Source: Hymenobacter gelipurpurascens
GTDB lineage: Bacteria; Bacteroidota; Bacteroidia; Cytophagales; Hymenobacteraceae
Reading direction: 5' to 3'
Assembly: GCF_900187375.1 (NCBI RefSeq)
Contig: NZ_FYEW01000002.1
Coordinates: 806,001 to 870,000 of the forward strand
DNA: 64,000 nt
A program made the position numbers and the translations under genes. Below, piece after piece: positions 1-64,000 of the stretch. Each line of letters opens with the position of its first letter. Within the stretch, counting starts at the first letter, position 1. The notes below the pieces were generated by a model. That model made no database searches and was not told where the DNA came from. It saw nothing but the letters and a program-made list of their open reading frames with translations.

Positions 1-1
1 C

Positions 2-418
2 GAGGTGAAGGAGTACGCCAAATCCGACGCGGCCTACGAGGCGGCTCTGGTGTTTGACGCCAACAACGCCCAGGCGCTCAACAATTACAGCTACTACCTT
101 TCGTTGCGCGGCGAGAAGCTGGCAAAAGCAAAGGAAATGGCCGGGAAGCTCGTGAAGCAGAATCCCGACAACGACACCTACCTCGATACGTATGGCTGGG
201 TGCTCTATAAAATGAAAGACTATGCTGGCGCTCGTCAGCAATTTGAGCTAGCGCTCAAAACAACCAAAGATGCAACCGTAATCGAGCATTACGGCGACGT
301 ACTCTATCAATTGGGCGAGCGGGATAAAGCCCTGGCGGAGTGGCAGCGGGCCCAGAAACAGGGCGGCGCTTCTGCTCTGATTGACCGCAAGATTAAAGAC
401 AAGAAACTGTATGAGTAA
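2..418 (+). CDS. TPR-repeat protein, 5' end outside window
   Basis: The reading frame is open to the left edge, so the N-terminus is missing; the first GTG (position 5) is probably internal. The visible 138 residues form three to four tetratricopeptide units with the usual alternation of Ala, Gly, Tyr and Leu (for example NNYSYYLSLRG, DTYGWVLYKMKDY and EHYGDVLYQLGERDKA). TPR arrays are protein-interaction scaffolds. The stop codon overlaps the next gene, a DUF4292 lipoprotein, by 8 nt, and an EnvC-like protein overlaps that one in turn, so the three are very likely one translationally coupled envelope operon. I recall this order as recurrent in Bacteroidota. The exact partner or substrate cannot be told from the fragment. 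Confidence 0.85.
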   Translation, partial: EVKEYAKSDAAYEAALVFDANNAQALNNYSYYLSLRGEKLAKAKEMAGKLVKQNPDNDTYLDTYGWVLYKMKDYAGARQQFELALKTTKDATVIEHYGDVLYQLGERDKALAEWQRAQKQGGASALIDRKIKDKKLYE

Positions 419-1181
419 ATATATTCCGCTGGTTCTGCTGAGTGCCGTTTTGCTATTGGGAAGCTGCCACCGCAAACTGGCTCCCACTGGTGCCAAAACC
501 GGTTCGGCTAAAGCACCAGAAATGGTGAAGGCAACGAACGTTGAGTTCAGCTACCTCAAAGCCAAAGGCAAAGTATCCATCGACTTTCCGGGGGTGCAGC
601 AAACAGCCAACCTGAACGTGCGCATCCGCAAGGACAGTGTTATTTGGATGTCGGCTTCGTTGGGCATTGAGGGCTTCCGGGCCTACATCACCCGCGACTC
701 AGTAAAAGTGCTTTTCCCGCTGCAGCGCGAATATTATACCGGCGACTACGCTTACCTGAGCCGCGTGCTGAACGTTCCCGTTACGTTTGAGCGGGTGCAG
801 GCATTGCTGCTCGGCGACTATCTGCCGGCCAGCCCTTCCAGCGCTGCCGTCCCAACTATTAGTACTGATGGTGGAACGCAACGCGTGCAGTATGAACAAA
901 GCGGCGTGCTGGTGCAGCAGCTCATTGATCTGGCGAAGTCCAGGGTGCAGCAGCTGACTGTCCAGGATCAGCAGACGCAGAACAACCTCAACGTAGACTA
1001 TTCCGATTTTCAGCCACTCACTCCGCAGAGCCAGCTTTTCGCGCATACTACACTGCTGAAAGTACAGCAGGCGAAAGGCGCGCCTTCTTCCGTTACGGTT
1101 AACTACCGCAACGTCGATCTGGACAAAGAGCGGCTTTCCTTCCCCTTTTCGGTACCCAAAGGCTATGCGCGGAAGAAGTAA
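411..1181 (+). CDS. DUF4292 family lipoprotein
   Basis: The 256-residue product starts at the ATG that overlaps the TPR gene's stop; a longer in-frame extension to 381 lies inside that gene and is unlikely. It has a lipoprotein signal: a short basic N-terminus, a hydrophobic stretch, and the lipobox LGSC with Cys at residue 19. The rest reads as extended beta structure (for example FSYLKAKGKVSIDF and DSVIWMSASLGIEGFRAYIT), as in DUF4292, a Bacteroidota family thought to resemble the LolA/LppX lipid-carrier fold. That likeness is recalled from the family, not shown here. The 3' end overlaps the EnvC-like gene by 17 nt. A role in envelope or lipoprotein handling is inference. Confidence 0.85.
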   Translation: MSKYIPLVLLSAVLLLGSCHRKLAPTGAKTGSAKAPEMVKATNVEFSYLKAKGKVSIDFPGVQQTANLNVRIRKDSVIWMSASLGIEGFRAYITRDSVKVLFPLQREYYTGDYAYLSRVLNVPVTFERVQALLLGDYLPASPSSAAVPTISTDGGTQRVQYEQSGVLVQQLIDLAKSRVQQLTVQDQQTQNNLNVDYSDFQPLTPQSQLFAHTTLLKVQQAKGAPSSVTVNYRNVDLDKERLSFPFSVPKGYARKK

Positions 1182-2562
1182 GCCGTGGCTACTGTTGCCC
1201 CTCCTTGTTGTGCTTGCCGGGCCTGCCAGTACGGCGGTAGGCCAGCAGCGCAAGCGCACCACCTCTTCTAAATCATCAGGTACCGGCAGAACTACCAAAA
1301 CCAAGGCCCAACTGGAGCGGGAACGGCGGGCAACTCTGTTGCGCATCAAGGAAGCCAGCCGCATTCTGGAGCAGACCCAGAAGCAGAAGCAGGCTTCCGT
1401 GGGCCAGTTAAATGCGCTGAAAGAAAAGCTTACCGTCCAGCAGGGCGTTATCCGCAACATCAGCAATGAGCTGAACTACATCGAAAACGACGTAGTTCAG
1501 ACTGAAACGCAGGTACAGCGCACGCGCCAAAGCTTGGAGCAGCTGAAGGCTGAATACGCACGTCTGATTTACATCGGCTCCAAGACGGCGAATAGCTACA
1601 ACCGGGTGATGTTCCTGTTTGCTTCGGAATCGTTCAACCAGTTCATGCTGCGCCTGCGCTACATTCGGCAGTACGCCGAGGTACGGAAAGCGCAAGCCGC
1701 CCAAATCACTAATACGCAGCAGCGGCTCAGCCAGCAGCTTACCGGCCTTAAAGAGAAAAAAGAAGAAAAGGGCACACTGCTGCATAGCCAGCTCTCCGAG
1801 AAGAAGAACCTGCTAACGCTTAAAACCCAGCAAGACCAGGTAGTTACCAAGCTCAGCCAGCAGGAAGAAAGCCTACGGCAAGAATTGGTGGCGCGTCAGC
1901 AAGCCATCAGTCGGTTGGATAACCTGATTGCCCTGAAAGTAAAAGAGGAAATTGCCCGGGCGGCCCGCCTCGCCGCGCGCCGCGCTGCCGCCGCTAAAGC
2001 TGCTGCTGCCCGTGCCAGTAACCCCACCGCTGCACCCCGCCCCGGCGATGCCCCCTCGCGCGCCAGCACCGCAGCCGCCGAAGCTGCCGAAGTAGCCGCC
2101 GCCGAGCGGGTGGACCGCGTGACCCTGACGCCAGAAACCGCTATCCTGGCCTCTTCCTTCAATGATAACCGTGGCCAGCTACCGTGGCCGGTAGGCCGGG
2201 GCTTTATTTCCCAACGCTTCGGCCGCCACAACCACCCGGTACTGAAGAACGTGGTGGTAGAAAACCGGGGAGTAGATATTCAAACCAGCGCCGGCGAACC
2301 GGTACGCTCCGTCTTTGATGGCAAAGTGCTCACTATTGCCAGTGTGCCCGGCATGAACACGATTGTGATGGTACAGCATGGCGACTACTTCACGGTATAT
2401 GCCAAGCTGCGGAGCGTAAGCGTGACGGAAGGCCAGCAGATCAAGGCGCGCCAGACCATCGGCACCGTGTATACTGATGCGGAAGGCACCTCCGAGGTGC
2501 AGTTTCAGGTGTGGCACAACAGCTCCAACCTGAACCCCGAAAACTGGCTAGGGCGCAAGTAG
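1165..2562 (+). CDS. EnvC-like murein hydrolase activator (degenerate LytM/M23 domain)
   Basis: The 465-residue protein has an N-terminal signal segment (LLLPLLVVLAGPASTAVG), a long coiled coil at about residues 40-275 rich in Gln, Glu, Lys and Arg, an Ala-rich linker (about 268-310), and a C-terminal LytM fold (about 340-465). The catalytic M23 residues look lost: the first His-Asp motif reads ENRGVD, the HxH position reads YAKL, and the last strand reads FQVWHN without the usual HFE. Coiled coil plus a dead LytM domain is the architecture of EnvC, which switches on amidases during cell division rather than cutting murein itself. It overlaps the upstream lipoprotein gene by 17 nt and probably ends at the hairpin at 2666-2686. 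Confidence 0.88.
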   Translation: MRGRSKPWLLLPLLVVLAGPASTAVGQQRKRTTSSKSSGTGRTTKTKAQLERERRATLLRIKEASRILEQTQKQKQASVGQLNALKEKLTVQQGVIRNISNELNYIENDVVQTETQVQRTRQSLEQLKAEYARLIYIGSKTANSYNRVMFLFASESFNQFMLRLRYIRQYAEVRKAQAAQITNTQQRLSQQLTGLKEKKEEKGTLLHSQLSEKKNLLTLKTQQDQVVTKLSQQEESLRQELVARQQAISRLDNLIALKVKEEIARAARLAARRAAAAKAAAARASNPTAAPRPGDAPSRASTAAAEAAEVAAAERVDRVTLTPETAILASSFNDNRGQLPWPVGRGFISQRFGRHNHPVLKNVVVENRGVDIQTSAGEPVRSVFDGKVLTIASVPGMNTIVMVQHGDYFTVYAKLRSVSVTEGQQIKARQTIGTVYTDAEGTSEVQFQVWHNSSNLNPENWLGRK

Positions 2563-2900
2563 CCGAACTGGCCTAGGGCGCTCATTTCATCCTAACAGAG
2601 AAGCCGGCAGCCTCTTTGCGGTGAGTCTAGTGGCCTACAGCACCCAACGGAAAGGGCGAAAAAAAACACCGTACAGCATACGGTGTCTTTCTGAGCTATG
2701 AAAACAAACTTAGCTATCAGTAATCCCTCTCCCGAAACAAACGCAGCAAGCTGCAGTCTGCCACGGGACAATCCCCGATAACATGACGAAAGATAAGTGT
2801 CTTTACATATGATTTGCACCTGATTTCGCCGAAACAACGGTTTATCTCGGTGAAGATCTTGTTTACCTGCTTCGCAGAGGATAAAAGCTGGTGGTTGACC
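2563..2900. other. Intergenic region between convergent genes
   Basis: No convincing gene. It holds one GGCCTA motif near 2630 and a bidirectional terminator at 2659-2690. The 81-codon reverse frame here has no recognisable sequence features. Confidence 0.6.
2659..2690. terminator. Bidirectional intrinsic terminator
   Basis: An 8-bp perfect stem (ACACCGTA / TACGGTGT, 2666-2686) with a 5-nt loop is preceded by a run of eight A and followed by CTTTCT. It can stop the envelope operon on the plus strand and the GAF-LytTR gene on the minus strand, although the latter ends about 215 nt away. Confidence 0.7.
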
Positions 2901-3854
2901 TTAAATCAGGTTGAGCCGGCTCAATAAGGTAGCCTTGTAGGAACTCCCGATGGGCACCGGCATCACAGTACTTGGCCGGTCGGCGCTACGGCTTGCTTCC
3001 ACAATCACCGCATCCGACTCAATCGCCACTATCCGATCAAGCCGAACAATATACTTGCGATGAATACGGGCGAAATCGCGCGTGGGCAGCTTGGCTTCCA
3101 GTTCCTTCATCGTGCTATAGACGGTAAACCGCTCCTGGCCTACGTAGATGTTCACGTAGTCGCCGAGGGCCTCGATGTACCGGATATCAGCTGTTTTCAG
3201 GCGCACCAGTTTGTGCTCCTGTTTGACGAATATTTCATTTTGCCCGCCTGCCATATGAATGGATCCGGCCGCATCGTTGCTCATACGCAGTAATTCCTCC
3301 AGCTTCTGTTGTTCGTATTCAATTTGTAAGCGGGCCCGGCGCAACTCCAGGTGCGCTACTACCTCGCGAGCCAGGATGCGCAGGGCGTCCCGCTGCTGTT
3401 CATCCAGCCGCCGCGGAACGGTGTCGATAGCACAGATAGTACCGATGGGTTGGCCGTGGGGCGTAACGAGCGGAGCCCCGGCATAGAAGCGGATGTTGGG
3501 GGAAGACGTAACCAAAGGGTTTCGCTGAAACAGCGGGTCGAGGGAAGCGTCTTCCACCTCATATACATCCTCGGCAAACATGGCATGTTGGCAAAAGGCT
3601 TGCTCGCGCGGAGTACTTTCCACCTCCATTCCAATGCGCGCTTTAAACCACTGCCGCTCCGAATCAACCAGCGTAACCAGTGATGTGGGAGTTCCGCAGA
3701 TGTAGGAGGCCAGCTTCACTAAGTCATCGAAAGCCTCTTCGGCCGGCGTATCCAGAATTTGATAGGCCCTCAGAGCTTCCATGCGCTCCTGCTCCGCCAG
3801 CGGATGGGAGAGCAACGCTGCTTTGCGTGATGTAGCCCGTGGTTTGGTATGCAT
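2901..3854 (-). CDS. GAF domain / LytTR DNA-binding regulator
   Basis: The 317-residue protein has an N-terminal GAF-type sensor (about 20-180; ILDTPAEEAFDDLVKLASYICGTP, then FYAGAPLVTPHGQPIGTICAID) and a C-terminal LytTR domain (about 205-317; IRYIEALGDYVNIYV, DFARIHRKYIVRLDRI). GAF domains bind small ligands or cofactors; LytTR binds DNA directly. There is no receiver domain, so it appears to be a one-component regulator. There is no signal peptide or membrane segment. It is divergent from the tatA-like pair with a 311-nt shared upstream region, which makes those genes possible targets, but nothing in the sequence proves that. Confidence 0.88.
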   Translation of the reverse strand: MHTKPRATSRKAALLSHPLAEQERMEALRAYQILDTPAEEAFDDLVKLASYICGTPTSLVTLVDSERQWFKARIGMEVESTPREQAFCQHAMFAEDVYEVEDASLDPLFQRNPLVTSSPNIRFYAGAPLVTPHGQPIGTICAIDTVPRRLDEQQRDALRILAREVVAHLELRRARLQIEYEQQKLEELLRMSNDAAGSIHMAGGQNEIFVKQEHKLVRLKTADIRYIEALGDYVNIYVGQERFTVYSTMKELEAKLPTRDFARIHRKYIVRLDRIVAIESDAVIVEASRSADRPSTVMPVPIGSSYKATLLSRLNLI

Positions 3855-4165
3855 TCCAGAATAAAAGGAGGTTAGAAATATTTAACAGCCGATGATTCTA
3901 CGACAGATCTTCACTTCTTAGAGTATCAAAATAGAGGAGCTTACCGGCAGTTTCCATAATTCAACCGCCGAACAGAGAGTAATCATCGGTCAACCTCTAT
4001 AATTACTGGTTGGAAGCTCCCGTGCCGGAGCTATTCCTGCGAAGGAAGAATCGGACGTAGCGGAACTGATTTTGAAATTATGAGGTACCTTTACAATCCC
4101 GAACCGTACAAAGCTGCGTACACTAAGCTTTGACACCCCAAACTGGCCACCCGGCTAACTCAACT
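3855..4165. other. Divergent promoter region between the GAF-LytTR gene and the tatA-like genes
   Basis: It is AT-richer than its surroundings and without a gene. A box TACCTTTA (4087-4094) is one base off the Bacteroidota TAnnTTTG promoter element and lies about 70 nt before the first tatA-like start, but I see no matching upstream TTTG at the expected spacing. No clear operator is visible. Confidence 0.4.
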
Positions 4166-4390
4166 ATGTATTTTGCCACCCTTCTGCTTGGAATCGGTAA
4201 CTTCGGAGGCACCGAACTGCTGCTTATTGGCCTAGCCATCATTTTGCTTTTCGGCGCTAAGCGCATTCCGGAGCTTTTCCGCGGAATGGGCCAAGGCATC
4301 CGGGAGTTCAAAGACGCTTCCAAGGAAGATAAGCCGGAGTTCCGCGACCGTCCCATTAACCCGAACGACCCTACGGCTCCCCGCAATTAA
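4166..4390 (+). CDS. tatA: TatA/TatE-type twin-arginine translocase subunit
   Basis: The 74-residue protein starts at ATG 4166; an upstream TTG would add 12 residues that do not fit the family. It has the TatA plan: a single membrane helix (about 13-30, ELLLIGLAIILLFGA), the FG hinge, an amphipathic helix with IPELFRGMGQGIREFKDA, and a short charged tail. TatA forms the oligomeric channel that lets folded proteins cross the inner membrane with TatC. A second TatA-like gene follows 11 nt after the stop and gatA lies 14 nt beyond that, so the three are probably co-transcribed. TatC is not in the window. Confidence 0.93.
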   Translation: MYFATLLLGIGNFGGTELLLIGLAIILLFGAKRIPELFRGMGQGIREFKDASKEDKPEFRDRPINPNDPTAPRN

Positions 4391-4401
4391 TTTTATTGGC
4401 C

Positions 4402-4776
4402 ATGAGCACTCCTTTTTTCCTTTTTTTAGGTGACCTAGGTGGTGGTGAGATTATGCTCATCATGGTGGTCATTCTGATTTTCTTTGGTGCTAACAAGATT
4501 CCGGAGCTTGCTCGGGGCTTGGGCAAAGGCATCCGTGAATTTAAAGATGCCTCGCGCGAAATCCGTAGCGAAATTGAAGGCACTGGCCTTCCCCAGCAAC
4601 AGCCCTATCAGCAGCAGTTCACTCAGCCAGTGGCCTACCAGGCTCCTAACCCGGAAGTAACGCCGGTTGCTGATATTACACCAGCTGCTGCCCCTATTGC
4701 TCCGCCCATGGATGGTGGCATTACGCCCCCAGTTACACCCGCGCCGGAGCGCCCTCGCCCTGACCAACTGACCTAA
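4402..4776 (+). CDS. TatA/TatB-like translocase subunit with long Pro/Gln-rich tail
   Basis: The product has 124 residues from ATG 4402 (a TTG two codons upstream is possible). The N-terminal 60 residues match TatA/B: membrane helix EIMLIMVVILIFFGA, then NKIPELARGLGKGIREFKDASREI. The rest is a low-complexity tail rich in Pro, Gln, Ala and Thr, longer than in a usual TatA and unlike the charged helical tail of a classic TatB. It is the second of two tandem paralogues, so the pair may split TatA and TatB roles. Which is which cannot be told from sequence alone. Confidence 0.9.
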   Translation: MSTPFFLFLGDLGGGEIMLIMVVILIFFGANKIPELARGLGKGIREFKDASREIRSEIEGTGLPQQQPYQQQFTQPVAYQAPNPEVTPVADITPAAAPIAPPMDGGITPPVTPAPERPRPDQLT

Positions 4777-4790
4777 TTTCTTTCTTCGAT

Positions 4791-6230
4791 TTGAGACGCT
4801 TTACCTCTCTCACGGAAGTTCGTAACGAGCTGACGGCAGGCACTACTACCTGCCGTCAGCTCGTGGAGTATTATCTGGATAACATCGAGCGCCAGAATCA
4901 CCTGAACGCCTTTCTGGAAGTGTGGCCCGAAGAGGCCCGCGCCCAGGCTGAGGCTGTAGATGCCAAACTAGCGGCCGGTACTGCCGGTAAGCTGGCAGGT
5001 ATGGTGATTGGCCTAAAGGATGTACTGGCCTACAAAGACCACGCGCTCCAAAGCAGCAGCCATATTCTCGACGGCTTCAAATCGTTGTTTACCGGCACCG
5101 CTGTGCAGCGCCTGCTCGATGAAGACGCTATCCTGATTGGCCGCCAGAACTGCGACGAGTTTGCGATGGGCGCCTCCAACGAAACGTCGTACTTTGGGCC
5201 GGCGCGCAACGCCATTGACCCAGACCGCGTGCCCGGTGGCTCCTCGGGCGGCTCGGCGGTAGCAGTGCAGGCCGATATGTGCTTGGCCTCTATTGGCTCC
5301 GACACGGGCGGCTCGGTGCGCCAGCCGGCTGCGTTTTGCGGCATTGTGGGCTTCAAGCCTACGTATTCCCGCATTTCGCGCTATGGCCTGATTGCCTACG
5401 CTTCGTCGTTCGACCAGATTGGTACCCTCACGCACTCTGTGGAAGATGCAGCTCTGCTGCTAGAGGTAATGGCTGGGGCCGATAACTTCGACAGCACCGT
5501 AAGCCAGCGTGCTGTACCAGCCTACAGCGAGCTGCTGGAACCGGCCCCACACTACCGCATCGGCTATATCCGCGACTGCCTGGATCGGCCAGGATTAAAC
5601 CCGGAAATCAAAGCCGCCACGGAGCAAGCGTTGGACGCTTTCCGGGGACAGGGCCACGTGGTAGAAGCTGTTGACTTTCCCTACCTGGATTTCATTGTAC
5701 CGAGCTACTATATCCTGACTACTGCCGAAGCCAGCTCCAACCTGAGCCGCTACGACGGAGTAAAATTTGGCTATCGGGCAGCCGATGCGACGGATCTGGA
5801 ATCGTTGTACAAGAAGACCCGGGCGCAAGGTTTCGGGCCGGAGGTGCAGCGCCGCATCCTGCTCGGTACGTTCGTGCTCAGCGCCGACTATTACGATGCG
5901 TATTACACGAAAGCCCAGCAAGTCCGCCGCCTGATTAAGGAAAAGACCGACGAGCTGCTGCGTGAGTACGATTTCCTGGTCCTTCCTACTACTCCAACCA
6001 CGGCCTTCCGAATCGGGGAAAACAAAAAAGATACCTTAGCCATGTACTTGGCGGATATCTTTACCGTTCAGGCCTCATTGGCGGGTGTTCCTGCTATCTC
6101 GGTGCCAGCAGGCCACGATGCGCAGGGCCTACCCATTGGTTTACAGATCCTTAGTGGGGCGTTCCGTGAGGAACACCTGTTGGCTTTTGCCAAATCCGTG
6201 ACGGAAACACTTACGCCTGTACTGTCTTAG
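4791..6230 (+). CDS. gatA: Aspartyl/glutamyl-tRNA(Asn/Gln) amidotransferase subunit A
   Basis: The 479-residue length is right for GatA. The amidase-signature triad is visible: Lys76 (VIGLKDVLAYK), cis-Ser151 (PGGSSGGSA) and nucleophile Ser175 (SDTGGSVRQPA), followed by CGIVGFKPTYSRISRYGL. GatA releases ammonia from glutamine, which GatB uses to amidate mischarged Glu-tRNA(Gln) or Asp-tRNA(Asn). The start is TTG at 4791; no in-frame ATG precedes it and the next Met lies inside the catalytic domain. It follows the tatA-like pair by 14 nt. GatB and GatC are not in the window. A generic amidase is the alternative but the fit to GatA is better. Confidence 0.9.
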   Translation: MRRFTSLTEVRNELTAGTTTCRQLVEYYLDNIERQNHLNAFLEVWPEEARAQAEAVDAKLAAGTAGKLAGMVIGLKDVLAYKDHALQSSSHILDGFKSLFTGTAVQRLLDEDAILIGRQNCDEFAMGASNETSYFGPARNAIDPDRVPGGSSGGSAVAVQADMCLASIGSDTGGSVRQPAAFCGIVGFKPTYSRISRYGLIAYASSFDQIGTLTHSVEDAALLLEVMAGADNFDSTVSQRAVPAYSELLEPAPHYRIGYIRDCLDRPGLNPEIKAATEQALDAFRGQGHVVEAVDFPYLDFIVPSYYILTTAEASSNLSRYDGVKFGYRAADATDLESLYKKTRAQGFGPEVQRRILLGTFVLSADYYDAYYTKAQQVRRLIKEKTDELLREYDFLVLPTTPTTAFRIGENKKDTLAMYLADIFTVQASLAGVPAISVPAGHDAQGLPIGLQILSGAFREEHLLAFAKSVTETLTPVLS

Positions 6231-6241
6231 CTTGATGTAAG

Positions 6242-8212
6242 ATGAAGAAGTTGTTGCTGCGCGCAGTTGCTCCTGTATTAATTGGGACAACGCTAGGCCA
6301 CTTAAGCATGGCCCAGATCAGGCCCCAAGTACCCCCGGCCCCAAGCGCACAGCCCAACGACTCCTTACAAACGATAATGGAGCTGCCGCCAGATTCCCTG
6401 GTGGCAGTTCCTGTTCCAGTAGATTCCGCCCGCCTTGTATGGCTGCAGACTCCACCCGAGCTGCGGGACTTAGTAGGCGACCGAATTCAGTGCTTCGAAA
6501 CCGATGTTCCGCACGCGTTCAACCCATCGGTTTTGGCGTTTGTACGCCTGTTTACGGAACGGCAGCGCACGTATACTCAGCGCGTATTGGAGCGCGAAAA
6601 CCTGTACTTCCCGCTTTTCGAGAAGTATCTGGCTAAGTACAACCTGCCTACAGACCTGAAGTATCTAGCGGTAGTAGAATCAGCGCTGATACCCACGGCC
6701 AAATCGCGGGTAGGTGCTACGGGCCTGTGGCAGTTTATGGGCCCTACGGCCAATGATTTGCGCCTGAAGCGCGATGAGTGGGTGGATGAACGTATGGACC
6801 CCGAGAAAGCCACCGAGGCAGCCTGCAAGCACTTACGCTACCTCTACGGCGTTTTTCACGATTGGGAATTGGTATTAGCGGCCTACAACTGGGGTGCCGG
6901 CAATATGCAGCGCGTAATCAGGCGGACGGGCAAGAAAACGTTCTGGGAAGTCTACCCAAACCTGCCGGCCGAAACACGCAACTACGTGCCCACCTTCACG
7001 GCCATCATGTACACCATGAAGCATGCGCAGGAGCACCAGTTGCACTCTCCTACCCTGCGCTACCAGTACGCCGAGCCCATGGACACCCTGCAGCTGGGCG
7101 GCCGGGCCTTTGACCTGACCCGCCTGGCCAGGGCCTGTGGCTTCACCGACTCGATGGCGCTTGTGCGGCAAAACCCAGAGCTCCGCAAGACCTGGTTGCC
7201 AGCCGGATACCGGCCATATACAGTTCAGCTGCCGGCCACTGCCCGCCCAATGCTGGCCATGGTTGATAGAGCAACACTGTTTGATTACTGCCAGCCCCTG
7301 GCAGAGCTTCCTACACCTCTTTCGCCTCGCATTACCCCTCTGATGGGGGTAACGCCCGTGGTTACCAGGGGCTTGCTGGCCGATGGAGCCCCGCGCGAAA
7401 CCGAGCCGACGACAGAGCCGCGGTTCCGCCGCGTCCGTCATACGGTGCGCCGTGGCGAGACAATTGCTTCTGTAGCCGAACGCTATGATGTAAGCCAGAC
7501 GCAGGTTCGGCGCTGGAATGAATTGCGCAAAGGCCAGTCCCTTTCGTCGCGCCGCCAATTGGTGGTGTTCCTACCGATTGCGCCATCCGCTTCGGCTGCT
7601 CAAACTGTTGTTGCGATAGCGCGCAAGCCACAGTCCGTGCTTTCGCGCGTACCGGAAGTGGGGCAGATTGCTGCTGCTAGTCCTGAAACGGAGCCCGCAA
7701 CCCCGAGCTCGATCGTAAAAGCAGAAATTTCCCGTAGCGTAAAAACTGCCAGGCCAGTCCGGGCAGAAGCGGTGGTAGCTTCAGTCCGGGCAATTGAGGC
7801 CGATGACTCCGTACCGGCCGACTACACCGTTCGCCGAGGCGACTTCATTGAGAAGATTGCCCGCGAACGGAATCTGACGGTGGCCCAGGTAATGACCTGG
7901 AACCATCTTACATCGGAAGTAGTGCAGCCGGGCCAGAAGCTGGTCCTGCACCCCACCGACGACCAAGAGGAAGACGCTAGGCCAGTTGCGACGGAGATAA
8001 TTACAGCAAAGCCTGTTCGTACGGCTTCCGCACGCCCCGAGCCAGCCACGAAAGCACCCGGTTTGCCTAAAGTGCATTTGGTACAGCCCGGCGATACGCT
8101 GTATAATATATCACGCCGCTATCAGGGCGTTACGGTGGAGCAGCTGCGCCAACTGAACCATCTCAAATCTGACGAAGTGAAACCAGGGCAAAAGCTAATT
8201 GTGGCTGGCTAG
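6242..8212 (+). CDS. MltD-like lytic transglycosylase with three LysM domains
   Basis: The 656-residue protein has a signal peptide (about 1-24, ending MAQ). The SLT domain is at about 118-260: catalytic Glu146 in VVESALIP, then GATGLWQFM and AAYNWGAGN, all hallmarks of family 1 transglycosylases. It cleaves murein between MurNAc and GlcNAc to form 1,6-anhydro ends. Three LysM peptidoglycan-binding domains lie at about 400-445, 528-571 and 611-655, separated by Pro/Ala/Thr-rich linkers. It begins 11 nt after gatA and so may be co-transcribed. Its stop TAG is part of an iterated TAGGCC motif, and a terminator follows at 8251-8277. Confidence 0.92.
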   Translation: MKKLLLRAVAPVLIGTTLGHLSMAQIRPQVPPAPSAQPNDSLQTIMELPPDSLVAVPVPVDSARLVWLQTPPELRDLVGDRIQCFETDVPHAFNPSVLAFVRLFTERQRTYTQRVLERENLYFPLFEKYLAKYNLPTDLKYLAVVESALIPTAKSRVGATGLWQFMGPTANDLRLKRDEWVDERMDPEKATEAACKHLRYLYGVFHDWELVLAAYNWGAGNMQRVIRRTGKKTFWEVYPNLPAETRNYVPTFTAIMYTMKHAQEHQLHSPTLRYQYAEPMDTLQLGGRAFDLTRLARACGFTDSMALVRQNPELRKTWLPAGYRPYTVQLPATARPMLAMVDRATLFDYCQPLAELPTPLSPRITPLMGVTPVVTRGLLADGAPRETEPTTEPRFRRVRHTVRRGETIASVAERYDVSQTQVRRWNELRKGQSLSSRRQLVVFLPIAPSASAAQTVVAIARKPQSVLSRVPEVGQIAAASPETEPATPSSIVKAEISRSVKTARPVRAEAVVASVRAIEADDSVPADYTVRRGDFIEKIARERNLTVAQVMTWNHLTSEVVQPGQKLVLHPTDDQEEDARPVATEIITAKPVRTASARPEPATKAPGLPKVHLVQPGDTLYNISRRYQGVTVEQLRQLNHLKSDEVKPGQKLIVAG

Positions 8213-8250
8213 GCCACTACCAGCTGCTGAAATACAGACTATTTGTTCTG

Positions 8251-8277
8251 AACGGGTGCTTTGTCGGCGCCCGTTTT
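8251..8277 (+). terminator. Intrinsic terminator after the transglycosylase gene
   Basis: A 9-bp stem (AACGGGTGC / GCGCCCGTT, one G-T pair) with a 7-nt loop is followed by a short T run. Confidence 0.75.
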
Positions 8278-8415
8278 TGCTTTACGAAGCAGCAAGAAGA
8301 TGTAGTCGGCTGACTCTAGGCCACTCCTAAATTATTGTAGACATTATTGCCCAAATCCTGATATCCAACACTGCCTTGTGTCGGGCCCCGGTATTTGGTA
8401 GGCATGCCGCCTAAA

Positions 8416-8447
8416 CTTTGATTCCGGCTGATTTCGCCCCAACTTGC
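8416..8447 (+). repeat. 32-nt element upstream of maeB, copy 1
   Basis: It reads CTTTGATTCCGGCTGA then TTTCGCCCCAACTTGC. A second copy (29 of 32 identical) lies at 10967-10998 upstream of ruvA. Here it ends 41 nt before the maeB ATG. It starts with TTTG, as does a Bacteroidota -33 element, so a shared promoter or operator is possible. Confidence 0.6.
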
Positions 8448-8488
8448 TGATTAAACTCCTCAAGAGTGCCACCCGTTGCCACCCGCGT

Positions 8489-10762
8489 ATGCTTAAAATA
8501 AACAGACAGGACGCCCTGAATTATCACTCTCAGGAACCCGCCGGCAAAATTGAAGTAGTGCCCACCAAGCCCGTCAGCACCCAGCTCGACCTCGCCCTGG
8601 CCTACTCTCCCGGCGTTGCGGAGCCCTGCAAAGAAATTGCCGCCGACAAAGACAACGTATATAAGTATACTGCCAAGGGTAACCTGGTAGGCGTTATCAG
8701 CAACGGAACCGCTGTGCTAGGCCTGGGCAACATCGGCCCCGAAGCTTCCAAGCCCGTGATGGAAGGCAAAGGCGTACTGTTCAAGAAGTTCGCGGGCATC
8801 GACTGCTTCGATATCGAGATTGATGCCACCGACCCCGACGAGTTCATCCGGATTGTAAAATCCCTGGAGCCTACGTTTGGCGGCATCAACCTGGAGGATA
8901 TCAAAGCCCCCGAGTGCTTCCGCATCGAGACGGCTCTGCGCGAGCAGATGAATATTCCGCTCATGCACGATGATCAGCACGGCACGGCCATTATTACCTC
9001 GGCTGCCCTGCTGAACGCGTTGGAGCTGGTAAACAAGAAAGTTGACGAAATCAAGCTGGTCGTGAGCGGTGCCGGCGCGGCGGCCATCAGCTGCCTGCGC
9101 CTGTACCTGGAGCTGGGCGTGCTGGTTGAAAATGTGGTGGTGTTCGACAAGGACGGCATCATTACGCCCGACCGCACTGACCTGGCTGACATGCAGCTGC
9201 GCTTTGCTACGCATAGGCCTATCACCACACTGGCCCAGGCCATGGATGGCGCCGATGTGTTCCTGGGTCTATCGGCGGCGAATGTGCTGCCGGCCGAGCT
9301 GCTGCTGAAGATGGCCGATAATCCCATCGTGTTTGCGCTAGCCAACCCAGACCCCGAAATTGCCTACGAAGTAGCCATGGCTACTCGTCCAGATATCATT
9401 ATGGCTACGGGCCGCTCCGACCACCCCAATCAGGTGAACAACGTGCTCGGCTTTCCCTACATTTTCCGGGGAGCTCTGGACGTGCGGGCCACGGAAATCA
9501 ACGAGGCCATGAAGCTGGCGGCCGTGCACGCCCTCTCGGAGCTAGCCAAGGATGCCGTGCCCGACATGGTAAATAAGGCCTACGGCGACAATACCCTCAC
9601 GTTCGGCCGCACCTACCTCATCCCGAAGCCTCTTGATCCGCGCCTCATCACGGTGGTAAGTCCGGCAGTAGCTAAGGCCGCTATGGAAAGCGGCGTGGCC
9701 CGCATCCAGATTGAGGATTGGATGGCCTACGAGGACCAACTGCGCAGCCGCCTGGGCGTGAACCAGAAGCTGATGAACCGCATCACGTCGGCCGCGAAAT
9801 CGGGGCCGAAGCGGGTGGTATTTGCGGAAGGCGACAACTACAAGATTCTCAAGGCCGCGCAGATTCTGCACGACGAGGGCATTGCCCAACCTATTCTACT
9901 GGGCAACCGCCAGAAAATTGAGCAGATTGCTAGGGCCAACAACCTCGATCTGGAAGGCTGTAAGGTCATCGATATCCTGGAGAACGACGCCAAGCGCGAG
10001 GAGTACGCTAACCTGCTGTACCAGAAGCGGCAGCGCCGGGGCATCACGCTCTACGAAGGCCGCCGCCTGCTCCGCGAGCGGAACTACTTTGGCTCCATGA
10101 TGCTGGAAACCGGCGAGGCCGATGCCTTCATCACGGGCCTGAGCAAGGACTACGGCAAATCGATTTTGCCTTCCTTACAGGTAATTGGCGTGGAAGACGG
10201 CGTGAAGCGCGTGGCTGGTATGTATATCATCCAGCACAAGAAAGGCCCCTTCTTCTTCGCCGATACAACCGTGAACATCGACCCTACGGCCGAGGAAATG
10301 GTGGATATCATCGGGCTGACGGCCCGCGCCGTGAAGTTCTTTGATACGGAGCCACGCATGGCCGTTATCAGCTACTCCAACTTCGGCTCCAACCCCGGCG
10401 ACCTGCCCGACAAGGCCCGTAAAGCTACCGAACTGGCCAAAAAGCGCTACCCCGAGCTGATTCTGGACGGTGAGATGCAGGCCAACACCGCCCTGAACCC
10501 CGAGCTGCTGCAGGAGCAGTACCCCTTCTCGGAGCTGGCCGCGAAAGGTGGCGCCAACACCCTGATTTTCCCGAATGTAATCAGCGGCAACATTGCCTAC
10601 AAAGTGATTCAGGAAATTGGAGGTGCTGAGGTAATCGGGCCGATTCTGATGGGTATGCGCAAGCCGGTGCACATCCTGCAGCTGGGCGCTTCCGTCCGCG
10701 AAATCGTGAACATTGCCTCCATTGCTGTTGTCGACGCGCAAACTTTGCACAACCGCCTCTAG
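8489..10762 (+). CDS. maeB: NADP-dependent malic enzyme with C-terminal phosphotransacetylase-like domain
   Basis: The 757-residue product starts at ATG 8489 (MLKINRQDALNYHSQ); a TTG 45 nt upstream adds no family-like sequence. The N-terminal half is malic enzyme: LALAYSPGVAEPC, ISNGTAVLGLGNIGP, DDQHGTA, and the Rossmann loop VVSGAGAAA. From about residue 430 it becomes a phosphotransacetylase-like domain (VVFAEGDNYKILKAAQIL to the C-terminus), the two-domain MaeB layout. It converts malate to pyruvate plus CO2 and NADPH; the C-terminal domain is regulatory in studied homologues. The stop codon TAG lies in a TAGGCC motif, followed by a strong terminator. Confidence 0.95.
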   Translation: MLKINRQDALNYHSQEPAGKIEVVPTKPVSTQLDLALAYSPGVAEPCKEIAADKDNVYKYTAKGNLVGVISNGTAVLGLGNIGPEASKPVMEGKGVLFKKFAGIDCFDIEIDATDPDEFIRIVKSLEPTFGGINLEDIKAPECFRIETALREQMNIPLMHDDQHGTAIITSAALLNALELVNKKVDEIKLVVSGAGAAAISCLRLYLELGVLVENVVVFDKDGIITPDRTDLADMQLRFATHRPITTLAQAMDGADVFLGLSAANVLPAELLLKMADNPIVFALANPDPEIAYEVAMATRPDIIMATGRSDHPNQVNNVLGFPYIFRGALDVRATEINEAMKLAAVHALSELAKDAVPDMVNKAYGDNTLTFGRTYLIPKPLDPRLITVVSPAVAKAAMESGVARIQIEDWMAYEDQLRSRLGVNQKLMNRITSAAKSGPKRVVFAEGDNYKILKAAQILHDEGIAQPILLGNRQKIEQIARANNLDLEGCKVIDILENDAKREEYANLLYQKRQRRGITLYEGRRLLRERNYFGSMMLETGEADAFITGLSKDYGKSILPSLQVIGVEDGVKRVAGMYIIQHKKGPFFFADTTVNIDPTAEEMVDIIGLTARAVKFFDTEPRMAVISYSNFGSNPGDLPDKARKATELAKKRYPELILDGEMQANTALNPELLQEQYPFSELAAKGGANTLIFPNVISGNIAYKVIQEIGGAEVIGPILMGMRKPVHILQLGASVREIVNIASIAVVDAQTLHNRL

Positions 10763-10782
10763 GCCAGTAGCACATCTTCGTA

Positions 10783-10837
10783 TCAGGCCCCCTCGCCAGT
10801 TCCTGCCAGCCAGGATGGGCAAGGGGGCCTGGTTTTT
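10783..10837 (+). terminator. Intrinsic terminator after maeB
   Basis: A GC-rich stem pairs AGGCCCCCT (10785-10793) with AGGGGGCCT (10822-10830), extended inward by GCC/GGC pairs, and is followed by GGTTTTT. The remaining sequence to ruvA (10838-11118) holds one TAGGCC motif and the second 32-nt repeat but no gene. Confidence 0.85.
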
Positions 10838-10966
10838 GACTGGGCTTTTATTGCTAGGCCACCAGGTGGTGTTCTGCTAATCTTCACCCACTCTTTCACA
10901 ACTGCATATCGTGCTGCTGGGGCATTGCGGCCAGGCTAAGTGGCATAGCAGCCCCCAAGGCTTCAG

Positions 10967-10998
10967 CTTTGATTCCGGCTGAATTAGCGCCAACTTGC
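10967..10998 (+). repeat. 32-nt element upstream of ruvA, copy 2
   Basis: It is 29 of 32 identical to the element at 8416-8447 and in the same orientation. It lies about 120 nt before the ruvA ATG, so its distance to the start differs from copy 1. Confidence 0.6.
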
Positions 10999-11118
10999 CA
11001 ATACACAGAATTGCGCGCAATTTGTTGGCTAATGCTGAGAAAAAGCCATTTTTCTCGGGACAAATGACCGTCAGCTGGTGTTCTGTCTGCCCAACTAACC
11101 GCCCCCTCCATTCCGCTT

Positions 11119-11724
11119 ATGATTGCTTACATCGACGGTAAACTCGCTTATAAAGATCACGCTCTGGCCATTCTTGATGTGCAGGGCATTGGCTATGAAA
11201 TCCGGATTTCCCTGGCTACCTACTCCAAGCTCCCAGCCGAAGGCGAGAAGGCCAAGATGTTTACCTATCAGCACATTAAGGAAGATGGCCAGACGCTGTA
11301 CGGCTTCCTGGACCCCAACGAGAAGGCGCTGTTTATGCAGCTGATTTCGGTATCGGGCATTGGGCCAGGCACGGGCATCGTGATGGTATCGTCGATGTCG
11401 GTGGGCGAGATTCGGCAGGCCATTGTGCAGGAAGACGTGCGCGCCATTCAGAGCATCAAGGGGGTAGGTCCCAAAACGGCCCAGCGCGTGGTGCTGGAGC
11501 TCAAAGACAAGCTGCGCAAAGATGAGTTGCTGGCCAAAGCCGGCATTGATACCGTGCCGCTGGCCAAAGCACACAATACCAACCGCTCGGAAGCGTTAGC
11601 CGCTTTAGTAACGCTAGGCTTTGCGCGGGCCGCGGCCGAGAAGAATCTCGACCAGATCCAGCACAAGCACGGCAACGACCTGAGCGTAGAGGAATTAATT
11701 AAATTCGCTCTTAAGTCTCACTAG
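11119..11724 (+). CDS. ruvA: Holliday junction branch migration protein RuvA
   Basis: The 201-residue length is typical. The N-terminal OB-fold (MIAYIDGKLAYKDHALAILD, GIGYEIRIS) is followed by two helix-hairpin-helix motifs (ISVSGIGPGTGIVM and IKGVGPKTAQRVVLELKDKL) and the small C-terminal domain III that touches RuvB (NRSEALAALVTLGF). RuvA binds the four-way junction and loads the RuvB motor. It lies between maeB and sprA, an order I recall from several Bacteroidota. A weak 5-bp hairpin (AGTGG/CCACT) followed by GGTTTTT lies just downstream, so read-through to sprA may be partial. Confidence 0.97.
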   Translation: MIAYIDGKLAYKDHALAILDVQGIGYEIRISLATYSKLPAEGEKAKMFTYQHIKEDGQTLYGFLDPNEKALFMQLISVSGIGPGTGIVMVSSMSVGEIRQAIVQEDVRAIQSIKGVGPKTAQRVVLELKDKLRKDELLAKAGIDTVPLAKAHNTNRSEALAALVTLGFARAAAEKNLDQIQHKHGNDLSVEELIKFALKSH

Positions 11725-11852
11725 ACTAGTAGTGGTTGAAAGCCACTGTGCACGGTTTTTAGCGTGACCCAGGCCACTGGCCTAGGCCTATTATAACTGT
11801 CCTACAGCTTATTTCAATTCCTCTCTCCCCCTTTCCGACGGATTATTGACAA

Positions 11853-14800
11853 TTGAATACCGGTAAGAAGTCCCTTGCTGCCTCACTGGTAGCCGTTGTG
11901 TCGTTGGTGGCCTGGTGGTCGCAAGCCAAACCGAACAGCCACTCGGCTGAGCCGTTTGCGATGCAGAAACTATGGTCGTGGCTGCCAGACGGTACGCGGC
12001 GCTTGCATGCCTTTGCCCCGGATACGCCTACCACCGATACCACGCGCTACAGGCCTAGCCGCCGGCCCAAGGTCAGCCCGCAGGACCGCATCGGGACGCC
12101 CTTCTCGCCGCAGCGCCGCCGTTCTCCGCTGGTGCTGCCGCTGCCCGGCAACGTGAACCTCGACGTTCAGCCGGATGATAGCCTCCAGAACTTTGATATT
12201 CGGGAACGGATAGGCACGGAGCTGGATTTCCGTGACCCCAGCCGAATGACATTTGAGGAGTACTCGCGCTGGCAGCAGCAGCAGGCGGTGCGCAACTACT
12301 TCCGGCAGCGCTCCAACGGTGGGGTGGCCGGCGATGCTAATACCCCTGGCCCACAGCGCCTGATTCCCAAAATCTACCTCGGCCCCATGGCCGACCGTAT
12401 TTTTGGGGGCAGCTACGTAGATATTCGCCCGCAGGGTTCCGTGACGCTGCGCATGGGTGCTCGTTTTAACCGCAACGAGAACCCCACCCTCACGCTGCGG
12501 CAGCAGCGCGTCGGCGACTTTCAGTTTGATCAGAACCTCAACCTCAACCTGACCGGTCAGATTGGGGAGAAGCTGAAACTGACGTTTAATTACGACACCC
12601 GCGCGGCCTTCGACTTCGAGAATAACATGAAGCTCGATTACACCGGCTACGACACGGATATCATCCGGAAGGTGGAGCTGGGTAATGTGAGTTTGCCCCT
12701 GAACAACTCGCTTATTACGGGGGGCCAGAATCTGTTTGGCCTGAAGACGCAACTACAGTTTGGGCGCTTGGGCGTAACGGCAGTAGCCAGCACTTTGCGC
12801 GGCCAGTCAGATGAAGTGCGCATTCAAAATGGTGGCCAGAGCCGGCCGTTTGAGTTGAAAGCCAGCCAGTATGAGCGCGACCGGCACTACTTCCTGTCGC
12901 AGTTCTTCCGCGACCGGTATGACGGGGCCCTACGCAACCTGCCCACGGTGCAGAGCGGCATTGAAATCCGGCGCCTGGAAGTGTACGTGACCAACGATAA
13001 CCGCCAGAGCGACAACCTGCGCAACGTGGTAACGCTGATGGACGTGGGCGAGCCGTTGCGGGTGTACCGCAGCAGCTTTACGCAAGGCTCCCGCCCCACT
13101 GCTCCCGCCGACAACGCCGCTAACACGCTGTTCGGCAGCATTATTAGGCCCGGCACCCCAAATGCGGATGCCCGCGGCGACTTGAGTGTAGAAAACTACC
13201 TGGGTGGCCTACGCCTGGAAAAGAACATCGATTACGAGCACATTCGGGCCCGGAAGCTGGACCCGCGCGAATACACGTTCAATGCTCAGCTCGGCTATAT
13301 CTCGCTGAATACCCAGCTGTTGCCTGAGCAGGTACTGGGTGTTTCGTTTGAGTACCTCTACAACGGTAAGACCTACAAAGTGGGGGAAACCGTGGACGAT
13401 TACTCCAACGTAGGCCAGGACCAGGTCATCTTCCTGAAGATGCTGAAGGCCACCAACCCCGCTATAGGCCTGGCCAACCCGACGGAGAACCCCGCCAACA
13501 CCAATCTGCAGACGCGCAACCTGCCGACGTGGGACCTGATGATGAAAAACATCTACCCGCTGAACGCTTCGCAGCTCAACCGCGACAATTTCCAGCTGCA
13601 GTTGGTGTACAAAGACGACGTGACGGGCGTCGATCTGATTTCGCTCAAGGAGGGCCAGAACATCCAGAACCGTCCGCTGATTGAGGTGCTGAACCTCGAC
13701 AACGTAAACCCCAACAACGACCGCAACCCCGACGGCAACTTCGACTTCTTCCCCGGCATCACCATTGATACGGAGCTGGGCAAGATCATCTTCCCGGAGG
13801 TGCAGCCCTTCGGCAGCTACCTGGCCGCCCAGTTTGATACTACGGGCGCCAATGGCGCGGCGGAGCGGGAGCTGGCGCGCAAATACGTGTACCGGGAGCT
13901 GTACAACCAAGTACAGAGCGACGCGCAGCAGCGCCAGGAAAAGGATAAGTTCTTCTTGCGCGGCCGGTTCCAGGCCACGTCTACCAACGAAATTAGCCTG
14001 CCCGGCATTGGTGTGGCGCAGGGCTCGGTGCGGGTATATGCCGGTAGCACGCTTCTGCAGGAAGGCGTCGACTACCAGGTTTTCTACGATCAGGCCATCG
14101 TGAAGATTCTCAACCCCAGCTACCTGAACTCGGCCAATGAGCTGCGGGTGCAGTTTGAGAAAAATGCGCTGGTGCAGGTGCAACCGCGCAAGCTGGTGGG
14201 CGCCCGGTTTGACTACCGCCTGAACAACGACGTGAACTTCGGGGCCACGGTGCTACACCTGCTCGAAAACCAGGCCCCCGGTATCAACCGCGTGAACATC
14301 GGCGACGAGCCCGGCAATAACACCATTTACGGCTTCGATGTAAATGCCCGCCGCGAGTCGAGGGCCATTACCAAGTACCTGGATATGCTGCCGTTTATCT
14401 CCACCAAGGAGGTATCGTCGGTAGCGTTTAGCGGCGAGTTTGCGCAGCTGCTGCCCGGCCAGTCGAAGCTGGGGAACGGCGGTACGGGCGGCGAAAATGG
14501 CGTTTCGTATATCGATGACTTCGAAAATTCCCGCACTCCCTATACGCTGGGCGGCACCAATTCCGCTACTACCTGGCGGCTGGCCTCTACGCCGGCACCC
14601 TTATTGGGCGCCACTACTACTGGCCTGGAGTCGGCTTACCGCCGCGCCAAGCTGGCCTGGTACACCGTAGACCAGAGCTACTACACCGGCGGCTCGGCCA
14701 AGCCTCAGAACATCGGCACCAACGACCTAAAAAACCATTATGTGCGGGGCATCAAGCGGACGGAGATATTCCCCAACCGTGACGTAGGCACCACGGGCAA

Positions 14801-17800
14801 CGCTTTTGAGTATACCCTGGACATGGCCTACTTCCCCGATGAGCGCGGCCAGTACAACTACACGCCCAACGTAGGCGCCAACGGCCGCACGTTTGCTGCT
14901 ACCTCCGGCGCTGCCAACGCGACGCGCTACGCGGGCATTTCCCGCGAAATCACGTTTGACACGGACTTCGACAACGCCAACGTGGAGTATCTGGAGTTCT
15001 GGATGATGGACCCGTTCATCAACAGCGCTACTGGCCTAGCCAACGTAACGGACTCCGACGGGCACAACGCGCCCAACACAACGGGCGGCGAGTTGTACAT
15101 CAACCTGGGCTCCGTCTCGGAAGATGTGCTGAAGGACGGCAACCAGCACGAGTTTGAGAACGGCCTACCGGTTGACGACGACCTAGCCGACGTGAAACCC
15201 ACTGATTTCGGCCGCGTCACGCGTCAGCCCTTCCTGACCGATGCCTTCAATGCCGCCAATGGTGCCCGCGCCCGCCAGGACATAGGCCTAGACGGCGTAA
15301 ACAGCGACGCTGAACGGGCGCTGCCCGGCATTCCGGCTCCGTACACCGGTTTCGCTGACCCGGCCGCCGATAACTTCCGCCATCACCTCGACCCCAGCTT
15401 CGATCAGCAGGATGCCAAGATTCTGGCGCGCTACAAGGACTTCAATGGCCTGGAGAACAACTCGCCTGAGGGCAGCCAGCTCAGCAATACTGCCTATCCC
15501 GACAAAGAAGACCTCAACCGCGACAACGTTATTTCCGATACGGAGCGCTACTACGAGTATAAACTTGCGCTGCGCCCTGGCCAGCTGGCAGTAGGCCAGA
15601 ACTACATCGTGGATAAAGTCACGAACAAGAACACCGATACCGGCGGCGACGAGGTGACGTGGTACCAGTTCCGGATTCCGGTGCGCCAGCCCACGGGCGT
15701 GGTAGGCGTGCCAGCCGGTCAGGACTTCGGCTTCAAGTCCATTCGGTTCCTGCGGATGTATCTCACGCAGTGGGAGCAGCCGGTAGTACTGCGCATGGTG
15801 CAGCCCCAGTTTGTGGCTAACCAGTGGCGCCGCTACCTCAACCGGATTCAGCAGACCGGCCCCGTGCTCAACCCCGATACCGACGCGGATGCTTTCGACA
15901 TCTCGACGGTGAGCCTGGAAGAAAACGGCTTGTCCAATGTTCCTGCTGGCACTACCGATGCTATTCCGTACGTGCTGCCCCCCAACATTCGCCGCGACAA
16001 GGAGTATGGCTCCAGCACCGTAAACCGCCTGCAGAACGAGTCGAGCCTGCGCCTGACGGTGGATGGCCTACGCGACGGATTTGCCAAGGCCAGCTACAAG
16101 AACGTGAGCACCAACATGCTGCGCTACAAGCGCCTGCGCATGTTCCTGCACGCCGAAAGCCAGGACCGCAGTGTGCGCGACGGCCAGGTGCGCGCTTTCT
16201 TGCGCATCGGCACCGATTACTCCCAGAACTACTACGAGTACTCTATTCCGCTGCAGCTGACGCAGCCCGGTCAGTTGCCAAGCAATCCGGAGGAACTGGC
16301 TAATGCCGTGTGGCCTATAGAAAACCGCATTGATGTAGCCTTCCAGCAGTTTATCGATGCCAAAGCCGCCCGCAACAAGGCTGCCAACGGTGCCATAGAT
16401 TACGCCATTCCGTTTACCATCACCGATGACAAGGGCGGGCAGATTACGGTAGTCGGCAACCCCGATTTCTCGGCGGTGCAGGGCGTGATGATAGGCCTAC
16501 TGAACCCCCGAGACGACAACGCGCCTAAGTCCATTACGCTGTGGGCCGATGAGTTGCGGGTGTTCGACTTCGATACCGAAAGTGGCTGGGCCGCTACGGC
16601 CCGCTTCAACGCCAAGCTAGCCGATCTGGCCAACGTGACGGCCACGGGCAGCTACATCACCACGGGCTTTGGTGGCCTACAGGACCGAGCGCAGCAGCGC
16701 TCCATCGATAACATCACGCGCGGCGACCTGAATGCGACTATTGCCGCCGATAAGTTCTTCCCCGAGAAGCTAGGCCTCCGGGTGCCGGTGCTGGTGCAGG
16801 CTGGCATTGAAAGTCGTGCGCCCAAGTACGACCCGCTCGACCCCGACACCAAGCTCACGCAGTCGTTGGAGAAGTTCGAGACGGCGCAGGAAAAGGCTGA
16901 TTACAAGAAGGAAGTTATCGACCAGACCAGCCAGCGCAGCATCAGTGTGCTGAACGTGCGCAAGGAGCGGACGAACCCGGAGAAGAAGGTGATGCCCTAC
17001 GACATCGAGAACTTCGCGGTGAGCTACTCCTACACCGAGCGCCTGCACACCGATATCCGGACCGACCGCGACTACACCCGCACCTACACCGGGGCACTGG
17101 CCTACGTCTACCAGACGGTGCCCAAGAGCTACACGCCGCTGGCCAAAGTAAAGGCCTTCGACTCGCCGTACCTGAAGATGCTGCAGGAAGTGAACTTTAC
17201 GCCACTGCCCTCGCGCTTCTCCTTCCGGGCCGACCTTGACCGTCGCTACAACGAGCGGTTCCTGCAACGCACGCTGGAGCCCGGCCAGGTTCCCGTTACG
17301 GATGGTATTCCGGGCGTGTTCCAGAAATCGTTCTTCTTCAACCGCATCTATGATATGCGCTGGGACCTGACCAAGGCCCTGGCCCTAGACTACACGGCCA
17401 CCAACCGCTCCGTGATAGATGAAGAGCCCGGCACCACCATCGGCGACAGCGATATTGCCAAGCGCAACCGTCAGCTGATCCGCGACAACCTCTTCAAGCG
17501 CGGCGGCCGTACCACCAACTTCAACCAGACCATAGCCGCTACTTATCGCCTGCCTCTCGACAAGTTCCCGCTCACCGATTGGCTCTCAGCCGATGCGCGA
17601 TACGCCGCCAACTACACCTGGCAGGCTGCTTCCACGGCCCTCACAGCTCCCATCAACCCACTTGAACCTAACGGGCCCACGGCTCCGCTAAACCTGGGCA
17701 ATACCATCCAGAACAACGGCGAGCTGAGTGCCAATGGCAAGATTGATTTGGTGAAGCTCTACAACAAGGTGCGCTTCCTCAATATCATCAACAACGCTCC

Positions 17801-19355
17801 CCCACCCGCGCCCCGCAGCACCGAGCCCGGCGTGAAAGGCAAAGTGCAACGGGCGGTACCTGGCCTAGCGGGCCAGGGGCAGGAAACGGTTCCGCAGGAC
17901 TCTACGAATGGGCCGGAGCTACGGGTTCTCAAGGGCATTCTTCGCTCCCTGATGACGGCGCGCTCCCTCGACTTCACGTACGCGCGTAGCAACGGCACCT
18001 TGCTGCCCGGCTACCTTCCTGGCACCCGCTTCTTCGGGATGAACAGCGACTTCAATGCCCCCGGTGTACCGTTCCTGCTAGGCCGCCAGTATGATCTGGA
18101 TGCATTGTTTGATCGGGCTTTTGATGAGGGCTGGTACACCCCAAGCAGCCAGTACCTAAACACCCCGCTCAGTTCGCTACTTACTGAGAACCTGGCCTTG
18201 CGCACCTCGTTGGAGCCGGTTCGCAACTTCTTTATTCGGCTAGATGCTCGTCGTCAGCTGGTACGTAACCGTGAAGTTTTTTATCGACTGCTGATTAATG
18301 AAGACACTCTGGAGCCTCTTCCTGATCAGATCAGCCCGACTGCCAGCAACCCGCTGGGTTCGGGTACATTCAGCACCTCAGTTATCACGGTACGCACCCT
18401 GTTCGGTGACCTGAACGCCAATGGCGAAACCTCGAAAGCTTTTGAGCGGTTTGTGCAAAACCGGGCGCCGGTGCGCGACCAGTTGGAAGCGGCCAACACC
18501 AACCCCGGCAGCTACGGCTACAACTCGCAGGATGTGCTGCTGCCGGCTTTCCTGGATGCCTACCGCGGCAAGTCGTCGGGTGGGTATAAGGCCAAAAATT
18601 TCGACCCGTTTGCGATGCTGCCTATCCCGAACTGGAGCATTGAGTACAATGGCCTAGCCGAGCTGCCGTTCATGCAGCAGTACTTCCGTTCCATCACGCT
18701 GAACCACGTGTACACGTCGAGCTACAACATCAACGGCTACACTACGGCCACCGGCTACGACAGAACCCCGGATGGGAAGAACGGCTTCGACTTTCCGTAT
18801 CTCACCAACAGCAGCAGCCAGTACATTCCGTACTATGTAATTGGAAATGTAACCATTGCCGAGCGCCTGGCTCCGCTTATTGGCCTGAACTTCCAGACCA
18901 CCGGCAAAACCACCGGCCGCCTGGAATACCGCGTTGACCGCACCTTGGGCCTAAACACAACCAACGCGCAGGTAACGGAAATTCGCTCGCAGGAAGTGGT
19001 GATAGGCCTAGGCTACGTGACTAACCGCCTGAAGATTCCGTTCCGCATCGGCGGTGAGCAGAAGATTCTGCGCAATGAACTGAACGTGCGCCTCGACATG
19101 AGCATCCGCGACAATTACACCATTCAGCGCGCCATTCTGGACGTGACAGATACCAGCCTGGGCCGCGCGTCCAGCCAGACCACGAACGGTGCCCGCCAGG
19201 TTCAGCTCCGCCCCACCATCGACTATATTCTAAACCAGCGCCTGAACCTGCAGTTCTTCTTCACCCAGAATATTACCACACCCCGCGTGGCAAATGCCTT
19301 CAAGAATACGGCCACCGAAGGCGGCATTCAGCTACGCTACAGCCTCTCGCAGTAA
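11853..19355 (+). CDS. sprA: Cell-surface protein SprA, type IX secretion translocon
   Basis: The 2500-residue product matches the exceptional length of SprA. In studied Bacteroidota, SprA is the very large outer-membrane beta barrel through which type IX (Por) secretion cargo leaves, and it is needed for gliding. Visible features are an N-terminal hydrophobic segment (SLAASLVAVVSLVAWW), a long stretch of amphipathic beta strands with Arg/Asn/Tyr-rich turns, repeated short strand motifs (for example KLKLTFNYDTRAAFDFEN), and a C-terminus ending in alternating strands (GGIQLRYSLSQ). The start is TTG at 11853, with no earlier in-frame ATG. Two secreted proteins with type IX sorting domains in this window (27290-28867 and 33653-36157) are likely clients. 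The gene is dense in GGCCTA motifs. Confidence 0.97.
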   Translation: MNTGKKSLAASLVAVVSLVAWWSQAKPNSHSAEPFAMQKLWSWLPDGTRRLHAFAPDTPTTDTTRYRPSRRPKVSPQDRIGTPFSPQRRRSPLVLPLPGNVNLDVQPDDSLQNFDIRERIGTELDFRDPSRMTFEEYSRWQQQQAVRNYFRQRSNGGVAGDANTPGPQRLIPKIYLGPMADRIFGGSYVDIRPQGSVTLRMGARFNRNENPTLTLRQQRVGDFQFDQNLNLNLTGQIGEKLKLTFNYDTRAAFDFENNMKLDYTGYDTDIIRKVELGNVSLPLNNSLITGGQNLFGLKTQLQFGRLGVTAVASTLRGQSDEVRIQNGGQSRPFELKASQYERDRHYFLSQFFRDRYDGALRNLPTVQSGIEIRRLEVYVTNDNRQSDNLRNVVTLMDVGEPLRVYRSSFTQGSRPTAPADNAANTLFGSIIRPGTPNADARGDLSVENYLGGLRLEKNIDYEHIRARKLDPREYTFNAQLGYISLNTQLLPEQVLGVSFEYLYNGKTYKVGETVDDYSNVGQDQVIFLKMLKATNPAIGLANPTENPANTNLQTRNLPTWDLMMKNIYPLNASQLNRDNFQLQLVYKDDVTGVDLISLKEGQNIQNRPLIEVLNLDNVNPNNDRNPDGNFDFFPGITIDTELGKIIFPEVQPFGSYLAAQFDTTGANGAAERELARKYVYRELYNQVQSDAQQRQEKDKFFLRGRFQATSTNEISLPGIGVAQGSVRVYAGSTLLQEGVDYQVFYDQAIVKILNPSYLNSANELRVQFEKNALVQVQPRKLVGARFDYRLNNDVNFGATVLHLLENQAPGINRVNIGDEPGNNTIYGFDVNARRESRAITKYLDMLPFISTKEVSSVAFSGEFAQLLPGQSKLGNGGTGGENGVSYIDDFENSRTPYTLGGTNSATTWRLASTPAPLLGATTTGLESAYRRAKLAWYTVDQSYYTGGSAKPQNIGTNDLKNHYVRGIKRTEIFPNRDVGTTGNAFEYTLDMAYFPDERGQYNYTPNVGANGRTFAATSGAANATRYAGISREITFDTDFDNANVEYLEFWMMDPFINSATGLANVTDSDGHNAPNTTGGELYINLGSVSEDVLKDGNQHEFENGLPVDDDLADVKPTDFGRVTRQPFLTDAFNAANGARARQDIGLDGVNSDAERALPGIPAPYTGFADPAADNFRHHLDPSFDQQDAKILARYKDFNGLENNSPEGSQLSNTAYPDKEDLNRDNVISDTERYYEYKLALRPGQLAVGQNYIVDKVTNKNTDTGGDEVTWYQFRIPVRQPTGVVGVPAGQDFGFKSIRFLRMYLTQWEQPVVLRMVQPQFVANQWRRYLNRIQQTGPVLNPDTDADAFDISTVSLEENGLSNVPAGTTDAIPYVLPPNIRRDKEYGSSTVNRLQNESSLRLTVDGLRDGFAKASYKNVSTNMLRYKRLRMFLHAESQDRSVRDGQVRAFLRIGTDYSQNYYEYSIPLQLTQPGQLPSNPEELANAVWPIENRIDVAFQQFIDAKAARNKAANGAIDYAIPFTITDDKGGQITVVGNPDFSAVQGVMIGLLNPRDDNAPKSITLWADELRVFDFDTESGWAATARFNAKLADLANVTATGSYITTGFGGLQDRAQQRSIDNITRGDLNATIAADKFFPEKLGLRVPVLVQAGIESRAPKYDPLDPDTKLTQSLEKFETAQEKADYKKEVIDQTSQRSISVLNVRKERTNPEKKVMPYDIENFAVSYSYTERLHTDIRTDRDYTRTYTGALAYVYQTVPKSYTPLAKVKAFDSPYLKMLQEVNFTPLPSRFSFRADLDRRYNERFLQRTLEPGQVPVTDGIPGVFQKSFFFNRIYDMRWDLTKALALDYTATNRSVIDEEPGTTIGDSDIAKRNRQLIRDNLFKRGGRTTNFNQTIAATYRLPLDKFPLTDWLSADARYAANYTWQAASTALTAPINPLEPNGPTAPLNLGNTIQNNGELSANGKIDLVKLYNKVRFLNIINNAPPPAPRSTEPGVKGKVQRAVPGLAGQGQETVPQDSTNGPELRVLKGILRSLMTARSLDFTYARSNGTLLPGYLPGTRFFGMNSDFNAPGVPFLLGRQYDLDALFDRAFDEGWYTPSSQYLNTPLSSLLTENLALRTSLEPVRNFFIRLDARRQLVRNREVFYRLLINEDTLEPLPDQISPTASNPLGSGTFSTSVITVRTLFGDLNANGETSKAFERFVQNRAPVRDQLEAANTNPGSYGYNSQDVLLPAFLDAYRGKSSGGYKAKNFDPFAMLPIPNWSIEYNGLAELPFMQQYFRSITLNHVYTSSYNINGYTTATGYDRTPDGKNGFDFPYLTNSSSQYIPYYVIGNVTIAERLAPLIGLNFQTTGKTTGRLEYRVDRTLGLNTTNAQVTEIRSQEVVIGLGYVTNRLKIPFRIGGEQKILRNELNVRLDMSIRDNYTIQRAILDVTDTSLGRASSQTTNGARQVQLRPTIDYILNQRLNLQFFFTQNITTPRVANAFKNTATEGGIQLRYSLSQ

Positions 19356-19375
19356 GGGGCGCCTTTTACTCGGCA

Positions 19376-19410
19376 ACAGCCCGACTGACCTAGGCCAGTC
19401 GGGCTGTTTG
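19376..19410 (+). terminator. Intrinsic terminator after sprA, with GGCCTA-type loop
   Basis: A 12-bp stem pairs ACAGCCCGACTG with CAGTCGGGCTGT, and is followed by TTTG. The loop is ACCTAGGC, so the iterated CCTAGGCC motif forms the apex. Confidence 0.85.
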
Positions 19411-19498
19411 GCTTTATACCTGTGGCGGGGCGCCTACTGGAACTCGTGGCCTAGCGAATTCTCCTGCGAACAATTTCGGCTTTCCATCATTTAACCTT

Positions 19499-19506
19499 TA
19501 CTTTTG
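19499..19506 (+). promoter_or_regulatory. Candidate -7 promoter box for gcvH
   Basis: TACTTTTG matches the Bacteroidota TAnnTTTG -7 element, 51 nt before the gcvH ATG. A clear upstream TTTG at 17-19 nt spacing is not seen. Confidence 0.5.
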
Positions 19507-19556
19507 AAGCACCGCGCATTGGCGCATTCTTCCCAAATTCTCCAAACCCGCATCAC

Positions 19557-19937
19557 ATGAATTTGCCCGCCACCCTGAAGTACACGAAAGAACACGAATG
19601 GATCCGTGTGGAAGGAGATGTCGCCTTCATCGGCATCACCGACCACGCTCAGAAAGAGCTTGGCGACATTGTGTACGTGGATATTGATACCCTCGATAAA
19701 GAAGTGGCCGAAGGCGAAGTGTTTGGCACGGTTGAAGCCGTAAAAACGGTATCGGACCTGTTCAGCCCCATCTCCGGCACTGTACTCGAAATCAACGATA
19801 AGCTGGATGGTAGCCCCGAGCTGGTGAACTCCGACCCTTACGGCGACGGCTGGATGATCAAGATGTCCATTGCCAACACGGCGGAGCTGGATGCACTCTT
19901 ATCTTCTGAAACTTACGGCGAGCTAGTAGGCGCCTAA
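19557..19937 (+). CDS. gcvH: Glycine cleavage system H protein
   Basis: The 126-residue length is typical. The lipoyl-attachment lysine is Lys63 in [18 protein letters not shown]. The protein carries the aminomethyl group on its lipoyl arm between the P, T and L proteins of glycine cleavage. The other Gcv genes are absent from the window. It follows the sprA terminator with its own candidate promoter and runs into the VanZ-like gene 23 nt later. Confidence 0.97.
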
Positions 19938-19960
19938 GCCTTCTTACCACCAGCTTCGCT

Positions 19961-20368
19961 ATGCCTACCACTGCGCCGCCCCTGCCCCGTCGCCGAGCCT
20001 TTATTGCTCTGCCGCTGGCATGGGCGGCGTTTGTGTTGTTGATGACGCTTACGCCGGCAGATGAAATGCCGGAAACGCCTACCTGGAATCTGCTGGCCTT
20101 TGATACCGCGGCACATGCCGCCGTATTCTTTGTGCTGGCCGTTCTGTCCTATTTCTCAGGTGCGCGCCAAACCGCCTGGCCTACGCTACACCAGTATACG
20201 TTTTGGTGGCTGCTGGTAGCCTGCGTGGCATTTGGAGCAGCCATTGAAATCGTTCAGATGGCGATGGACCTTGGCCGCCACGGCGAGTGGTCCGACGTGC
20301 TAAGCGATACTATTGGCGTTGTTATCGGTTTAGGGCTCATGGCTTCCACGCGCCGGTTCTGGCAATGA
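19961..20368 (+). CDS. VanZ-like family membrane protein
   Basis: The 135-residue protein has four predicted membrane helices (about 13-30, 43-65, 78-105 and 110-130) and VanZ-like signatures: a first helix with MTLTPADEMPE after it, a second helix starting near DTAAHAAVFFVLAVLSY, and GAAIEIVQMAMDLGRHGEWSDVLSDTIG. In other bacteria VanZ confers low-level teicoplanin resistance; the role of the Bacteroidota relatives is unknown. It lies between gcvH and the M28 peptidase, whose ATG overlaps this gene's stop (ATGA). Confidence 0.85.
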   Translation: MPTTAPPLPRRRAFIALPLAWAAFVLLMTLTPADEMPETPTWNLLAFDTAAHAAVFFVLAVLSYFSGARQTAWPTLHQYTFWWLLVACVAFGAAIEIVQMAMDLGRHGEWSDVLSDTIGVVIGLGLMASTRRFWQ

Positions 20369-21657
20369 GATGCCTAGGCCACTTCGTTGTGCTGGCCGCG
20401 CTGTTTACGTTGTGGGCCAATGTCCCGGCGCCGGCTCAGGACATGAACCGCGCTCGGCGGACTATTGCAACCCTAGCTTCATCGGCGTTCCATGGCCGTG
20501 GCTATGTAAAACAAGGCGAGCACAAAGCCGCTGCTTACCTTCGGAAGCGCTTCGCTGATCTAGGCCTACAGCAACTGGCGCCAGACTACACGCAGTCCTT
20601 CTCATTGCCCATCAATACATTTCCGGGACACGCCGCCTTGCGTGTAGATGAGCTCAGCCTGCGGGCAGGCGAAGATTTTATTGCTGAACCAGGTTCAGGC
20701 CCCGCGAAGCTAGAAGGAGCAGTTTTCACACTCGACACGCTGATTTTCACACAGGAAGCTGCCCAGCAGCAGTTGCTTGCCACCAATTTACGCGCCCATA
20801 GCCTCGTGCTACGCCAGCCAGATGTAGCCCGGCTTAGCAAGCTACCGGCCGCAGTTCAGGAGCATCTAGCTTCCGCTGCCAGCCGCATTACGCTGGTGCA
20901 GGGTAAGCTTACTGCCTCCCTCGCGAACCAGCAACTAGCGCAGCCGCAGGTGCAGGTATTGGCAAGCAAGTGGCCTAGCGCTGCGAAAACCATTCGGTTG
21001 CGCCTCGACGCCGTTTTTCAACCAGCCTACCAAACCCAGAACCTCGTCGGGTACCTGCCCGGCCGCGTGCACCCCGATTCTTTTTTGGTCGTGACGGCTC
21101 ATTACGACCACCTGGGAATGCTAGGCCACCGCGCCTATTTTCCTGGGGCCAACGACAACGCTAGTGGAACAGCTATGCTGCTGGAACTGGCGGCACACTT
21201 CGCGCAGCCGGCAAACCGGCCGGCTTGTTCGCTGGTATTCATTGCTTTTGGGGCGGAAGAAGCCGGTTTACTAGGCTCACAGTATTTTGTCGAGCACCCT
21301 CTAGTTCCTCTGCCAAGTATTCGGTTTCTGCTGAACCTCGACCTCTTGGGCACTGGTCAGGAGGGCGCAACAGTAGTAAACGGGCGGGTATTTGAGGCGC
21401 AGTACCAACTGCTTACTCAGCTGAACGCTGCAGGCCATTATCTTCCTTCCCTGGCTGCTAGAGGCCGGGCCGCCAATTCCGACCATTACCACTTTTCGGA
21501 ACGAGGTGTGCCCGCGTTTTTCCTATACACCCGAGGCACGCCCACTTTCTACCATGACGTGCAAGACCGAGCAGCAACCCTGCCTCTCACCGGCTTTGCA
21601 GGAGCATTTGGCCTGCTGCGCGATTTTCTTCGAACACTGGACACTCCCGGCAAATAG
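20365..21657 (+). CDS. Secreted M28-family zinc aminopeptidase
   Basis: The 430-residue product starts at the ATG overlapping the VanZ stop; a longer frame lies within the VanZ gene. It has a signal peptide (about 1-28, ending PAQ). The M28 metal ligands appear in order: His in TAHYDHLGM, Asp in PGANDNASGT, Glu-Glu in AFGAEEAGLLGS, Asp in NLDLLGTG, and His in NSDHYHFSERGVPAFF. This set binds two zinc ions and cleaves N-terminal amino acids from peptides. Export suggests nutrition or cell-surface protein turnover. There is no type IX sorting domain, so it is likely periplasmic. It probably belongs to the gcvH-vanZ transcript. Confidence 0.92.
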   Translation: MRCLGHFVVLAALFTLWANVPAPAQDMNRARRTIATLASSAFHGRGYVKQGEHKAAAYLRKRFADLGLQQLAPDYTQSFSLPINTFPGHAALRVDELSLRAGEDFIAEPGSGPAKLEGAVFTLDTLIFTQEAAQQQLLATNLRAHSLVLRQPDVARLSKLPAAVQEHLASAASRITLVQGKLTASLANQQLAQPQVQVLASKWPSAAKTIRLRLDAVFQPAYQTQNLVGYLPGRVHPDSFLVVTAHYDHLGMLGHRAYFPGANDNASGTAMLLELAAHFAQPANRPACSLVFIAFGAEEAGLLGSQYFVEHPLVPLPSIRFLLNLDLLGTGQEGATVVNGRVFEAQYQLLTQLNAAGHYLPSLAARGRAANSDHYHFSERGVPAFFLYTRGTPTFYHDVQDRAATLPLTGFAGAFGLLRDFLRTLDTPGK

Positions 21658-22037
21658 CCATTTACTTGCTCGGTTCCTCCACATTTACTGGCCTTAGCAA
21701 CTCTGCATCTAGTTGAAAAATGCAGCCTGCGTGCTTTTCTTCTGGCATGCTATGCGTATGATGTAGTCGTCAGGCATTTCTCTAAGCCTGTATTGATGGC
21801 AGCATTTAAGCGGCTTTGCTTCCCTATGGCTTATGTGCCTCTTTTGTGCCAGCAGTACCTCTCTTTGGTCCTTTTTGCCCTACTGCTGCTACTTACAGAA
21901 TGCTATGGATCAACCCACGCTAACTTCTTACCTCCTGGGTAATTGCGTGTAGGCATAAAGCAGTTATCCCGAAACCTCCGGCTTGGCAGCCAGGAAGTTT
22001 CGGGATAATAAAGAGAGTGTTTAAGGGTCGAAGTAGA
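21658..22037. other. Intergenic region between convergent genes
   Basis: No gene recognised. One GGCCTT-like stretch and a bidirectional hairpin (21964-22008) are the only structure I see. Confidence 0.6.
21964..22008. terminator. Bidirectional terminator hairpin
   Basis: A perfect 12-bp stem (TTATCCCGAAAC / GTTTCGGGATAA) has a 21-nt loop that can pair further. The stem arms are AT-rich at the base. It serves the exported-protein gene on the minus strand and possibly the M28 gene. Confidence 0.7.
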
Positions 22038-22583
22038 CTAGCCGTTCGTCTTGAACGAAGTCATGATCTGCTTGGCAACGTTCTCCCACTCAGGCTTCTG
22101 ACGGTCAGCGCAGGTGAAGTTGCACATCAGCAGCTTGCCTTCCACGTCGGTGAAGAAAACCAGGTTATATACTTCGTGGCCTAGCTCGGGCTTCATCAGC
22201 TCCATGTAGCCCACTTTACGACCGTTTACTTCCTTTACACCGTGGTTGAACCACTTAGCTTCTTTGTACTGCTTGGAGTACATCTTGTAGAAGTTATCGG
22301 CATACATGTCGATCATGTCCTGATCGGCGGTATTGTCGGTGTAGGAGAAGGCGATGCTGGCTTCCTTGCTGTTGGTGTAGATAACGCTAGGACGGCTCTG
22401 TGCCTTGGCATAGTTAAAGTCCATCTGCTGCTCGCTCATCACCTCAAAACCTTTGGGGATAAGGATTTCCACCCGCTCACTCAGAACGCGCTTCTTAATT
22501 AATTCCACCTCAGCAAAGGGGCGGGCTGCCATCAGCAGAAGCATCAGGCAAAAAACAGGGGCTGCGAGTAATACTTTTTTCAT
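22038..22583 (-). CDS. Exported protein of unknown function
   Basis: The 181-residue product starts at ATG 22583 (MKKVLLAAPVF); the frame extends 156 nt upstream but that part is low in coding character. A signal peptide covers about residues 1-23. The mature part has an alternating alpha-beta pattern with strands VEILIPKGFEVMS, EASIAFSYTD and YNLVFFTDVEGKLLMCNFTC, and reminds me of the PsbP/DcrB-like fold of small periplasmic proteins. That is a guess from pattern only. It is monocistronic: convergent with the M28 gene and well separated from yicC. Confidence 0.8.
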   Translation of the reverse strand: MKKVLLAAPVFCLMLLLMAARPFAEVELIKKRVLSERVEILIPKGFEVMSEQQMDFNYAKAQSRPSVIYTNSKEASIAFSYTDNTADQDMIDMYADNFYKMYSKQYKEAKWFNHGVKEVNGRKVGYMELMKPELGHEVYNLVFFTDVEGKLLMCNFTCADRQKPEWENVAKQIMTSFKTNG

Positions 22584-22915
22584 AGTTGTAGGCTGAAAAA
22601 AGGTGAAAATCAAAAGGAGATGGCCATTAGAACACCACGAAGGCACTCTGTTTGGATAACACAATTTACGGACAAAACTTAAAGCTGCAAGCTGTAACCA
22701 AAGAAATAATCTTTTTAGCAGTCCTGAGCCCATGGGCACTTGCTGAAAATCTTACGATAAACGTAATCAAGCGGATTTATATACCAAAACAATATTTCTC
22801 GTTTATTGAATAATCCCGAAAAACACCTATGCCATATTGGAAATATCATATGCCTAATAATGCCTGTAAAGTTCAATTGAATAGAGTTTCAACGCCTCCG
22901 AAATGTGTTTCGGAT
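22584..22915. other. AT-rich intergenic region
   Basis: It is the upstream region of the exported-protein gene and the downstream region of yicC, clearly AT-richer than the flanking genes. No gene, RNA or strong hairpin is recognised. Confidence 0.5.
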
Positions 22916-23812
22916 TTACAGAATGTTGTTGATCTGCTCCTTTATTTTCTCCAATTCCTCCTTCATCCCAACAACCAAGTGCTGAATGACGGAGTCGTTG
23001 GCTTTGGAACCGATGGTATTGATCTCTCGACCAATTTCTTGCGAAATAAACGCAAGTTTCTTTCCCGTGGGCTCTGGCAAGTAGACCGTTTCGGTGAAGT
23101 AATGCAAATGGTTGATCAACCGCACCTTTTCCTCGGCGATGTCAAGCTTCTCGATATAGTACAGAACCTCCTGTTCGAAACGAGTAGCGTTGAAATGCTC
23201 GCTTCCCGTTATCTCGGCCAAGTGGTTTTGCAACCGCAGCCGAACCTGCTCAATGCGGGTAGGATCATGCCGCTCCACATCCTCCAGCTGAATCCGGATG
23301 CGGTCCAGGTAGCCCAGAATTTCGGTAGTCAGCGCCTGGCCTTCGTCGCGCCGGAATTGGTTTACGCGGTCCAAGGCCTCGTGCAGGAGAGGCAGCAGTT
23401 CTTCCCACGGCACATTCTCTTCCTCCTCCGTAGCGGCGGTGGCATCAGTTGGAATACGCAGGGAGCCGGGCAGCGCATGAGCCAGAGCCGTGAGTTGCTC
23501 CAAAGAAGCCCCCGTTACCACAGTCAGTTCCTGAAGCTCACGGTAGGCCAGTGCCAATGCATCCTTGTTCAGGATTGATCCTTGAGCACCCGTCGCGCGC
23601 GGACGCACAAAGTCCAGGTTCAGGTTTACTTTGCCCCGGATAAGGCTCTTGGTGACTAGGTTGCGGATTTCCAATTCCCGATCCTGCAGAAAGCGCGGCA
23701 GCCGCAAGCTCAGGTCTAAACTTTTGGAATTAAGCGACTTTATCTCAATGGTAGCGGCATAGCGGTCGGTTTCGCGATGAGCGATACCGTAGCCGGTCAT
23801 AGACTGAAGCAT
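22916..23812 (-). CDS. yicC: YicC family protein (putative endoribonuclease)
   Basis: The 298-residue protein has the two family signatures: the N-terminal MTGYG motif (MLQSMTGYGIAHRETDRY) and the conserved C-terminal helix (ISQEIGREINTIGSKANDS) with a long charged middle. In E. coli YicC takes part in RNA decay and has been described as an RNase or RNase adaptor. There is no signal peptide. The gene lies in a reverse-strand cluster but is separated by about 200 nt from the flippase gene and 330 nt from the exported-protein gene, so it is probably transcribed alone. Confidence 0.93.
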   Translation of the reverse strand: MLQSMTGYGIAHRETDRYAATIEIKSLNSKSLDLSLRLPRFLQDRELEIRNLVTKSLIRGKVNLNLDFVRPRATGAQGSILNKDALALAYRELQELTVVTGASLEQLTALAHALPGSLRIPTDATAATEEEENVPWEELLPLLHEALDRVNQFRRDEGQALTTEILGYLDRIRIQLEDVERHDPTRIEQVRLRLQNHLAEITGSEHFNATRFEQEVLYYIEKLDIAEEKVRLINHLHYFTETVYLPEPTGKKLAFISQEIGREINTIGSKANDSVIQHLVVGMKEELEKIKEQINNIL

Positions 23813-23952
23813 GGTCTGAGGGATGATTTGAGCTTACTAACAGCGGTGTAAAGCAAAACAGGAGGTGCTAGACAGAAGCGCAACACCTGCATTTTGCTTT
23901 GACAATATTAGCACAATACATGCGGTGTGCCAGTAGCACGCGCAACTTGCTG

Positions 23953-23990
23953 TTCCTGAACCCTTGAAGTGGCCTAGCGAGTTTCAGGAA
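23953..23990 (-). terminator. Hairpin with GGCCTA motif in the loop, possible terminator of the flippase operon
   Basis: Inverted repeats TTCCTGAA / TTCAGGAA flank a 22-nt loop containing GTGGCCTAGC. There is no good T tract, so terminator function is uncertain. Confidence 0.35.
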
Positions 23991-24014
23991 TCTCTGTTTA
24001 GGCAGGCAGCTGAT

Positions 24015-25490
24015 TTAATGGCCTATTCTTTCGGGCGTTACCTTTTCCGAAGTGGGTGTATGCAGCAAGCCGGCTTTGCCTGTTTTCGCTCTCCAGACCA
24101 CTAGCAGCACTACTAGGCCTACACCGCTCCCACCTACCACAACCATCAACTGTTCCGAAAAAACGGCGGCCAGCAGACTGTGCAGAAGAAAAAGCCCAAT
24201 ACCAAACCCTACAAACTGGAAAAGCCAGGGGCGACAAGGCAATAAGTCAACCCAGGACTGGCCTAGCAGCTGGGCCGTTTGTGCCAGATAATATCCGGCC
24301 TGACAGTAAGTGCTTATTACGAAAGCCAGCGCCACCCCAGACAGGCCTAGCAGCCGATACAACGGATACATGAGCGCAAAGGCAAGCAGCAAATCCAGCA
24401 GGGCGCCGGTAGTAATAACACGGCCACAGCCTTTGTGCTGGAGTAACGCCGTAAAGTTGTAGGCCCGCAAAGGCAGCACCAGGCTCGACACGAGAAACAG
24501 CGGAACAGCGCCATCGTAGCGGTGCGCAAATACCACCCCAAACAGCTCGTAGCGGAAGAACAGCAGAAAGAAGAACAGCGGAAACACAATAGCACTCAGC
24601 ACCGTTGCGGCCGATTTCAGGGTGGCCAGCCGCTCCGCATCGGGTAGGCCAGGCTGGTTGAAATGGAGCAGTAGCGCGCTGCCCGTGGCTCCCAGCAGCA
24701 GAGGCAGAAAGGGTACATCGAGTGTACCATTGAAATACAGAGCGAACAAGGCGGCCGGCAGCACGAAGTTCAGCGCAAACTTATCCACCCACCGAAACAG
24801 CATCTGAACTACTTCATTCAGAGCCGTGTGCATCCAAAGGCTTTGCACAGTGTGCAGCTGTATGGGCACTGCCGACTCCTGGGAGCGGTAGTGCCGCCGG
24901 GCCAACTGGCCTAAGGCTACCAGGCGCAGCAGGTTGGCCACCAGCAGCCACCCGAGCAGTTGCTCACTATTCAGAAGCCGGCCAACCAGAAAGGCATGGC
25001 TCAGGCCAAACACGCCGGCGTAGGCCACATTCAGCAACGCTACTGACCGCAGCTGGCGCCCCAGCAGAGCAAAGGCTTCCAACACCGCCACCGGGGTACT
25101 TAGCAACAGGAAGGTTCCGGCTTGCCATGGCCCAAAGGGGGAGCCCACGTACTGCTGAAGCAACGCAAACCCTATGGCTACCAATAGCATCCAACTGCCG
25201 AGCAACGCTGCCTGCTTTCTGGTTATGCCTTTGGCTAGGCCACTTACCCTGGCGGCAGGGTAGCTGAGCACCAGCGTTGGCAACCCCAGACAAGCCACTA
25301 CTTGTAGCACCTGCCATTGTACCCAGAAACTTTGGTAACGCCCGTAATAGGCCGGCTCCATGTATCGCGACAGCCACACCAGGGCCGCTACGCTGGCCAG
25401 GGCAGGAAAAAACCGGATCAGGAAGATGTACGCGCTATTTCCCAGCAGCGTGCCGCTCGTACTCCCGCCGGGCTTGGGCATCACATTCAT
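24015..25490 (-). CDS. Polysaccharide flippase-like membrane protein (Wzx/MATE type)
   Basis: The 491-residue protein has about 12-14 hydrophobic segments spread through its length, beginning AYIFLIRFFPALASVAALVWLSRYMEP and ending in a long hydrophobic helix before a Lys/Arg tail. This matches lipid-linked oligosaccharide flippases, which move glycan repeat units across the inner membrane. The start (ATG 25490 or 25481) lies within the end of the acetyltransferase gene, a 47-56 nt overlap. No glycosyltransferases are nearby, so the glycan is unknown. The loop-bearing hairpin at 23953-23990 may end the transcript. Confidence 0.8.
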   Translation of the reverse strand: MNVMPKPGGSTSGTLLGNSAYIFLIRFFPALASVAALVWLSRYMEPAYYGRYQSFWVQWQVLQVVACLGLPTLVLSYPAARVSGLAKGITRKQAALLGSWMLLVAIGFALLQQYVGSPFGPWQAGTFLLLSTPVAVLEAFALLGRQLRSVALLNVAYAGVFGLSHAFLVGRLLNSEQLLGWLLVANLLRLVALGQLARRHYRSQESAVPIQLHTVQSLWMHTALNEVVQMLFRWVDKFALNFVLPAALFALYFNGTLDVPFLPLLLGATGSALLLHFNQPGLPDAERLATLKSAATVLSAIVFPLFFFLLFFRYELFGVVFAHRYDGAVPLFLVSSLVLPLRAYNFTALLQHKGCGRVITTGALLDLLLAFALMYPLYRLLGLSGVALAFVISTYCQAGYYLAQTAQLLGQSWVDLLPCRPWLFQFVGFGIGLFLLHSLLAAVFSEQLMVVVGGSGVGLVVLLVVWRAKTGKAGLLHTPTSEKVTPERIGH

Positions 25491-25992
25491 CCTGATTAAG
25501 CTGCTTTAGAAGGCGTGCTGGATTACCGGCTACCACGCAGTAGCCAGCCGGGAAGCTTCGCGTTACGACGGCCCCCGCCCCTACCACGGTAAAGTCGCCG
25601 AGCTCGACGCCGGGCAGAACGACGGCGCCCATCCCCAGCCAGCAGAAACTCCCGATGCGTAGCGGCGGGGCCGCCTCGCCTTTGGTATTCACAACCAAAT
25701 CATGGTTGGCTGATATCAGGCCTACCTGCGGACCCACGTTGGTAAAGTCGCCGATGGTGATACCGTTATCGGCATTGATGTACACACCGGGCGAGTCGCC
25801 GGGAAAGGTGCCCTGGCCTACCACCAGCTGCCGTGGGTTCCGGATGGTGCTGGTGTGGTGCACGGCCCACTTCACTTCCGCATTTTGCCGCAGTATCCGC
25901 CGGAACAGCACATCCAGCGCATAAAAGCTCAGGGGCATTTCCTTCCGGAGCCCCAGTGCACGAGCCACCACGTGCTTCAGCCCTTTTCTCAT
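25435..25992 (-). CDS. Hexapeptide-repeat acyltransferase (WcaF/CysE-like)
   Basis: The 185-residue protein is built of left-handed beta-helix hexapeptides (YINADNGITIGDFTNVGP; then WLGMGAVVLPGVELGDFTVVGAGAVVTRSFPAG) with the family end motif VVAGNPARLLKQL. His in LISANHDLV is the likely catalytic base. Such enzymes O-acetylate sugars or other acceptors from acetyl-CoA. Overlap with the flippase gene suggests a shared role in polysaccharide assembly. The MoxR gene ends 39 nt upstream on the same strand and may be on the same transcript. Confidence 0.88.
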   Translation of the reverse strand: MRKGLKHVVARALGLRKEMPLSFYALDVLFRRILRQNAEVKWAVHHTSTIRNPRQLVVGQGTFPGDSPGVYINADNGITIGDFTNVGPQVGLISANHDLVVNTKGEAAPPLRIGSFCWLGMGAVVLPGVELGDFTVVGAGAVVTRSFPAGYCVVAGNPARLLKQLNQDECDAQARREYERHAAGK

Positions 25993-26031
25993 AGCTCAGA
26001 GTTCTTGCGCAGCATACGGCAGCAGACAGGC

Positions 26032-27030
26032 CTAGCTAATGGGGACTTTGCGCAGAATGGCCTCAATCAGATCCTGGGTGCGGATGCCATCCGCTTCGGC
26101 TTCATAGGTGAGCAGAATGCGGTGGTTGAGCACATCGGAAGCCACTTCCTTGATGTCTTCGGGCAACACATAATCCCGCTCATCTAAGTAGGCCACTGCT
26201 TTGGCGGCCCGGTGCAGCGCAATGCTGGCTCTGGGGCTCACGCCAAACTGCACGTACTGCTGGAACTCCGCCAGATCGTACTCGGCGGGCTTGCGGGTGG
26301 CAAAAACCAGCTCGATAATGTACTTCTCCAGCGTTTCAGAAATCTGCACCTGATTGATCTGCTGTCGGATGCCGAAGATGTCCTCTTTCGTCAGAATGGG
26401 GTTTACCTCGCCTTCGAAGCTCATATTGGCCATGCGCCGCATTACCTCCAGCTCGTCGGTTTTCTTGAGGTAATCCACAAACACCTTCATCATGAAGCGG
26501 TCAACCTGCGCTTCCGGCAACGGGTACGTCCCTTCCTGCTCTACCGGGTTCTGAGTGGCCAGCACCAGGAACGGCAGGTCCAGCGGATAGGTGGTTTCGC
26601 CAATGGTCACCTGCTTTTCCTGCATGGCTTCCAGCAGGGCACTTTGCACCTTGGCCGGCGAGCGGTTCACCTCATCAGCCAGCACCAGGTTGGCGAAGAT
26701 GGGGCCTTTCTTCACCTCAAATTCCGACTGCGTCTGGTTGTAGATCATGGTTCCGACAAGGTCGGAAGGCAACAAATCGGGTGTGAATTGCACGCGCTGA
26801 AAGTGCAGATGCAGCACCTTTGACAAGGTACTGATGGTGAGAGTTTTGGCTAGGCCAGGCACGCCCTCCAATAAGATGTGACCACCGGTGAATAGCCCAA
26901 TCAGCAGGCGCCCGACCATATACTGCTGGCCTACCACCACTTTGCCGACTTCGGCAAATACCTGCTTGATCTTGAGTTGATAATCTGGCACACCCGACGG
27001 CTGGGCGTCAGGAACAGAAGGAAGCGACAT
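26032..27030 (-). CDS. MoxR-family AAA+ ATPase
   Basis: The 332-residue protein has Walker A (HILLEGVPGLAKT), Walker B (LVLADEVNRSPAKVQ), the sensor region ATQNPVEQEGTYPLPEAQ and the C-terminal lid (ISPRASIALHRAAKAVAYLDERDYVLPEDI-type sequence), all standard for MoxR. These ATPases act as chaperones, usually with VWA-domain proteins encoded next door. No VWA or DUF58 gene is present here; downstream are the acetyltransferase and flippase. The stop TAG falls in an AGGCCTAG motif read on the minus strand. Confidence 0.93.
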   Translation of the reverse strand: MSLPSVPDAQPSGVPDYQLKIKQVFAEVGKVVVGQQYMVGRLLIGLFTGGHILLEGVPGLAKTLTISTLSKVLHLHFQRVQFTPDLLPSDLVGTMIYNQTQSEFEVKKGPIFANLVLADEVNRSPAKVQSALLEAMQEKQVTIGETTYPLDLPFLVLATQNPVEQEGTYPLPEAQVDRFMMKVFVDYLKKTDELEVMRRMANMSFEGEVNPILTKEDIFGIRQQINQVQISETLEKYIIELVFATRKPAEYDLAEFQQYVQFGVSPRASIALHRAAKAVAYLDERDYVLPEDIKEVASDVLNHRILLTYEAEADGIRTQDLIEAILRKVPIS

Positions 27031-27289
27031 ACGAAATGCGGAATAGGCAAGAGCCTAAAGGTAACAAATCGATTGGCGTCCGGCCGGTTTAGCCACTCGA
27101 CCAGAATGAATTTTACAGACCTGCCCAAAAAGGGAATATGCTGAACTTTGTTTTGAATAATTTATATTTCATATTATACATTATTAAGTATTCCTGGTAT
27201 CATAACCAGAGGCGGGAGGGGACGCAGCGCTGCTGACTGCGGGGAGAAATGGCTCGTGGTGTGGTGTATTCGTTTTCCTTTTTCTATCG

Positions 27290-28867
27290 ATGAAATCCTT
27301 ACTCATTCTAGTATTACTGTTTATCAGCCTAGGCCTATCGGCCCAACCCCAGAATGCCTTCCGATGGGCTAACCAAGTCCCCCTCAATTATCCCAGTCTC
27401 GCCACCGATTTGGGTGGCAATACGGTAGTTACCGGCAGCTTTACCCAGCCGATTACGATCAATGGAAAAACCGTAGCCCCATATGGCCTGGAAGACGTGT
27501 TTGTGGGGAGGTACTCTGCTTCGGGCCAATTGCTCTGGTTTACGCACATTGGAGGTACGGGGGCTAAAGCCACGGGGCAAGATGTAGCGGTAGATGCAGC
27601 CGGCAACGCGTACGTGGCGGGCGTATTTAATGGAACCGTCAACCAAAACGTAGCCGGCACTCCTCTTACGATGTCGGATATTATTTACGCCAGTAGTTAT
27701 TCCCTGCCTTTCCTGGTTAAAGTCTCCCCTACCGGCCAGACCGTATGGGCCCGACAAGGCAAAGACCGTAGTGGAGACATTCAGTCTACCTCCGCAGTGC
27801 GGGTTGCCGTTGATCCACTCGGCAACGCAACCATTATCGGCTATGGCACCAGCACCCTTACGTTCGGAAGTATTACAGTAGGAGGAAATCGGACGGGCAT
27901 TATGGTACACTTCGATGCGGCTGGTACAGCTACGTGGGGCCATACATTCAGCAGTTCTGTTACCACACTTACACGGGGGATAGGGGCTGATGGCTCAGGG
28001 AATACGTATCTCACAGTGCGGGTTACAGGCAATCCGTTTATGGATGGCCAATCGATACCCGGCCCTGTGCTTACCAGTGTAATTTTGGCCAAATTCAGTG
28101 GGAGTTCCGGCGCCCTACTCTGGGCAGCGCCTATTACAAATGCGGACAACACGGATCTGGCTGTTGACCTGGCCGGCCATGCCACCCTGATTGGACCTTT
28201 TTCGGGAGCTGCACAATTTAGCAGCCGCACCCTTACGAGTAGTTCTCTGGAAGTTTATGTAGCCCGTTATAATCCCGACGCCAGTTTGGATTGGGTCCGT
28301 TCACTAGAAGCACTAAACTCTGGCACTGAGCGCATTGCTACAAACTGGGCGGGCAGCAGCGTCGTAGCGTTGGTCAATACCTCAGCCAGTCCTACGCACG
28401 CCAAACTACTGGAGTTGAACACGCACTCGGGGGCCGTGACGTGGCGGCAGGAACTGGGCCCTGGATCTACCAGCGGCAGCAACTTGGCCATCAGCCCCTT
28501 GGAGCAGGTATATGTAGCTGGTAGCTTCTCAGGCGTGCTCGAACTGGGCCGCACTACCCTCACCAGCCCCACGGGCGCTTACTTCCTTACCCGCATTGAT
28601 CGGGGACCCCGCGGCAACTCGCCCCACTTTGCCGACCTGATTAGCTGCTACCCTAACCCGACCACTACGTACCTCAAGCTGAAGCTACCCGCGCAATATC
28701 TGCCCGCCCGCGCCGCCCTGTTCCACATGTCGGGCCGGGAAGTATTTTCGCAAGCGCTGAAAGCCAATGAGACGGAGCTGAATATGCGCAGCGTTAAGCC
28801 CGGCCTCTACACGCTCCGGGTGCAACTCCCTGACGGAGTCGTTACCCAGCAAATTCAGGTGAAGTAG
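27290..28867 (+). CDS. Secreted beta-propeller-like protein with type IX sorting domain
   Basis: The 525-residue protein has a signal peptide (about 1-18, ending LSAQ). The body consists of repeated blade-like units with VDAAGNAYVAGVFNG, VDPLGNATIIGYG and DGSGNTYLTVRV, the SBBP (seven-bladed beta-propeller) pattern. The C-terminal 80 residues are a type A sorting domain (SCYPNPTTTYLKLKL, SGREVFSQAL, LKPGLYTLRV-like end, terminal QQIQVK). It should be exported by Sec, pass through SprA and be released or anchored at the surface. No catalytic motif is seen. It is preceded by an AT-rich 260-nt region. Confidence 0.9.
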   Translation: MKSLLILVLLFISLGLSAQPQNAFRWANQVPLNYPSLATDLGGNTVVTGSFTQPITINGKTVAPYGLEDVFVGRYSASGQLLWFTHIGGTGAKATGQDVAVDAAGNAYVAGVFNGTVNQNVAGTPLTMSDIIYASSYSLPFLVKVSPTGQTVWARQGKDRSGDIQSTSAVRVAVDPLGNATIIGYGTSTLTFGSITVGGNRTGIMVHFDAAGTATWGHTFSSSVTTLTRGIGADGSGNTYLTVRVTGNPFMDGQSIPGPVLTSVILAKFSGSSGALLWAAPITNADNTDLAVDLAGHATLIGPFSGAAQFSSRTLTSSSLEVYVARYNPDASLDWVRSLEALNSGTERIATNWAGSSVVALVNTSASPTHAKLLELNTHSGAVTWRQELGPGSTSGSNLAISPLEQVYVAGSFSGVLELGRTTLTSPTGAYFLTRIDRGPRGNSPHFADLISCYPNPTTTYLKLKLPAQYLPARAALFHMSGREVFSQALKANETELNMRSVKPGLYTLRVQLPDGVVTQQIQVK

Positions 28868-28900
28868 GTCCCTAGGCCACCTTAGGTCCGCCAAGAACTG

Positions 28901-28935
28901 AGAAGACCATCCAAATCTACTTTGGGTGGTCTTCT
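28901..28935 (+). terminator. Intrinsic terminator after the secreted propeller gene
   Basis: A 15-bp stem (AGAAGACCATCCAAA / TTTGGGTGGTCTTCT, one G-T pair) has a 5-nt loop. It is AT-rich at its ends but lacks a long T run. Confidence 0.7.
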
Positions 28936-29045
28936 GGCTTATAGAGTGGCCTACTGCTTAGCTCACGGAAAAAGCAACCCGGCAGAAAATCCGGGGGCGG
29001 GGCTCATATCGTATGGAGGGAATTACGATATATATCTCTGCCGCA

Positions 29046-29420
29046 ATGATTACTCTATACAATATGACCGGAGTACCGGTTGTGTATGCCGATGAAGATT
29101 GCCGCGCACTATACGACGTGCAGGGCAATATCGTCGCCTGGTTTGCCCAAGAACACCTTTATTCCTTGAATGGCCGCTACCTGGGCTGGGCGCATCAGGG
29201 TTGGATCTACGACCGGGATGGGCACCCTGCTTTATTCGCCGAGAATGCCATTGGAGGTCCTGAACGACCAAGCTTGCACAACAAGGCCCGGGCACTACCT
29301 AACCGAATCAGGCTAGCTCCGCTCCCAGCGACCTTGCCCCGCCGCCAGCCCCGCCCCGCCCGCCGCCACCGTGCCGCCAGCTGGTCGCGCAGGTCTGGGC
29401 TCGAATATTTTTCTCAGTAG
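29046..29420 (+). CDS. Four-fold beta-flower domain protein
   Basis: The 124-residue product starts at ATG 29046 (MITLYNMTGVPVVY); a further ATG 33 nt upstream is possible. Four similar short units follow each other: LYNMTGVPVVYADED, LYDVQGNIVAWFAQEH, LYSLNGRYLGWAHQG and IYDRDGHPALFAENA, each a small hairpin. They are followed by GGP.RP and an Arg/Pro-rich tail ending SWSRRSGLEYFSQ. This matches what I recall of the 4-fold beta-flower family of Bacteroidota. The function is unknown. There is no signal peptide. It lies alone upstream of two reverse-strand tRNAs. Confidence 0.75.
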   Translation: MITLYNMTGVPVVYADEDCRALYDVQGNIVAWFAQEHLYSLNGRYLGWAHQGWIYDRDGHPALFAENAIGGPERPSLHNKARALPNRIRLAPLPATLPRRQPRPARRHRAASWSRRSGLEYFSQ

Positions 29421-29470
29421 AAGTCCCGTGCAATGGGCTCTTTACTGCCATCTTACTTGCAATGCCACAA

Positions 29471-29506
29471 AAAAAGGCCTCTCCACGCAGGTGAAGAGGC
29501 CTTTTT
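29471..29506 (-). terminator. Terminator downstream of tRNA-Leu
   Basis: A stem of AAAAAGGCCTCT with AGAGGCCTTTTT, extended by CAC/GTG, lies directly 3' of tRNA-Leu on the minus strand, with a T run on that strand. It can also act on the plus strand for the beta-flower gene. Confidence 0.8.
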
Positions 29507-29508
29507 AG

Positions 29509-29591
29509 TACCAGAGACGGGACTCGAACCCGTACGTCCGTGAAGACAAGGGATTTTAAGTCCCTCGTGGCTACCATTACACCACTCTGGC
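29509..29591 (-). tRNA. tRNA-Leu (anticodon UAA)
   Basis: The cloverleaf reads on the minus strand: acceptor GCCAGAG pairs with CTCTGGT (one G-U pair); anticodon stem AGGGA/TCCCT has loop CTTAAAA giving UAA; an extended variable arm, as in class II tRNAs; T loop GGTTCGAGTCC; discriminator A. The length is 83 nt. CCA is not encoded. Confidence 0.95.
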
Positions 29592-29640
29592 ATTTGGCTA
29601 CTAGCGTCCGGACAAAGGTAGAAGTCCGAAGCTCACTAGC

Positions 29641-29680
29641 CAAAAACAAAAAGAGGATGTTGCAGAAGCAACATCCTCTT
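29641..29680 (-). terminator. Terminator downstream of tRNA-Gly
   Basis: A perfect 13-bp stem (AAGAGGATGTTGC / GCAACATCCTCTT) has an AGAA loop and is followed on the minus strand by a T-rich run. It separates the two tRNA genes, so they are likely separate transcripts or a processed tandem. Confidence 0.85.
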
Positions 29681-29682
29681 GG

Positions 29683-29755
29683 AGCGGGAGACGAGGTTCG
29701 AACTCGCGACCTCGACCTTGGCAAGGTCGCGCTCTACCAACTGAGCTACTCTCGC
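29683..29755 (-). tRNA. tRNA-Gly (anticodon GCC)
   Basis: The cloverleaf reads on the minus strand: acceptor GCGAGAG pairs with CTCCCGC (one A-C mismatch), D arm AGCTCAGTTGGTAGAGC, anticodon loop TTGCCAA giving GCC, T arm with GTTCGAAC, discriminator U. The length is 73 nt. CCA is not encoded. Confidence 0.95.
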
Positions 29756-29985
29756 TTTTGATCTTGGCGCCGTAGTGGCGTTTTGATGTGACAAAGGTAC
29801 TACAGGAATCCGTGTTGTCAAGTACAAGGGATAAAAAAACCTCTATTCAACTCCTGAAAAACCTGTTTTCAACTGATTTTCAGGGAGAAAATTTTCAGTA
29901 GTACTATGCAGTACTCACATCCTAGCAGCAGATTTGGGTGGCCTAGCGCCTGACTCAGTACTTTTTCGGCGCTAGGCCACTCCAG

Positions 29986-32790
29986 CTACTTCCCTCCTAG
30001 CGCCAGCTTCAGCTCGTTTAGTTTCAGCAGGGCCTCAATAGGTGTTAGGGTGTTTACATCCAGCTTCTCCAGTAGTTCTCGCAGGCGCTCCAAGGCTGGG
30101 TCGGCGGGCTCAAACATGCTGAGCTGCAGGCTAGGGCGCGGGGCATTGTGCACGGCAGCCGTGGGCTGCGCCTTAGGTCCACGCCGTGTTTCTACAGCTT
30201 CCTGGCTGGCTATTCCGTTCAGTGGCACCACTTTCCCTGCACTCGGCTTTTCATCCAGACCCGCTAATACATCATCGAATTCGGTGGGGCCTTCCTCTAG
30301 GCCAGTGCTAGCGCGCTCCTGCTCCAGGTGGTGCATGATTTCGTTGGCGCGCAGCACCACGGCCGTAGGCATACCGGCCATGCGGGCCACATGGATACCG
30401 AAACTGTGCTCCGAGCCACCTTCCTGTAGCTTGCGCAAGAACAGGATGCGGCCATCGGCCTCCTTAACGGCTACGTTGTAGTTGCGCACCCGGGAGCAGT
30501 CGTCGGCGAGCTGGTTGAGCTCGTGGTAGTGGGTAGCGAAAAGCGTTTTGGCGCGCGCCTTGGGGCTGTTGTGCAGGTGCTCTACAATGGCCCAGGCAAT
30601 ACTGATGCCGTCGTAGGTGCTGGTGCCTCGCCCGATTTCGTCCATCAGCACAAGGCTGCGGTCGGAGAGGTTGTTGAGGATACTGGCCGTTTCGGTCATC
30701 TCCACCATGAAGGTGCTTTCGCCCTTGCTCAGGTTGTCGGAGGCACCTACACGGGTGAAGATTTTGTCGATGACGCCGATGGTGGCCGCGTCGGCGGGCA
30801 CGAAAGAGCCGATTTGGGCCAGCAGTACAATCAGGGCCGTTTGGCGTAGCAGGGCCGATTTGCCAGCCATGTTCGGGCCCGTAATCACCACAATCTGCTG
30901 GTCTTCCTGGTCCAGGCGAATGTCGTTGGGGATGTAGGCCTCGCCGGGGGGCAGCTGGCGCTCAATCACGGGGTGGCGGCCGGCCTTAATGTCGAGCACG
31001 GTGCTGTCATCTACCTGCGGCTTCACGTAGCGATGCTGGCGGGCCGTGGAGGCAAAGCTGGCCAAGCAATCGGTGACTCCAATGGCGCGGGCGTTCTGCT
31101 GGATCTGGGCCACGTACTCGGCGGCCGTCAGCACCAGCTCATTATAGATGCGCTGCTCAATGACGAACAACTGGTCTTCGGCATGCAGAATCTTCTCCTC
31201 GTAGGTTTTCAGCTCCTCCGTGATGTAGCGCTCGGCATTTACCAGGGTCTGCTTCCGAATCCAGGTGGTGGGCACTTTGTCCTTGTGGGAGTTAGTGACT
31301 TCGAGATAATAGCCGAACACCTTGTTGTAGGCCACTTTCAGGGAGCCGATGCCGGTTTCCTGAATGGCGCGCTGCTGCATCTGGAACAGGTAATCCTTGC
31401 CCGAGAAAGCCATTGCGCGCAGCTCATCCAGCTCGGCATCTACGCCATCGTTCAGCACACCGCCCTGGTTGGTCAGAATAGGCGCATCCACCTTAATCTT
31501 GGTCTGGATTTCCTCACGTAGGCCAGTGCAGGGGTTGAGCTGGTCGGCCAGCTTTTGCAGGGCCCGAATGCCGGAGGCGGCCAGCTGTTCGCGCATGGGC
31601 GCAATGGCTTCCAGGGCGCGGGAAAGCTGCAGCAGCTCGCGCGGATTGATGCGACGCACCGCTACTTTGGAAATCAGGCGCTCCAGGTCGTTGATCTGGC
31701 GCAGGTGCTGCAGCAGGTTCTCCAGCAGCTCGGGGTTCTGAAGCAGAGCCTCCACGGTATCCAGGCGGCGCTGAATTTGCGCGGGCTCCTTGAGGGGCAG
31801 CACCACCCACTTGCGCAGCAGGCGCGCGCCCATCGGCGTCACGGTTTGGTCGAGGATGTCGATGAGGGGTACGCCGCCGGGGTGCTGGGGCAGCACCAGC
31901 TCCAGGTTGCGAACCGTGAACCGGTCGAGCCACACGTACTTATCCTCTTCCAGGCGCCCTATGCTGCCGATGTGGCCTACGTCGGTGTGCTTTGTTTCGG
32001 CGAGGTAGTGCAGGATGCAGCCGGCGGCCGTAATGCCTTCACGTAGGCCATCAATGCCAAAGCCCTTGAGCGAGGTAGTGTTGAAGTGGCGCGTGAGCGT
32101 GTCGTGGCAATAGTCGTAGCCGAACACCCACTCATCGAGGGCAAAGTGGCAGAAATCGGGGCCGAAGTTTTCCTCAAACTCGCGGCGGCTGCGCTTGCAG
32201 AACAGCACCTCGGCCGGCGCAAAGTTCTGGAGCAGCTTGCCCAGGTAATCCATCGTGCCTTGGGCCACCAGAAACTCGCCGGTGCTGATATCGAGGAAGC
32301 TAATGCCAGCCTCCTGCTTACCGAAATGCACGGCGCAGAGGTAGTTATTGCTCTTGCGCTCCAGCACGTTGTCGTGCAGGCTTACGCCGGGCGTTACCAG
32401 CTCCGTGATACCCCGTTTGACGAGGCCCTTGGCCATTTTCGGATCTTCGAGCTGGTCGCAGATGGCCACGCGCTGGCCCGCCCGCACCAGCTTTGGTAGG
32501 TAGTTATCGAGAGCGTGATGGGGGAAGCCAGCCAGCGGCGTTTCGGAGGAAGTGCCCGCGCCGCGCTTGGTAAGCGTGATATCCAGAATGCGGGAAGCCG
32601 TGATGGCATCTTCGCCGAAGGTTTCGTAGAAGTCGCCGACCCGGAACAGGAGCACGGCGCCGGGATGCTCCTGCTTCAGCTGGTAATACTGCTTCATCAG
32701 GGGCGTATCAATCACGGGAGCCGGCCCGAGGGTGCCGTGCGTGCGGATAGGCTTTTTATTCGGATCGGCGACTTTGGTCTTCACTAGCAA
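29986..32790 (-). CDS. mutS: DNA mismatch repair protein MutS
   Basis: The product has 934 residues. The mismatch-recognition motif [14 protein letters not shown], with the Phe-x-Glu that stacks on the mispair, is near residue 47. Downstream are the clamp and lever regions, then the ABC-type ATPase with Walker [11 protein letters not shown], signature [10 protein letters not shown], Walker [17 protein letters not shown] and switch ATHYHEL. The C-terminus (about 800-934) includes a linker and a Leu-rich tail for tetramer or MutL contacts. MutS detects mispairs and recruits MutL. The start is TTG 32790 or GTG 32784; there is no ATG before the recognition domain. A 7-bp hairpin (CGCCAGC/GCTGGCG, 32799-32817) lies in its leader. 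It is transcribed alone. Confidence 0.97.
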
Positions 32791-32869
32791 GAGGGTAGCG
32801 CCAGCACAGGGCTGGCGAACGGGAACGGAGGGTACGTTTAGAACTGGACAGACTAAAGCATTTGCTCAT

Positions 32870-32964
32870 GTCATGCTGAGCTTGTCGAAGCATCTCTACT
32901 GCTTCGTTGCAGTGACCTAGGCCAGTAGCCAGCGGAAGAGATGCTTCAACAAGCTCAGCATGAC
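32870..32964. repeat. REP-like palindromic element 1 with CCTAGGCC core
   Basis: Two 28-nt arms (32870-32897 and 32937-32964) are inverted copies of each other with one mismatch; the left arm begins GTCATGCTGAGCTTGTCGAA. The 39-nt centre contains ACCTAGGCCAGT. Related sequences occur at 43912-44009 and, in another family, at 40994-41156. It lies between the divergent mutS and trmH-like genes and overlaps neither. Confidence 0.85.
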
Positions 32965-33039
32965 GGTAAAATGGCGAGAGCCAATCTGCCGTTCTTTATT
33001 TCTGTTATTGCCAACATCAGCCGCTCGGCCAGACGTTCC

Positions 33040-33047
33040 TACTTTTG
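33040..33047 (+). promoter_or_regulatory. Candidate -7 promoter box of the TrmH gene, leaderless start
   Basis: TACTTTTG matches TAnnTTTG and ends only 4 nt before the ATG at 33052. If transcription starts about 7 nt after the box, the mRNA would begin almost at the ATG. Confidence 0.5.
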
Positions 33048-33051
33048 TAGC

Positions 33052-33588
33052 ATGCGCAAACTCTCCATGGAAGAGCTGAACCGGCTGACGGTGGCAGACT
33101 TCAAAAATACGCAAAAATTCCCCCTCTCCCTGGTGCTCGACAACGTGCGGAGCCTGCATAATGTGGGCGCGGCCTTCCGCACCGCCGATGCGTTTGCGGT
33201 AGAAAAAATCTGGCTCTGCGGTATCACGGGTAGGCCGCCCCAGCGCGAAATCACGAAGACAGCCTTGGGCTCCACGGAGTCGGTGGCCTGGGAATATGTG
33301 CCTACCACTCTGGAGGCCGTGCAGCAGCTGAAGGCCGCCGGCTACACGGTGGTGGCCGTGGAACAGACTACCGGCAGTGTGCCGCTGCCCGCCTTCCAGC
33401 CCGCGCCTGGAGTGGCCTACGCGCTGGTAATGGGCAATGAAGTGTTTGGCGTGGACGATGACGTGCTGGCCCTTTGCGACGCGGCCGTGGAGATTCCGCA
33501 GTTCGGCACCAAGCATTCCTTGAACGTGAGCGTGGCAGCCGGCGTGGTGCTCTGGGACTTCATCAGCAAAATAACGCAGGCCCACTAG
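33052..33588 (+). CDS. TrmH/SpoU-family RNA 2'-O-methyltransferase
   Basis: The 178-residue product starts at ATG 33052; a longer frame would run back into the REP-like element. SPOUT signatures are present: motif 1 LVLDNVRSLHNVGAAFRTADAF, motif 2 ALVMGNEVFGVDDDVL and motif 3 VEIPQFGTKHSLNVSVAAGVVLW. These bind SAM in a knotted fold and methylate ribose in tRNA or rRNA. The lack of an N-terminal RNA-binding extension is like TrmL/YibK or short TrmH members; the target base is unknown. The TAG stop is within TAGGCC, followed by a bidirectional terminator. Confidence 0.92.
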   Translation: MRKLSMEELNRLTVADFKNTQKFPLSLVLDNVRSLHNVGAAFRTADAFAVEKIWLCGITGRPPQREITKTALGSTESVAWEYVPTTLEAVQQLKAAGYTVVAVEQTTGSVPLPAFQPAPGVAYALVMGNEVFGVDDDVLALCDAAVEIPQFGTKHSLNVSVAAGVVLWDFISKITQAH

Positions 33589-33601
33589 GCCAGTAGAAAA
33601 C

Positions 33602-33635
33602 AAAAAAGGCGACTCCTTGGGGAGTCGCCTTTTTT
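33602..33635. terminator. Bidirectional terminator between trmH-like and metalloprotease genes
   Basis: A perfect 15-bp stem (AAAAAAGGCGACTCC / GGAGTCGCCTTTTTT) has a TTGG loop, with A and T runs at the two ends. It serves both convergent genes. Confidence 0.92.
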
Positions 33636-33652
33636 ATGATCAGTGAGCTGGT

Positions 33653-36157
33653 TTACTTCTGCAGCAACACTTTGCGCGTCACCGACTCAGAGCCGGAAGT
33701 CAGGCTTACCTGGTATAGACCAGCCGAGAAGCTGCTCATGTTCAGGGGCACCGCTACTTCGCGCTGGCCGTCTCGCACTGTCTTGCGCAGTACTTCCTGG
33801 CCTAGCATGTTGCGCACCACTACCTGCATGTCCTTCACGGGCTTCAGGAAGCTGGCCGCCACCGTGAACTGCCCTGTGCTGGGGTTCGGATATACGCTCA
33901 GGCCCGAGGCTTTCAGGTCTTCGGCTACACCCGTCACCACGCTCTGGATGGCCAGATTATCAATGGCCCAGCCCCAGCCGTGCGAGAGCTGATCGGAGAA
34001 CAGACGGAAGCGCAGGCGCACCACGTCGCCAGCCGCGAAGGTGGGCTGCAGGTTGAGGGTGCGGGGAGCATACAGGTCGGGAGTGCCCACGGCCGTAGAG
34101 TTGCCGCCGCCATCCACGGCGCTGTTCCAGCGGGCCAGCCAGGCGGCATTTTCGCGGCTGCTGTAGCCGGGAGTCAGAGCCACCCAATTTTCGCCATCCT
34201 TGCTGCCTTCCACCACTACGTAGTCGTAGAAGCCATCTTCACCGAATAAGCTGCCGGCGTCGTTGGGCTCGGTTAGCACAATTTCATCAAACTTCACTTG
34301 GGCTTTGGCCGCATCGGCATTTACAATGATGGGCACCAACAGCTGATAAATGATATTGCTCTGGAAGTTGGAACCCGTGCCATCCCGGTACGGGTGGTCG
34401 GAGTTGATGGCGGGGCTGGTGAAGCCCGGCTCCTGCCGAATAGAGAATCCGTCGCCCACGAAATCAAGTGGCGCTTCGCTGTTCAGGGGGCTAGCAAACG
34501 AAGCCTGAGGTGCTTTGAAGGCCACCACCCGCACGGCGTAGAACCCGGAAACCGGGTTTACGGTCCGGTTCGGGGTAGTGGAAGCTATATCGGTGGCGAC
34601 GATGCGGTAGTTGATGATATCGCCGGACACGAGTGGGCCACCCGCTGTGCTCAATGTAGCTACGTAGATAGAGTCGTTGAACTTGGACAGGGGCAGGCTC
34701 GGACGGGCAGTACCGTTCACGTTGTACTCCAGCACCACGCTGCTGATGCCCAGGTTGTCTTTAGCCTTCACGACCAGGGTATAAGGCAGCTTTTCTACGA
34801 ACACGAAAGACGGAGACGTAAGCTGCACCAACGGCGCCTTCACATCGGGGCCTACGAAGAACTCGTAACGGTTAATTACGCCGCGGCGCGTTACGGCAGG
34901 CGCAGCGTAGGCGCGGCCTGTTTCTACATCGGAAGCGGTGAGGTAGTAGCGGACGGTTTTGCCCAGGCCGGGGTTCGGAATAGTGGCTCGGTACTGGCCC
35001 GCCCCAACGCTAGCCATTGCCAATGTCACTTCCGTGCCGCCATCAATAGAGTACACCAGTTTCACGGAACCCGGTGTGATGGTGCCGTCGCTCTGTACGG
35101 TGGCATTTACCACAAAATCCTGAGCGGTTTCCGTGTCCTTGAAGGGAGTGTGCCGAATGGCGGTATTAAACCAGCCCATTTCGTTGAAGATAGCCAGCGT
35201 CAGCGGTCCTGGATCATGGATAGCTTCGGCAGCGCCTACCTGCGGCGACATGAGTGAGTTGGGGTTGCCGGCGGGGTAAGTAGCCTCATCGAGGTGCGAG
35301 ATGCTGGAGCCGCTAGAGTAGGTAGCGGGGGCATAAAGGCGAGGGCGTTTCTCAACAGTAGCCGTGGTGTTGGCTGCCTGCGCCAGCGGGCTGTTGAAGT
35401 ACAGCGCATTGCTAACGAGTTGCGCTCCTAGGCCAGTAGAGGGGTTCGTGAACAGGCGCACATCCGAAATTTTCTGGCCGGCCGCGTTCTCGATGTAGGT
35501 GGTAAAGTTGATGGGCGTAGTGCCGTAAGCACCCTCTTTGGTGGTAGCAGAGTAGTTGGTGCCCGCAATGAAGCCCAGGCCGTGGCCTAGCTCGTGCAAC
35601 ACTACCGTTACCAGGTCATACTTACCGGCGGGCGTATTGCCATCGAGGCCGTAGTACCAGTTGAAGGTGCTGCTGAAGTTGGCGTTGATATCGGCGGAAG
35701 CAGCGCTGTTCAGGTCGCGGCCAGCTATTTTCTCGGCCAGAGCTACGGGGTAGCTCACGTCGCTTTTGGTAGCGCCATCTATGCGGCTGTAATAGGCCGA
35801 AGCTCCGGCCGAACCCAGCACCCCCGCAGCGAGCGGCGTCCAGTTGGCTTTTACATGAATAGTTACCGGCGAGTGCAGCAACGACTGCCAGATATCCACC
35901 GCATGCTGGAAAGCAGCCTGCGCCTCCGGCGTGAAGCCCGAGTATTCCACCTCAATCTTCGAGCCCAGCGCCAACCGACGCTCCCCTGCCATAGTTGCCT
36001 TGAATACAGCAGGTGGGCCCTTCTGCGTAAACATGTTTTCTGGGCGAGCGGGGCAAATGGTTTCCGGAACCGGCCGGGGGTCTAATACAAACGTCTGCGC
36101 TTGCAAAGGCAGTGCGCCCCCCCAAGCTAACAAGACCAGAGATAGTAGTTTTTTCAT
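33653..36157 (-). CDS. Secreted zinc metalloprotease with type IX sorting domain
   Basis: The 834-residue protein has a signal peptide (about 1-20, ending LQAQ). The catalytic motif HELGHGLGF is at residues 188-196, so His188, Glu189 and His192 form the HExxH centre. The metzincin third His ten residues after the first is Ala here, so the third metal ligand must lie elsewhere. The middle (about 345-560) reads as two or three beta-sandwich domains, followed by a jelly-roll-like region with DGENWVALTPGYSSRENAAW. The last 80 residues are a type A sorting domain (LSVYPNPSTGQFTV, GQEVLRKTV, SAGLYQVSL, KVLLQK). It should be secreted through SprA as a surface or extracellular protease. Confidence 0.9.
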   Translation of the reverse strand: MKKLLSLVLLAWGGALPLQAQTFVLDPRPVPETICPARPENMFTQKGPPAVFKATMAGERRLALGSKIEVEYSGFTPEAQAAFQHAVDIWQSLLHSPVTIHVKANWTPLAAGVLGSAGASAYYSRIDGATKSDVSYPVALAEKIAGRDLNSAASADINANFSSTFNWYYGLDGNTPAGKYDLVTVVLHELGHGLGFIAGTNYSATTKEGAYGTTPINFTTYIENAAGQKISDVRLFTNPSTGLGAQLVSNALYFNSPLAQAANTTATVEKRPRLYAPATYSSGSSISHLDEATYPAGNPNSLMSPQVGAAEAIHDPGPLTLAIFNEMGWFNTAIRHTPFKDTETAQDFVVNATVQSDGTITPGSVKLVYSIDGGTEVTLAMASVGAGQYRATIPNPGLGKTVRYYLTASDVETGRAYAAPAVTRRGVINRYEFFVGPDVKAPLVQLTSPSFVFVEKLPYTLVVKAKDNLGISSVVLEYNVNGTARPSLPLSKFNDSIYVATLSTAGGPLVSGDIINYRIVATDIASTTPNRTVNPVSGFYAVRVVAFKAPQASFASPLNSEAPLDFVGDGFSIRQEPGFTSPAINSDHPYRDGTGSNFQSNIIYQLLVPIIVNADAAKAQVKFDEIVLTEPNDAGSLFGEDGFYDYVVVEGSKDGENWVALTPGYSSRENAAWLARWNSAVDGGGNSTAVGTPDLYAPRTLNLQPTFAAGDVVRLRFRLFSDQLSHGWGWAIDNLAIQSVVTGVAEDLKASGLSVYPNPSTGQFTVAASFLKPVKDMQVVVRNMLGQEVLRKTVRDGQREVAVPLNMSSFSAGLYQVSLTSGSESVTRKVLLQK

Positions 36158-36737
36158 CGATAGATGGAAGGTGAAGGTAGTTGTGCTTATAAAGCTAAGT
36201 CTTTCAGCCCTAATATTCTCCCTCGTTTAAGGTAGTGGCACCGGCTTCCGTTCGGTGCTCGTCTGTAGCCTGACAGTATTTTTTGCTCCATAATTCAATT
36301 TTCAGCAACATAATTCAGCCCGGTTTTCGGTCCATTTCTCTTCGCATAAGCCATCGGGCTATGCCCGCTCACAGGCCCCTGCTGCATCAGCAAGTGGCCT
36401 AGCGCTTTTTTAGGCAATTATCTGCTGTAGAGAATCATTCTATTCTGCACTTCGCCAAACGCGCCAGACCACGCACGTATATAATTCAGACCAAGCACAT
36501 TTATCTTTCCGTAGTCCCATTATCCTGGTCAAATCAAGTTTGACAATTTTCTAGCTCAACCGTTATAATCTTGCAGGATTAGCAACACAACCGGCCTATT
36601 TCGAGCAAATACCCAGTAGGCCACTTCACGCCGGCTCGTGCTATCCGGCTTAGTTTGGCCGTAGCTACCACAGCATTTTCTGGAGTGTTTGCGCCAGGCA
36701 AGAACAGTCCAGGGGCGCGGGTCTTATCTTCGGGCTG
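36158..36737. other. Divergent intergenic region, 580 nt
   Basis: It contains one GTGGCCTAGCGC motif near 36395 and a box TAATCTTG (36566-36573) one base off TAnnTTTG. No gene, tRNA-like structure or strong hairpin is recognised. It probably carries the promoters of the metalloprotease gene and the J-domain pair. Confidence 0.5.
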
Positions 36738-37166
36738 ATGTCTGAGCTTTTCCCTGATTCCGGAGCTACCGATGCGGCGCTCCTGGCCCTGCGCCCCACT
36801 ATTGCCGCCACGCTGCCGGCCGGCCCCACCGAGAGCGTGGCCGATTTCCTGCACCGGACGCTGCGCCCCGTGCTCAAGCTACAGAACCAGCGGCTCCTGG
36901 CCACGGTGGCCGATTTTTTGCACGACCACCACGTGCCCTTCCGGGCGGCTTCCGAAACGGAGCAGCAACACCTGCTGGCCGAGCTGCTTGGCCGTAATAC
37001 CAAGCTCCGCTACACGCTGGTAGGCCTGGTATCGGCCATGTTTACTTCAGAAGAAATGGCTTTCTATCGCTTGCACCGCTCGGAGCTCAACCGCCGCCTG
37101 CTGGAGCTGGCCGTACGCCGGGCTCAAGACCAAACAGCCCTAGTTGCGGCCTTACTGCCTGTGTAA
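36738..37166 (+). CDS. Unknown helical protein encoded with a J-domain protein
   Basis: The product has 142 residues from ATG 36738. I do not recognise the family. The sequence is almost entirely amphipathic alpha helix with no signal peptide or membrane segment; conspicuous stretches are SVADFLHRTLRPVLKLQNQRLL and RLHRSELNRRLLELAVRRAQDQ. The stop overlaps the ATG of the J-domain gene by one base (TAATG), so the two are translationally coupled and may act together, for example as client or cofactor of an Hsp70 system. That is inference from context. Confidence 0.75.
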   Translation: MSELFPDSGATDAALLALRPTIAATLPAGPTESVADFLHRTLRPVLKLQNQRLLATVADFLHDHHVPFRAASETEQQHLLAELLGRNTKLRYTLVGLVSAMFTSEEMAFYRLHRSELNRRLLELAVRRAQDQTALVAALLPV

Positions 37167-37945
37167 TGCCCACCTTGTATGAGCTGCTGGGGGTTCCGGA
37201 GCAGGCCACGCCCAATGAGCTGCGGCGGGCTTACCGCCAGATTATGCTGCTCACTCACCCCGACCGCACGCCCGATCCGGCTGCTCACCAGCGGTACCTG
37301 CTCGTAAATGAGGCCTACGAAATCCTGAGCCAGCCGGCCCGCCGACAGGCCTACGACGCGCTGCTTGCGCGGCAACGGCAGCCCCCGCCCGTGTCCCGGC
37401 CCACTGCTCCGTCGGTGCCCCCTTATGCGCGCCGTAGGCCACCCGTGGTAGTACAGCAACGCAGGTCGCGGCCATCCACGGAAGTAGACTTGCGCCCCTA
37501 CAACCGCCCAGCCATGCTCTGGTGCCGGGTACTACTAGGCCTGCCCTTGCTGTTGCTGCTGGATTTCTTCGTGCTGCAGCACACCGTGCAAACGCAGCTG
37601 GTAAAGCTTGACCTACAACGCACGCGAAGCGGTGAGGCAGTGAATTATGTGGTTACCCGCCACGGCTCGTTCTCCACTTCTCAGGATTTTCCGGACTCCT
37701 TTCCGCCCTTGCAACTCCAGACCTCGCGGCTTTTCCATTTTGTGCGGGAAGTGCGCGTACCCGATGGCTCCCGTGTGCCTATTGGGTTTGAGTACGGCAC
37801 CATCATGAGCTTCGCGGGGCTCTTATTGCTGCTGACCGGAGCCGCACAGGTGCGCGGAGTTGGTCCAGCCATGCGCGTAAACCTGGCCATCGTAGCCACT
37901 GTGCTTGGGGTAATTGTGGCGCTGCTGGCCGTGTTTTCTACCTAG
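37166..37945 (+). CDS. Membrane-anchored J-domain (DnaJ-type) protein
   Basis: The 259-residue protein has an N-terminal J domain (1-65): TLYELLGVPEQATPNELRRAYR, the HPD motif in LLTHPDRTPDP, and NEAYEILSQPARRQAYDALL. J domains stimulate the ATPase of Hsp70/DnaK. A Pro/Arg-rich linker follows (about 70-110), then membrane helices at about 118-135, 213-228 and 237-256. No Gly/Phe, zinc-finger or client-binding domain of canonical DnaJ is present. It would recruit DnaK to the membrane. It overlaps the upstream gene by 1 nt. The TAG stop is inside CCTAGGCCTAGG, and a bidirectional terminator follows. Confidence 0.88.
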   Translation: MPTLYELLGVPEQATPNELRRAYRQIMLLTHPDRTPDPAAHQRYLLVNEAYEILSQPARRQAYDALLARQRQPPPVSRPTAPSVPPYARRRPPVVVQQRRSRPSTEVDLRPYNRPAMLWCRVLLGLPLLLLLDFFVLQHTVQTQLVKLDLQRTRSGEAVNYVVTRHGSFSTSQDFPDSFPPLQLQTSRLFHFVREVRVPDGSRVPIGFEYGTIMSFAGLLLLLTGAAQVRGVGPAMRVNLAIVATVLGVIVALLAVFST

Positions 37946-37975
37946 GCCTAGGACACTTTCCCGAAACATCAAGCA

Positions 37976-38016
37976 CAAAAAAGAGCCCGCTACGTGTGTA
38001 ACGGGCTCTTTTTTTT
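37976..38016. terminator. Bidirectional terminator between J-domain and TerC genes
   Basis: The stem GAGCCCG / CGGGCTC with further inner pairing is flanked by an A run (left) and a run of eight T (right). Confidence 0.88.
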
Positions 38017-38038
38017 GTGCGCTAGGCCAGTCTGGCGC

Positions 38039-38809
38039 TTAGTCGTACTTCGATTCGTGGAGGTGTACGGGCGTGGCTTTCTTACGCAGGCGCATGTTCA
38101 GGACTTCCACTATCAGGGAGAAGAACATGGCGAAGTAGATGTAGCCTTTCTCGATTTCCTTGTGGAAGGCTTCCATCACGAGCATCACCCCAATCATAAT
38201 CAGGAACGACAAGGCCAGCATTTTGATGGTGGGGTTGCGGTTCACGAAATCGGCTACGACGCCCGAGAAAGCCATCATCACGGCCATGGAGAGAATCACG
38301 GCCAGGATCATGATCAGCACGTTATCCACCAGGCCTACGGCCGTCAGAATAGAGTCGAAGCTGAACACAATATCAATGACGATGATCTGGAGGATAATGC
38401 TGCCGAAGGTAGCCTTGCCGCCTTCGGCGTTGCTTTCATCTTCCTCGCCCTGCAGCTTGGTATGAATCTCGGTGGTGCTCTTTCCAATCAGGAACAGGCC
38501 ACCCGCCAGCAGAATGAGGTCGCGGCCAGTCACACCGAACGGCGCGTCCATCCAGGGCAGATTCACATCAAACAGAGAAGCTTTGAGACCAATAATCCAG
38601 GAAATACTCATCAGCAGCCCAATGCGGCACAGTAGCGCCAGCAGCAGCCCGATGCTGCGGCCACGCTTCTGCTGCTCGCGCGGCAGCCGGTTCACCACAA
38701 TGGAGATAAAGATGATGTTATCAATGCCCAACACAATTTCCATGAACGTCAGCGTCAGGAGGCTGACCCAGGTCTGGGGATTGGAAAAAACCGAAAAATC
38801 GAAGTTCAT
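38039..38809 (-). CDS. TerC family integral membrane protein
   Basis: The 256-residue product starts at ATG 38809 (MNFDFSVFSN); the 84-nt upstream extension has a repetitive, non-coding look. It has seven to nine membrane helices with the TerC signature: TFMEIVLGIDNIIFISIV near the start and the symmetric IIVIDIVFSFDSILTAVGL, each with the buried Asp residues thought to bind a metal ion. TerC members act in manganese or tellurite tolerance and metal export. A charged cytoplasmic loop (about 130-150) is rich in Glu and Asp. The promoter must lie in or near the GGTGA-rich repeat upstream. Confidence 0.92.
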   Translation of the reverse strand: MNFDFSVFSNPQTWVSLLTLTFMEIVLGIDNIIFISIVVNRLPREQQKRGRSIGLLLALLCRIGLLMSISWIIGLKASLFDVNLPWMDAPFGVTGRDLILLAGGLFLIGKSTTEIHTKLQGEEDESNAEGGKATFGSIILQIIVIDIVFSFDSILTAVGLVDNVLIMILAVILSMAVMMAFSGVVADFVNRNPTIKMLALSFLIMIGVMLVMEAFHKEIEKGYIYFAMFFSLIVEVLNMRLRKKATPVHLHESKYD

Positions 38810-38814
38810 GAAAG

Positions 38815-38936
38815 AGGTAATGAAGTGACGAAGTGATAGGGTGACGGGGTGAGCAGGTACTAGAGGTGATGAGGGAGAGAGCTGAAGCCGCAAGTTTGCC
38901 TCATTTCACCTCATCACCTGGTTACTTCATCACCTG
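38815..38936. repeat. GGTGA-type short repeats with opposite-strand partner
   Basis: The left part (38815-38876) has iterations of the type GAAGTGA, GGGTGA and GGTGATGAGG. The right part (38898-38936) has the complementary CCTCATTTCACC, CATCACC and TTCATCACC. The two halves form an imperfect inverted repeat. It lies between terC and yajQ, both on the minus strand. Confidence 0.6.
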
Positions 38937-39434
38937 CTACGACTTCATATTCACGAATTGCAGGGGCTGGCCGATATCGGCGGAACGCTGGCGAAGCAGG
39001 GCAATAACGGCCTGCAGGTCGTCGATTTTCTTGGCCGTCACGCGCACCTGGTCGTCCTGCATCTGGGCTTCCACCTTCAGCTTGGCGTCTTTGATGGCTT
39101 TCACGATTTTGCGGCCGGCGTCCTTATCCACGCCGGCGCGCACCTTAATGGTTTTCTTGACCAGGTTGCCGCTGGGCTGCTCCTCGGCCGTAAAATCGAG
39201 GGCCGTACCATCAATTCCCTGCTTTACTATCCGCGTCAGCAGTATATCCTCCAGGGCCTTCACGCGCATGGAGTTTTCGGAGCTGAGCAGAATGGTATTG
39301 TCTTTTTTGTTCAGCTCGATGCCGCCCTTGGTGTCGCGCAGGTCGTAACGGGTCTGCAGTTCTTTTTTAGCCGTGTTTACCGCGTTTTCCAGGGTTTGCG
39401 GATCAACTTTGCTGACAATATCGAAGGAAGCCAT
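38937..39434 (-). CDS. yajQ: YajQ family nucleotide-binding protein
   Basis: The 165-residue product starts at ATG 39434 (MASFDIVSKVDPQTLENAVN), the family's standard start; a longer frame to 39545 is not. It shows the YajQ pattern: ELQTRYDLRDTKGGIELNKK, LEDILLTRIVKQGIDGTALD, and the end VRVTAKKIDDLQAVIALLRQ. Some YajQ proteins bind cyclic di-GMP and act as regulators; others are of unknown role. The protein has two similar ferredoxin-like halves. It is preceded by its own upstream region after a GNAT gene in the other orientation. Confidence 0.93.
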   Translation of the reverse strand: MASFDIVSKVDPQTLENAVNTAKKELQTRYDLRDTKGGIELNKKDNTILLSSENSMRVKALEDILLTRIVKQGIDGTALDFTAEEQPSGNLVKKTIKVRAGVDKDAGRKIVKAIKDAKLKVEAQMQDDQVRVTAKKIDDLQAVIALLRQRSADIGQPLQFVNMKS

Positions 39435-39638
39435 AACGAAAAAGTGAGGAAGGGTTCGGGAGACTGTACGCCAAACGGCTAGGCCAGTTTGGGCAGAAAG
39501 CCAAAGGTAGAAAGTTAGGATTGATTGGCCGAGCCAATACCACAAGCCAAAAGGGCCGTGTAGTGGCCTAGAGAAGCGGCACCAGCTGATTCCGGCCGAA
39601 GCCTTCTATATTGCCCGTGTACTTTTTCTGCCAGCGCT

Positions 39639-40076
39639 ATGCCCGTTGCCGCTCCTAGCACGCCCCCCGAGTGGGCTGCCTACTACCACCTGCGCTACAC
39701 CGTGCTCCGCCAACCCTGGGGCCAGCCCGAAGGCACGGAGCGCGCCGATGATGATGAGGCCCCTACCACCACGCACGCCTTCCTACTCGACCCCGATGGG
39801 CAGGCCCTGGGCGTAGGCCGGCTCCACCCAAGTGGCCCAGGCCAGGGGCAGGTGCGCTTCATGGCCGTGAGCCCCAACGCGCAGGGCCAGGGCATTGGCC
39901 GGCAGGTGCTGGAGTATCTGGAAGCCGCTGCCCGCCAGCAACAGCTCTCGGAAATAGTGCTGCACGCCCGCGAGCAGGCGGTGCCCTTTTATGAGCGCCT
40001 CGGCTACGCGGTAGTGGCGCCCTCGCACACGCTGTTTGGGTCGGTGCCGCACTTTCTCATGTCGAAGGCACTGTAG
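39639..40076 (+). CDS. GNAT-family N-acetyltransferase
   Basis: The 145-residue protein has the GNAT core: strand and acetyl-CoA loop QVRFMAVSPNAQGQGIGRQVLEYLE (with the Q/R-x-x-G-x-G/A type loop QGQGIG), then EIVLHAREQAVPFYERLGYAV. It transfers acetyl from acetyl-CoA to an amine; the substrate cannot be predicted. The N-terminus (YYHLRYTVLRQPWGQP) resembles ElaA/YitI-like members. The stop codon TAG forms the left end of a 21-bp palindrome shared with the convergent neighbour. Confidence 0.88.
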   Translation: MPVAAPSTPPEWAAYYHLRYTVLRQPWGQPEGTERADDDEAPTTTHAFLLDPDGQALGVGRLHPSGPGQGQVRFMAVSPNAQGQGIGRQVLEYLEAAARQQQLSEIVLHAREQAVPFYERLGYAVVAPSHTLFGSVPHFLMSKAL

Positions 40077-40094
40077 GCCAGGTAGCCTGGCCTA
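40074..40094. repeat. 21-bp palindrome holding both stop codons of convergent genes
   Basis: Arms TAGGCCAGG (40074-40082) and CCTGGCCTA (40086-40094) are perfect inverted repeats around TAG. The first TAG is the stop of the GNAT gene; the complement of the last CTA is the stop of the Mpo1-like gene. The stem could act as a shared terminator, but no T runs are present. Confidence 0.8.
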
Positions 40095-40415
40095 GAACTT
40101 TTCGCGGCCGCGCCACAGGTCGAAGTACAGGCGAAAGTCGCCGAGCAGGGAAAGCCACGGGTGCTGGAACGTAGCCGGGCGGTTGTGCTCCACAAAAAAG
40201 TGGCCTACCCAAGCAAACCCATAGGCGGCCACCACCCCGGCCAACAGCCACCACGGCTGCCCCCTGCCAATGGACAGGCCTACACAGACCAGAAATAAGG
40301 TAGTCCCGATGAAGTGCAGCACGCGCGTACCGCGCTTGCTGTGCTCGCGCAGGTAGCGCGGATAAAACGCTGCGAACGTAGGTGAACTGGCCGAGGAGTT
40401 GGGAGGAGCAGGCAT
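40092..40415 (-). CDS. Mpo1-like (DUF962) membrane protein
   Basis: The 107-residue protein matches the DUF962/Mpo1 family: FYPRYLREHSKRGTRVLHFIGT near the N-terminus, two membrane segments (about 32-49 and 54-72), and the conserved VGHFFVEHNRPATFQHPWLSLLGDF. Yeast Mpo1 is an iron-dependent dioxygenase that shortens 2-hydroxy fatty acids; the bacterial role is unproven. The His residues at HFIGT, GHFFVEH and FQHP are the likely metal ligands. Its TAG stop lies in the palindrome shared with the GNAT gene. Confidence 0.88.
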   Translation of the reverse strand: MPAPPNSSASSPTFAAFYPRYLREHSKRGTRVLHFIGTTLFLVCVGLSIGRGQPWWLLAGVVAAYGFAWVGHFFVEHNRPATFQHPWLSLLGDFRLYFDLWRGREKF

Positions 40416-40485
40416 GGGCAGGAGGTTTCTCTAAAGTAACCTAACTTTTGCCCAATCATTCTCCCCTCCTTCTCCTTTTCTCAGC

Positions 40486-40959
40486 ATGGAGCAACTCCCC
40501 GATGTGGCTGCCCTCGTGGCCATTTATAACCAGATAAACGCCTACGGCCGCACCAATGGCATGGAACTGCTGCTGAAGCACCCCGGCGAAGTGCAGTACA
40601 CCATGACGGTGGGCCCCGAGCACCTTTCCTCCCCTGGCACCTGCCACGGCGGCGTGCTGGCCGGCCTCATGGATTCGGCGCTGGGCGCGGCGGCGCTTTC
40701 CCTGGCCTTCACGGTGGGCGAGCTGGTCTCGACCGTCGAGTTCAAGATCAACTACCTGCACCCCGTGCATCTGCACGACCACCTGGTGGCGCATGGCCTA
40801 GTGGAGCACAGCGGCAAAACCCTGGTGGTTAGCAGTGCCACCATCACCTGCCCCACCCGCGACAATCTGGTAGTAGCCCGCGGCCTGGGCACTTTCAACC
40901 GCTACCCCGCCACCAAGCGCGACTTCCACGACCTCCTGTTTCCGAGCGAGGAAGGGTGA
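40486..40959 (+). CDS. PaaI-type hotdog thioesterase
   Basis: The 157-residue protein has the hotdog-fold signature GTCHGGVLAGLMDSALGAAALS, in which His-Gly-Gly and the nearby Asp belong to the active site of PaaI/YbgC-like thioesterases, followed by LVSTVEFKINYLHPV and SSATITCPTRDNLVVARGLGTFN. Such enzymes hydrolyse acyl-CoA thioesters, in PaaI's case phenylacetyl-CoA derivatives. No phenylacetate pathway genes are nearby, so the substrate is open. It is transcribed alone, divergent from the Mpo1-like gene. Confidence 0.88.
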   Translation: MEQLPDVAALVAIYNQINAYGRTNGMELLLKHPGEVQYTMTVGPEHLSSPGTCHGGVLAGLMDSALGAAALSLAFTVGELVSTVEFKINYLHPVHLHDHLVAHGLVEHSGKTLVVSSATITCPTRDNLVVARGLGTFNRYPATKRDFHDLLFPSEEG

Positions 40960-40993
40960 TTTAGTGAAGTTGACGTTCGAGTGGCCTAGCCCG

Positions 40994-41156
40994 TGTCATT
41001 GCGAGCAGAGCGAAGCAATCTTTCCTTGTCGCAAGTAGAGTATCTGACGAAGTTGAAAGCCCTTACTTCCAGCCAAGAGGAAATGACTTTTCGGTAGGCC
41101 AGCAGTTTGCTCGACTGGAAGGAAGGATTGCTTCGTCGTGCCTCCTTGCAATGACA
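40994..41156. repeat. REP-like palindromic element 2
   Basis: The left arm (from 40994: TGTCATTGCGAGCAGAGCGA and on to CAATCTTTCC) and right arm (41119-41156: GGAAGGATTGCTTCGTCGTG and on to GCAATGACA) are imperfect inverted copies. A motif GTGGCCTAGC abuts the left end (40981-40990) and AGGCCTAGGCCACT abuts the right end. The whole gap 40960-41286 has no gene. Confidence 0.75.
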
Positions 41157-41196
41157 GGCCTAGGCCACTCCATCCCTCAACCTCACCTCACACAAC

Positions 41197-41244
41197 AAAA
41201 AACGCCGGGCCACCCGTGTTGCAAGCGGGAGCCCGGCGGTTTTT
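41197..41244. terminator. Terminator of the NYN-cold-shock gene
   Basis: The stem GCCGGGC / GCCCGGC has a loop that can pair further (CCCG...CGGG). It is flanked by an A run left and TTTTT right, so it is active for the minus-strand gene ending at 41287. Confidence 0.8.
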
Positions 41245-41286
41245 CAGGTTGCCGAACCTGGGTACTAGGAGCGTATTACTAAGATA

Positions 41287-42288
41287 TTATAACCGTTCGG
41301 GAGAGTTAACGGACTGATGCTCGGCTTCGTCGCCGTACTCATCACCTTCTTCCATTTCGGGGGCTTCTACTTTGCGCACTTGGCGGGCACAATCCTCGTC
41401 GCGGTGGTTGCGGCCTACGGTGAACTCCACCCAGTCGCCTTCGTGCAGATCGTTGAAGTCGCCTTCGGCCATATCAGCGTAGCTGAAGAACAGGTTGTTG
41501 GGAGGCATTACCACGAAACCAAAGCCATTTTTCAGGTTTTTGATGGTGCTGATGCCTACCGTACCTACAGGGCCCGCCGCCGTAGGGCCGGTGGGGCGCA
41601 CAGGCTTCACGGTGGGGAAAGCCACCGGCTCGGGCGTGTTCACGAACATGTTCTCGATCAGCTCGTCCTCGGTGCTCAGGCCCTGGTCGATCAGCTCGTG
41701 CATCTGGATGGGGTACGTTACGTGCTCCAGCAGCATCTGCGAAGCGCGGGTGACGCGGTTCTCGCCTTTGAAGTCTACGTACTTGAAGTCCCAGTTCAGC
41801 AGCATAACGCGCGTGCCAATGGTATTGAGCTTCTTGATGAGGGGCACATAGTCGGAGTCGCCGGCGATGAGCACGATTACATCGAAGCTCTTGTGCATGG
41901 CCAGTTCCAGGGCCTCGAGCGCCAGCCACACATCAATGCCTTTTTCCTGCAGACGGCCATCGCGCGTCTTCAGGGGCATGTAGTGGGTGCTTACGCCTAG
42001 GTTCATCAAAATATCGTCGAGCAGCCGGTCGTGGAACAGGCGGTCTTTGTCACGGGCTTCGGTAGCAGATAGGCGGCCACGGAAGAAATGCGAATCAGTG
42101 ATTTGCGACAGGCGCACATCAACATCTTCTTCTTCCGCTACTTGGTGCCGGATAAACTCGTGCAGGCCTTCCATGCTAATGCGGGCCTTGCGGTCGTGCT
42201 GGAAGTAGTAGTAATCGCTGATCTTAAGGAAATAATTGCCGTCGTAGAAGACGCCGATCCTAATCAGGGGGCTATTCATCTGGTTCAT
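41287..42288 (-). CDS. NYN-domain (PIN-like) ribonuclease fused to a cold-shock domain
   Basis: The 333-residue protein has an N-terminal NYN/LabA-like domain at about 8-195 (IGVFYDGNYFLKISDYYY, EKGIDVWLALEALELAM, VIVLIAGDSDYVPLIKKLNTIGTRVMLL), with Asp residues at the positions of the metal-binding PIN centre. After a Pro-rich linker, a C-terminal cold-shock domain (about 244-308) begins GTVGISTIKNLKNGFGFVV and contains FFSYADM and DWVEFTVGRN. It ends in a very acidic tail (EMEEGDEYGDEAEHQ). NYN domains cut RNA; cold-shock domains bind single-stranded RNA, so it is a likely RNA-targeted nuclease. It is monocistronic. Confidence 0.88.
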   Translation of the reverse strand: MNQMNSPLIRIGVFYDGNYFLKISDYYYFQHDRKARISMEGLHEFIRHQVAEEEDVDVRLSQITDSHFFRGRLSATEARDKDRLFHDRLLDDILMNLGVSTHYMPLKTRDGRLQEKGIDVWLALEALELAMHKSFDVIVLIAGDSDYVPLIKKLNTIGTRVMLLNWDFKYVDFKGENRVTRASQMLLEHVTYPIQMHELIDQGLSTEDELIENMFVNTPEPVAFPTVKPVRPTGPTAAGPVGTVGISTIKNLKNGFGFVVMPPNNLFFSYADMAEGDFNDLHEGDWVEFTVGRNHRDEDCARQVRKVEAPEMEEGDEYGDEAEHQSVNSPERL

Positions 42289-42937
42289 ACAAGAAACGGT
42301 TTGTGCGCAAAAAGGTGTGAGTAAGTAAGGGCAGGGTAAGCGGTTCGGCAGGACCTGCTCCGGGCAGGGTCCCGGTCAAAGATACAACTAGAGGTACTTA
42401 GTGTTTTCCAATAATGCATGAGTTTAACTTGTTTATCATAGCAGCATCGGCCGGAACATGGCAGGGCAGCAACGGAGAGCAAATCTACCCTTGCATAAAG
42501 TAGCAAGCCCTTCAATATAACAACCTATAAGCATCCTGTAAATGATTTGAATCATCACTTTATAATGAGATAGTTAGATAATAAATAGGCCTTTTGTCTA
42601 TTGATAAGCAAGATACAATATTAAGCAAGATATATTCTTGTCGTTATTCGAGAAGTACAAACTCCCTACGTTTAATCCAGAACAAAGGAGGTGTTTTAAT
42701 CACATAATCAGCAAAAAAAATTTACTGTCGAGCTTCTGGCTTAAATCCAACTCCTGTTTTCAACGCCTATGCCATTACCAAGGTTAAAAGTGGTTCTTTC
42801 TGAACGCATTCACAACGGCAAACCGCATTATTATTTTGTCAATACGTCTTCATCAAAAAAACATATTCTATCAACTAAAGCACCTCGGTTAAAGGTCTGG
42901 CAGGCAATTTTGCTGCCTTGGGATGTTCTTCGGCCGC
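42289..42937. other. AT-rich intergenic island with a doubtful ORF
   Basis: Much of it is AT-rich (the lines 42541-42660 are about 27% GC by my count) against a GC-rich background, and 42440-42937 holds only one motif copy (TAGGCC at 42587). A plus-strand frame from ATG 42769 (starting MPLPRLKVVLSERIHNGKPH) runs 76 codons, but its last 20 lie inside the opposite hydrolase gene. Its first part vaguely recalls the N-terminus of tyrosine integrases, so an integration remnant is possible. No gene is supported. Confidence 0.4.
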
Positions 42938-43678
42938 CTACCCATGCATGGCTCCTACCACCAGCCCCAGCACCAGCAGCCCGTAGCCGCAGCAAATAGC
43001 CACTTCCAGCATGTTCCCGCTGGTAGAGCCCGTCCGGATCAGGGGAAGCTTCACCGTAAAATCGGTGAGGGGCATGAGCCACTTCACGCCGGCTTTGGTA
43101 AGAGTATCGGCCAGCAGATGCGAAACGTAACCACCGCCGGCAAACAGCGCCACGCCGTGCCAGCCGAGGCTTTGATCGGCAAGGTAGCCGATATAGGTCC
43201 AGAGGCCGGTAGCCCAGATTGTGTGCGTCCAGGAGCGATGCGAGGTAAACGGCGCCACCGACACAAACAGGCCTAGCATGCTCAGCCACACATACTCCGT
43301 GTACAGCCCCGCTACCACGGTGCATAGGCCCGTGAACAACAGCGCAAGCTTGCGGGTAGAGTCGCCCTGCATCGCGGCCCCGAGCAGCCCAAAGGCCAGC
43401 GCCGCCGTGAAACCCATGCGGCGGTCGGGGCCGGGCGGCACCTGGAAGTGGGTATAGAGGGCTAGGCCTGCCGCTACCAGCACAAAGGCCCAGCGCACAT
43501 ACTGCTGCGTGAAACCCAGGCGCTTGCTGAGGCGGGAGCCGGGGTGGTCGAGGTCGGGGGCGAGAGAAGAAAAGCCGGCCAGCGCAACGCCAGCCGGTGA
43601 AACCGGTACTCCGGGCACGAGGCAGGCAATTGCCACGCCGGTAATCAGGCCAATGGCCAAATGAGAAGAACCACGCAC
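42938..43678 (-). CDS. YdjM-type membrane-bound metal-dependent hydrolase (DUF457)
   Basis: The 246-residue product uses the GTG at 43678 (reading VRGSSHLAIGLITGVAIAC), which matches family starts best; TTG at 43711 would add 11 residues. Five to six membrane helices are present. Conserved polar signatures are SHLAIG near the N-terminus, FSSLAPDLDHPGSRL, and FTSHRSWTHTIW with a later YVSHLLADTLTKAGV, the His/Asp set typical of the family and thought to bind metal. Related YdjM in E. coli is LexA-regulated, but I see no SOS box here. Confidence 0.85.
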   Translation of the reverse strand: MRGSSHLAIGLITGVAIACLVPGVPVSPAGVALAGFSSLAPDLDHPGSRLSKRLGFTQQYVRWAFVLVAAGLALYTHFQVPPGPDRRMGFTAALAFGLLGAAMQGDSTRKLALLFTGLCTVVAGLYTEYVWLSMLGLFVSVAPFTSHRSWTHTIWATGLWTYIGYLADQSLGWHGVALFAGGGYVSHLLADTLTKAGVKWLMPLTDFTVKLPLIRTGSTSGNMLEVAICCGYGLLVLGLVVGAMHG

Positions 43679-43711
43679 GAATAACGATGAGCTAACTAAA
43701 CGAAGCCGCAA

Positions 43712-44094
43712 AGGTACCGCCCCAAGCGCTGTACCTGCTTACATAATTTCACTATTCTGCGACTTGCCTACTCTTTTCTCCAGCCAACCACTTCTCTAGG
43801 CCACTCTTAGCAGCATTACAAATAGTTTGTTTTATGAATATACAAGAAGACATGTTTTCCTGTTTTTCACTGAAGGGATTACTTGAAAAAGGTCAAACGT
43901 CGAAGAAGACCGTCGTGCGGTGCGCAGTCGAAGCATCACTACCGCATTGTGGCAGAGGCCTAGGCCAGTCTTTCACACGTGATAATATCCTTCGCAAGCT
44001 CAGGATGACGTGCGGGAGTAGGTGGCGGCTACTCAACCGCTCATTGCTACTTCTCGACGGGATAGGAAACCCTCTTTCTGGCCTTGGCAGTGGC
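43712..44094. other. Intergenic region with a degraded REP-like element
   Basis: No gene supported. A 141-codon plus-strand frame (43834-44259) runs through the REP-like element and over the small reverse gene, so it is likely chance. The notable item is the repeat at 43912-44009. Confidence 0.5.
43912..44009. repeat. REP-like palindromic element 3, degenerate, with GGCCTAGGCC core
   Basis: The left part (43912-43945) includes GTCGAAGCATCACTACCGC, related to the left arm at 32870. The right part (43981-44009) ends TTCGCAAGCTCAGGATGAC, related to the right arm at 32937-32964. The centre holds GGCCTAGGCC at 43957-43966. The arms no longer pair perfectly. Confidence 0.6.
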
Positions 44095-44307
44095 CTACCA
44101 ATGGCCGGAGCTGCCTTTCAGGCCACCTTGCATGTCCTTCATCTGGTTTTCCAGCATGGCGAGGCCACGGTGGAACACGCCCATAATTTCGGCCTTCTCC
44201 TCTTCTGGCAACGGGCCATTTTCCCGCACCTGTTCGCTGACTTGGCGCAGGTGGTTTAGGAGGTTGTCCCACTCCTCCGTACCGTTCTGCTTCTCGTTGT
44301 CCATCAT
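44095..44307 (-). CDS. Small acidic helical protein, unknown
   Basis: It has 70 residues (or 69 from the second Met). It is charged and amphipathic throughout (EEWDNLLNHLRQVSEQVREN, EEEKAEIMGVFHRGLAMLENQM), which is real-protein-like, with no signal or membrane segment. I do not recognise the family. It lies between the membrane hydrolase and divergent mfd. The overlapping plus-strand frames have biased, non-protein-like composition, so this reading is preferred. Confidence 0.6.
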   Translation of the reverse strand: MMDNEKQNGTEEWDNLLNHLRQVSEQVRENGPLPEEEKAEIMGVFHRGLAMLENQMKDMQGGLKGSSGHW

Positions 44308-44478
44308 AGCCTACTACCCACCCACGGGCTACTTGTACTGCGTGAACTCGGAAGATACGGCAGGCACTCCGAAAAGTGTCGGAAACTTTAGTGGCCTGGC
44401 GCGGGTATTGACTAGCGCGCCTTGCCGGCGCTCAGTAAGCTTGCTTTGCCCGACCGGATTTCCATTCGGCCGGGCTTC

Positions 44479-44486
44479 TACCTTTG
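44479..44486 (+). promoter_or_regulatory. Candidate -7 promoter box of mfd
   Basis: TACCTTTG is an exact match to TAnnTTTG, 24 nt before the TTG start at 44511, which supports that start. A TTTG lies further upstream (44445-44448) but the spacing of 30 nt is too long for a standard -33 element. Confidence 0.5.
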
Positions 44487-44510
44487 CTCCTCCCCTAGCC
44501 GCTACTCGTT

Positions 44511-47500
44511 TTGAAGGTCACCGATTTACTGAAGCTCTACACGCTGGACCCCACGGGCATGACCGTGGGCGCCCGTCTGAATCCCGCTACCCGTCACTCG
44601 CTGAAGCCCGCCGACAAAGCCGAGCCGCCCGTGCGTCTGCACCTCAAGGGCCTCGTGGGCTCGCAGGATGCCGTGCTGGCCGCAGCCATGCACCAGGAGT
44701 TTCCAGATCAGCACCACTTGTTTATTTTGCACGACCGCGACGAGGCCGCCTACTTCCTGGCCGACTTGCAGCACCTGGTGCCGGATGAGGAGCCGCTGCT
44801 CTTCCCGAGTTCCTACAAGCGCCCCTACTCCTTCGACGAGACGGAAAACGCCAACGTACTGATGCGGGCGGAGGTGCTGAACAAACTCAACTCACACCGA
44901 GGCCCCAAAACCACCGCCGAGCAAGCCGCCGACGATGCCGAGGACGCTACGCCGGAAGCAGAAGGCCAGCCTAAAGGCAAGAAGCGCGTGAAGGCTACGG
45001 CTAAGGAAACTGCCGGCGCCCTCATCGTGACCTACCCCGAGGCGCTGTTTGAGAAGGTAATCAACAAGAAAAGCCTAGTGGCCAACACCTTCCTGGTGAA
45101 GGTGGGCGACAAGCTGGATGTGAACTTCGTTAGTGATATGCTGGCGGAGTACGACTTCGAGCGGACTGACTTCGTGTATGAGGCGGGGCAGTTTGCGGTG
45201 CGCGGCGGTATTGTGGACATCTTCAGCTACGCCAACGAGCTGCCCTACCGCATCGAGCTGTTCGGGGATGAGGTGGAAACCATCCGGACGTTTGACCCCG
45301 AGAGCCAGTTGTCGGTGGAGAAGCGCCAGCAGGTGAGCATTATCCCGAACGTGCAAACCAAGCTGCTGCAGGAAACCCGTGAGGCGTTCCTGGACTTCAT
45401 CCCAAAGAACACGGCCATTTGGGCCAAGGACCTGCGCCAAGCGCTGGATGTGGTGGAGGAATCGTTCGACCGGGCCGAGGCGGGCTTCAAGGAGATGCTG
45501 GAAGTGGCTGGCGGCACGCAGGTGGTCAGCAAGCCCGAAGATTTATTTGAGACCAACAAGAGCTTTAAGAAGCTGCTGGAAGGCTTTGCGGTGGTGGAGT
45601 TTGGCAAGCGTTTCTACTACAAGACTGGCGAAGATTTCCAGTTTAACAGCAAGCCCCAGCCTAGCTTCAACAAGGACTTCAACCGCTTGGTGAAGAATCT
45701 GCACGACAACCAGCAGAAGGGCTATACCAATATCATTGCCGCCGAACAGGTGCGCCAGGCCGACCGCCTCCGCACCATTTTCGATGAGCTGGACAACAAC
45801 GTGCAGTTTCAGCACATGCTGATAGGCCTACGCGAAGGCTTCATTGATGAGACCCTGAAGCTGCTGGTGTACACCGACCACCAGCTGTTCGAGCGCTTCT
45901 ATCGGGCCCAGGAAACGCGCAAGTTCTCCAAGAAAAAGGCCCTGACCCTGAAGGAGCTGCGCACCCTAGTGCCCGGCGACTACGTGGTGCACCAGGACTA
46001 CGGCATTGCGCGGTTTGCGGGCCTCACGCAGGTAGAAATCAACGATAGGCTGCAGGAGGCCATCCGGCTGGTGTACCGCGACGACGATGTGCTAACGGTG
46101 AGCATTCACGCCCTGCACAAGATTGCCAAATACTCGGGGGCCGAGGGCAACCCGCCCACCATGAGCAAGCTGGGCTCGCCGGAGTGGGAGAACAAGAAGA
46201 AGTCGGTTAAGAAGAAGGTGAAGGACATTGCGGCCGAGCTGATTCGGCTGTACGCCAAGCGCAAAACCGCGCCCGGCCACGCCTTCGCCCACGACTCGTT
46301 TATGCAGGCCGAGCTGGAATCCTCGTTCATTTATGAGGATACGCCCGACCAGGCCAAGGCCACCGAGGACGTGAAGCGCGACATGGAGGTGCCCCACCCC
46401 ATGGACCGCCTCGTGTGCGGCGACGTGGGCTTCGGCAAGACGGAAGTAGCCATTCGGGCGGCGTTTAAGGCCGTGGCCGATGGCAAGCAGGTAGCCATTC
46501 TGGTGCCTACCACCATTCTGGCCATGCAACACTACAAAACATTCCGGGAGCGGCTGAGCAACCTGCCCGTGACGGTGGAGTACGTGAACCGCTTCAAGAG
46601 CACCAAGCAAATCAAGGAAACCCTGGGCCGCGTGGCGGAGGGCAAAACCGACATCCTCATTGGCACACACCGCCTCACTAATAAGGACGTCAAGTTCAAG
46701 GACCTAGGCCTATTGGTGATTGACGAGGAGCAGAAGTTCGGGGTGAAAACCAAGGACAAGCTCAAGGAAATCAAGGTGAACGTAGATACGCTCACCCTCT
46801 CAGCTACGCCCATTCCGCGCACCCTGCACTTCTCGCTGATGGGTGCCCGCGACCTGAGCGTAATTGCCACGCCCCCACCCAACCGCCAGCCGGTGCAAAC
46901 CGAGCTGCACGTGTTTGATGAGCTGCTGGTGCGCGACGCCATATCGCGCGAGCTGAAGCGCGGCGGGCAGGTGTTCTTTGTGCACAACCGCGTGAAGGAC
47001 ATTGAGGAGCAGGCCAACATGATTCTGCGCCTGGTGCCCGATGCCCGCGTAACCTACGTGCACGGCCAGATGGACGGCGACCTGCTTGAAAAGCGCATGA
47101 TGAAGTTTGTGGATGGCGACTACGACGTGCTGGTGGCCACCACCCTCATTGAGAGTGGCCTAGACATTGCCAACGCCAACACCATCCTCATCAACCGGGC
47201 CCACATGCACGGCCTCAGTGACCTGCACCAGATGCGCGGGCGCGTAGGCCGCTCCAACAAGAAGGCTTACTGCTACCTCCTCACGCCCCCGGTGGCGGGC
47301 CTGCCCTCCGACGCCCGCAAGCGCCTGAGCACCCTGGAGGAATTCTCGGACCTGGGCGCGGGCTTCAACGTGGCCATGCGCGACCTCGATATTAGGGGGG
47401 CCGGCAACCTGCTGGGCGGCGAGCAGTCGGGCTTTATCAACGACCTGGGCTTCGAGACCTATCACCAGATTCTGGACGAGGCCGTGACGGAGCTGAAGGA

Positions 47501-48041
47501 AACCGAGTTCCGCGACCTGTTCCTAGGCGACACCACCCAGCGCCTGCAGGAAGTGGCCGGTGCCGCAGGGCCCAAGGAGTGCAACATTGAGACGGACTTG
47601 CAGGTGCTAATACCCGACCGCTACGTGGCCAGCGTATCGGAGCGGTTGCAGCTGTATAGCAAGCTGGATAGGGCCAAGAACGCCGAGGAGCTGCGCAAGG
47701 TGCTCAACGGCATGACGGACCGCTTCGGGCCGCTGCCCGCCGAGGTGGAGCAGCTAGCCGACATTGTGCGCCTGCGCTGGCAGGCCTGCCACGCCGGCTT
47801 CGAGAAGCTGACGCTGAAGAAGAACCTGCTGAAAGGCTTCATTCCGGCCACCAACAACGAGCGGTACTTCCAGAGCAACACCTTCGGCAACATCCTTAGT
47901 TACGTGCAAACCCACCCCCGCTCGGCCTCCATGAAGGAGCGCAAGGAGCAGCTCATCATCAGCATCGAGGACGTGAAAAATGTGCAAGCTGCCCAACGAA
48001 TTCTGAATGAGTTGGGGAGTGAGGAGAAGGTGGGGGTGTAA
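44511..48041 (+). CDS. mfd: Transcription-repair coupling factor Mfd
   Basis: The 1176-residue product starts at TTG 44511, supported by the promoter box at 44479. UvrB-homology region (IPYRIELFGDEVETIRTFDP-like, about 240), CarD-like RNA polymerase interaction domain (LVPGDYVVHQDYGIARFAGL), then RecG-like translocase: Walker A CGDVGFGKTEVAIRAA, box II LLVIDEEQKFGV, SATPIPRTLHFSLMGARDLS, and the TRG end with RVGRSNKKAYCYLL. The C-terminal TRCF domain contains YKLD-like repeats. Mfd removes stalled RNA polymerase and hands the lesion to UvrA. A Lys/Ala-rich insert (about 130-165) has low complexity. A terminator follows. Confidence 0.96.
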   Translation: MKVTDLLKLYTLDPTGMTVGARLNPATRHSLKPADKAEPPVRLHLKGLVGSQDAVLAAAMHQEFPDQHHLFILHDRDEAAYFLADLQHLVPDEEPLLFPSSYKRPYSFDETENANVLMRAEVLNKLNSHRGPKTTAEQAADDAEDATPEAEGQPKGKKRVKATAKETAGALIVTYPEALFEKVINKKSLVANTFLVKVGDKLDVNFVSDMLAEYDFERTDFVYEAGQFAVRGGIVDIFSYANELPYRIELFGDEVETIRTFDPESQLSVEKRQQVSIIPNVQTKLLQETREAFLDFIPKNTAIWAKDLRQALDVVEESFDRAEAGFKEMLEVAGGTQVVSKPEDLFETNKSFKKLLEGFAVVEFGKRFYYKTGEDFQFNSKPQPSFNKDFNRLVKNLHDNQQKGYTNIIAAEQVRQADRLRTIFDELDNNVQFQHMLIGLREGFIDETLKLLVYTDHQLFERFYRAQETRKFSKKKALTLKELRTLVPGDYVVHQDYGIARFAGLTQVEINDRLQEAIRLVYRDDDVLTVSIHALHKIAKYSGAEGNPPTMSKLGSPEWENKKKSVKKKVKDIAAELIRLYAKRKTAPGHAFAHDSFMQAELESSFIYEDTPDQAKATEDVKRDMEVPHPMDRLVCGDVGFGKTEVAIRAAFKAVADGKQVAILVPTTILAMQHYKTFRERLSNLPVTVEYVNRFKSTKQIKETLGRVAEGKTDILIGTHRLTNKDVKFKDLGLLVIDEEQKFGVKTKDKLKEIKVNVDTLTLSATPIPRTLHFSLMGARDLSVIATPPPNRQPVQTELHVFDELLVRDAISRELKRGGQVFFVHNRVKDIEEQANMILRLVPDARVTYVHGQMDGDLLEKRMMKFVDGDYDVLVATTLIESGLDIANANTILINRAHMHGLSDLHQMRGRVGRSNKKAYCYLLTPPVAGLPSDARKRLSTLEEFSDLGAGFNVAMRDLDIRGAGNLLGGEQSGFINDLGFETYHQILDEAVTELKETEFRDLFLGDTTQRLQEVAGAAGPKECNIETDLQVLIPDRYVASVSERLQLYSKLDRAKNAEELRKVLNGMTDRFGPLPAEVEQLADIVRLRWQACHAGFEKLTLKKNLLKGFIPATNNERYFQSNTFGNILSYVQTHPRSASMKERKEQLIISIEDVKNVQAAQRILNELGSEEKVGV

Positions 48042-48060
48042 GTAGAGTATAGAACACATA

Positions 48061-48097
48061 AAAAAGCAGCGCGTTCAGTAAGAAAGCGCTGCTTTTT
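48061..48097. terminator. Bidirectional terminator between mfd and the DUF4276 gene
   Basis: A perfect 12-bp stem (AAAAAGCAGCGC / GCGCTGCTTTTT) has a 13-nt loop and sits between convergent genes. Confidence 0.9.
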
Positions 48098-48101
48098 CTA
48101 T

Positions 48102-48701
48102 TTACAAGTGGCCTAGGCCTTGTCGAAAATACTGAAAACTGGCCGACTGATTTCTTTCTGGGTCCAGATGTGGACTGATGGTTTCTGCCCACTCCACTTT
48201 GGCTTTTCCCGCCAGATAATACTTGCCTTCCTGCAACACGCGCCACAGAGTTTCCCAAGTATCCGAAATAGCATCGGGGTCGTGTGGTAGGCCACTAAAA
48301 TGTTGCGGACGGACTCGTGGATAAGCTGTTTGAATAGCTTCCCGGTCGCCGAGAAACCACGCTTCCAACTCCTGCACAGCCAGGCGCGTGATGATGCGGA
48401 AGGGTTGCCCGACAGCCGTGGTTTTGGTCAGCAGGCCTACATCGGCCACTACCTTTTCCAGTTCTGCTTTCCGGCGTCGGCAGTCTGTGTCGGCATCCAT
48501 CAGGATTACGACCCGCAAATCGGGCTGGTGCGGAAACTGGCGAGCGTAAGTCTTCAGGCGGCCGGGCAACCGCTGAAACAGGTCGGTTTTGCCGCGGTGG
48601 GGGTAACAGCTCCACGTAGCATCGGGTGGCAGCAGCTTGGGAAGCAGAATATTCAGCGCAGCCTCCGCCGAGGGTTCTTCCAGCAGGAACTCGATGTGCA
48701 T
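48102..48701 (-). CDS. DUF4276 (TOPRIM-like) protein paired with an AAA ATPase
   Basis: The 199-residue protein is predicted to have a TOPRIM-like fold: N-terminal strand and acidic cluster (IEFLLEEPSAEAAL, Glu8/9/13), the DxD motif Asp69-x-Asp71 in VILMDADTD, and the DUF4276 hallmark QELEAWFLGDREAI. TOPRIM domains use such acidic residues for metal-dependent DNA or RNA cleavage in OLD, Gabija and PARIS systems. It starts 1 nt after the ATPase stop and is surely co-expressed. A nuclease effector of a two-gene defence module is inference; a housekeeping role is possible. The two motifs TAGGCC/GGCCTA at its C-terminus are in frame (Gly-Leu-Gly). Confidence 0.82.
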   Translation of the reverse strand: MHIEFLLEEPSAEAALNILLPKLLPPDATWSCYPHRGKTDLFQRLPGRLKTYARQFPHQPDLRVVILMDADTDCRRRKAELEKVVADVGLLTKTTAVGQPFRIITRLAVQELEAWFLGDREAIQTAYPRVRPQHFSGLPHDPDAISDTWETLWRVLQEGKYYLAGKAKVEWAETISPHLDPERNQSASFQYFRQGLGHL

Positions 48702-48702
48702 G

Positions 48703-49959
48703 CTACTGCGCGGCTGAAGTGCGTGGTGCTAATGGGTCGCCGAGGCGGAAGAAGTTGCTGGTCCAGAGGTAGCCCAGTGGCGAACCATCTTCCACCAGCT
48801 CCTTCACCTGCGGAATGTCGGCCGTGCGCGTGGCCTGGGTGTAGCCATCAGCGCCGCGGTCCAGAATCCAGACCTGCTCCGGCTCCAGTGCATCCAGCAG
48901 AAAAGGCGAATGAGTAGCTACCAGCAGCTGCCTCGTTTCAGTGACCTTGATCAGCTCCTCGGCCAAACGAGGCAGCAGGCGCGGGTGCAGCTCGTTTTCA
49001 GGCTCTTCAAGGCCTAGTAGGCCAGTAGCATTCGGCTCATATAGCAGCGTGAGCAGGGCTGCTAGCCGCATCGTGCCTTCCGACATATACTGGGCCGGCA
49101 GAGGCTTCTCAAATGAGGCATCCTTGAAGCGCAGTAACAGTCTCTCATCGGAAGTAATTTCCGTCACGATATCTGCTAGGCCAGGTACCCAGCGCCGCAA
49201 CTGCGCGGTGATACGAGCCAGCGCCTCAGGGTGCTTGGTGTGCAGGTAATACAGCACGTTGGGTAGGTTGTCGCCATTGGCCGATAACTTCTCCCGCGGC
49301 CCTGCATCGGAATAGCCTTTCAGATGATCGTCGGTGAGGTGGATGTAACGGTAGGTTTCTATAAGATTCTTGATAGCATGTGCATAAGGACTAATTTTAA
49401 GGTTGTATGCAAATGCATACCCTAATACTGATATATCCCTTGCTCCCAAATACATCCTCTTGTTAAAAGAGGGTTTCTCCCGTCCCTCCTCATCATGATC
49501 TGAAAAGACTATATCTGATGTTAGCCCTGTAAAACCTTCCTTATCAGAAGTAAAGGTTTTAAACAATTTTCCCTCGCCAAATATTCTCCCATCAGGCAAG
49601 TAAAACCCCTCTTCCGGAACAGTGAGCTTATTATCGTCACCGTCTATGTGTAGATAATATCTAATATTCCCTAGTTCGCTATTTAACCCCACTTCAAACT
49701 CAATTGGTCCTTCACTTGCGCGCGTACGCATCCCTGCAAACCGATTTCTATCCTGCCAGGCCTGTTGCAGGTTACCACTTACCGCTTCGGCCAGAAATGC
49801 CAGCGCGTCAAGGACTGTGGATTTTCCACTGCCGTTAGGGCCGATGAACACCGTCAGGGGCGTTAGGTCGCGCAGCTCCACGTCACGCAGGGCGCGGTAG
49901 TTTTTGATGCGTAAGTAAGTGAGGCGGGGAAAACCGGAAGCCGCAGCAGCGTCAGACAT
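48703..49959 (-). CDS. AAA/SMC-like ATPase (AAA_21 type) with variable middle
   Basis: The 418-residue protein begins RLTYLRIKNYRALRDVELRD and has Walker A GPNGSGKS (39-46), then a variable middle, the signature YMSEGTMRLAALLTLL, Walker B LLGLEEPENELHPR with the extra Glu, and H-loop LLVATHSPFLLDAL. This is the RecF/SMC-type ABC ATPase of OLD-like, RloA-like and AriA-like families. Its partner is DUF4276, 1 nt downstream. The middle (49381-49680, residues about 94-193) is about 39% GC and lacks GGCCTA, unlike both ends, so it may have been exchanged. Defence function is inferred from the family pairing. Confidence 0.85.
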   Translation of the reverse strand: MSDAAAASGFPRLTYLRIKNYRALRDVELRDLTPLTVFIGPNGSGKSTVLDALAFLAEAVSGNLQQAWQDRNRFAGMRTRASEGPIEFEVGLNSELGNIRYYLHIDGDDNKLTVPEEGFYLPDGRIFGEGKLFKTFTSDKEGFTGLTSDIVFSDHDEEGREKPSFNKRMYLGARDISVLGYAFAYNLKISPYAHAIKNLIETYRYIHLTDDHLKGYSDAGPREKLSANGDNLPNVLYYLHTKHPEALARITAQLRRWVPGLADIVTEITSDERLLLRFKDASFEKPLPAQYMSEGTMRLAALLTLLYEPNATGLLGLEEPENELHPRLLPRLAEELIKVTETRQLLVATHSPFLLDALEPEQVWILDRGADGYTQATRTADIPQVKELVEDGSPLGYLWTSNFFRLGDPLAPRTSAAQ

Positions 49960-50035
49960 GGAGCAGTAATGTATTTGCTACAAAGTACGTGGGTTTGCCA
50001 GAATGTATATAAAACACTGGCCTAGCGGCGGGCGG

Positions 50036-50545
50036 CTACCACTCGGCTTTCAGTACCGACATGATGAGCTTATCGTGGAACTGGCCGTTGCGCAAGCAGG
50101 CTTCCCGCAGGCGGCCTTCCACTCTGAAACCGGCCTTCTCGTAGGCCCGCACCCCGCCCACATTCGGTTCCGATACCGTGAGCATGATGCGGTTGAGGTG
50201 GAGCTGGGTGAAGCCCAAGACCAGCACTTGCTTCGTTACCTCGGTGCCCACGCCCTGGCCCCAGCAGGCTCTCTCGCCCAAGAAGATAAAGTACTCGCCT
50301 GATTGGTTGAGCCGGGAAATGCCGGAGATGCCCGCGTAGCCGAGTAGCTCGTTGGTGCCCTGCCGGAAGACGCCGAGGTTGAGGCTGCTGTCGTCGCGGA
50401 GGGTGCGGGCAAACCAGTCGTCAATCTGGGCCTCCGTGGTCATGGTCTGGAACGCCGAGAGGGAATACTCGATTACTTCCGGGTCCCGGATCCAGCGGTA
50501 GAAGTGGCCTACGTGTTCGGGTCGCAGCGGGGCTAGCGTAATCAT
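50036..50545 (-). CDS. GNAT acetyltransferase, RimJ/RimL type
   Basis: The 169-residue product starts at ATG 50545 (MITLAPLRPEHVGHFYRWIR), a typical family start; a longer frame reaches 50662. The core reads EYFIFLGERACWGQGVGTEVTKQVL, where the RxxGxG/A-type acetyl-CoA loop is CWGQGVGTE, then LNRIMLTVSEPNVGGVRAYEKAGFRVEGRLREA, the standard RimL end. These enzymes acetylate protein N-termini or small amines. Context gives no substrate. It is transcribed in the same direction as the ATPase but downstream of nothing shared. Confidence 0.9.
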   Translation of the reverse strand: MITLAPLRPEHVGHFYRWIRDPEVIEYSLSAFQTMTTEAQIDDWFARTLRDDSSLNLGVFRQGTNELLGYAGISGISRLNQSGEYFIFLGERACWGQGVGTEVTKQVLVLGFTQLHLNRIMLTVSEPNVGGVRAYEKAGFRVEGRLREACLRNGQFHDKLIMSVLKAEW

Positions 50546-50726
50546 GCGGAGCGGTTTTGAGCGAAGGTAGGGTGCTTCTACTGGCTTAGGGAATTGGGCA
50601 CCTCTACGCTTCTGCTTGCACCTGATAACTAGTTTAATTTCAGCTTTTTCTACTAGACCCAATCCGCACGCAAATCCACTTCGTAGCTTTTTTCATCACG
50701 GATTTATCTCACCTAAACTCCTAAAA

Positions 50727-52271
50727 ATGAAAAACAAGCTCTACTTCGGCCAGCTCCTCGCTACTGCCGGACTTTTCTGTGCGCTGGTTGGCTGCGAAAA
50801 GGCAACCGATGATGCCACCATGGCTCCTGCAAACAGTAGCACCAGCGACGTTAGACGGGCAGAGCTGCCTTTTCGCTTTTACGCTCTGGCGGGCGGCCAC
50901 CAGCTAGACGCGTTCGAAGGTTCGGCGCCCGAACGGCCGATAAACTCGGTGGTTATCTCGGGCCTACAGAACGGCGAGGCCATCTTGGCCATCGACTTCC
51001 GCCCCGCCACCGGGCAGCTATACGGGTTAGGCAGTAGCAGCCGGCTTTATGTGATAAATCCGCAAACCGGTGCCGCCCGCGCCATTGGCACCCAGGCCTT
51101 TACGCCGGCGCTTTCCGGCTCGGTGGCCGGCTTCGATTTTAACCCCACCGTCGACCGTATTCGGGTAGTGACCGAGGCCGGGCAGAACCTGCGTCTGAAC
51201 CCCGAAACTGGTACCGTGGCCGCCATTGATGGCACTATTAACGGGGTGAGCGGAGCAATGCTGGCTGGAGCTGCCTACACCAACAACGTAGCCGGCGCCA
51301 CCACTACCACCCTCTACGACATTGATATTGCCACCCAAAAGCTCTACAAGCAGCTGCCGCCCAACGATGGCACTCTGGTAGAAGTAGGCGACCTGAAGAT
51401 CAAGGTAATCGGCAACGGCGGCTTCGATATAGTACCCGGCTCCGACTTGGCCCTAGGCCTGTTTGAAGTCAACAAGAAGCCTACCCTCTTCCAAGTAGAC
51501 CTGACCACGGGTGCGGCCCGCATCCTGGCCAAATACGACAAGGACGAGCAGTATACGGGCCTCGCCATTCAGACCCAGCCAGTGGCCTACGCCGTGAATG
51601 CCGCCAATCAGCTCCTGATTTTTAACCCTACCGCTCCCGGCACATCTGTTGCCAAACCCATAACGGGCCTAGGGAGCGGCGAAACTGTAGTGGGGCTTGA
51701 TTTCCGGCCCGTGAACGGGCAGCTGTATGCCGTGAGCAGCAACAGCCGTTTGTTTACGCTGAACGCTTCTTCGGGCGCGGCTGCGCTGGTGGCTACGCTT
51801 AGCATGCCACTGGCGGGCACTTCCTTCGGGGTCGATTTTAACCCGGTGGTTGACCGCATTCGGGTGGTGAGCAACACGGGCCAGAACCTGCGCATCAACC
51901 CCGCCGATGGGGTAGCCATCAAAGACGGCAACCTCAACCCCGGCATGCCCGCGGTTACGGGAGCGGCCTACGCCAACAATGTAGCCGGCACCGCCACCAC
52001 TACGCTTTATGATATTGATGTAGCCAGCGACAAGCTGTTTCGGCAGATGCCGCCCAACGACGGCACCTTGTTAGAAGTAGGCGCGCTGGGCGTGAATGCG
52101 GAAGCCTCGACCGGCTTCGATATTGGGGGCACCAGCAACCAAGCATATGCTCTGCTGAACGTAGCCGGCCAGACTGGGCTCTACCGCATCAATACTACCA
52201 CGGGGCGGGCCGAGCGTGTGGGCGACTTCTCCGGGCCCGTTTCCGGGTTCACCATTGGCCTAGGGTTCTAG
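50727..52271 (+). CDS. Lipoprotein with two tandem DUF4394 domains
   Basis: The 514-residue product starts at ATG 50727; an upstream frame to 50616 has no signal-like sequence. A lipoprotein signal with lipobox LVGC precedes a Ser/Ala/Thr spacer. Two large internal repeats follow, each with AIDFRPATGQLY or GLDFRPVNGQLY, FNPTVDRIRVV or FNPVVDRIRVV, and a closing YDIDxA..KLxxQ.PPNDGTLxEVG unit. DUF4394 is a beta-propeller-like family of unknown function. A surface-exposed lipoprotein is inferred. The gene is free-standing and ends before a strong terminator. Confidence 0.88.
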   Translation: MKNKLYFGQLLATAGLFCALVGCEKATDDATMAPANSSTSDVRRAELPFRFYALAGGHQLDAFEGSAPERPINSVVISGLQNGEAILAIDFRPATGQLYGLGSSSRLYVINPQTGAARAIGTQAFTPALSGSVAGFDFNPTVDRIRVVTEAGQNLRLNPETGTVAAIDGTINGVSGAMLAGAAYTNNVAGATTTTLYDIDIATQKLYKQLPPNDGTLVEVGDLKIKVIGNGGFDIVPGSDLALGLFEVNKKPTLFQVDLTTGAARILAKYDKDEQYTGLAIQTQPVAYAVNAANQLLIFNPTAPGTSVAKPITGLGSGETVVGLDFRPVNGQLYAVSSNSRLFTLNASSGAAALVATLSMPLAGTSFGVDFNPVVDRIRVVSNTGQNLRINPADGVAIKDGNLNPGMPAVTGAAYANNVAGTATTTLYDIDVASDKLFRQMPPNDGTLLEVGALGVNAEASTGFDIGGTSNQAYALLNVAGQTGLYRINTTTGRAERVGDFSGPVSGFTIGLGF

Positions 52272-52325
52272 GAATGTAGCCGTTCGTGCTTTATTGCGCT
52301 TCTAACACCAACATGCTTTGGATCC

Positions 52326-52363
52326 AAAAAGGCCCCGCCACTATGTGTGGCGGGGCCTTTTTT
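52326..52363 (+). terminator. Intrinsic terminator after the DUF4394 gene
   Basis: A 16-bp stem (AAAAAGGCCCCGCCAC / GTGGCGGGGCCTTTTT) has a 5-nt loop and ends in a T run. It could also act on the minus-strand acyltransferase gene. Confidence 0.92.
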
Positions 52364-52490
52364 ATGGGTATGCGGGCATTGCGTGTATGGGCAACCAGCT
52401 CGGATAGACGTGTGCACCTGCTTCATGGCCCCGTACGGAACTCTCGTTTCTGCTGCTGTAGTGCCCGCTAGGATGCTCCCGCAGCAAAGC

Positions 52491-53567
52491 TTATTTGCTA
52501 CTTAGGACGGGTTGCGGGGCTTTGCCGAGCACTTTGCGTTTAAGCCAAGCGCGCACAGGCTCATCGTAGAGTTTGAGGGAGGCGTAGGCCAGTAGCAGGA
52601 TAAACCCAAAGAGGCCTAGCGCTACAGGCAGCGCTTGCCCCGGTGTGGGCTTCTTCTGGATAACCCAATCGGTGTAGAGGTTGATGAACGGATAGTGCGT
52701 GACGTAGATGGGGTACGATATGGCCCCAAGAAACTTGCAGCCCCGCGCCCAGGTGCCGCTTACCTGCCCGCCAGCACCGGCGGCTACTATCAGCGGAAAT
52801 GCCAGCACAATGCAGGCCGCCTCATAGAGGCCATTGAGGGGAAAGTAGGGCAGACAAAACAGCACCGCCAAGGCCAAAGAACACAACGGAAACGCATAAG
52901 GCAGCCGCACCAGCCGGCCCGCCCGAAACAGCAAGAGCCCCGCAAAAAACGGATACAGCATCCGGATGGGTGCAATCCAGAGGGTTTTGTGGGCCCAGCC
53001 CGTAGCAATATTGCCCTGGTCTATAGCTACCCAGGCCAGGGCTACGCCACTCAGAACAACCAGCAACCAGAGCCCGCGCTGGGGCAGCCGGCGGCCCACC
53101 ACGGCGTAAAGGATGTTGGCTACGTACTCCTGCAGCAACGACCACAGCGGCCCATTCAGGGCGTGGGTTTCGTCCCAACCGCGCACATCGGGGGCGGGCA
53201 GCAGCGTGAACGTGATGAGCATTACGCCCAACAGCTTCAGGGCGCTTATGCCTTGTGCACCCGCCGGAGCGTAGGGGTCAAGCCAGAAGCACAACCCTCC
53301 GAGCAGCACACTCAGCAGAATAAGCGGATGCAGCCGCACCACCCTGATTTTGAGAAACTCCCACGGCGTCATGCGCCCCCATCGGTCGTCGTAGGCATAG
53401 CCCACCACAAACCCTGATAGCAGAAAGAAAAAATCTACGGCCAGGTAGCCGTGGTGGATGGGGTGCTGGGCATAGTTAGGAAAATGTACCTCCAGCACGT
53501 GAAAAATGACCACAAGAACTGCGGCCACGCCCCGCAGGCCGTCGAGGATAGGGTAGTGAGGTTTCAT
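52491..53567 (-). CDS. Acyltransferase 3 family membrane protein
   Basis: The 358-residue product starts at ATG 53567 (MKPHYPILDGLRGVAA); a frame to 53603 would add 12 residues. It has about ten membrane helices. The AT3 signature is clear: LDGLRGVAAVLVVIFHVLEVH with the catalytic-type His, the following DFFFLLSGFVVGYAY and FLKIRVVRLHPL with the R/x10/H pair. Such enzymes acylate exported sugars or lipids, using acyl donors from the cytoplasm. No partner SGNH domain is present. The target may be an envelope polysaccharide. Confidence 0.9.
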   Translation of the reverse strand: MKPHYPILDGLRGVAAVLVVIFHVLEVHFPNYAQHPIHHGYLAVDFFFLLSGFVVGYAYDDRWGRMTPWEFLKIRVVRLHPLILLSVLLGGLCFWLDPYAPAGAQGISALKLLGVMLITFTLLPAPDVRGWDETHALNGPLWSLLQEYVANILYAVVGRRLPQRGLWLLVVLSGVALAWVAIDQGNIATGWAHKTLWIAPIRMLYPFFAGLLLFRAGRLVRLPYAFPLCSLALAVLFCLPYFPLNGLYEAACIVLAFPLIVAAGAGGQVSGTWARGCKFLGAISYPIYVTHYPFINLYTDWVIQKKPTPGQALPVALGLFGFILLLAYASLKLYDEPVRAWLKRKVLGKAPQPVLSSK

Positions 53568-53729
53568 AGGCAGCGGGAAGGTGCAAAAAAGCCGCGTACC
53601 CATTCCGGTGGGCTGATTAGTTGCGCAGAGTTGCAGGTAGCAGAACCAGCCCCCGCGTCTGACTTTAAGGTGGTTTTATCAGGTCCCACTGCCTGCTACT
53701 CGCTGCTTATAGTGGCCTAGAGCGTACCC

Positions 53730-54209
53730 CTACTGAGCAGCGCGCGAGAGCACAGCCACCGGCACGCTGCCCGAGAGCAGAGTTAGCTGGTTATCGGCGC
53801 TGAGTTGGAAGGTGAGGCCGGGCGTGTTGAGCACCGTCAGGACCTGTTGCTCTACGTTGGGACCCACGCAGGCCATGCGGGTGGAGGCCACCTGCCCGAA
53901 GCTGAGCGCGTTGCCGGTGGCCGTGTAGCTACCCATGAGGCGGTTGCAGCTGGTAAAGCCCGAAATCCGGCCAGTAGCTGTCTCGAAAATCAGCTGGGCG
54001 GGGCGACTGGCATCGGAGGTGGGCACGGCCGTACCGTTGAGCGCCGTGAACGTCCAGGTGCCGTTGAGCTGGGCCGGGTCGGAGGTGGTGGCAGGAGCGC
54101 TGGCACTGGTATCGGGGGCCGTAGTGGCAGCGGCTTCGGTGGTTTTCTGGCTGCAGCTACTCAGGGCCACGCCCAGGCTCAGGGCAACTAAAAGGCTCAA
54201 ACGAATCAT
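53730..54209 (-). CDS. META-domain (HslJ-like) lipoprotein
   Basis: The 159-residue product starts at ATG 54209; the GTG 6 nt upstream is less likely. A lipobox with Cys follows ALSLGVALSSC. A Thr/Ala/Ser linker is followed by a META domain: LNGTWTFTALNGTAV, PAQLIFETATGRISGFTSCNRLMGSYTATG with two Cys, and STRMACVGPNVEQQVLTVLN. HslJ of E. coli is heat-inducible and linked to novobiocin resistance; the family folds as a small beta barrel. The exact role here is unknown. It is monocistronic between the acyltransferase and the 54353 palindrome. Confidence 0.88.
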   Translation of the reverse strand: MIRLSLLVALSLGVALSSCSQKTTEAAATTAPDTSASAPATTSDPAQLNGTWTFTALNGTAVPTSDASRPAQLIFETATGRISGFTSCNRLMGSYTATGNALSFGQVASTRMACVGPNVEQQVLTVLNTPGLTFQLSADNQLTLLSGSVPVAVLSRAAQ

Positions 54210-54352
54210 AAGCACGCAGATGTATGGAGTGATAGATATCTAAACTCAACTGTATTTCTGAAACTAAGTTACATCCGCAATGCGGTGCCTCGCTGAAACA
54301 GGCTGCGCTGCGGCATGGTGATATGGGCTGTAGCTATTTTCTCATAAACCGC

Positions 54353-54380
54353 AAAAAGAGTGGCCTAGGCCACTCTTTTT
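54353..54380. terminator. Perfect 28-bp palindrome with GTGGCCTAGGCCAC core
   Basis: AAAAAGAG-TGGCCTAGGCCA-CTCTTTTT is fully self-complementary, so it can form a long hairpin with A and T runs at the ends: a bidirectional terminator built on the iterated motif. It lies between the META and FAD-oxidase genes, both on the minus strand, and would serve the latter. Confidence 0.85.
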
Positions 54381-54423
54381 ACTGGTAGGAGCGCAGTAGG
54401 CCACTACGTAAGCCAGCGGTATT

Positions 54424-55821
54424 TTAGGTAATAACATGCTCCTGCTCCACGGGCATGATGTTCTGGTTTACCCGAAACAGGTTGTTGGGGTCGTATTGGG
54501 CTTTGATGTGGGCCAGGCGGCTGTAGTTGAGGCCGTAGGTGGCGCGTACCCGCTCGTTGCCTTCGTCCATCATGAAGTTTACATAGGCGCCCCCGGCCGA
54601 GTAGGGGTGCAGGGCTTCCCAGTAGGTTTTGGCCCAGGCCGTGATTTTCTCTTCATTGGCCGCATCGGGGTCTACGCCTACAATTACCATGGCAAACTGG
54701 GCGTCGCGGTAGTTCCAGGCGGTTTCTTTGCGGCCGATGCGGGAGGCAGCCCCATTGATGGGGTACAGGTGCATGCTGGAATGCATGGTGGGCAGCAGGG
54801 CCGCAAACCGCTCGTGCTGGGTAATGGCCTCATCGGAAAGCTCATTCACGAAATCGGCCTTCCAGTACCACTGCAAACCCGGCGGATATAGCCCATCGAA
54901 CATGCTTTGCATGGCGGGGATGGGCAAGGGGCCTACCAAATCCAGCGCGGGGGTTTTGAAGGCGCGTATGCCGCGGAAAGCCGCTTCCGTTTCGGCCTCC
55001 GGGCCATTGTAGCACCACACAATGCCGCACATTTTGCGCAGGTGCAGGTGCTCCGGGAACGGCGGACCGGGCGGCACCGTCAGGAAAGCAAAGAAGCCGC
55101 TGATGTTTTCGGGGGCAGTACGCATGAAGTTCTCGAACCAGCGCAGCAGGTTGCCGGCTTCTTCCAGGGGCCAGAGCATGGGGCCGCCCTGCACCATGTT
55201 GGCGGCATGCACCCGAAACAGGAAGGAAGTAACCACCCCAAAATTTCCGCCGCCACCCCGCAGCGCCCAGAACAAATCGGGGTTTTGGGTAGCCGAGGCC
55301 TTCACGAAGCGGCCATCGGCCAGCACCACATCGGCTTCCAGCAGGCTATCAATGGTGAGGCCATATTGGCGGGTGAGGTAGCCCAGGCCACCGCCCAGCG
55401 TAAGGCCGGCCACGCCGGTAGTGGAGATAATGCCGCCGGGCAAAGCCAGCCCGAAGGCGTGCGTGGCGTGGTCTACATCGCCTAGGGTACAGCCGCCTTC
55501 CACCAGCACAGTGCGCGCCTCGGGGTCTACATGAATGCCGCGCATCAAACTCAAGTCGATGACCATGCCGTTGTCGCACATGCCCATGCCGGCCCCGCTG
55601 TGCCCCCCACCCCGGATGGCCACCAGCAGCTGCTCTTTCCGGGCAAATTTGACGGCCGCTATTACGTCGGCCACATCGGCGCAACGCACGATAAAGGCGG
55701 GGTGCTTATCAATCATGCCGTTGTACACATGGCGGGCTTCTTCGTAGGCCACATCGCCGGGCATAATCAGCTGCCCGCGCAAACTTAGGGGCAGCTGTGT
55801 ACTGATTTCTTCCGCTAACAT
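54424..55821 (-). CDS. FAD-linked oxidase (berberine-bridge-like)
   Basis: The 465-residue product starts at ATG 55821 (MLAEEISTQLPLSLRG); the upstream 207 nt of frame are not protein-like. The N-terminal FAD domain has AIRGGGHSGAGMGM with the His that can bind FAD covalently, VEGGCTLGDVDHATHAFG, and TTGVAGLTLGGGLGYLTRQYG. The C-terminal BBE motif (YVNFMMDEGNERVRATYGLNYSRLAHIKAQYDPNN-type end) is present. Enzymes of this group oxidise sugars or alkaloid-like molecules with oxygen. There is no second covalent Cys clearly placed. There is no signal peptide. The substrate is unknown. Confidence 0.92.
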   Translation of the reverse strand: MLAEEISTQLPLSLRGQLIMPGDVAYEEARHVYNGMIDKHPAFIVRCADVADVIAAVKFARKEQLLVAIRGGGHSGAGMGMCDNGMVIDLSLMRGIHVDPEARTVLVEGGCTLGDVDHATHAFGLALPGGIISTTGVAGLTLGGGLGYLTRQYGLTIDSLLEADVVLADGRFVKASATQNPDLFWALRGGGGNFGVVTSFLFRVHAANMVQGGPMLWPLEEAGNLLRWFENFMRTAPENISGFFAFLTVPPGPPFPEHLHLRKMCGIVWCYNGPEAETEAAFRGIRAFKTPALDLVGPLPIPAMQSMFDGLYPPGLQWYWKADFVNELSDEAITQHERFAALLPTMHSSMHLYPINGAASRIGRKETAWNYRDAQFAMVIVGVDPDAANEEKITAWAKTYWEALHPYSAGGAYVNFMMDEGNERVRATYGLNYSRLAHIKAQYDPNNLFRVNQNIMPVEQEHVIT

Positions 55822-56038
55822 ACCAAATCGGAAAAAATGATAAAGGGGCCGAAACGGCCAGCGAGCAGGCCTACCGCAGGGCAGGCATCGGGGGGCACTG
55901 GCGCATGCGCAACCAGACCAAATTGCATATGGTAATTTACTAATAAATCTTATGCCTTTAGCGAGGACAACTCGAAATCCTTCCGTCACCCAGCTCGTCA
56001 TTACCCCAAGCCGCTGGTGGTAGCTCACTGGTCTACAA

Positions 56039-56094
56039 CAAAAAACCCCACCACATCTGGCAGGGCTTTTTGGTGCAGGAGTGGCCTAGGCCAC
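56039..56094 (-). terminator. Terminator-like region with GTGGCCTAGGCCAC palindrome
   Basis: The sequence 56039-56075 contains an A run, CCC... and GGG with a T run, a weak bidirectional hairpin. Immediately beside it, 56081-56094 is the 14-bp palindrome GTGGCCTAGGCCAC. It lies directly after the S8 protease gene (minus strand). Confidence 0.6.
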
Positions 56095-56108
56095 CTGTGC
56101 TGGCGGCG

Positions 56109-57509
<1,401 letters not shown>

Positions 57510-58033
57510 GAGTTTGTAGAAAGGTTGTGGAAGGAAGAGAGATGAATTTCCAGCTAACTAGCTGCTGAACAGTTGCTACAGAGCAAGCCATTTTCCAACT
57601 GGGCTATGAAGCCAGGCAATGAACATCTGTAAGTTTACAAGATTTTATTGTCTATTGCCAGGAATATTTAGCCCAATTTGTGACATGCCTTTTGCGGAAT
57701 ATTGCTGGCTTCTGAGCCGCCCTTGGCCGCCCCAGGAGTGGCTTAGGAGTGGCCTAGCCCGGCCCGGCAGCAGACCATACCTGCACCAGCCGCCCGGGTA
57801 GCTCTCTAGGCCACCTCACCCAGACTTGGTTTTTATAAAGCCGCCCGTAGGCGTTGCAGGCACTGCCTTCCTTTGTTTGCCTCTGCCAAATGCTCCAGAA
57901 AAAGCTCAACTATACTCATCCGCCACTGCCCTTGCACACGTATCTTGCACTCTCGCTCGGCGCCCGTTTCTCACCCCGTCGGCATGTTAGGCTTATGCTA
58001 GTGCCTGGAGGGTGAGCCACGCAATTCCATTTC
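57510..58033. other. Divergent intergenic region, 524 nt
   Basis: It holds motif copies near 57750 (GTGGCCTAGCCC) and 57807 and an AT-rich stretch at 57540-57700. A 60-codon frame here is not protein-like. No RNA is recognised; it probably contains promoters for the S8 and BLUF genes. Confidence 0.5.
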
Positions 58034-58477
58034 ATGCATCATATCGTGTACATGAGCCGGGCCGTGCGCCCGTTGTCCGACCAGGACTTGCAACAACTGC
58101 TGGCCCAGTGCCGTCACGACAATGCCCTGCACCACGTAACGGGCGTGCTGTTTTATAGCCACGGTAATATCGCGCAGCTGATTGAGGGCGACCCGGCTAT
58201 TCTGGGGCCGCTGTATGAAAAAATTGCCCAGGATGGACGCCACTCCAACGTCCGGCAGCTCATCAACCGGCCCATTACCCGCCGCAGCTTTCCCCACTGG
58301 TCAATGGCGTTTCATCCGCTCGAAACCGAGGGATTCTCGTCGCTGGAAGGATTTTTTCTGCCCAACCAGGTGCCGCCCACTCCCGAAACGCTCACCATTG
58401 CCGATGCCATGCTGGTAGACCTGGTACGTCAGGCCGTATTCGGGGCAGATGTGGCACCGGCGGCCGTGCCCGCCTAG
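58034..58477 (+). CDS. BLUF-domain blue-light photoreceptor
   Basis: The 147-residue protein consists almost only of a BLUF domain. The flavin-site residues are in place: Tyr6 (HHIVYMSRA), Asn30 (CRHDNALHHVTGVLFY) and Gln48 (GNIAQLIEGD), the Tyr-Gln pair of the light-driven hydrogen-bond switch. FPHWSMAF with its Trp/Met corresponds to the fifth strand. A C-terminal tail (about 100-147) is helical. It binds FAD and senses blue light; an output domain is absent, so signalling is by partner. The histidine kinase 57 nt downstream is the obvious candidate, but this is inference. The stop TAG is inside TAGGCC. Confidence 0.93.
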   Translation: MHHIVYMSRAVRPLSDQDLQQLLAQCRHDNALHHVTGVLFYSHGNIAQLIEGDPAILGPLYEKIAQDGRHSNVRQLINRPITRRSFPHWSMAFHPLETEGFSSLEGFFLPNQVPPTPETLTIADAMLVDLVRQAVFGADVAPAAVPA

Positions 58478-58499
58478 GCCACTTTTTTGCGCCAGTGCC

Positions 58500-58507
58500 T
58501 ACTTTTG
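58500..58507 (+). promoter_or_regulatory. Candidate -7 promoter box of the PAS histidine kinase gene
   Basis: TACTTTTG matches TAnnTTTG and is 27 nt before the ATG at 58535. It lies in the BLUF-kinase gap, so the kinase may have its own promoter in addition to read-through. Confidence 0.45.
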
Positions 58508-58534
58508 CGGCACCTCTCCATCCTTTCTTACCTC

Positions 58535-60394
58535 ATGCACGAACATCAGCTTCAGAGTATTCTCCGGCATATGCCTGCTGGCATTGTTACCCTCTTGGGG
58601 CCGGAACTGCGCTATGGGTTCGTGAATGAGGCCATGCAAGCCCTGTTGGGCGGCGATACGCCCGAGGGCCAATCATTGGCTGAGCACCCAGGAGTGCTGG
58701 CCGCCGATTTGCTGGAGGTGATGCAGCAGGTGTACCGCTCGGGCAGGCCCTATGTAGCTAAAGCCTACCCATTGGCTTATCCTGAGCCCGATGGCAGCGT
58801 CCTGTCCCGTTACTACGACTTGGCCCTGGAGCCCCTCACCGACGAGCAGGATCAGCCGCAGGGCTTGCTGTTGTTTGCCGTGGATGTTACGGCGCAGGAA
58901 GAGGCCCGCCAACGCGCCCACGAGCTGGCCCTGGAAACCCGCCGCCTCGATGCCCGCTTACGGGTACTCACGGAAACGGCTCCGCAGATTATTTTTACCG
59001 TTGATGCGGCCGGCGCCTACGAGTACGTAAGCCCCCAGTGGTACTACTTTACGGGGCAGCCCCCTACCGCCGACCTCAACGCCATCTGGCCGCTGCTCAT
59101 CCACCCCGAAGACCGACTGCGGGTGCTCTACCAGGCCGACTCTGCCCGGGCCGCCGGCGTGGGCTGGAGCTTCGAATACCGTATGCGCCGCCACGATGGA
59201 CAATACCGCTGGGTGCTGAGCCGCGCGCTGCCGGAGCTGCACGCCCCCGATAAACCCGTGTTCTGGCACGGAGCCGTTACGGAGGTGCATGACCAGCGCG
59301 AGCTGGCCGAAGTTCTGCGCCGCGGCGAAGCCGAGCTTCGCTTTCTGGCCGACAGCATTCTGCAGCTGATCTGGACGGCCACGGCCGAAGGGTTTATCGA
59401 TTATTACAACCAGCACACGGCCGAGTACACGGGCCTTACTTCCGATGAGCTGGGCCCTACAGGCTGGATTGCTCTGCTTGACTCCACGGAGCAGGCCGCC
59501 GCCGCCCGGCGTTGGGTGCAGTGCGTGGCCTCCGGCGAAGACTACGAGGGCCTGTACCGCATGCGCCGCCACGATGGGCAGTACCGCTGGCACATCATTC
59601 GGGCGCGGCGCCTGGCCGACTCCAGGGGGCTGCGCTGGTTTGGGGCCTGCACCGATGTTGACGACCAGCACCGCCTGCGTGAGGTACTCCAGACCCAGTA
59701 CGACGAGCTGGCCCGCACCAACCGCGACCTGGACACCTTTGTGTACACCGCCTCCCACGATCTGAAGCAGCCGCTGTTTAATCTGCGCGGGCTGTTTGAG
59801 GAATTGCGCCGCGCCGCCACCTTCCACGACCCCGAGCGGGAGGTGCTGCTGGAGATGGTAGACGAAGCCTTGCGCCAACTGGACGGCACGTTGCAGGAGC
59901 TGGCCGCTACCGTGCAAGATCAGCGCGAACTGGCCGCCCCTACGGAGGAGCTGGACCTGCGCAGTGTGGCCGAGGAGGTACTATTGGGAATGCGCCTGCA
60001 GGTGCAGGAAGCGGGTGCTACCTTCCAGCTGAACGTAACGCAGGCCCCCACGCTGGTGTATGGCCGCGCCAATCTGCGCAGCGTGCTGCACAATCTGCTC
60101 ACGAATGCCCTGAAGTTTGCCCACCCCGAGCGGCTGCTTGAGGTGCACATCACCAGCACGCTTTCGGAGAGCGGGCAGCCGCAGTTGTGGGTGCAGGACA
60201 ATGGCCTAGGCATGGCTGTAGGCCATGAAACAGCTCCCACGTTCCACCCCTTCGAGCGGCAGCACCCGCACATTGCCGGGGCCGGCGTAGGACTCTATCT
60301 GGTGCAGCGCATTATTGATACCCGCGGGGGGCATCTGGAAGTGAAGAGCACCGTAGGCCAGGGTACCACCTTCATCATCCACTGGTTCGAGTAA
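58535..60394 (+). CDS. Multi-PAS sensor histidine kinase
   Basis: The 619-residue product starts at ATG 58535. Three PAS-type domains are visible: PAS1 about 8-140 (HMPAGIVTLLGPELRYGFVNEA), PAS2 about 150-265 (ETAPQIIFTVDAAGAYEYVSPQWYYFTG) and PAS3 about 275-395 (ILQLIWTATAEGFIDYYNQHTAEYTG). The kinase core follows: phospho-acceptor His in YTASHDLKQPLFNLRGLFEE, N box LHNLLTNALKFA, G1 QDNGLGMA, G2 GAGVGLYLV. There is no membrane segment, so it is a soluble kinase. No response regulator is adjacent. It has 57 nt separation from the BLUF gene and a 7-nt gap to the convergent TonB-domain gene. Confidence 0.94.
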   Translation: MHEHQLQSILRHMPAGIVTLLGPELRYGFVNEAMQALLGGDTPEGQSLAEHPGVLAADLLEVMQQVYRSGRPYVAKAYPLAYPEPDGSVLSRYYDLALEPLTDEQDQPQGLLLFAVDVTAQEEARQRAHELALETRRLDARLRVLTETAPQIIFTVDAAGAYEYVSPQWYYFTGQPPTADLNAIWPLLIHPEDRLRVLYQADSARAAGVGWSFEYRMRRHDGQYRWVLSRALPELHAPDKPVFWHGAVTEVHDQRELAEVLRRGEAELRFLADSILQLIWTATAEGFIDYYNQHTAEYTGLTSDELGPTGWIALLDSTEQAAAARRWVQCVASGEDYEGLYRMRRHDGQYRWHIIRARRLADSRGLRWFGACTDVDDQHRLREVLQTQYDELARTNRDLDTFVYTASHDLKQPLFNLRGLFEELRRAATFHDPEREVLLEMVDEALRQLDGTLQELAATVQDQRELAAPTEELDLRSVAEEVLLGMRLQVQEAGATFQLNVTQAPTLVYGRANLRSVLHNLLTNALKFAHPERLLEVHITSTLSESGQPQLWVQDNGLGMAVGHETAPTFHPFERQHPHIAGAGVGLYLVQRIIDTRGGHLEVKSTVGQGTTFIIHWFE

Positions 60395-60401
60395 GGAGCC
60401 G

Positions 60402-61247
60402 CTAGCGGGCGCTCAGCCGGGAGGAGTACCTGCGTTTGCTGCCTTTCTGAGGTGCACGCTGGGGCGCGGCCGGAGCAGCAGGTGCGGTAAAGACCACGGG
60501 CATCTCACAGACCACCGTTACGGCCCGGCCTTCCAGCCGCCCCGGCACCCAGGTAGAGGGTATCAGCTTTACAACGCGCAAGGCCTCCGCATCGCAGCCG
60601 CCCCCGAGCTTCTTGACTATCTTGTAGTTGGAGGTTTTGCCTTCGCTGTCAATCAGAAATGCAATCCAGGCCGTGCCGCCGATTCGACTTTTCTGGGCCT
60701 GCGGCGGATAGTGCAGGTTCTGCCGAACCACGCGCTGCATGGCCTCTAGGCCACCTATGTACATGGGTTTCTTCTCTAGCTGCAGCGTATCGCGGCAGTC
60801 ATCTTCTTCACTCCAGAGCTTAAACACGCGCCGGTCGTGGGCGGGCGGGCGGCTGAACAGTACCTGCTGATAGGTATAGTCGTAGTTCTGCTCCAGCGTG
60901 CCCTCGGGCGTGTAGAACTCCCACATGCCCACTTTCTGATCCTGATAGTAGGTGCCTCGCTCCCGGATGGTTTCACCGTCGGCGTAATACTCCGTCCAGG
61001 TGCTGTCCTTCTGGCCGTTGGTGTAATGGCCGCTGGTGAGAAGCTGGTTCTTCTTGCCTATGTACTTCTGGTAGGGTCCCTGTTTCTTGGTTTTGTCAGC
61101 AGAAAGCACCGAGTAGGCCTCCTTGAAAACGGGGTTCTGGCTTACCACTACTACCTTTTTCAGCGCTTGCCCAAAACTAGCCTGTGGCGCACTCAGTAGA
61201 AGGAAACTCAGGAAGAACCAAACAAAAAATTGATAGAATTTTACCAT
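60402..61247 (-). CDS. TonB C-terminal domain protein with MORN-like repeats
   Basis: The 281-residue product starts at ATG 61247. A signal peptide or N-terminal anchor covers residues 1-26. MORN-like units (about 50-125: SGHYTNGQKDSTWTEYYADGETIRERGTYYQDQK, KVGMWEFYTPEGTLEQNYDY) precede the TonB C-terminal domain (about 160-255: MQRVVRQNLHYPPQAQKSRIGGTAWIAFLIDSEGKTSNYKIVK, VRVVKLIPSTW-like strand). The Arg/Pro/Lys tail is low complexity. TonB links the proton motive force to outer-membrane receptors. In Bacteroidota such MORN-TonB hybrids occur commonly; the partner receptor is unknown. Confidence 0.88.
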   Translation of the reverse strand: MVKFYQFFVWFFLSFLLLSAPQASFGQALKKVVVVSQNPVFKEAYSVLSADKTKKQGPYQKYIGKKNQLLTSGHYTNGQKDSTWTEYYADGETIRERGTYYQDQKVGMWEFYTPEGTLEQNYDYTYQQVLFSRPPAHDRRVFKLWSEEDDCRDTLQLEKKPMYIGGLEAMQRVVRQNLHYPPQAQKSRIGGTAWIAFLIDSEGKTSNYKIVKKLGGGCDAEALRVVKLIPSTWVPGRLEGRAVTVVCEMPVVFTAPAAPAAPQRAPQKGSKRRYSSRLSAR

Positions 61248-61497
61248 AAACAAGCACCCCAACGGCCCTCAAGCACACAAAACAAACGAAACACGCTTCC
61301 GCCGGAGTTGAAGGCAGACCTACCAACGGATTTGGCTAAATATAAAAAATCAAAGCCATACGCCTCGCAAACCAGGCAGGTTATTTCTTGCTGGCCGCCC
61401 ATAGCACACAGGCCGAGGCCTGTTTATGTGGCCTAGGCGCTGCTTTCTGAGATGAGTGGTTTGCAAAAGGATACCGTGGCGTAACACGGCCCAGAGG

Positions 61498-63126
61498 TTA
61501 CTTCAGTACCTGGGCATCATACACAATCTGGCCGCCTACCAGCGTGAGCAAACTGGTGGTTTTGGGCAGCTCAGGTGGCGGCAGCTTAAAGATATCCTGC
61601 GACAAAACCGCCAAGTCGGCAAGCTTGCCTACGGCCAGGGCACCTTTATCCTGCTCCGCAAATTCGGCGTAGGCCGAGCCTGCCGTGTAGGCCTGCACCG
61701 CCTGCTGCCCTGTAATGGCTTCGGCAGGGTTGGCGGGGTCGATGATGGCGGCCATAATATTTAGAAACGGATTCAGGGGGCCATCGGAGCCAATGGCTAC
61801 CGGGATGCCTGCTGCCAGCAAGGAGCGCAGCGGCTGCCTCTGCGAGCCCCAGCGCTGCCTGAACAACTCGGGCTGCAGGAAATGGATGGGGTTTTGGACG
61901 ACCACCACACCTAGTTGTTTGGCGCGGGGCTGCAGATCGCGCAGCACTCCGTCGCCGTGCTCAATGCGTACCCGCTGCGCCGGCCAGTTTACCTTGGTGC
62001 CATAGCTTTCCAATGCCTTCAGTACTGCTTCGGCCGAACGGTCGCCGGCACAGTGGAAGAGCATGGGCTGTTTCCACTCCAAGCCTTCCCGCACCATCTT
62101 GGCCACTTCGGCCTCGCTGAAATTTAGCCGTCCTTTCCAGCCCGGACGGTCCAGGTAGTCGGAGCGCAAGGCCGCGCCGCGCTCATAGGGCGTACCGTCT
62201 AGCACCCATTTCAGGCCACTTATCCGTACGCGGGGTGCAGGCTGGCGTAACGTTGACAGTTGGCGTAGCTCGGCGGTTTCGCGGCCCTGAGGAGAGGTAG
62301 CCGGAAAAGGGCGCGCGTGCACCCGAATCGGCAGGTTGGCTTGCACCAGAAGCCGGGCAAAGCGGGCCACGGGTATCGTAGAAAACACCTGTATGGAAGT
62401 AACTCCGAAGCCCATTGCCTGATTGGCCAAGGCCCTAAGCTCCCGTAGCACGGCCGTATCGGGCACCTGCTCACTGAGCAGGCGCTGAGGATGCCACTGC
62501 GCATACTCCTGTAGCCGCCCATTGATCTGGCGGAAGCCGGCCACACGCTCAAATATACCGCCCATAGGGTTAGGCTGCTCAGCCGCCAGCTGCAGGCGGG
62601 GCATTGCCTGCGTATTCAGAATGTGCGTGTGCCCGTAGTGGGCTTGCAGCAGCACTGGGTGGTTGGGAGCCAAGGCATCCAGCGCCGCCCGGTTCACGAG
62701 GGTATCCAGCACCACCTTGGCCCCTACCGAGCCAAAAATCCAGGTGCCAGCGGGGGCCTGTTGCGCTGCGGCTTTGATGGCCTGGGCAGTTTCGGCCCAG
62801 GTGGGCTCCATACTTGAGAAGGCCAGCCGTATGCCCGCAGGCAGAGGGTCAAAATGCATGTGCGCGTCATTGAAGCCCGGCGTTACGAGCCGGCCCTGCA
62901 GGTCGAGGCGGCGGGTGTTTGGGCCCACCCACCGGCTAACTTCCGCATCCGTACCGACGGCCACAATTCGCTCGCCCCGGATAGCTAGGGCCTGGGCGCT
63001 AGGCCTGCCAACATCGGCCGTGAAGATGTTCCCGTTCAGGAGAACCAGATCGGCGGGAGGCTGCTGCCCGTAGGCCACTGCTATCAGCCGTACAGTCAGG
63101 AAGACGAGCACCAGGAGCTTTTTCAT
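61498..63126 (-). CDS. Exported amidohydrolase, YtcJ/TIM-barrel type
   Basis: The 542-residue protein has a signal peptide (about 1-20, ending AYGQ). Amidohydro_3 family features: N-terminal strand with ADLVLLNGNIFTAD, LQGRLVTPGFNDAHMHF (the HxH metal pair), GVTSIQVFST, IRVHARPF, KMVREGLEWKQPMLFHCAGDRSAEAV, RIEHGDGVLRDLQPRAK and IPVAIGSDGPLNPF at the last ligand Asp. It hydrolyses C-N bonds in cyclic amides or similar; the actual substrate is unknown. The last part (AVQAYTAGSAYAEFAEQDKGAL and VGKLADLAVLS) is the standard composite domain. It is transcribed alone. Confidence 0.93.
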   Translation of the reverse strand: MKKLLVLVFLTVRLIAVAYGQQPPADLVLLNGNIFTADVGRPSAQALAIRGERIVAVGTDAEVSRWVGPNTRRLDLQGRLVTPGFNDAHMHFDPLPAGIRLAFSSMEPTWAETAQAIKAAAQQAPAGTWIFGSVGAKVVLDTLVNRAALDALAPNHPVLLQAHYGHTHILNTQAMPRLQLAAEQPNPMGGIFERVAGFRQINGRLQEYAQWHPQRLLSEQVPDTAVLRELRALANQAMGFGVTSIQVFSTIPVARFARLLVQANLPIRVHARPFPATSPQGRETAELRQLSTLRQPAPRVRISGLKWVLDGTPYERGAALRSDYLDRPGWKGRLNFSEAEVAKMVREGLEWKQPMLFHCAGDRSAEAVLKALESYGTKVNWPAQRVRIEHGDGVLRDLQPRAKQLGVVVVQNPIHFLQPELFRQRWGSQRQPLRSLLAAGIPVAIGSDGPLNPFLNIMAAIIDPANPAEAITGQQAVQAYTAGSAYAEFAEQDKGALAVGKLADLAVLSQDIFKLPPPELPKTTSLLTLVGGQIVYDAQVLK

Positions 63127-63213
63127 AGTAAGCTGACGTGGACGTGTTTATAACCATATAGATTGCTGAATATACAAATAATACACAGGCCTGCCCCCTG
63201 CTACCAAAGCAAG

Positions 63214-63242
63214 AAGGCCCCCCGGAATTTCCGAAGGGCCTT
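63214..63242 (-). terminator. Terminator after the DUF2382 gene
   Basis: The stem AAGGCCC / GGGCCTT is extended by inner CGG/CCG pairing, with an A-rich left side that becomes a T-rich run on the minus strand. Confidence 0.7.
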
Positions 63243-63269
63243 ACATATGTTGCTCCTCAACTGCGCTAC

Positions 63270-64000
63270 CTATCTGTTGCGCTGGTTGTAATCGGAATCA
63301 GAATCCGTGTTAGTGCGGGTATCAACGCCCGTACGGCCATCCAAGCGCTCTACGTCTACTTCGGTTTTGCGCACTGTGTCGCGCACTACTTCTTCGCGCT
63401 CGGTTACTTCCTTGCCTAACGATACTTCCTCTACTACTCGGGCCTCTTTGCCTACTACAGCACGCTCTGCGCTTTCTGTAATCTCAATATTGCCTTCCTT
63501 GAAAGCGGCAAAATCGGCTTCGGTAGCGGGTCGGTCTACGGGGCGGCGCTCTACATTCACGTGCTCTTCGCGGAGGCGTACACTAGCCTCCACGGGGCGC
63601 TCCACAATGCGGCTCCGCAACCGAGCACCGCCTGTCTGCTCTACTCGCTTGCCTACCTGCAGGTTTTCCTCGATTACCTGAGCAGTAGCGCCACCTTGCA
63701 CATTGCTAGCAGTGCTACCAGCGCTATAGTTGTTGCCCGTCTGGTAGCCGGTCTGGCTAGCACGCTCATTTACATCTACTGCACCGGCTTCGTCCAGAAT
63801 CTGGGCTGCTTGGTGCGCGTTTTCGGCCGAGTGCGCATGCACCGTTACTACAGAACCACTGTTGCGGGCCACATGAGAATAGCGACGGGCGTCATCAGAG
63901 TCGTCGCCACCAAACAGGTTGCTAAAGAAGTTGCTGATACCGTCACCAGCCTGCTCAGCCGTACGGCCGGCTGCGTCGGCAGCGCCTTCTACGGCGGTAC
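63270..64000 (-). CDS. YsnF/AvaK-type stress protein (DUF2382), 5' end outside window
   Basis: The frame is open to the right edge, so the N-terminus is missing; the GTG at 63872 is internal (the open frame continues with DDARRYSHVARNSG). The visible part has an N-terminal general-stress-like region (SGSVVTVHAHSAENAHQAAQILDEAGAVDVNERA) and a DUF2382 domain (about from VIEENLQVGKRVEQTGGARLRSRIVERPVEASVRLREEHVNVERRPVDRPATE to the C-terminus). The end is highly charged (RTNTDSDSDYNQRNR). These proteins are linked to desiccation and oxidative stress; molecular function is unknown. Confidence 0.85.
   Translation of the reverse strand, partial: TAVEGAADAAGRTAEQAGDGISNFFSNLFGGDDSDDARRYSHVARNSGSVVTVHAHSAENAHQAAQILDEAGAVDVNERASQTGYQTGNNYSAGSTASNVQGGATAQVIEENLQVGKRVEQTGGARLRSRIVERPVEASVRLREEHVNVERRPVDRPATEADFAAFKEGNIEITESAERAVVGKEARVVEEVSLGKEVTEREEVVRDTVRKTEVDVERLDGRTGVDTRTNTDSDSDYNQRNR

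Follow-up and report, generated by a model that had tools for sequence, protein, structure and literature searches.

The iterated word in the window

The window, the whole stretch of 64,000 nucleotides analysed here, carries genes for an M23 peptidase, a lytic transglycosylase/LysM protein, a malic enzyme/phosphotransacetylase, the T9SS protein SprA, MutS and Mfd, and a short word recurs throughout it. The word sample and the individual sites are as follows (S = G or C).

1..64000, both strands: the whole window as a word sample, with 105 TGGCCTA, including 91 STGGCCTAS and 56 ASTGGCCTAS
2567..2576, + strand: extended word directly past the M23 peptidase gene (1165-2562)
8209..8218, - strand: extended word providing the stop codon (TAG, 8210-8212) of the lytic transglycosylase/LysM gene (6242-8212)
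10759..10768, - strand: extended word providing the stop codon (TAG, 10760-10762) of the malic enzyme/phosphotransacetylase gene (8444-10762)
15030..15039, + strand: extended word within the SprA gene (11961-19355)
31327..31336, - strand: extended word within the MutS gene (29986-32790)
44091..47156, no strand: longest word-free interval of the window, 3,065 bases from word to word, mostly in the mfd gene (44511-48041)
54353..54380, no strand: 28-base perfect palindrome formed around two words in head-to-head orientation (TGGCCTAGGCCA, 54361-54372), terminator-like with a T run at its end, in a gap
56082..56093, no strand: another head-to-head pair of words (TGGCCTAGGCCA), likewise in a gap, with no TTTT within 12 bases
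58474..58483, - strand: extended word providing the stop codon (TAG, 58475-58477) of the ORF 58034-58477

The hexamer GGCCTA/TAGGCC occurred 182 times in the window (94+88), whereas base composition predicts 39.3 copies and a first-order Markov model 44.3. The initial annotation had estimated an excess of about three times; the excess stands, but its size is nearer four. In the whole genome we counted 13,105 GGCCTA and 3,181 copies of the word read backwards. The core word is TGGCCTA, with 105 copies in the window (54 on the plus and 51 on the minus strand; expected 10.3) and 7,638 in the 5.06 Mb genome versus 560 backwards, which is about one per 660 bases. Its best extension, ASTGGCCTAS, is not self-complementary. 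STGGCCTAS was found 6,726 times genome-wide versus 130 times backwards, and in a 404-kb sample AGTGGCCTAG occurred 137 times (expected 1.2) and ACTGGCCTAG 109 times (expected 1.4). The consistent extended form described earlier was thus borne out and refined to ASTGGCCTAS. Dinucleotide and trinucleotide bias were rejected as the source of the word. These results confirm that the iterated word is real and larger in excess than first reported.

The word is sharply defined. Among the 21 one-letter variants of the core, 20 were not enriched (0.57-1.40 of expectation), the sole exception being AGGCCTA at 4.15 times expectation. Near-misses are common for known uptake sequences, and the lack of enriched variants counts against reading the word as one.

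Placement relative to genes

Genes were called by our own simple ORF scoring, so that coding and noncoding rates are approximate. The word density was 1.08/kb in called genes and 3.62/kb outside (3.4 times higher). The word is therefore present in genes, gaps and both orientations, as the initial annotation stated, but unequally. Density peaked just past stop codons, was lowest just ahead of starts and was among the highest in convergent gaps. Along genes the words were evenly distributed, with no bias towards gene ends. Pasteurellaceae uptake words are skewed towards gene ends, according to an excerpt of PMC2346458, and this difference tells against an uptake role.

Overlapping head-to-head pairs numbered 25 in 384 kb, and a terminator-like T run accompanied 3 of them. 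A main role in termination was rejected on this count, and the same 3 of 25 may also tell against an uptake sequence.

Permuting synonymous codons within each gene left 62.4±6.2 TGGCCTA where 328 were found, and 6.8 ASTGGCCTAS where 143 were found. The word thus survived, within genes, the correction for codon bias that could have refuted it, and we conclude that codon bias is not the explanation.

Words of sister lineages

Among 120 genomes of the genus, four (G000, G158, G199 and G203) held 4,871-7,638 TGGCCTA (word A), and the other 116 held 432-1,361. The closest named relatives of the genome are consistent with its assignment to Hymenobacter. Elsewhere in the family, 84 genomes of other genera held 257-835 copies, and in a draw of 395 genomes from the phylum none exceeded 525 STGGCCTAS except G000, which belongs to the genus. 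Two other words were found genome-wide at a density similar to that of word A, namely ACCTAGS (word B) in five and CTACCCC (word D) in 14 of the 120 genomes; each of the 120 genomes was high in one of the three words at most. Further lineage words, CCCTAGG, GCTAGCC and GGGGCCCC (words C, E and F), were found in samples of one, two and four genomes, respectively.

CTA followed by G or C is common to five of the six words, and word F lacks the CTA core. Palindromes (CCTAGG, GCTAGC, GGGCCC) occur within words B, C, E and F. Both the palindromes and the coreless word F speak against an uptake sequence, as does the weak noncoding preference of words D and F.

In most sampled genomes no word was found. 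The survey scored 122 samples, some of them named loci from genomes that another sample already represents, and covered part of the 120 genomes; samples of G026, G151, G106, G159, G160, G166, G172, G041, G134 and G188 could not be scored because of their short length or masking. Samples of 20 kb misjudge some genomes, in that G124, G179 and G184 were unlabelled by sample yet carry a word genome-wide. Outside the word carriers, tandem patterns with a period of 6-7, such as AGCTnnnAGCT, and AAAA..CCCC arms gave the strongest gapped signals, and the remaining gapped hits went up to z 13.7.

In a two-protein tree of 17 of 20 genomes (G156, G195 and G138 were left out), the word A carriers formed one side of a fully supported branch. 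A single-gene tree placed three word D species among them. For a replacement of word A by word D at the same places, the aligned words (2-13 per pair) were too few to speak either way. A search of open-licence PMC papers yielded no iterated word in Hymenobacter or Bacteroidota.

Conservation among carriers

The sister-genome comparison proposed in the initial annotation came out in favour of the word: in all 12 carrier pairs it was conserved above the average aligned base, and its 20-base flanks were conserved below it. Aligned words were identical in 359 of 590 carrier-carrier and 41 of 305 carrier-non-carrier comparisons, pooled figures whose comparisons are not independent. Flank-matched control 7-mers were identical in 17-28%, and carriers thus retained the word at about twice the control rate or more. 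These counts cover aligned words alone (57-62 of the 105 in the window against the other carriers), mostly genic. Insertions were rejected as the source of words, as another carrier had gaps at merely 2-4 of the 57-62 aligned window words.

Opposite G000 words, three non-carriers had C for the first T in 31 of 100 cases, C for the second T in 21 and G for the last A in 33. A shift in GC content would also produce these letters, as expected if the word were a by-product of mutation or codon bias that nothing recognizes. However, the codon-preserving shuffles account for 62 of the 328 coding copies, nearly all one-letter variants lack enrichment, the word is densest outside genes, and its retention exceeds that of the controls. 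Shuffles, variant counts and retention largely refute a by-product, which we consider highly improbable.

Strand, spacing and protein-binding

We found no strand polarity, with 300 words on the strand richer in G and 325 on that richer in C (sign of GC skew, 384 kb), and spacing was close to random (CV 1.04 without close pairs). These two results disfavour a chromosome-organising site, one of the roles that the initial annotation had considered. Neither was there a KOPS-like orientation towards the terminus, as the sampled stretches showed no skew. The word might instead be bound by a nucleoid, segregation or transcription protein that varies between lineages, and the higher noncoding density, with its maxima in convergent gaps and past stop codons, would fit this. 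Thousands of copies lie inside genes too, however, and with the near-random spacing and missing polarity they make such a site quite improbable.

Chi sites are polar, and their sequence varies between species. A Chi-like word would halt or redirect a nuclease of the RecBCD/AddAB type, so that DNA of the cell itself undergoes repair instead of destruction, and dialects would follow changes in the enzyme. The Hymenobacter words resemble Chi in being short, sharply defined, enriched in the chromosome and replaced between lineages. In contrast to Chi they have no strand preference, the two-fold symmetry of several of them is ill-suited to a polar signal, and word A is much denser than Chi of E. 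coli. We regard a Chi-like function as improbable.

Methyltransferases

The main rival of an uptake sequence is a methylation-linked word, as has been proposed for HIP1 and the alternate HIPs of cyanobacteria (Elhai 2015, PMC4390886, in excerpt). Here the word would be recognized by a methyltransferase, either orphan or paired with a restriction enzyme, and its copies would multiply through methylation-directed repair or because sites that are protected or guide repair are selected. The density of word A is near the one HIP per 1000 bases given in that excerpt, which also describes replacement of one word by another in related genomes and some GC-rich palindromes, like those of several dialect words here.

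None of the four methyltransferase families searched was present in all four carriers: PF00145 was matched in two (G158, G203), PF01555 in one (G000), PF02384 in three (G000 weakly, G158, G203) and PF07669 in three (G000, G199, G158). Open-frame lengths of the matches also differed between carriers. In favour of a HIP-like repeat, every carrier matched one or both of PF02384 and PF07669, which are related families of adenine methyltransferases. Word A, unlike HIP1, is not a palindrome. This and the absence of a tested family common to all carriers disfavour the HIP1-like repeat suggested in the initial annotation, and we consider it unlikely.

Accessory DNA and competence genes

The plasmid pHsw1, whose host is probably a word carrier, had 0.22 words per kb over 200 kb. 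One C4 stretch had 0.45/kb and one G124 stretch 0.10/kb. These few accessory-looking stretches are suggestive only of a scarcity of the word in some accessory DNA.

The check for competence genes was positive, in that the ComEC family was present in 24 of 24 genomes tested. It occurred with or without a word and thus does not discriminate. That most sampled genomes are wordless despite ComEC goes against an uptake role. In Riemerella, four proteins essential for transformation have no known counterpart, as stated in an excerpt of PMC8459023.

A candidate uptake-sequence system

Among the candidates, uptake-sequence dialects appear to fit the pattern best, because of the thousands of copies, the clade dialects, conservation of the word above its flanks, the suggestive scarcity in some accessory DNA and the presence of ComEC. 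The uptake signal named in the initial annotation is thus favoured, on the basis of sequence comparison. We see about an even chance that ASTGGCCTAS is a lineage-specific self-recognition word acting like a DNA uptake sequence. A putative DNA-binding component of the Bacteroidota transformation machinery would prefer word-bearing fragments, which would be imported via ComEC and recombined into the chromosome. Word-bearing alleles would then spread, and mutated words would be replaced by intact ones, wherever the word is harmless, such as just past stop codons and at synonymous positions. Sister lineages may have come to prefer other words, giving rise to dialects that mostly share CTA plus G or C. 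Both the recognition during uptake and the existence of a receptor are what we infer from this pattern.

The receptor of the neisserial DUS is ComP, a type IV pilin. Excerpts of Frye et al. 2013 (PMC3630211) describe DUS dialects of Neisseriaceae that resemble the Hymenobacter words: thousands of words of about 10 bases, differences between related species that follow phylogeny, a shared core (CTG in Neisseriaceae; in Hymenobacter CTA with G or C after it, in all but one of the six words) and some related genomes without a word. Unlike these, several Hymenobacter words are palindromic, the sixth lacks the core, and the words are known from sequence. As excerpted from Treangen et al. 2008 (PMC2397512), the neisserial DUS is likewise conserved between flanks more variable than average and frequent past stop codons. 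It is under-represented in acquired DNA, and the corresponding scarcity in Hymenobacter was seen on few stretches. Its spacing is tied to the length of gene-conversion tracts, whereas one genome per species was compared here.

Tentatively, and with somewhat more doubt than confidence, we propose that Hymenobacter has a set of roughly six self-recognition words, each specific to a lineage, with no lineage carrying more than one and several of the words being palindromic. They would constitute a Bacteroidota uptake-sequence system and would imply a DNA receptor that is not related to the type IV pilins of Neisseriaceae and Pasteurellaceae. Most descriptions of iterated self-recognition words come from Neisseriaceae, Pasteurellaceae and cyanobacteria. 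The words would also serve as markers of acquired DNA, should their scarcity in accessory DNA be borne out. Within this genus, related species differ in the word they carry or lack one altogether, and one word can be seen to have been gained between sister species. It therefore becomes possible to test how these words originate and give way to others, and what recognizes DNA at the Bacteroidota cell surface.

Abundance and form of the word

The initial annotation had described GGCCTA/TAGGCC as over-represented, with an extended form, in genes and intergenic gaps. In the window, positions 806001-870000 on contig C2, the 6-mer occurred 182 times against 44.3 expected under a first-order model, the strongest over-representation of any 6-mer, and the whole genome of H. 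gelipurpurascens (G000; 5.06 Mb, nine contigs) contained 13,105 copies of GGCCTA against 3,181 of the word read backwards, which bears the claim out. The extended form could be refined. Among 10-mers around the core in a 404-kb sample (the window and 17 stretches of 20 kb), AGTGGCCTAG was found 137 times (1.2 expected), and ACTGGCCTAG, AGTGGCCTAC and ACTGGCCTAC were also enriched (109, 60 and 56 copies), giving the consensus ASTGGCCTAS (S, G or C; core TGGCCTA, word A). Information in this sample was near nil outside the three bases 5' and four bases 3' of the core. Changing one letter of TGGCCTA gives 21 variants; AGGCCTA was enriched 4.15 times and the remaining 20 lay at 0.57-1.40 of expectation. 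Word A is sharply defined.

Codon bias had been named as a possible source of the excess. We permuted synonymous codons within 282 called genes of 384 kb (30 permutations) and found 328 coding TGGCCTA (209 sense, 119 antisense) against 62.4±6.2 after permutation, and 143 ASTGGCCTAS against 6.8; the control words GGCCGA and TGGCCAG were at expectation (1.04 and 1.10). The excess survives in genes and is not accounted for by codon bias.

As annotated, the word lay both in genes and in gaps, at unequal densities (1.08/kb and 3.62/kb, respectively; 384 kb). Convergent gaps were richest (7.59/kb), followed by tandem (4.28/kb) and divergent ones (3.16/kb). Density peaked at 14.8/kb in the first 25 bases from the stop codon and was lowest (1.3/kb) in the 25 bases 5' of starts; within genes the spread was even, with no bias to gene ends. 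At 38 of 272 genes the TAG of TAGGCC is the stop codon. Twenty-five head-to-head pairs shared their TA in 384 kb, three of them with a T run (one inside the window). The word showed no strand polarity (300 vs 325) and near-random spacing (CV 1.04 over 608 spacings, close pairs removed), both of which disfavour Chi and KOPS.

Distribution and retention of word A

Among 120 genomes of the genus, TGGCCTA was abundant in four, here called carriers: G000 (7,638), H. wooponensis JCM 19491 (G203; 7,232), H. fodinae 92R-1 (G158; 7,212) and G199 (4,871), which we take to be H. swuensis, the host of pHsw1. The remaining 116 had 432-1,361 copies. Counts in 84 genomes from other genera of the family were 257-835, and no STGGCCTAS count besides that of G000 exceeded 525 in a phylum draw of 395 genomes. 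Genes of the window include the following:

11961-19355, SprA (gliding/type IX secretion), 2,464 codons
44511-48041, mfd
48102-49959, minus strand, DUF4276 gene adjoining an AAA_21 ATPase gene, the two resembling a defence-type pair

In a tree built from SprA and malic enzyme (17 genomes), a branch with full support separates the four carriers from the rest, and the genomes closest to them, G108 and G116, both lack word A. The single-gene Mfd tree conflicts with this: three species rich in another word (D, below) lie among the carriers, grouped with H. wooponensis and H. fodinae; transfer of mfd possibly accounts for the conflict. For the mfd gene of the window, the closest named relatives are Hymenobacter species.

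Across a syntenic region of ~60 kb, aligned words matched exactly in 359 of 590 comparisons between carriers and in 41 of 305 between carriers and three non-carriers; flank-matched control 7-mers were 17-28% identical. The non-carrier G108 and the carrier H. fodinae had similar aligned-base identity to G000 (79.0% and 79.6%), and shared with it 3 of 33 and 27 of 59 aligned words (Fisher p 0.0004). In 12 of 12 carrier pairs the word was conserved above, and its 20-base flanks below, the average aligned base. The neisserial DNA uptake sequence (DUS) is reported to show the same pattern, a conserved word with variable flanks (PMC2397512).

Lineage words in accessory DNA

pHsw1 had 44 words A in 200 kb (0.22/kb; backward control, 16), against 1.0/kb in 60 kb of G199. 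Contig C4 of G000 had 0.45/kb over its initial 20 kb, where five of ten scanned proteins are glycosyltransferases, and the window and all 16 stretches of contigs C1-C3 had 1.25-2.15/kb. In G124, a word-D genome, one stretch fell to 0.10/kb of its own word (genome mean, 1.13) and carries DUF2254 and DUF389 genes, both also on pHsw1. Eleven of 14 carrier stretches were close to their own genome mean. These few stretches are suggestive of a scarcity of words in accessory DNA. Contig C5 of G000 (L026; 5.4 kb, 31.5% GC, no words) is unlike the rest of the genome and is a mobile element or a contaminant.

Words of sister lineages

A survey of 122 samples, mostly of ~20 kb and some repeating the same genome, brought up further words. 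Genome-wide, ACCTAGS (word B) reached 13,409 copies in G080, 12,402 in G195, 12,131 in G156, 7,949 in G138 and 7,546 in G184, against 1,473 in the next genome and 656-1,243 in the word-A carriers. CTACCCC (word D) numbered 3,370-7,943 in 14 of 120 genomes, against 2,140 in the next and 899-1,357 in the carriers. Among words A, B and D, no genome was high in two. From samples only, we found CCCTAGG (C) in G059, GCTAGCC (E) in G050 and G031, and GGGGCCCC (F) in G155, G084, G056 and G082. Excess over codon shuffles in genes was 4.1 times for A (the other three carriers), 8.2 for B, 16.4 for C, 4.6 for D, 4.8 for E and 2.9 for F (GGGCCCC); three genomes lacking any such word gave 0-1.3 for these words. 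Noncoding preference was clear for A and B and weak for D (1.54 vs 1.27/kb) and F (3.44 vs 2.92/kb), and D in genes was mainly sense (133 vs 37 antisense). CTA followed by G or C is common to words A-E and absent from F. The initial observation stands, broadened into a family of lineage words.

Other patterns were also seen. GATC avoidance showed across the genus: the tetramer was absent from 25 of 122 samples (~20-30 kb each) and at 0.46 of expectation in G000. SGATCCA, the backward control of ACCTAGS, numbered 0-47 in 44 of 120 genomes and at least 69 in the other 76; G136 and G100 gave GATC-free samples, yet their genomes are not poor in SGATCCA. Among the tandem-pattern samples (G108, G116, L105, L109, G157, G094), those of the H. 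aerophilus group had a period of 7 (AGCTGTT-like; AGCTnnnAGCT), and that of G094 a period of 6. Loci L112, L113 and L131 were enriched in mostly noncoding, terminator-like arms of the AAAGCCCCC type (AAGCCCCC: 1.76/kb noncoding vs 0.18/kb coding).

Possible function

A HIP-like word linked to a methyltransferase is a less likely reading, though the main rival to an uptake sequence. Every carrier matched PF02384 or PF07669, which speaks for such a link, but none of the four methyltransferase families tested was common to all four carriers: PF00145 occurred in H. fodinae and H. wooponensis, PF01555 in G000, PF02384 in these three (weakly in G000) and PF07669 in G000, G199 and H. fodinae. On pHsw3 of H. 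swuensis, a Dam-type methyltransferase adjoins an HNH nuclease.

All 24 genomes tested had the ComEC family, whether or not they carried a word, so that uptake is possible and ComEC does not discriminate. In Riemerella, also of the Bacteroidota, transformation is reported to require ComEC, DprA, ComF and RecA as well as four proteins without known counterparts (PMC8459023); a receptor for the word therefore need not be a pilin. We consider the chances evenly balanced that word A acts like a DUS, the best-fitting reading and one that covers most of the facts, and do not class it as one.
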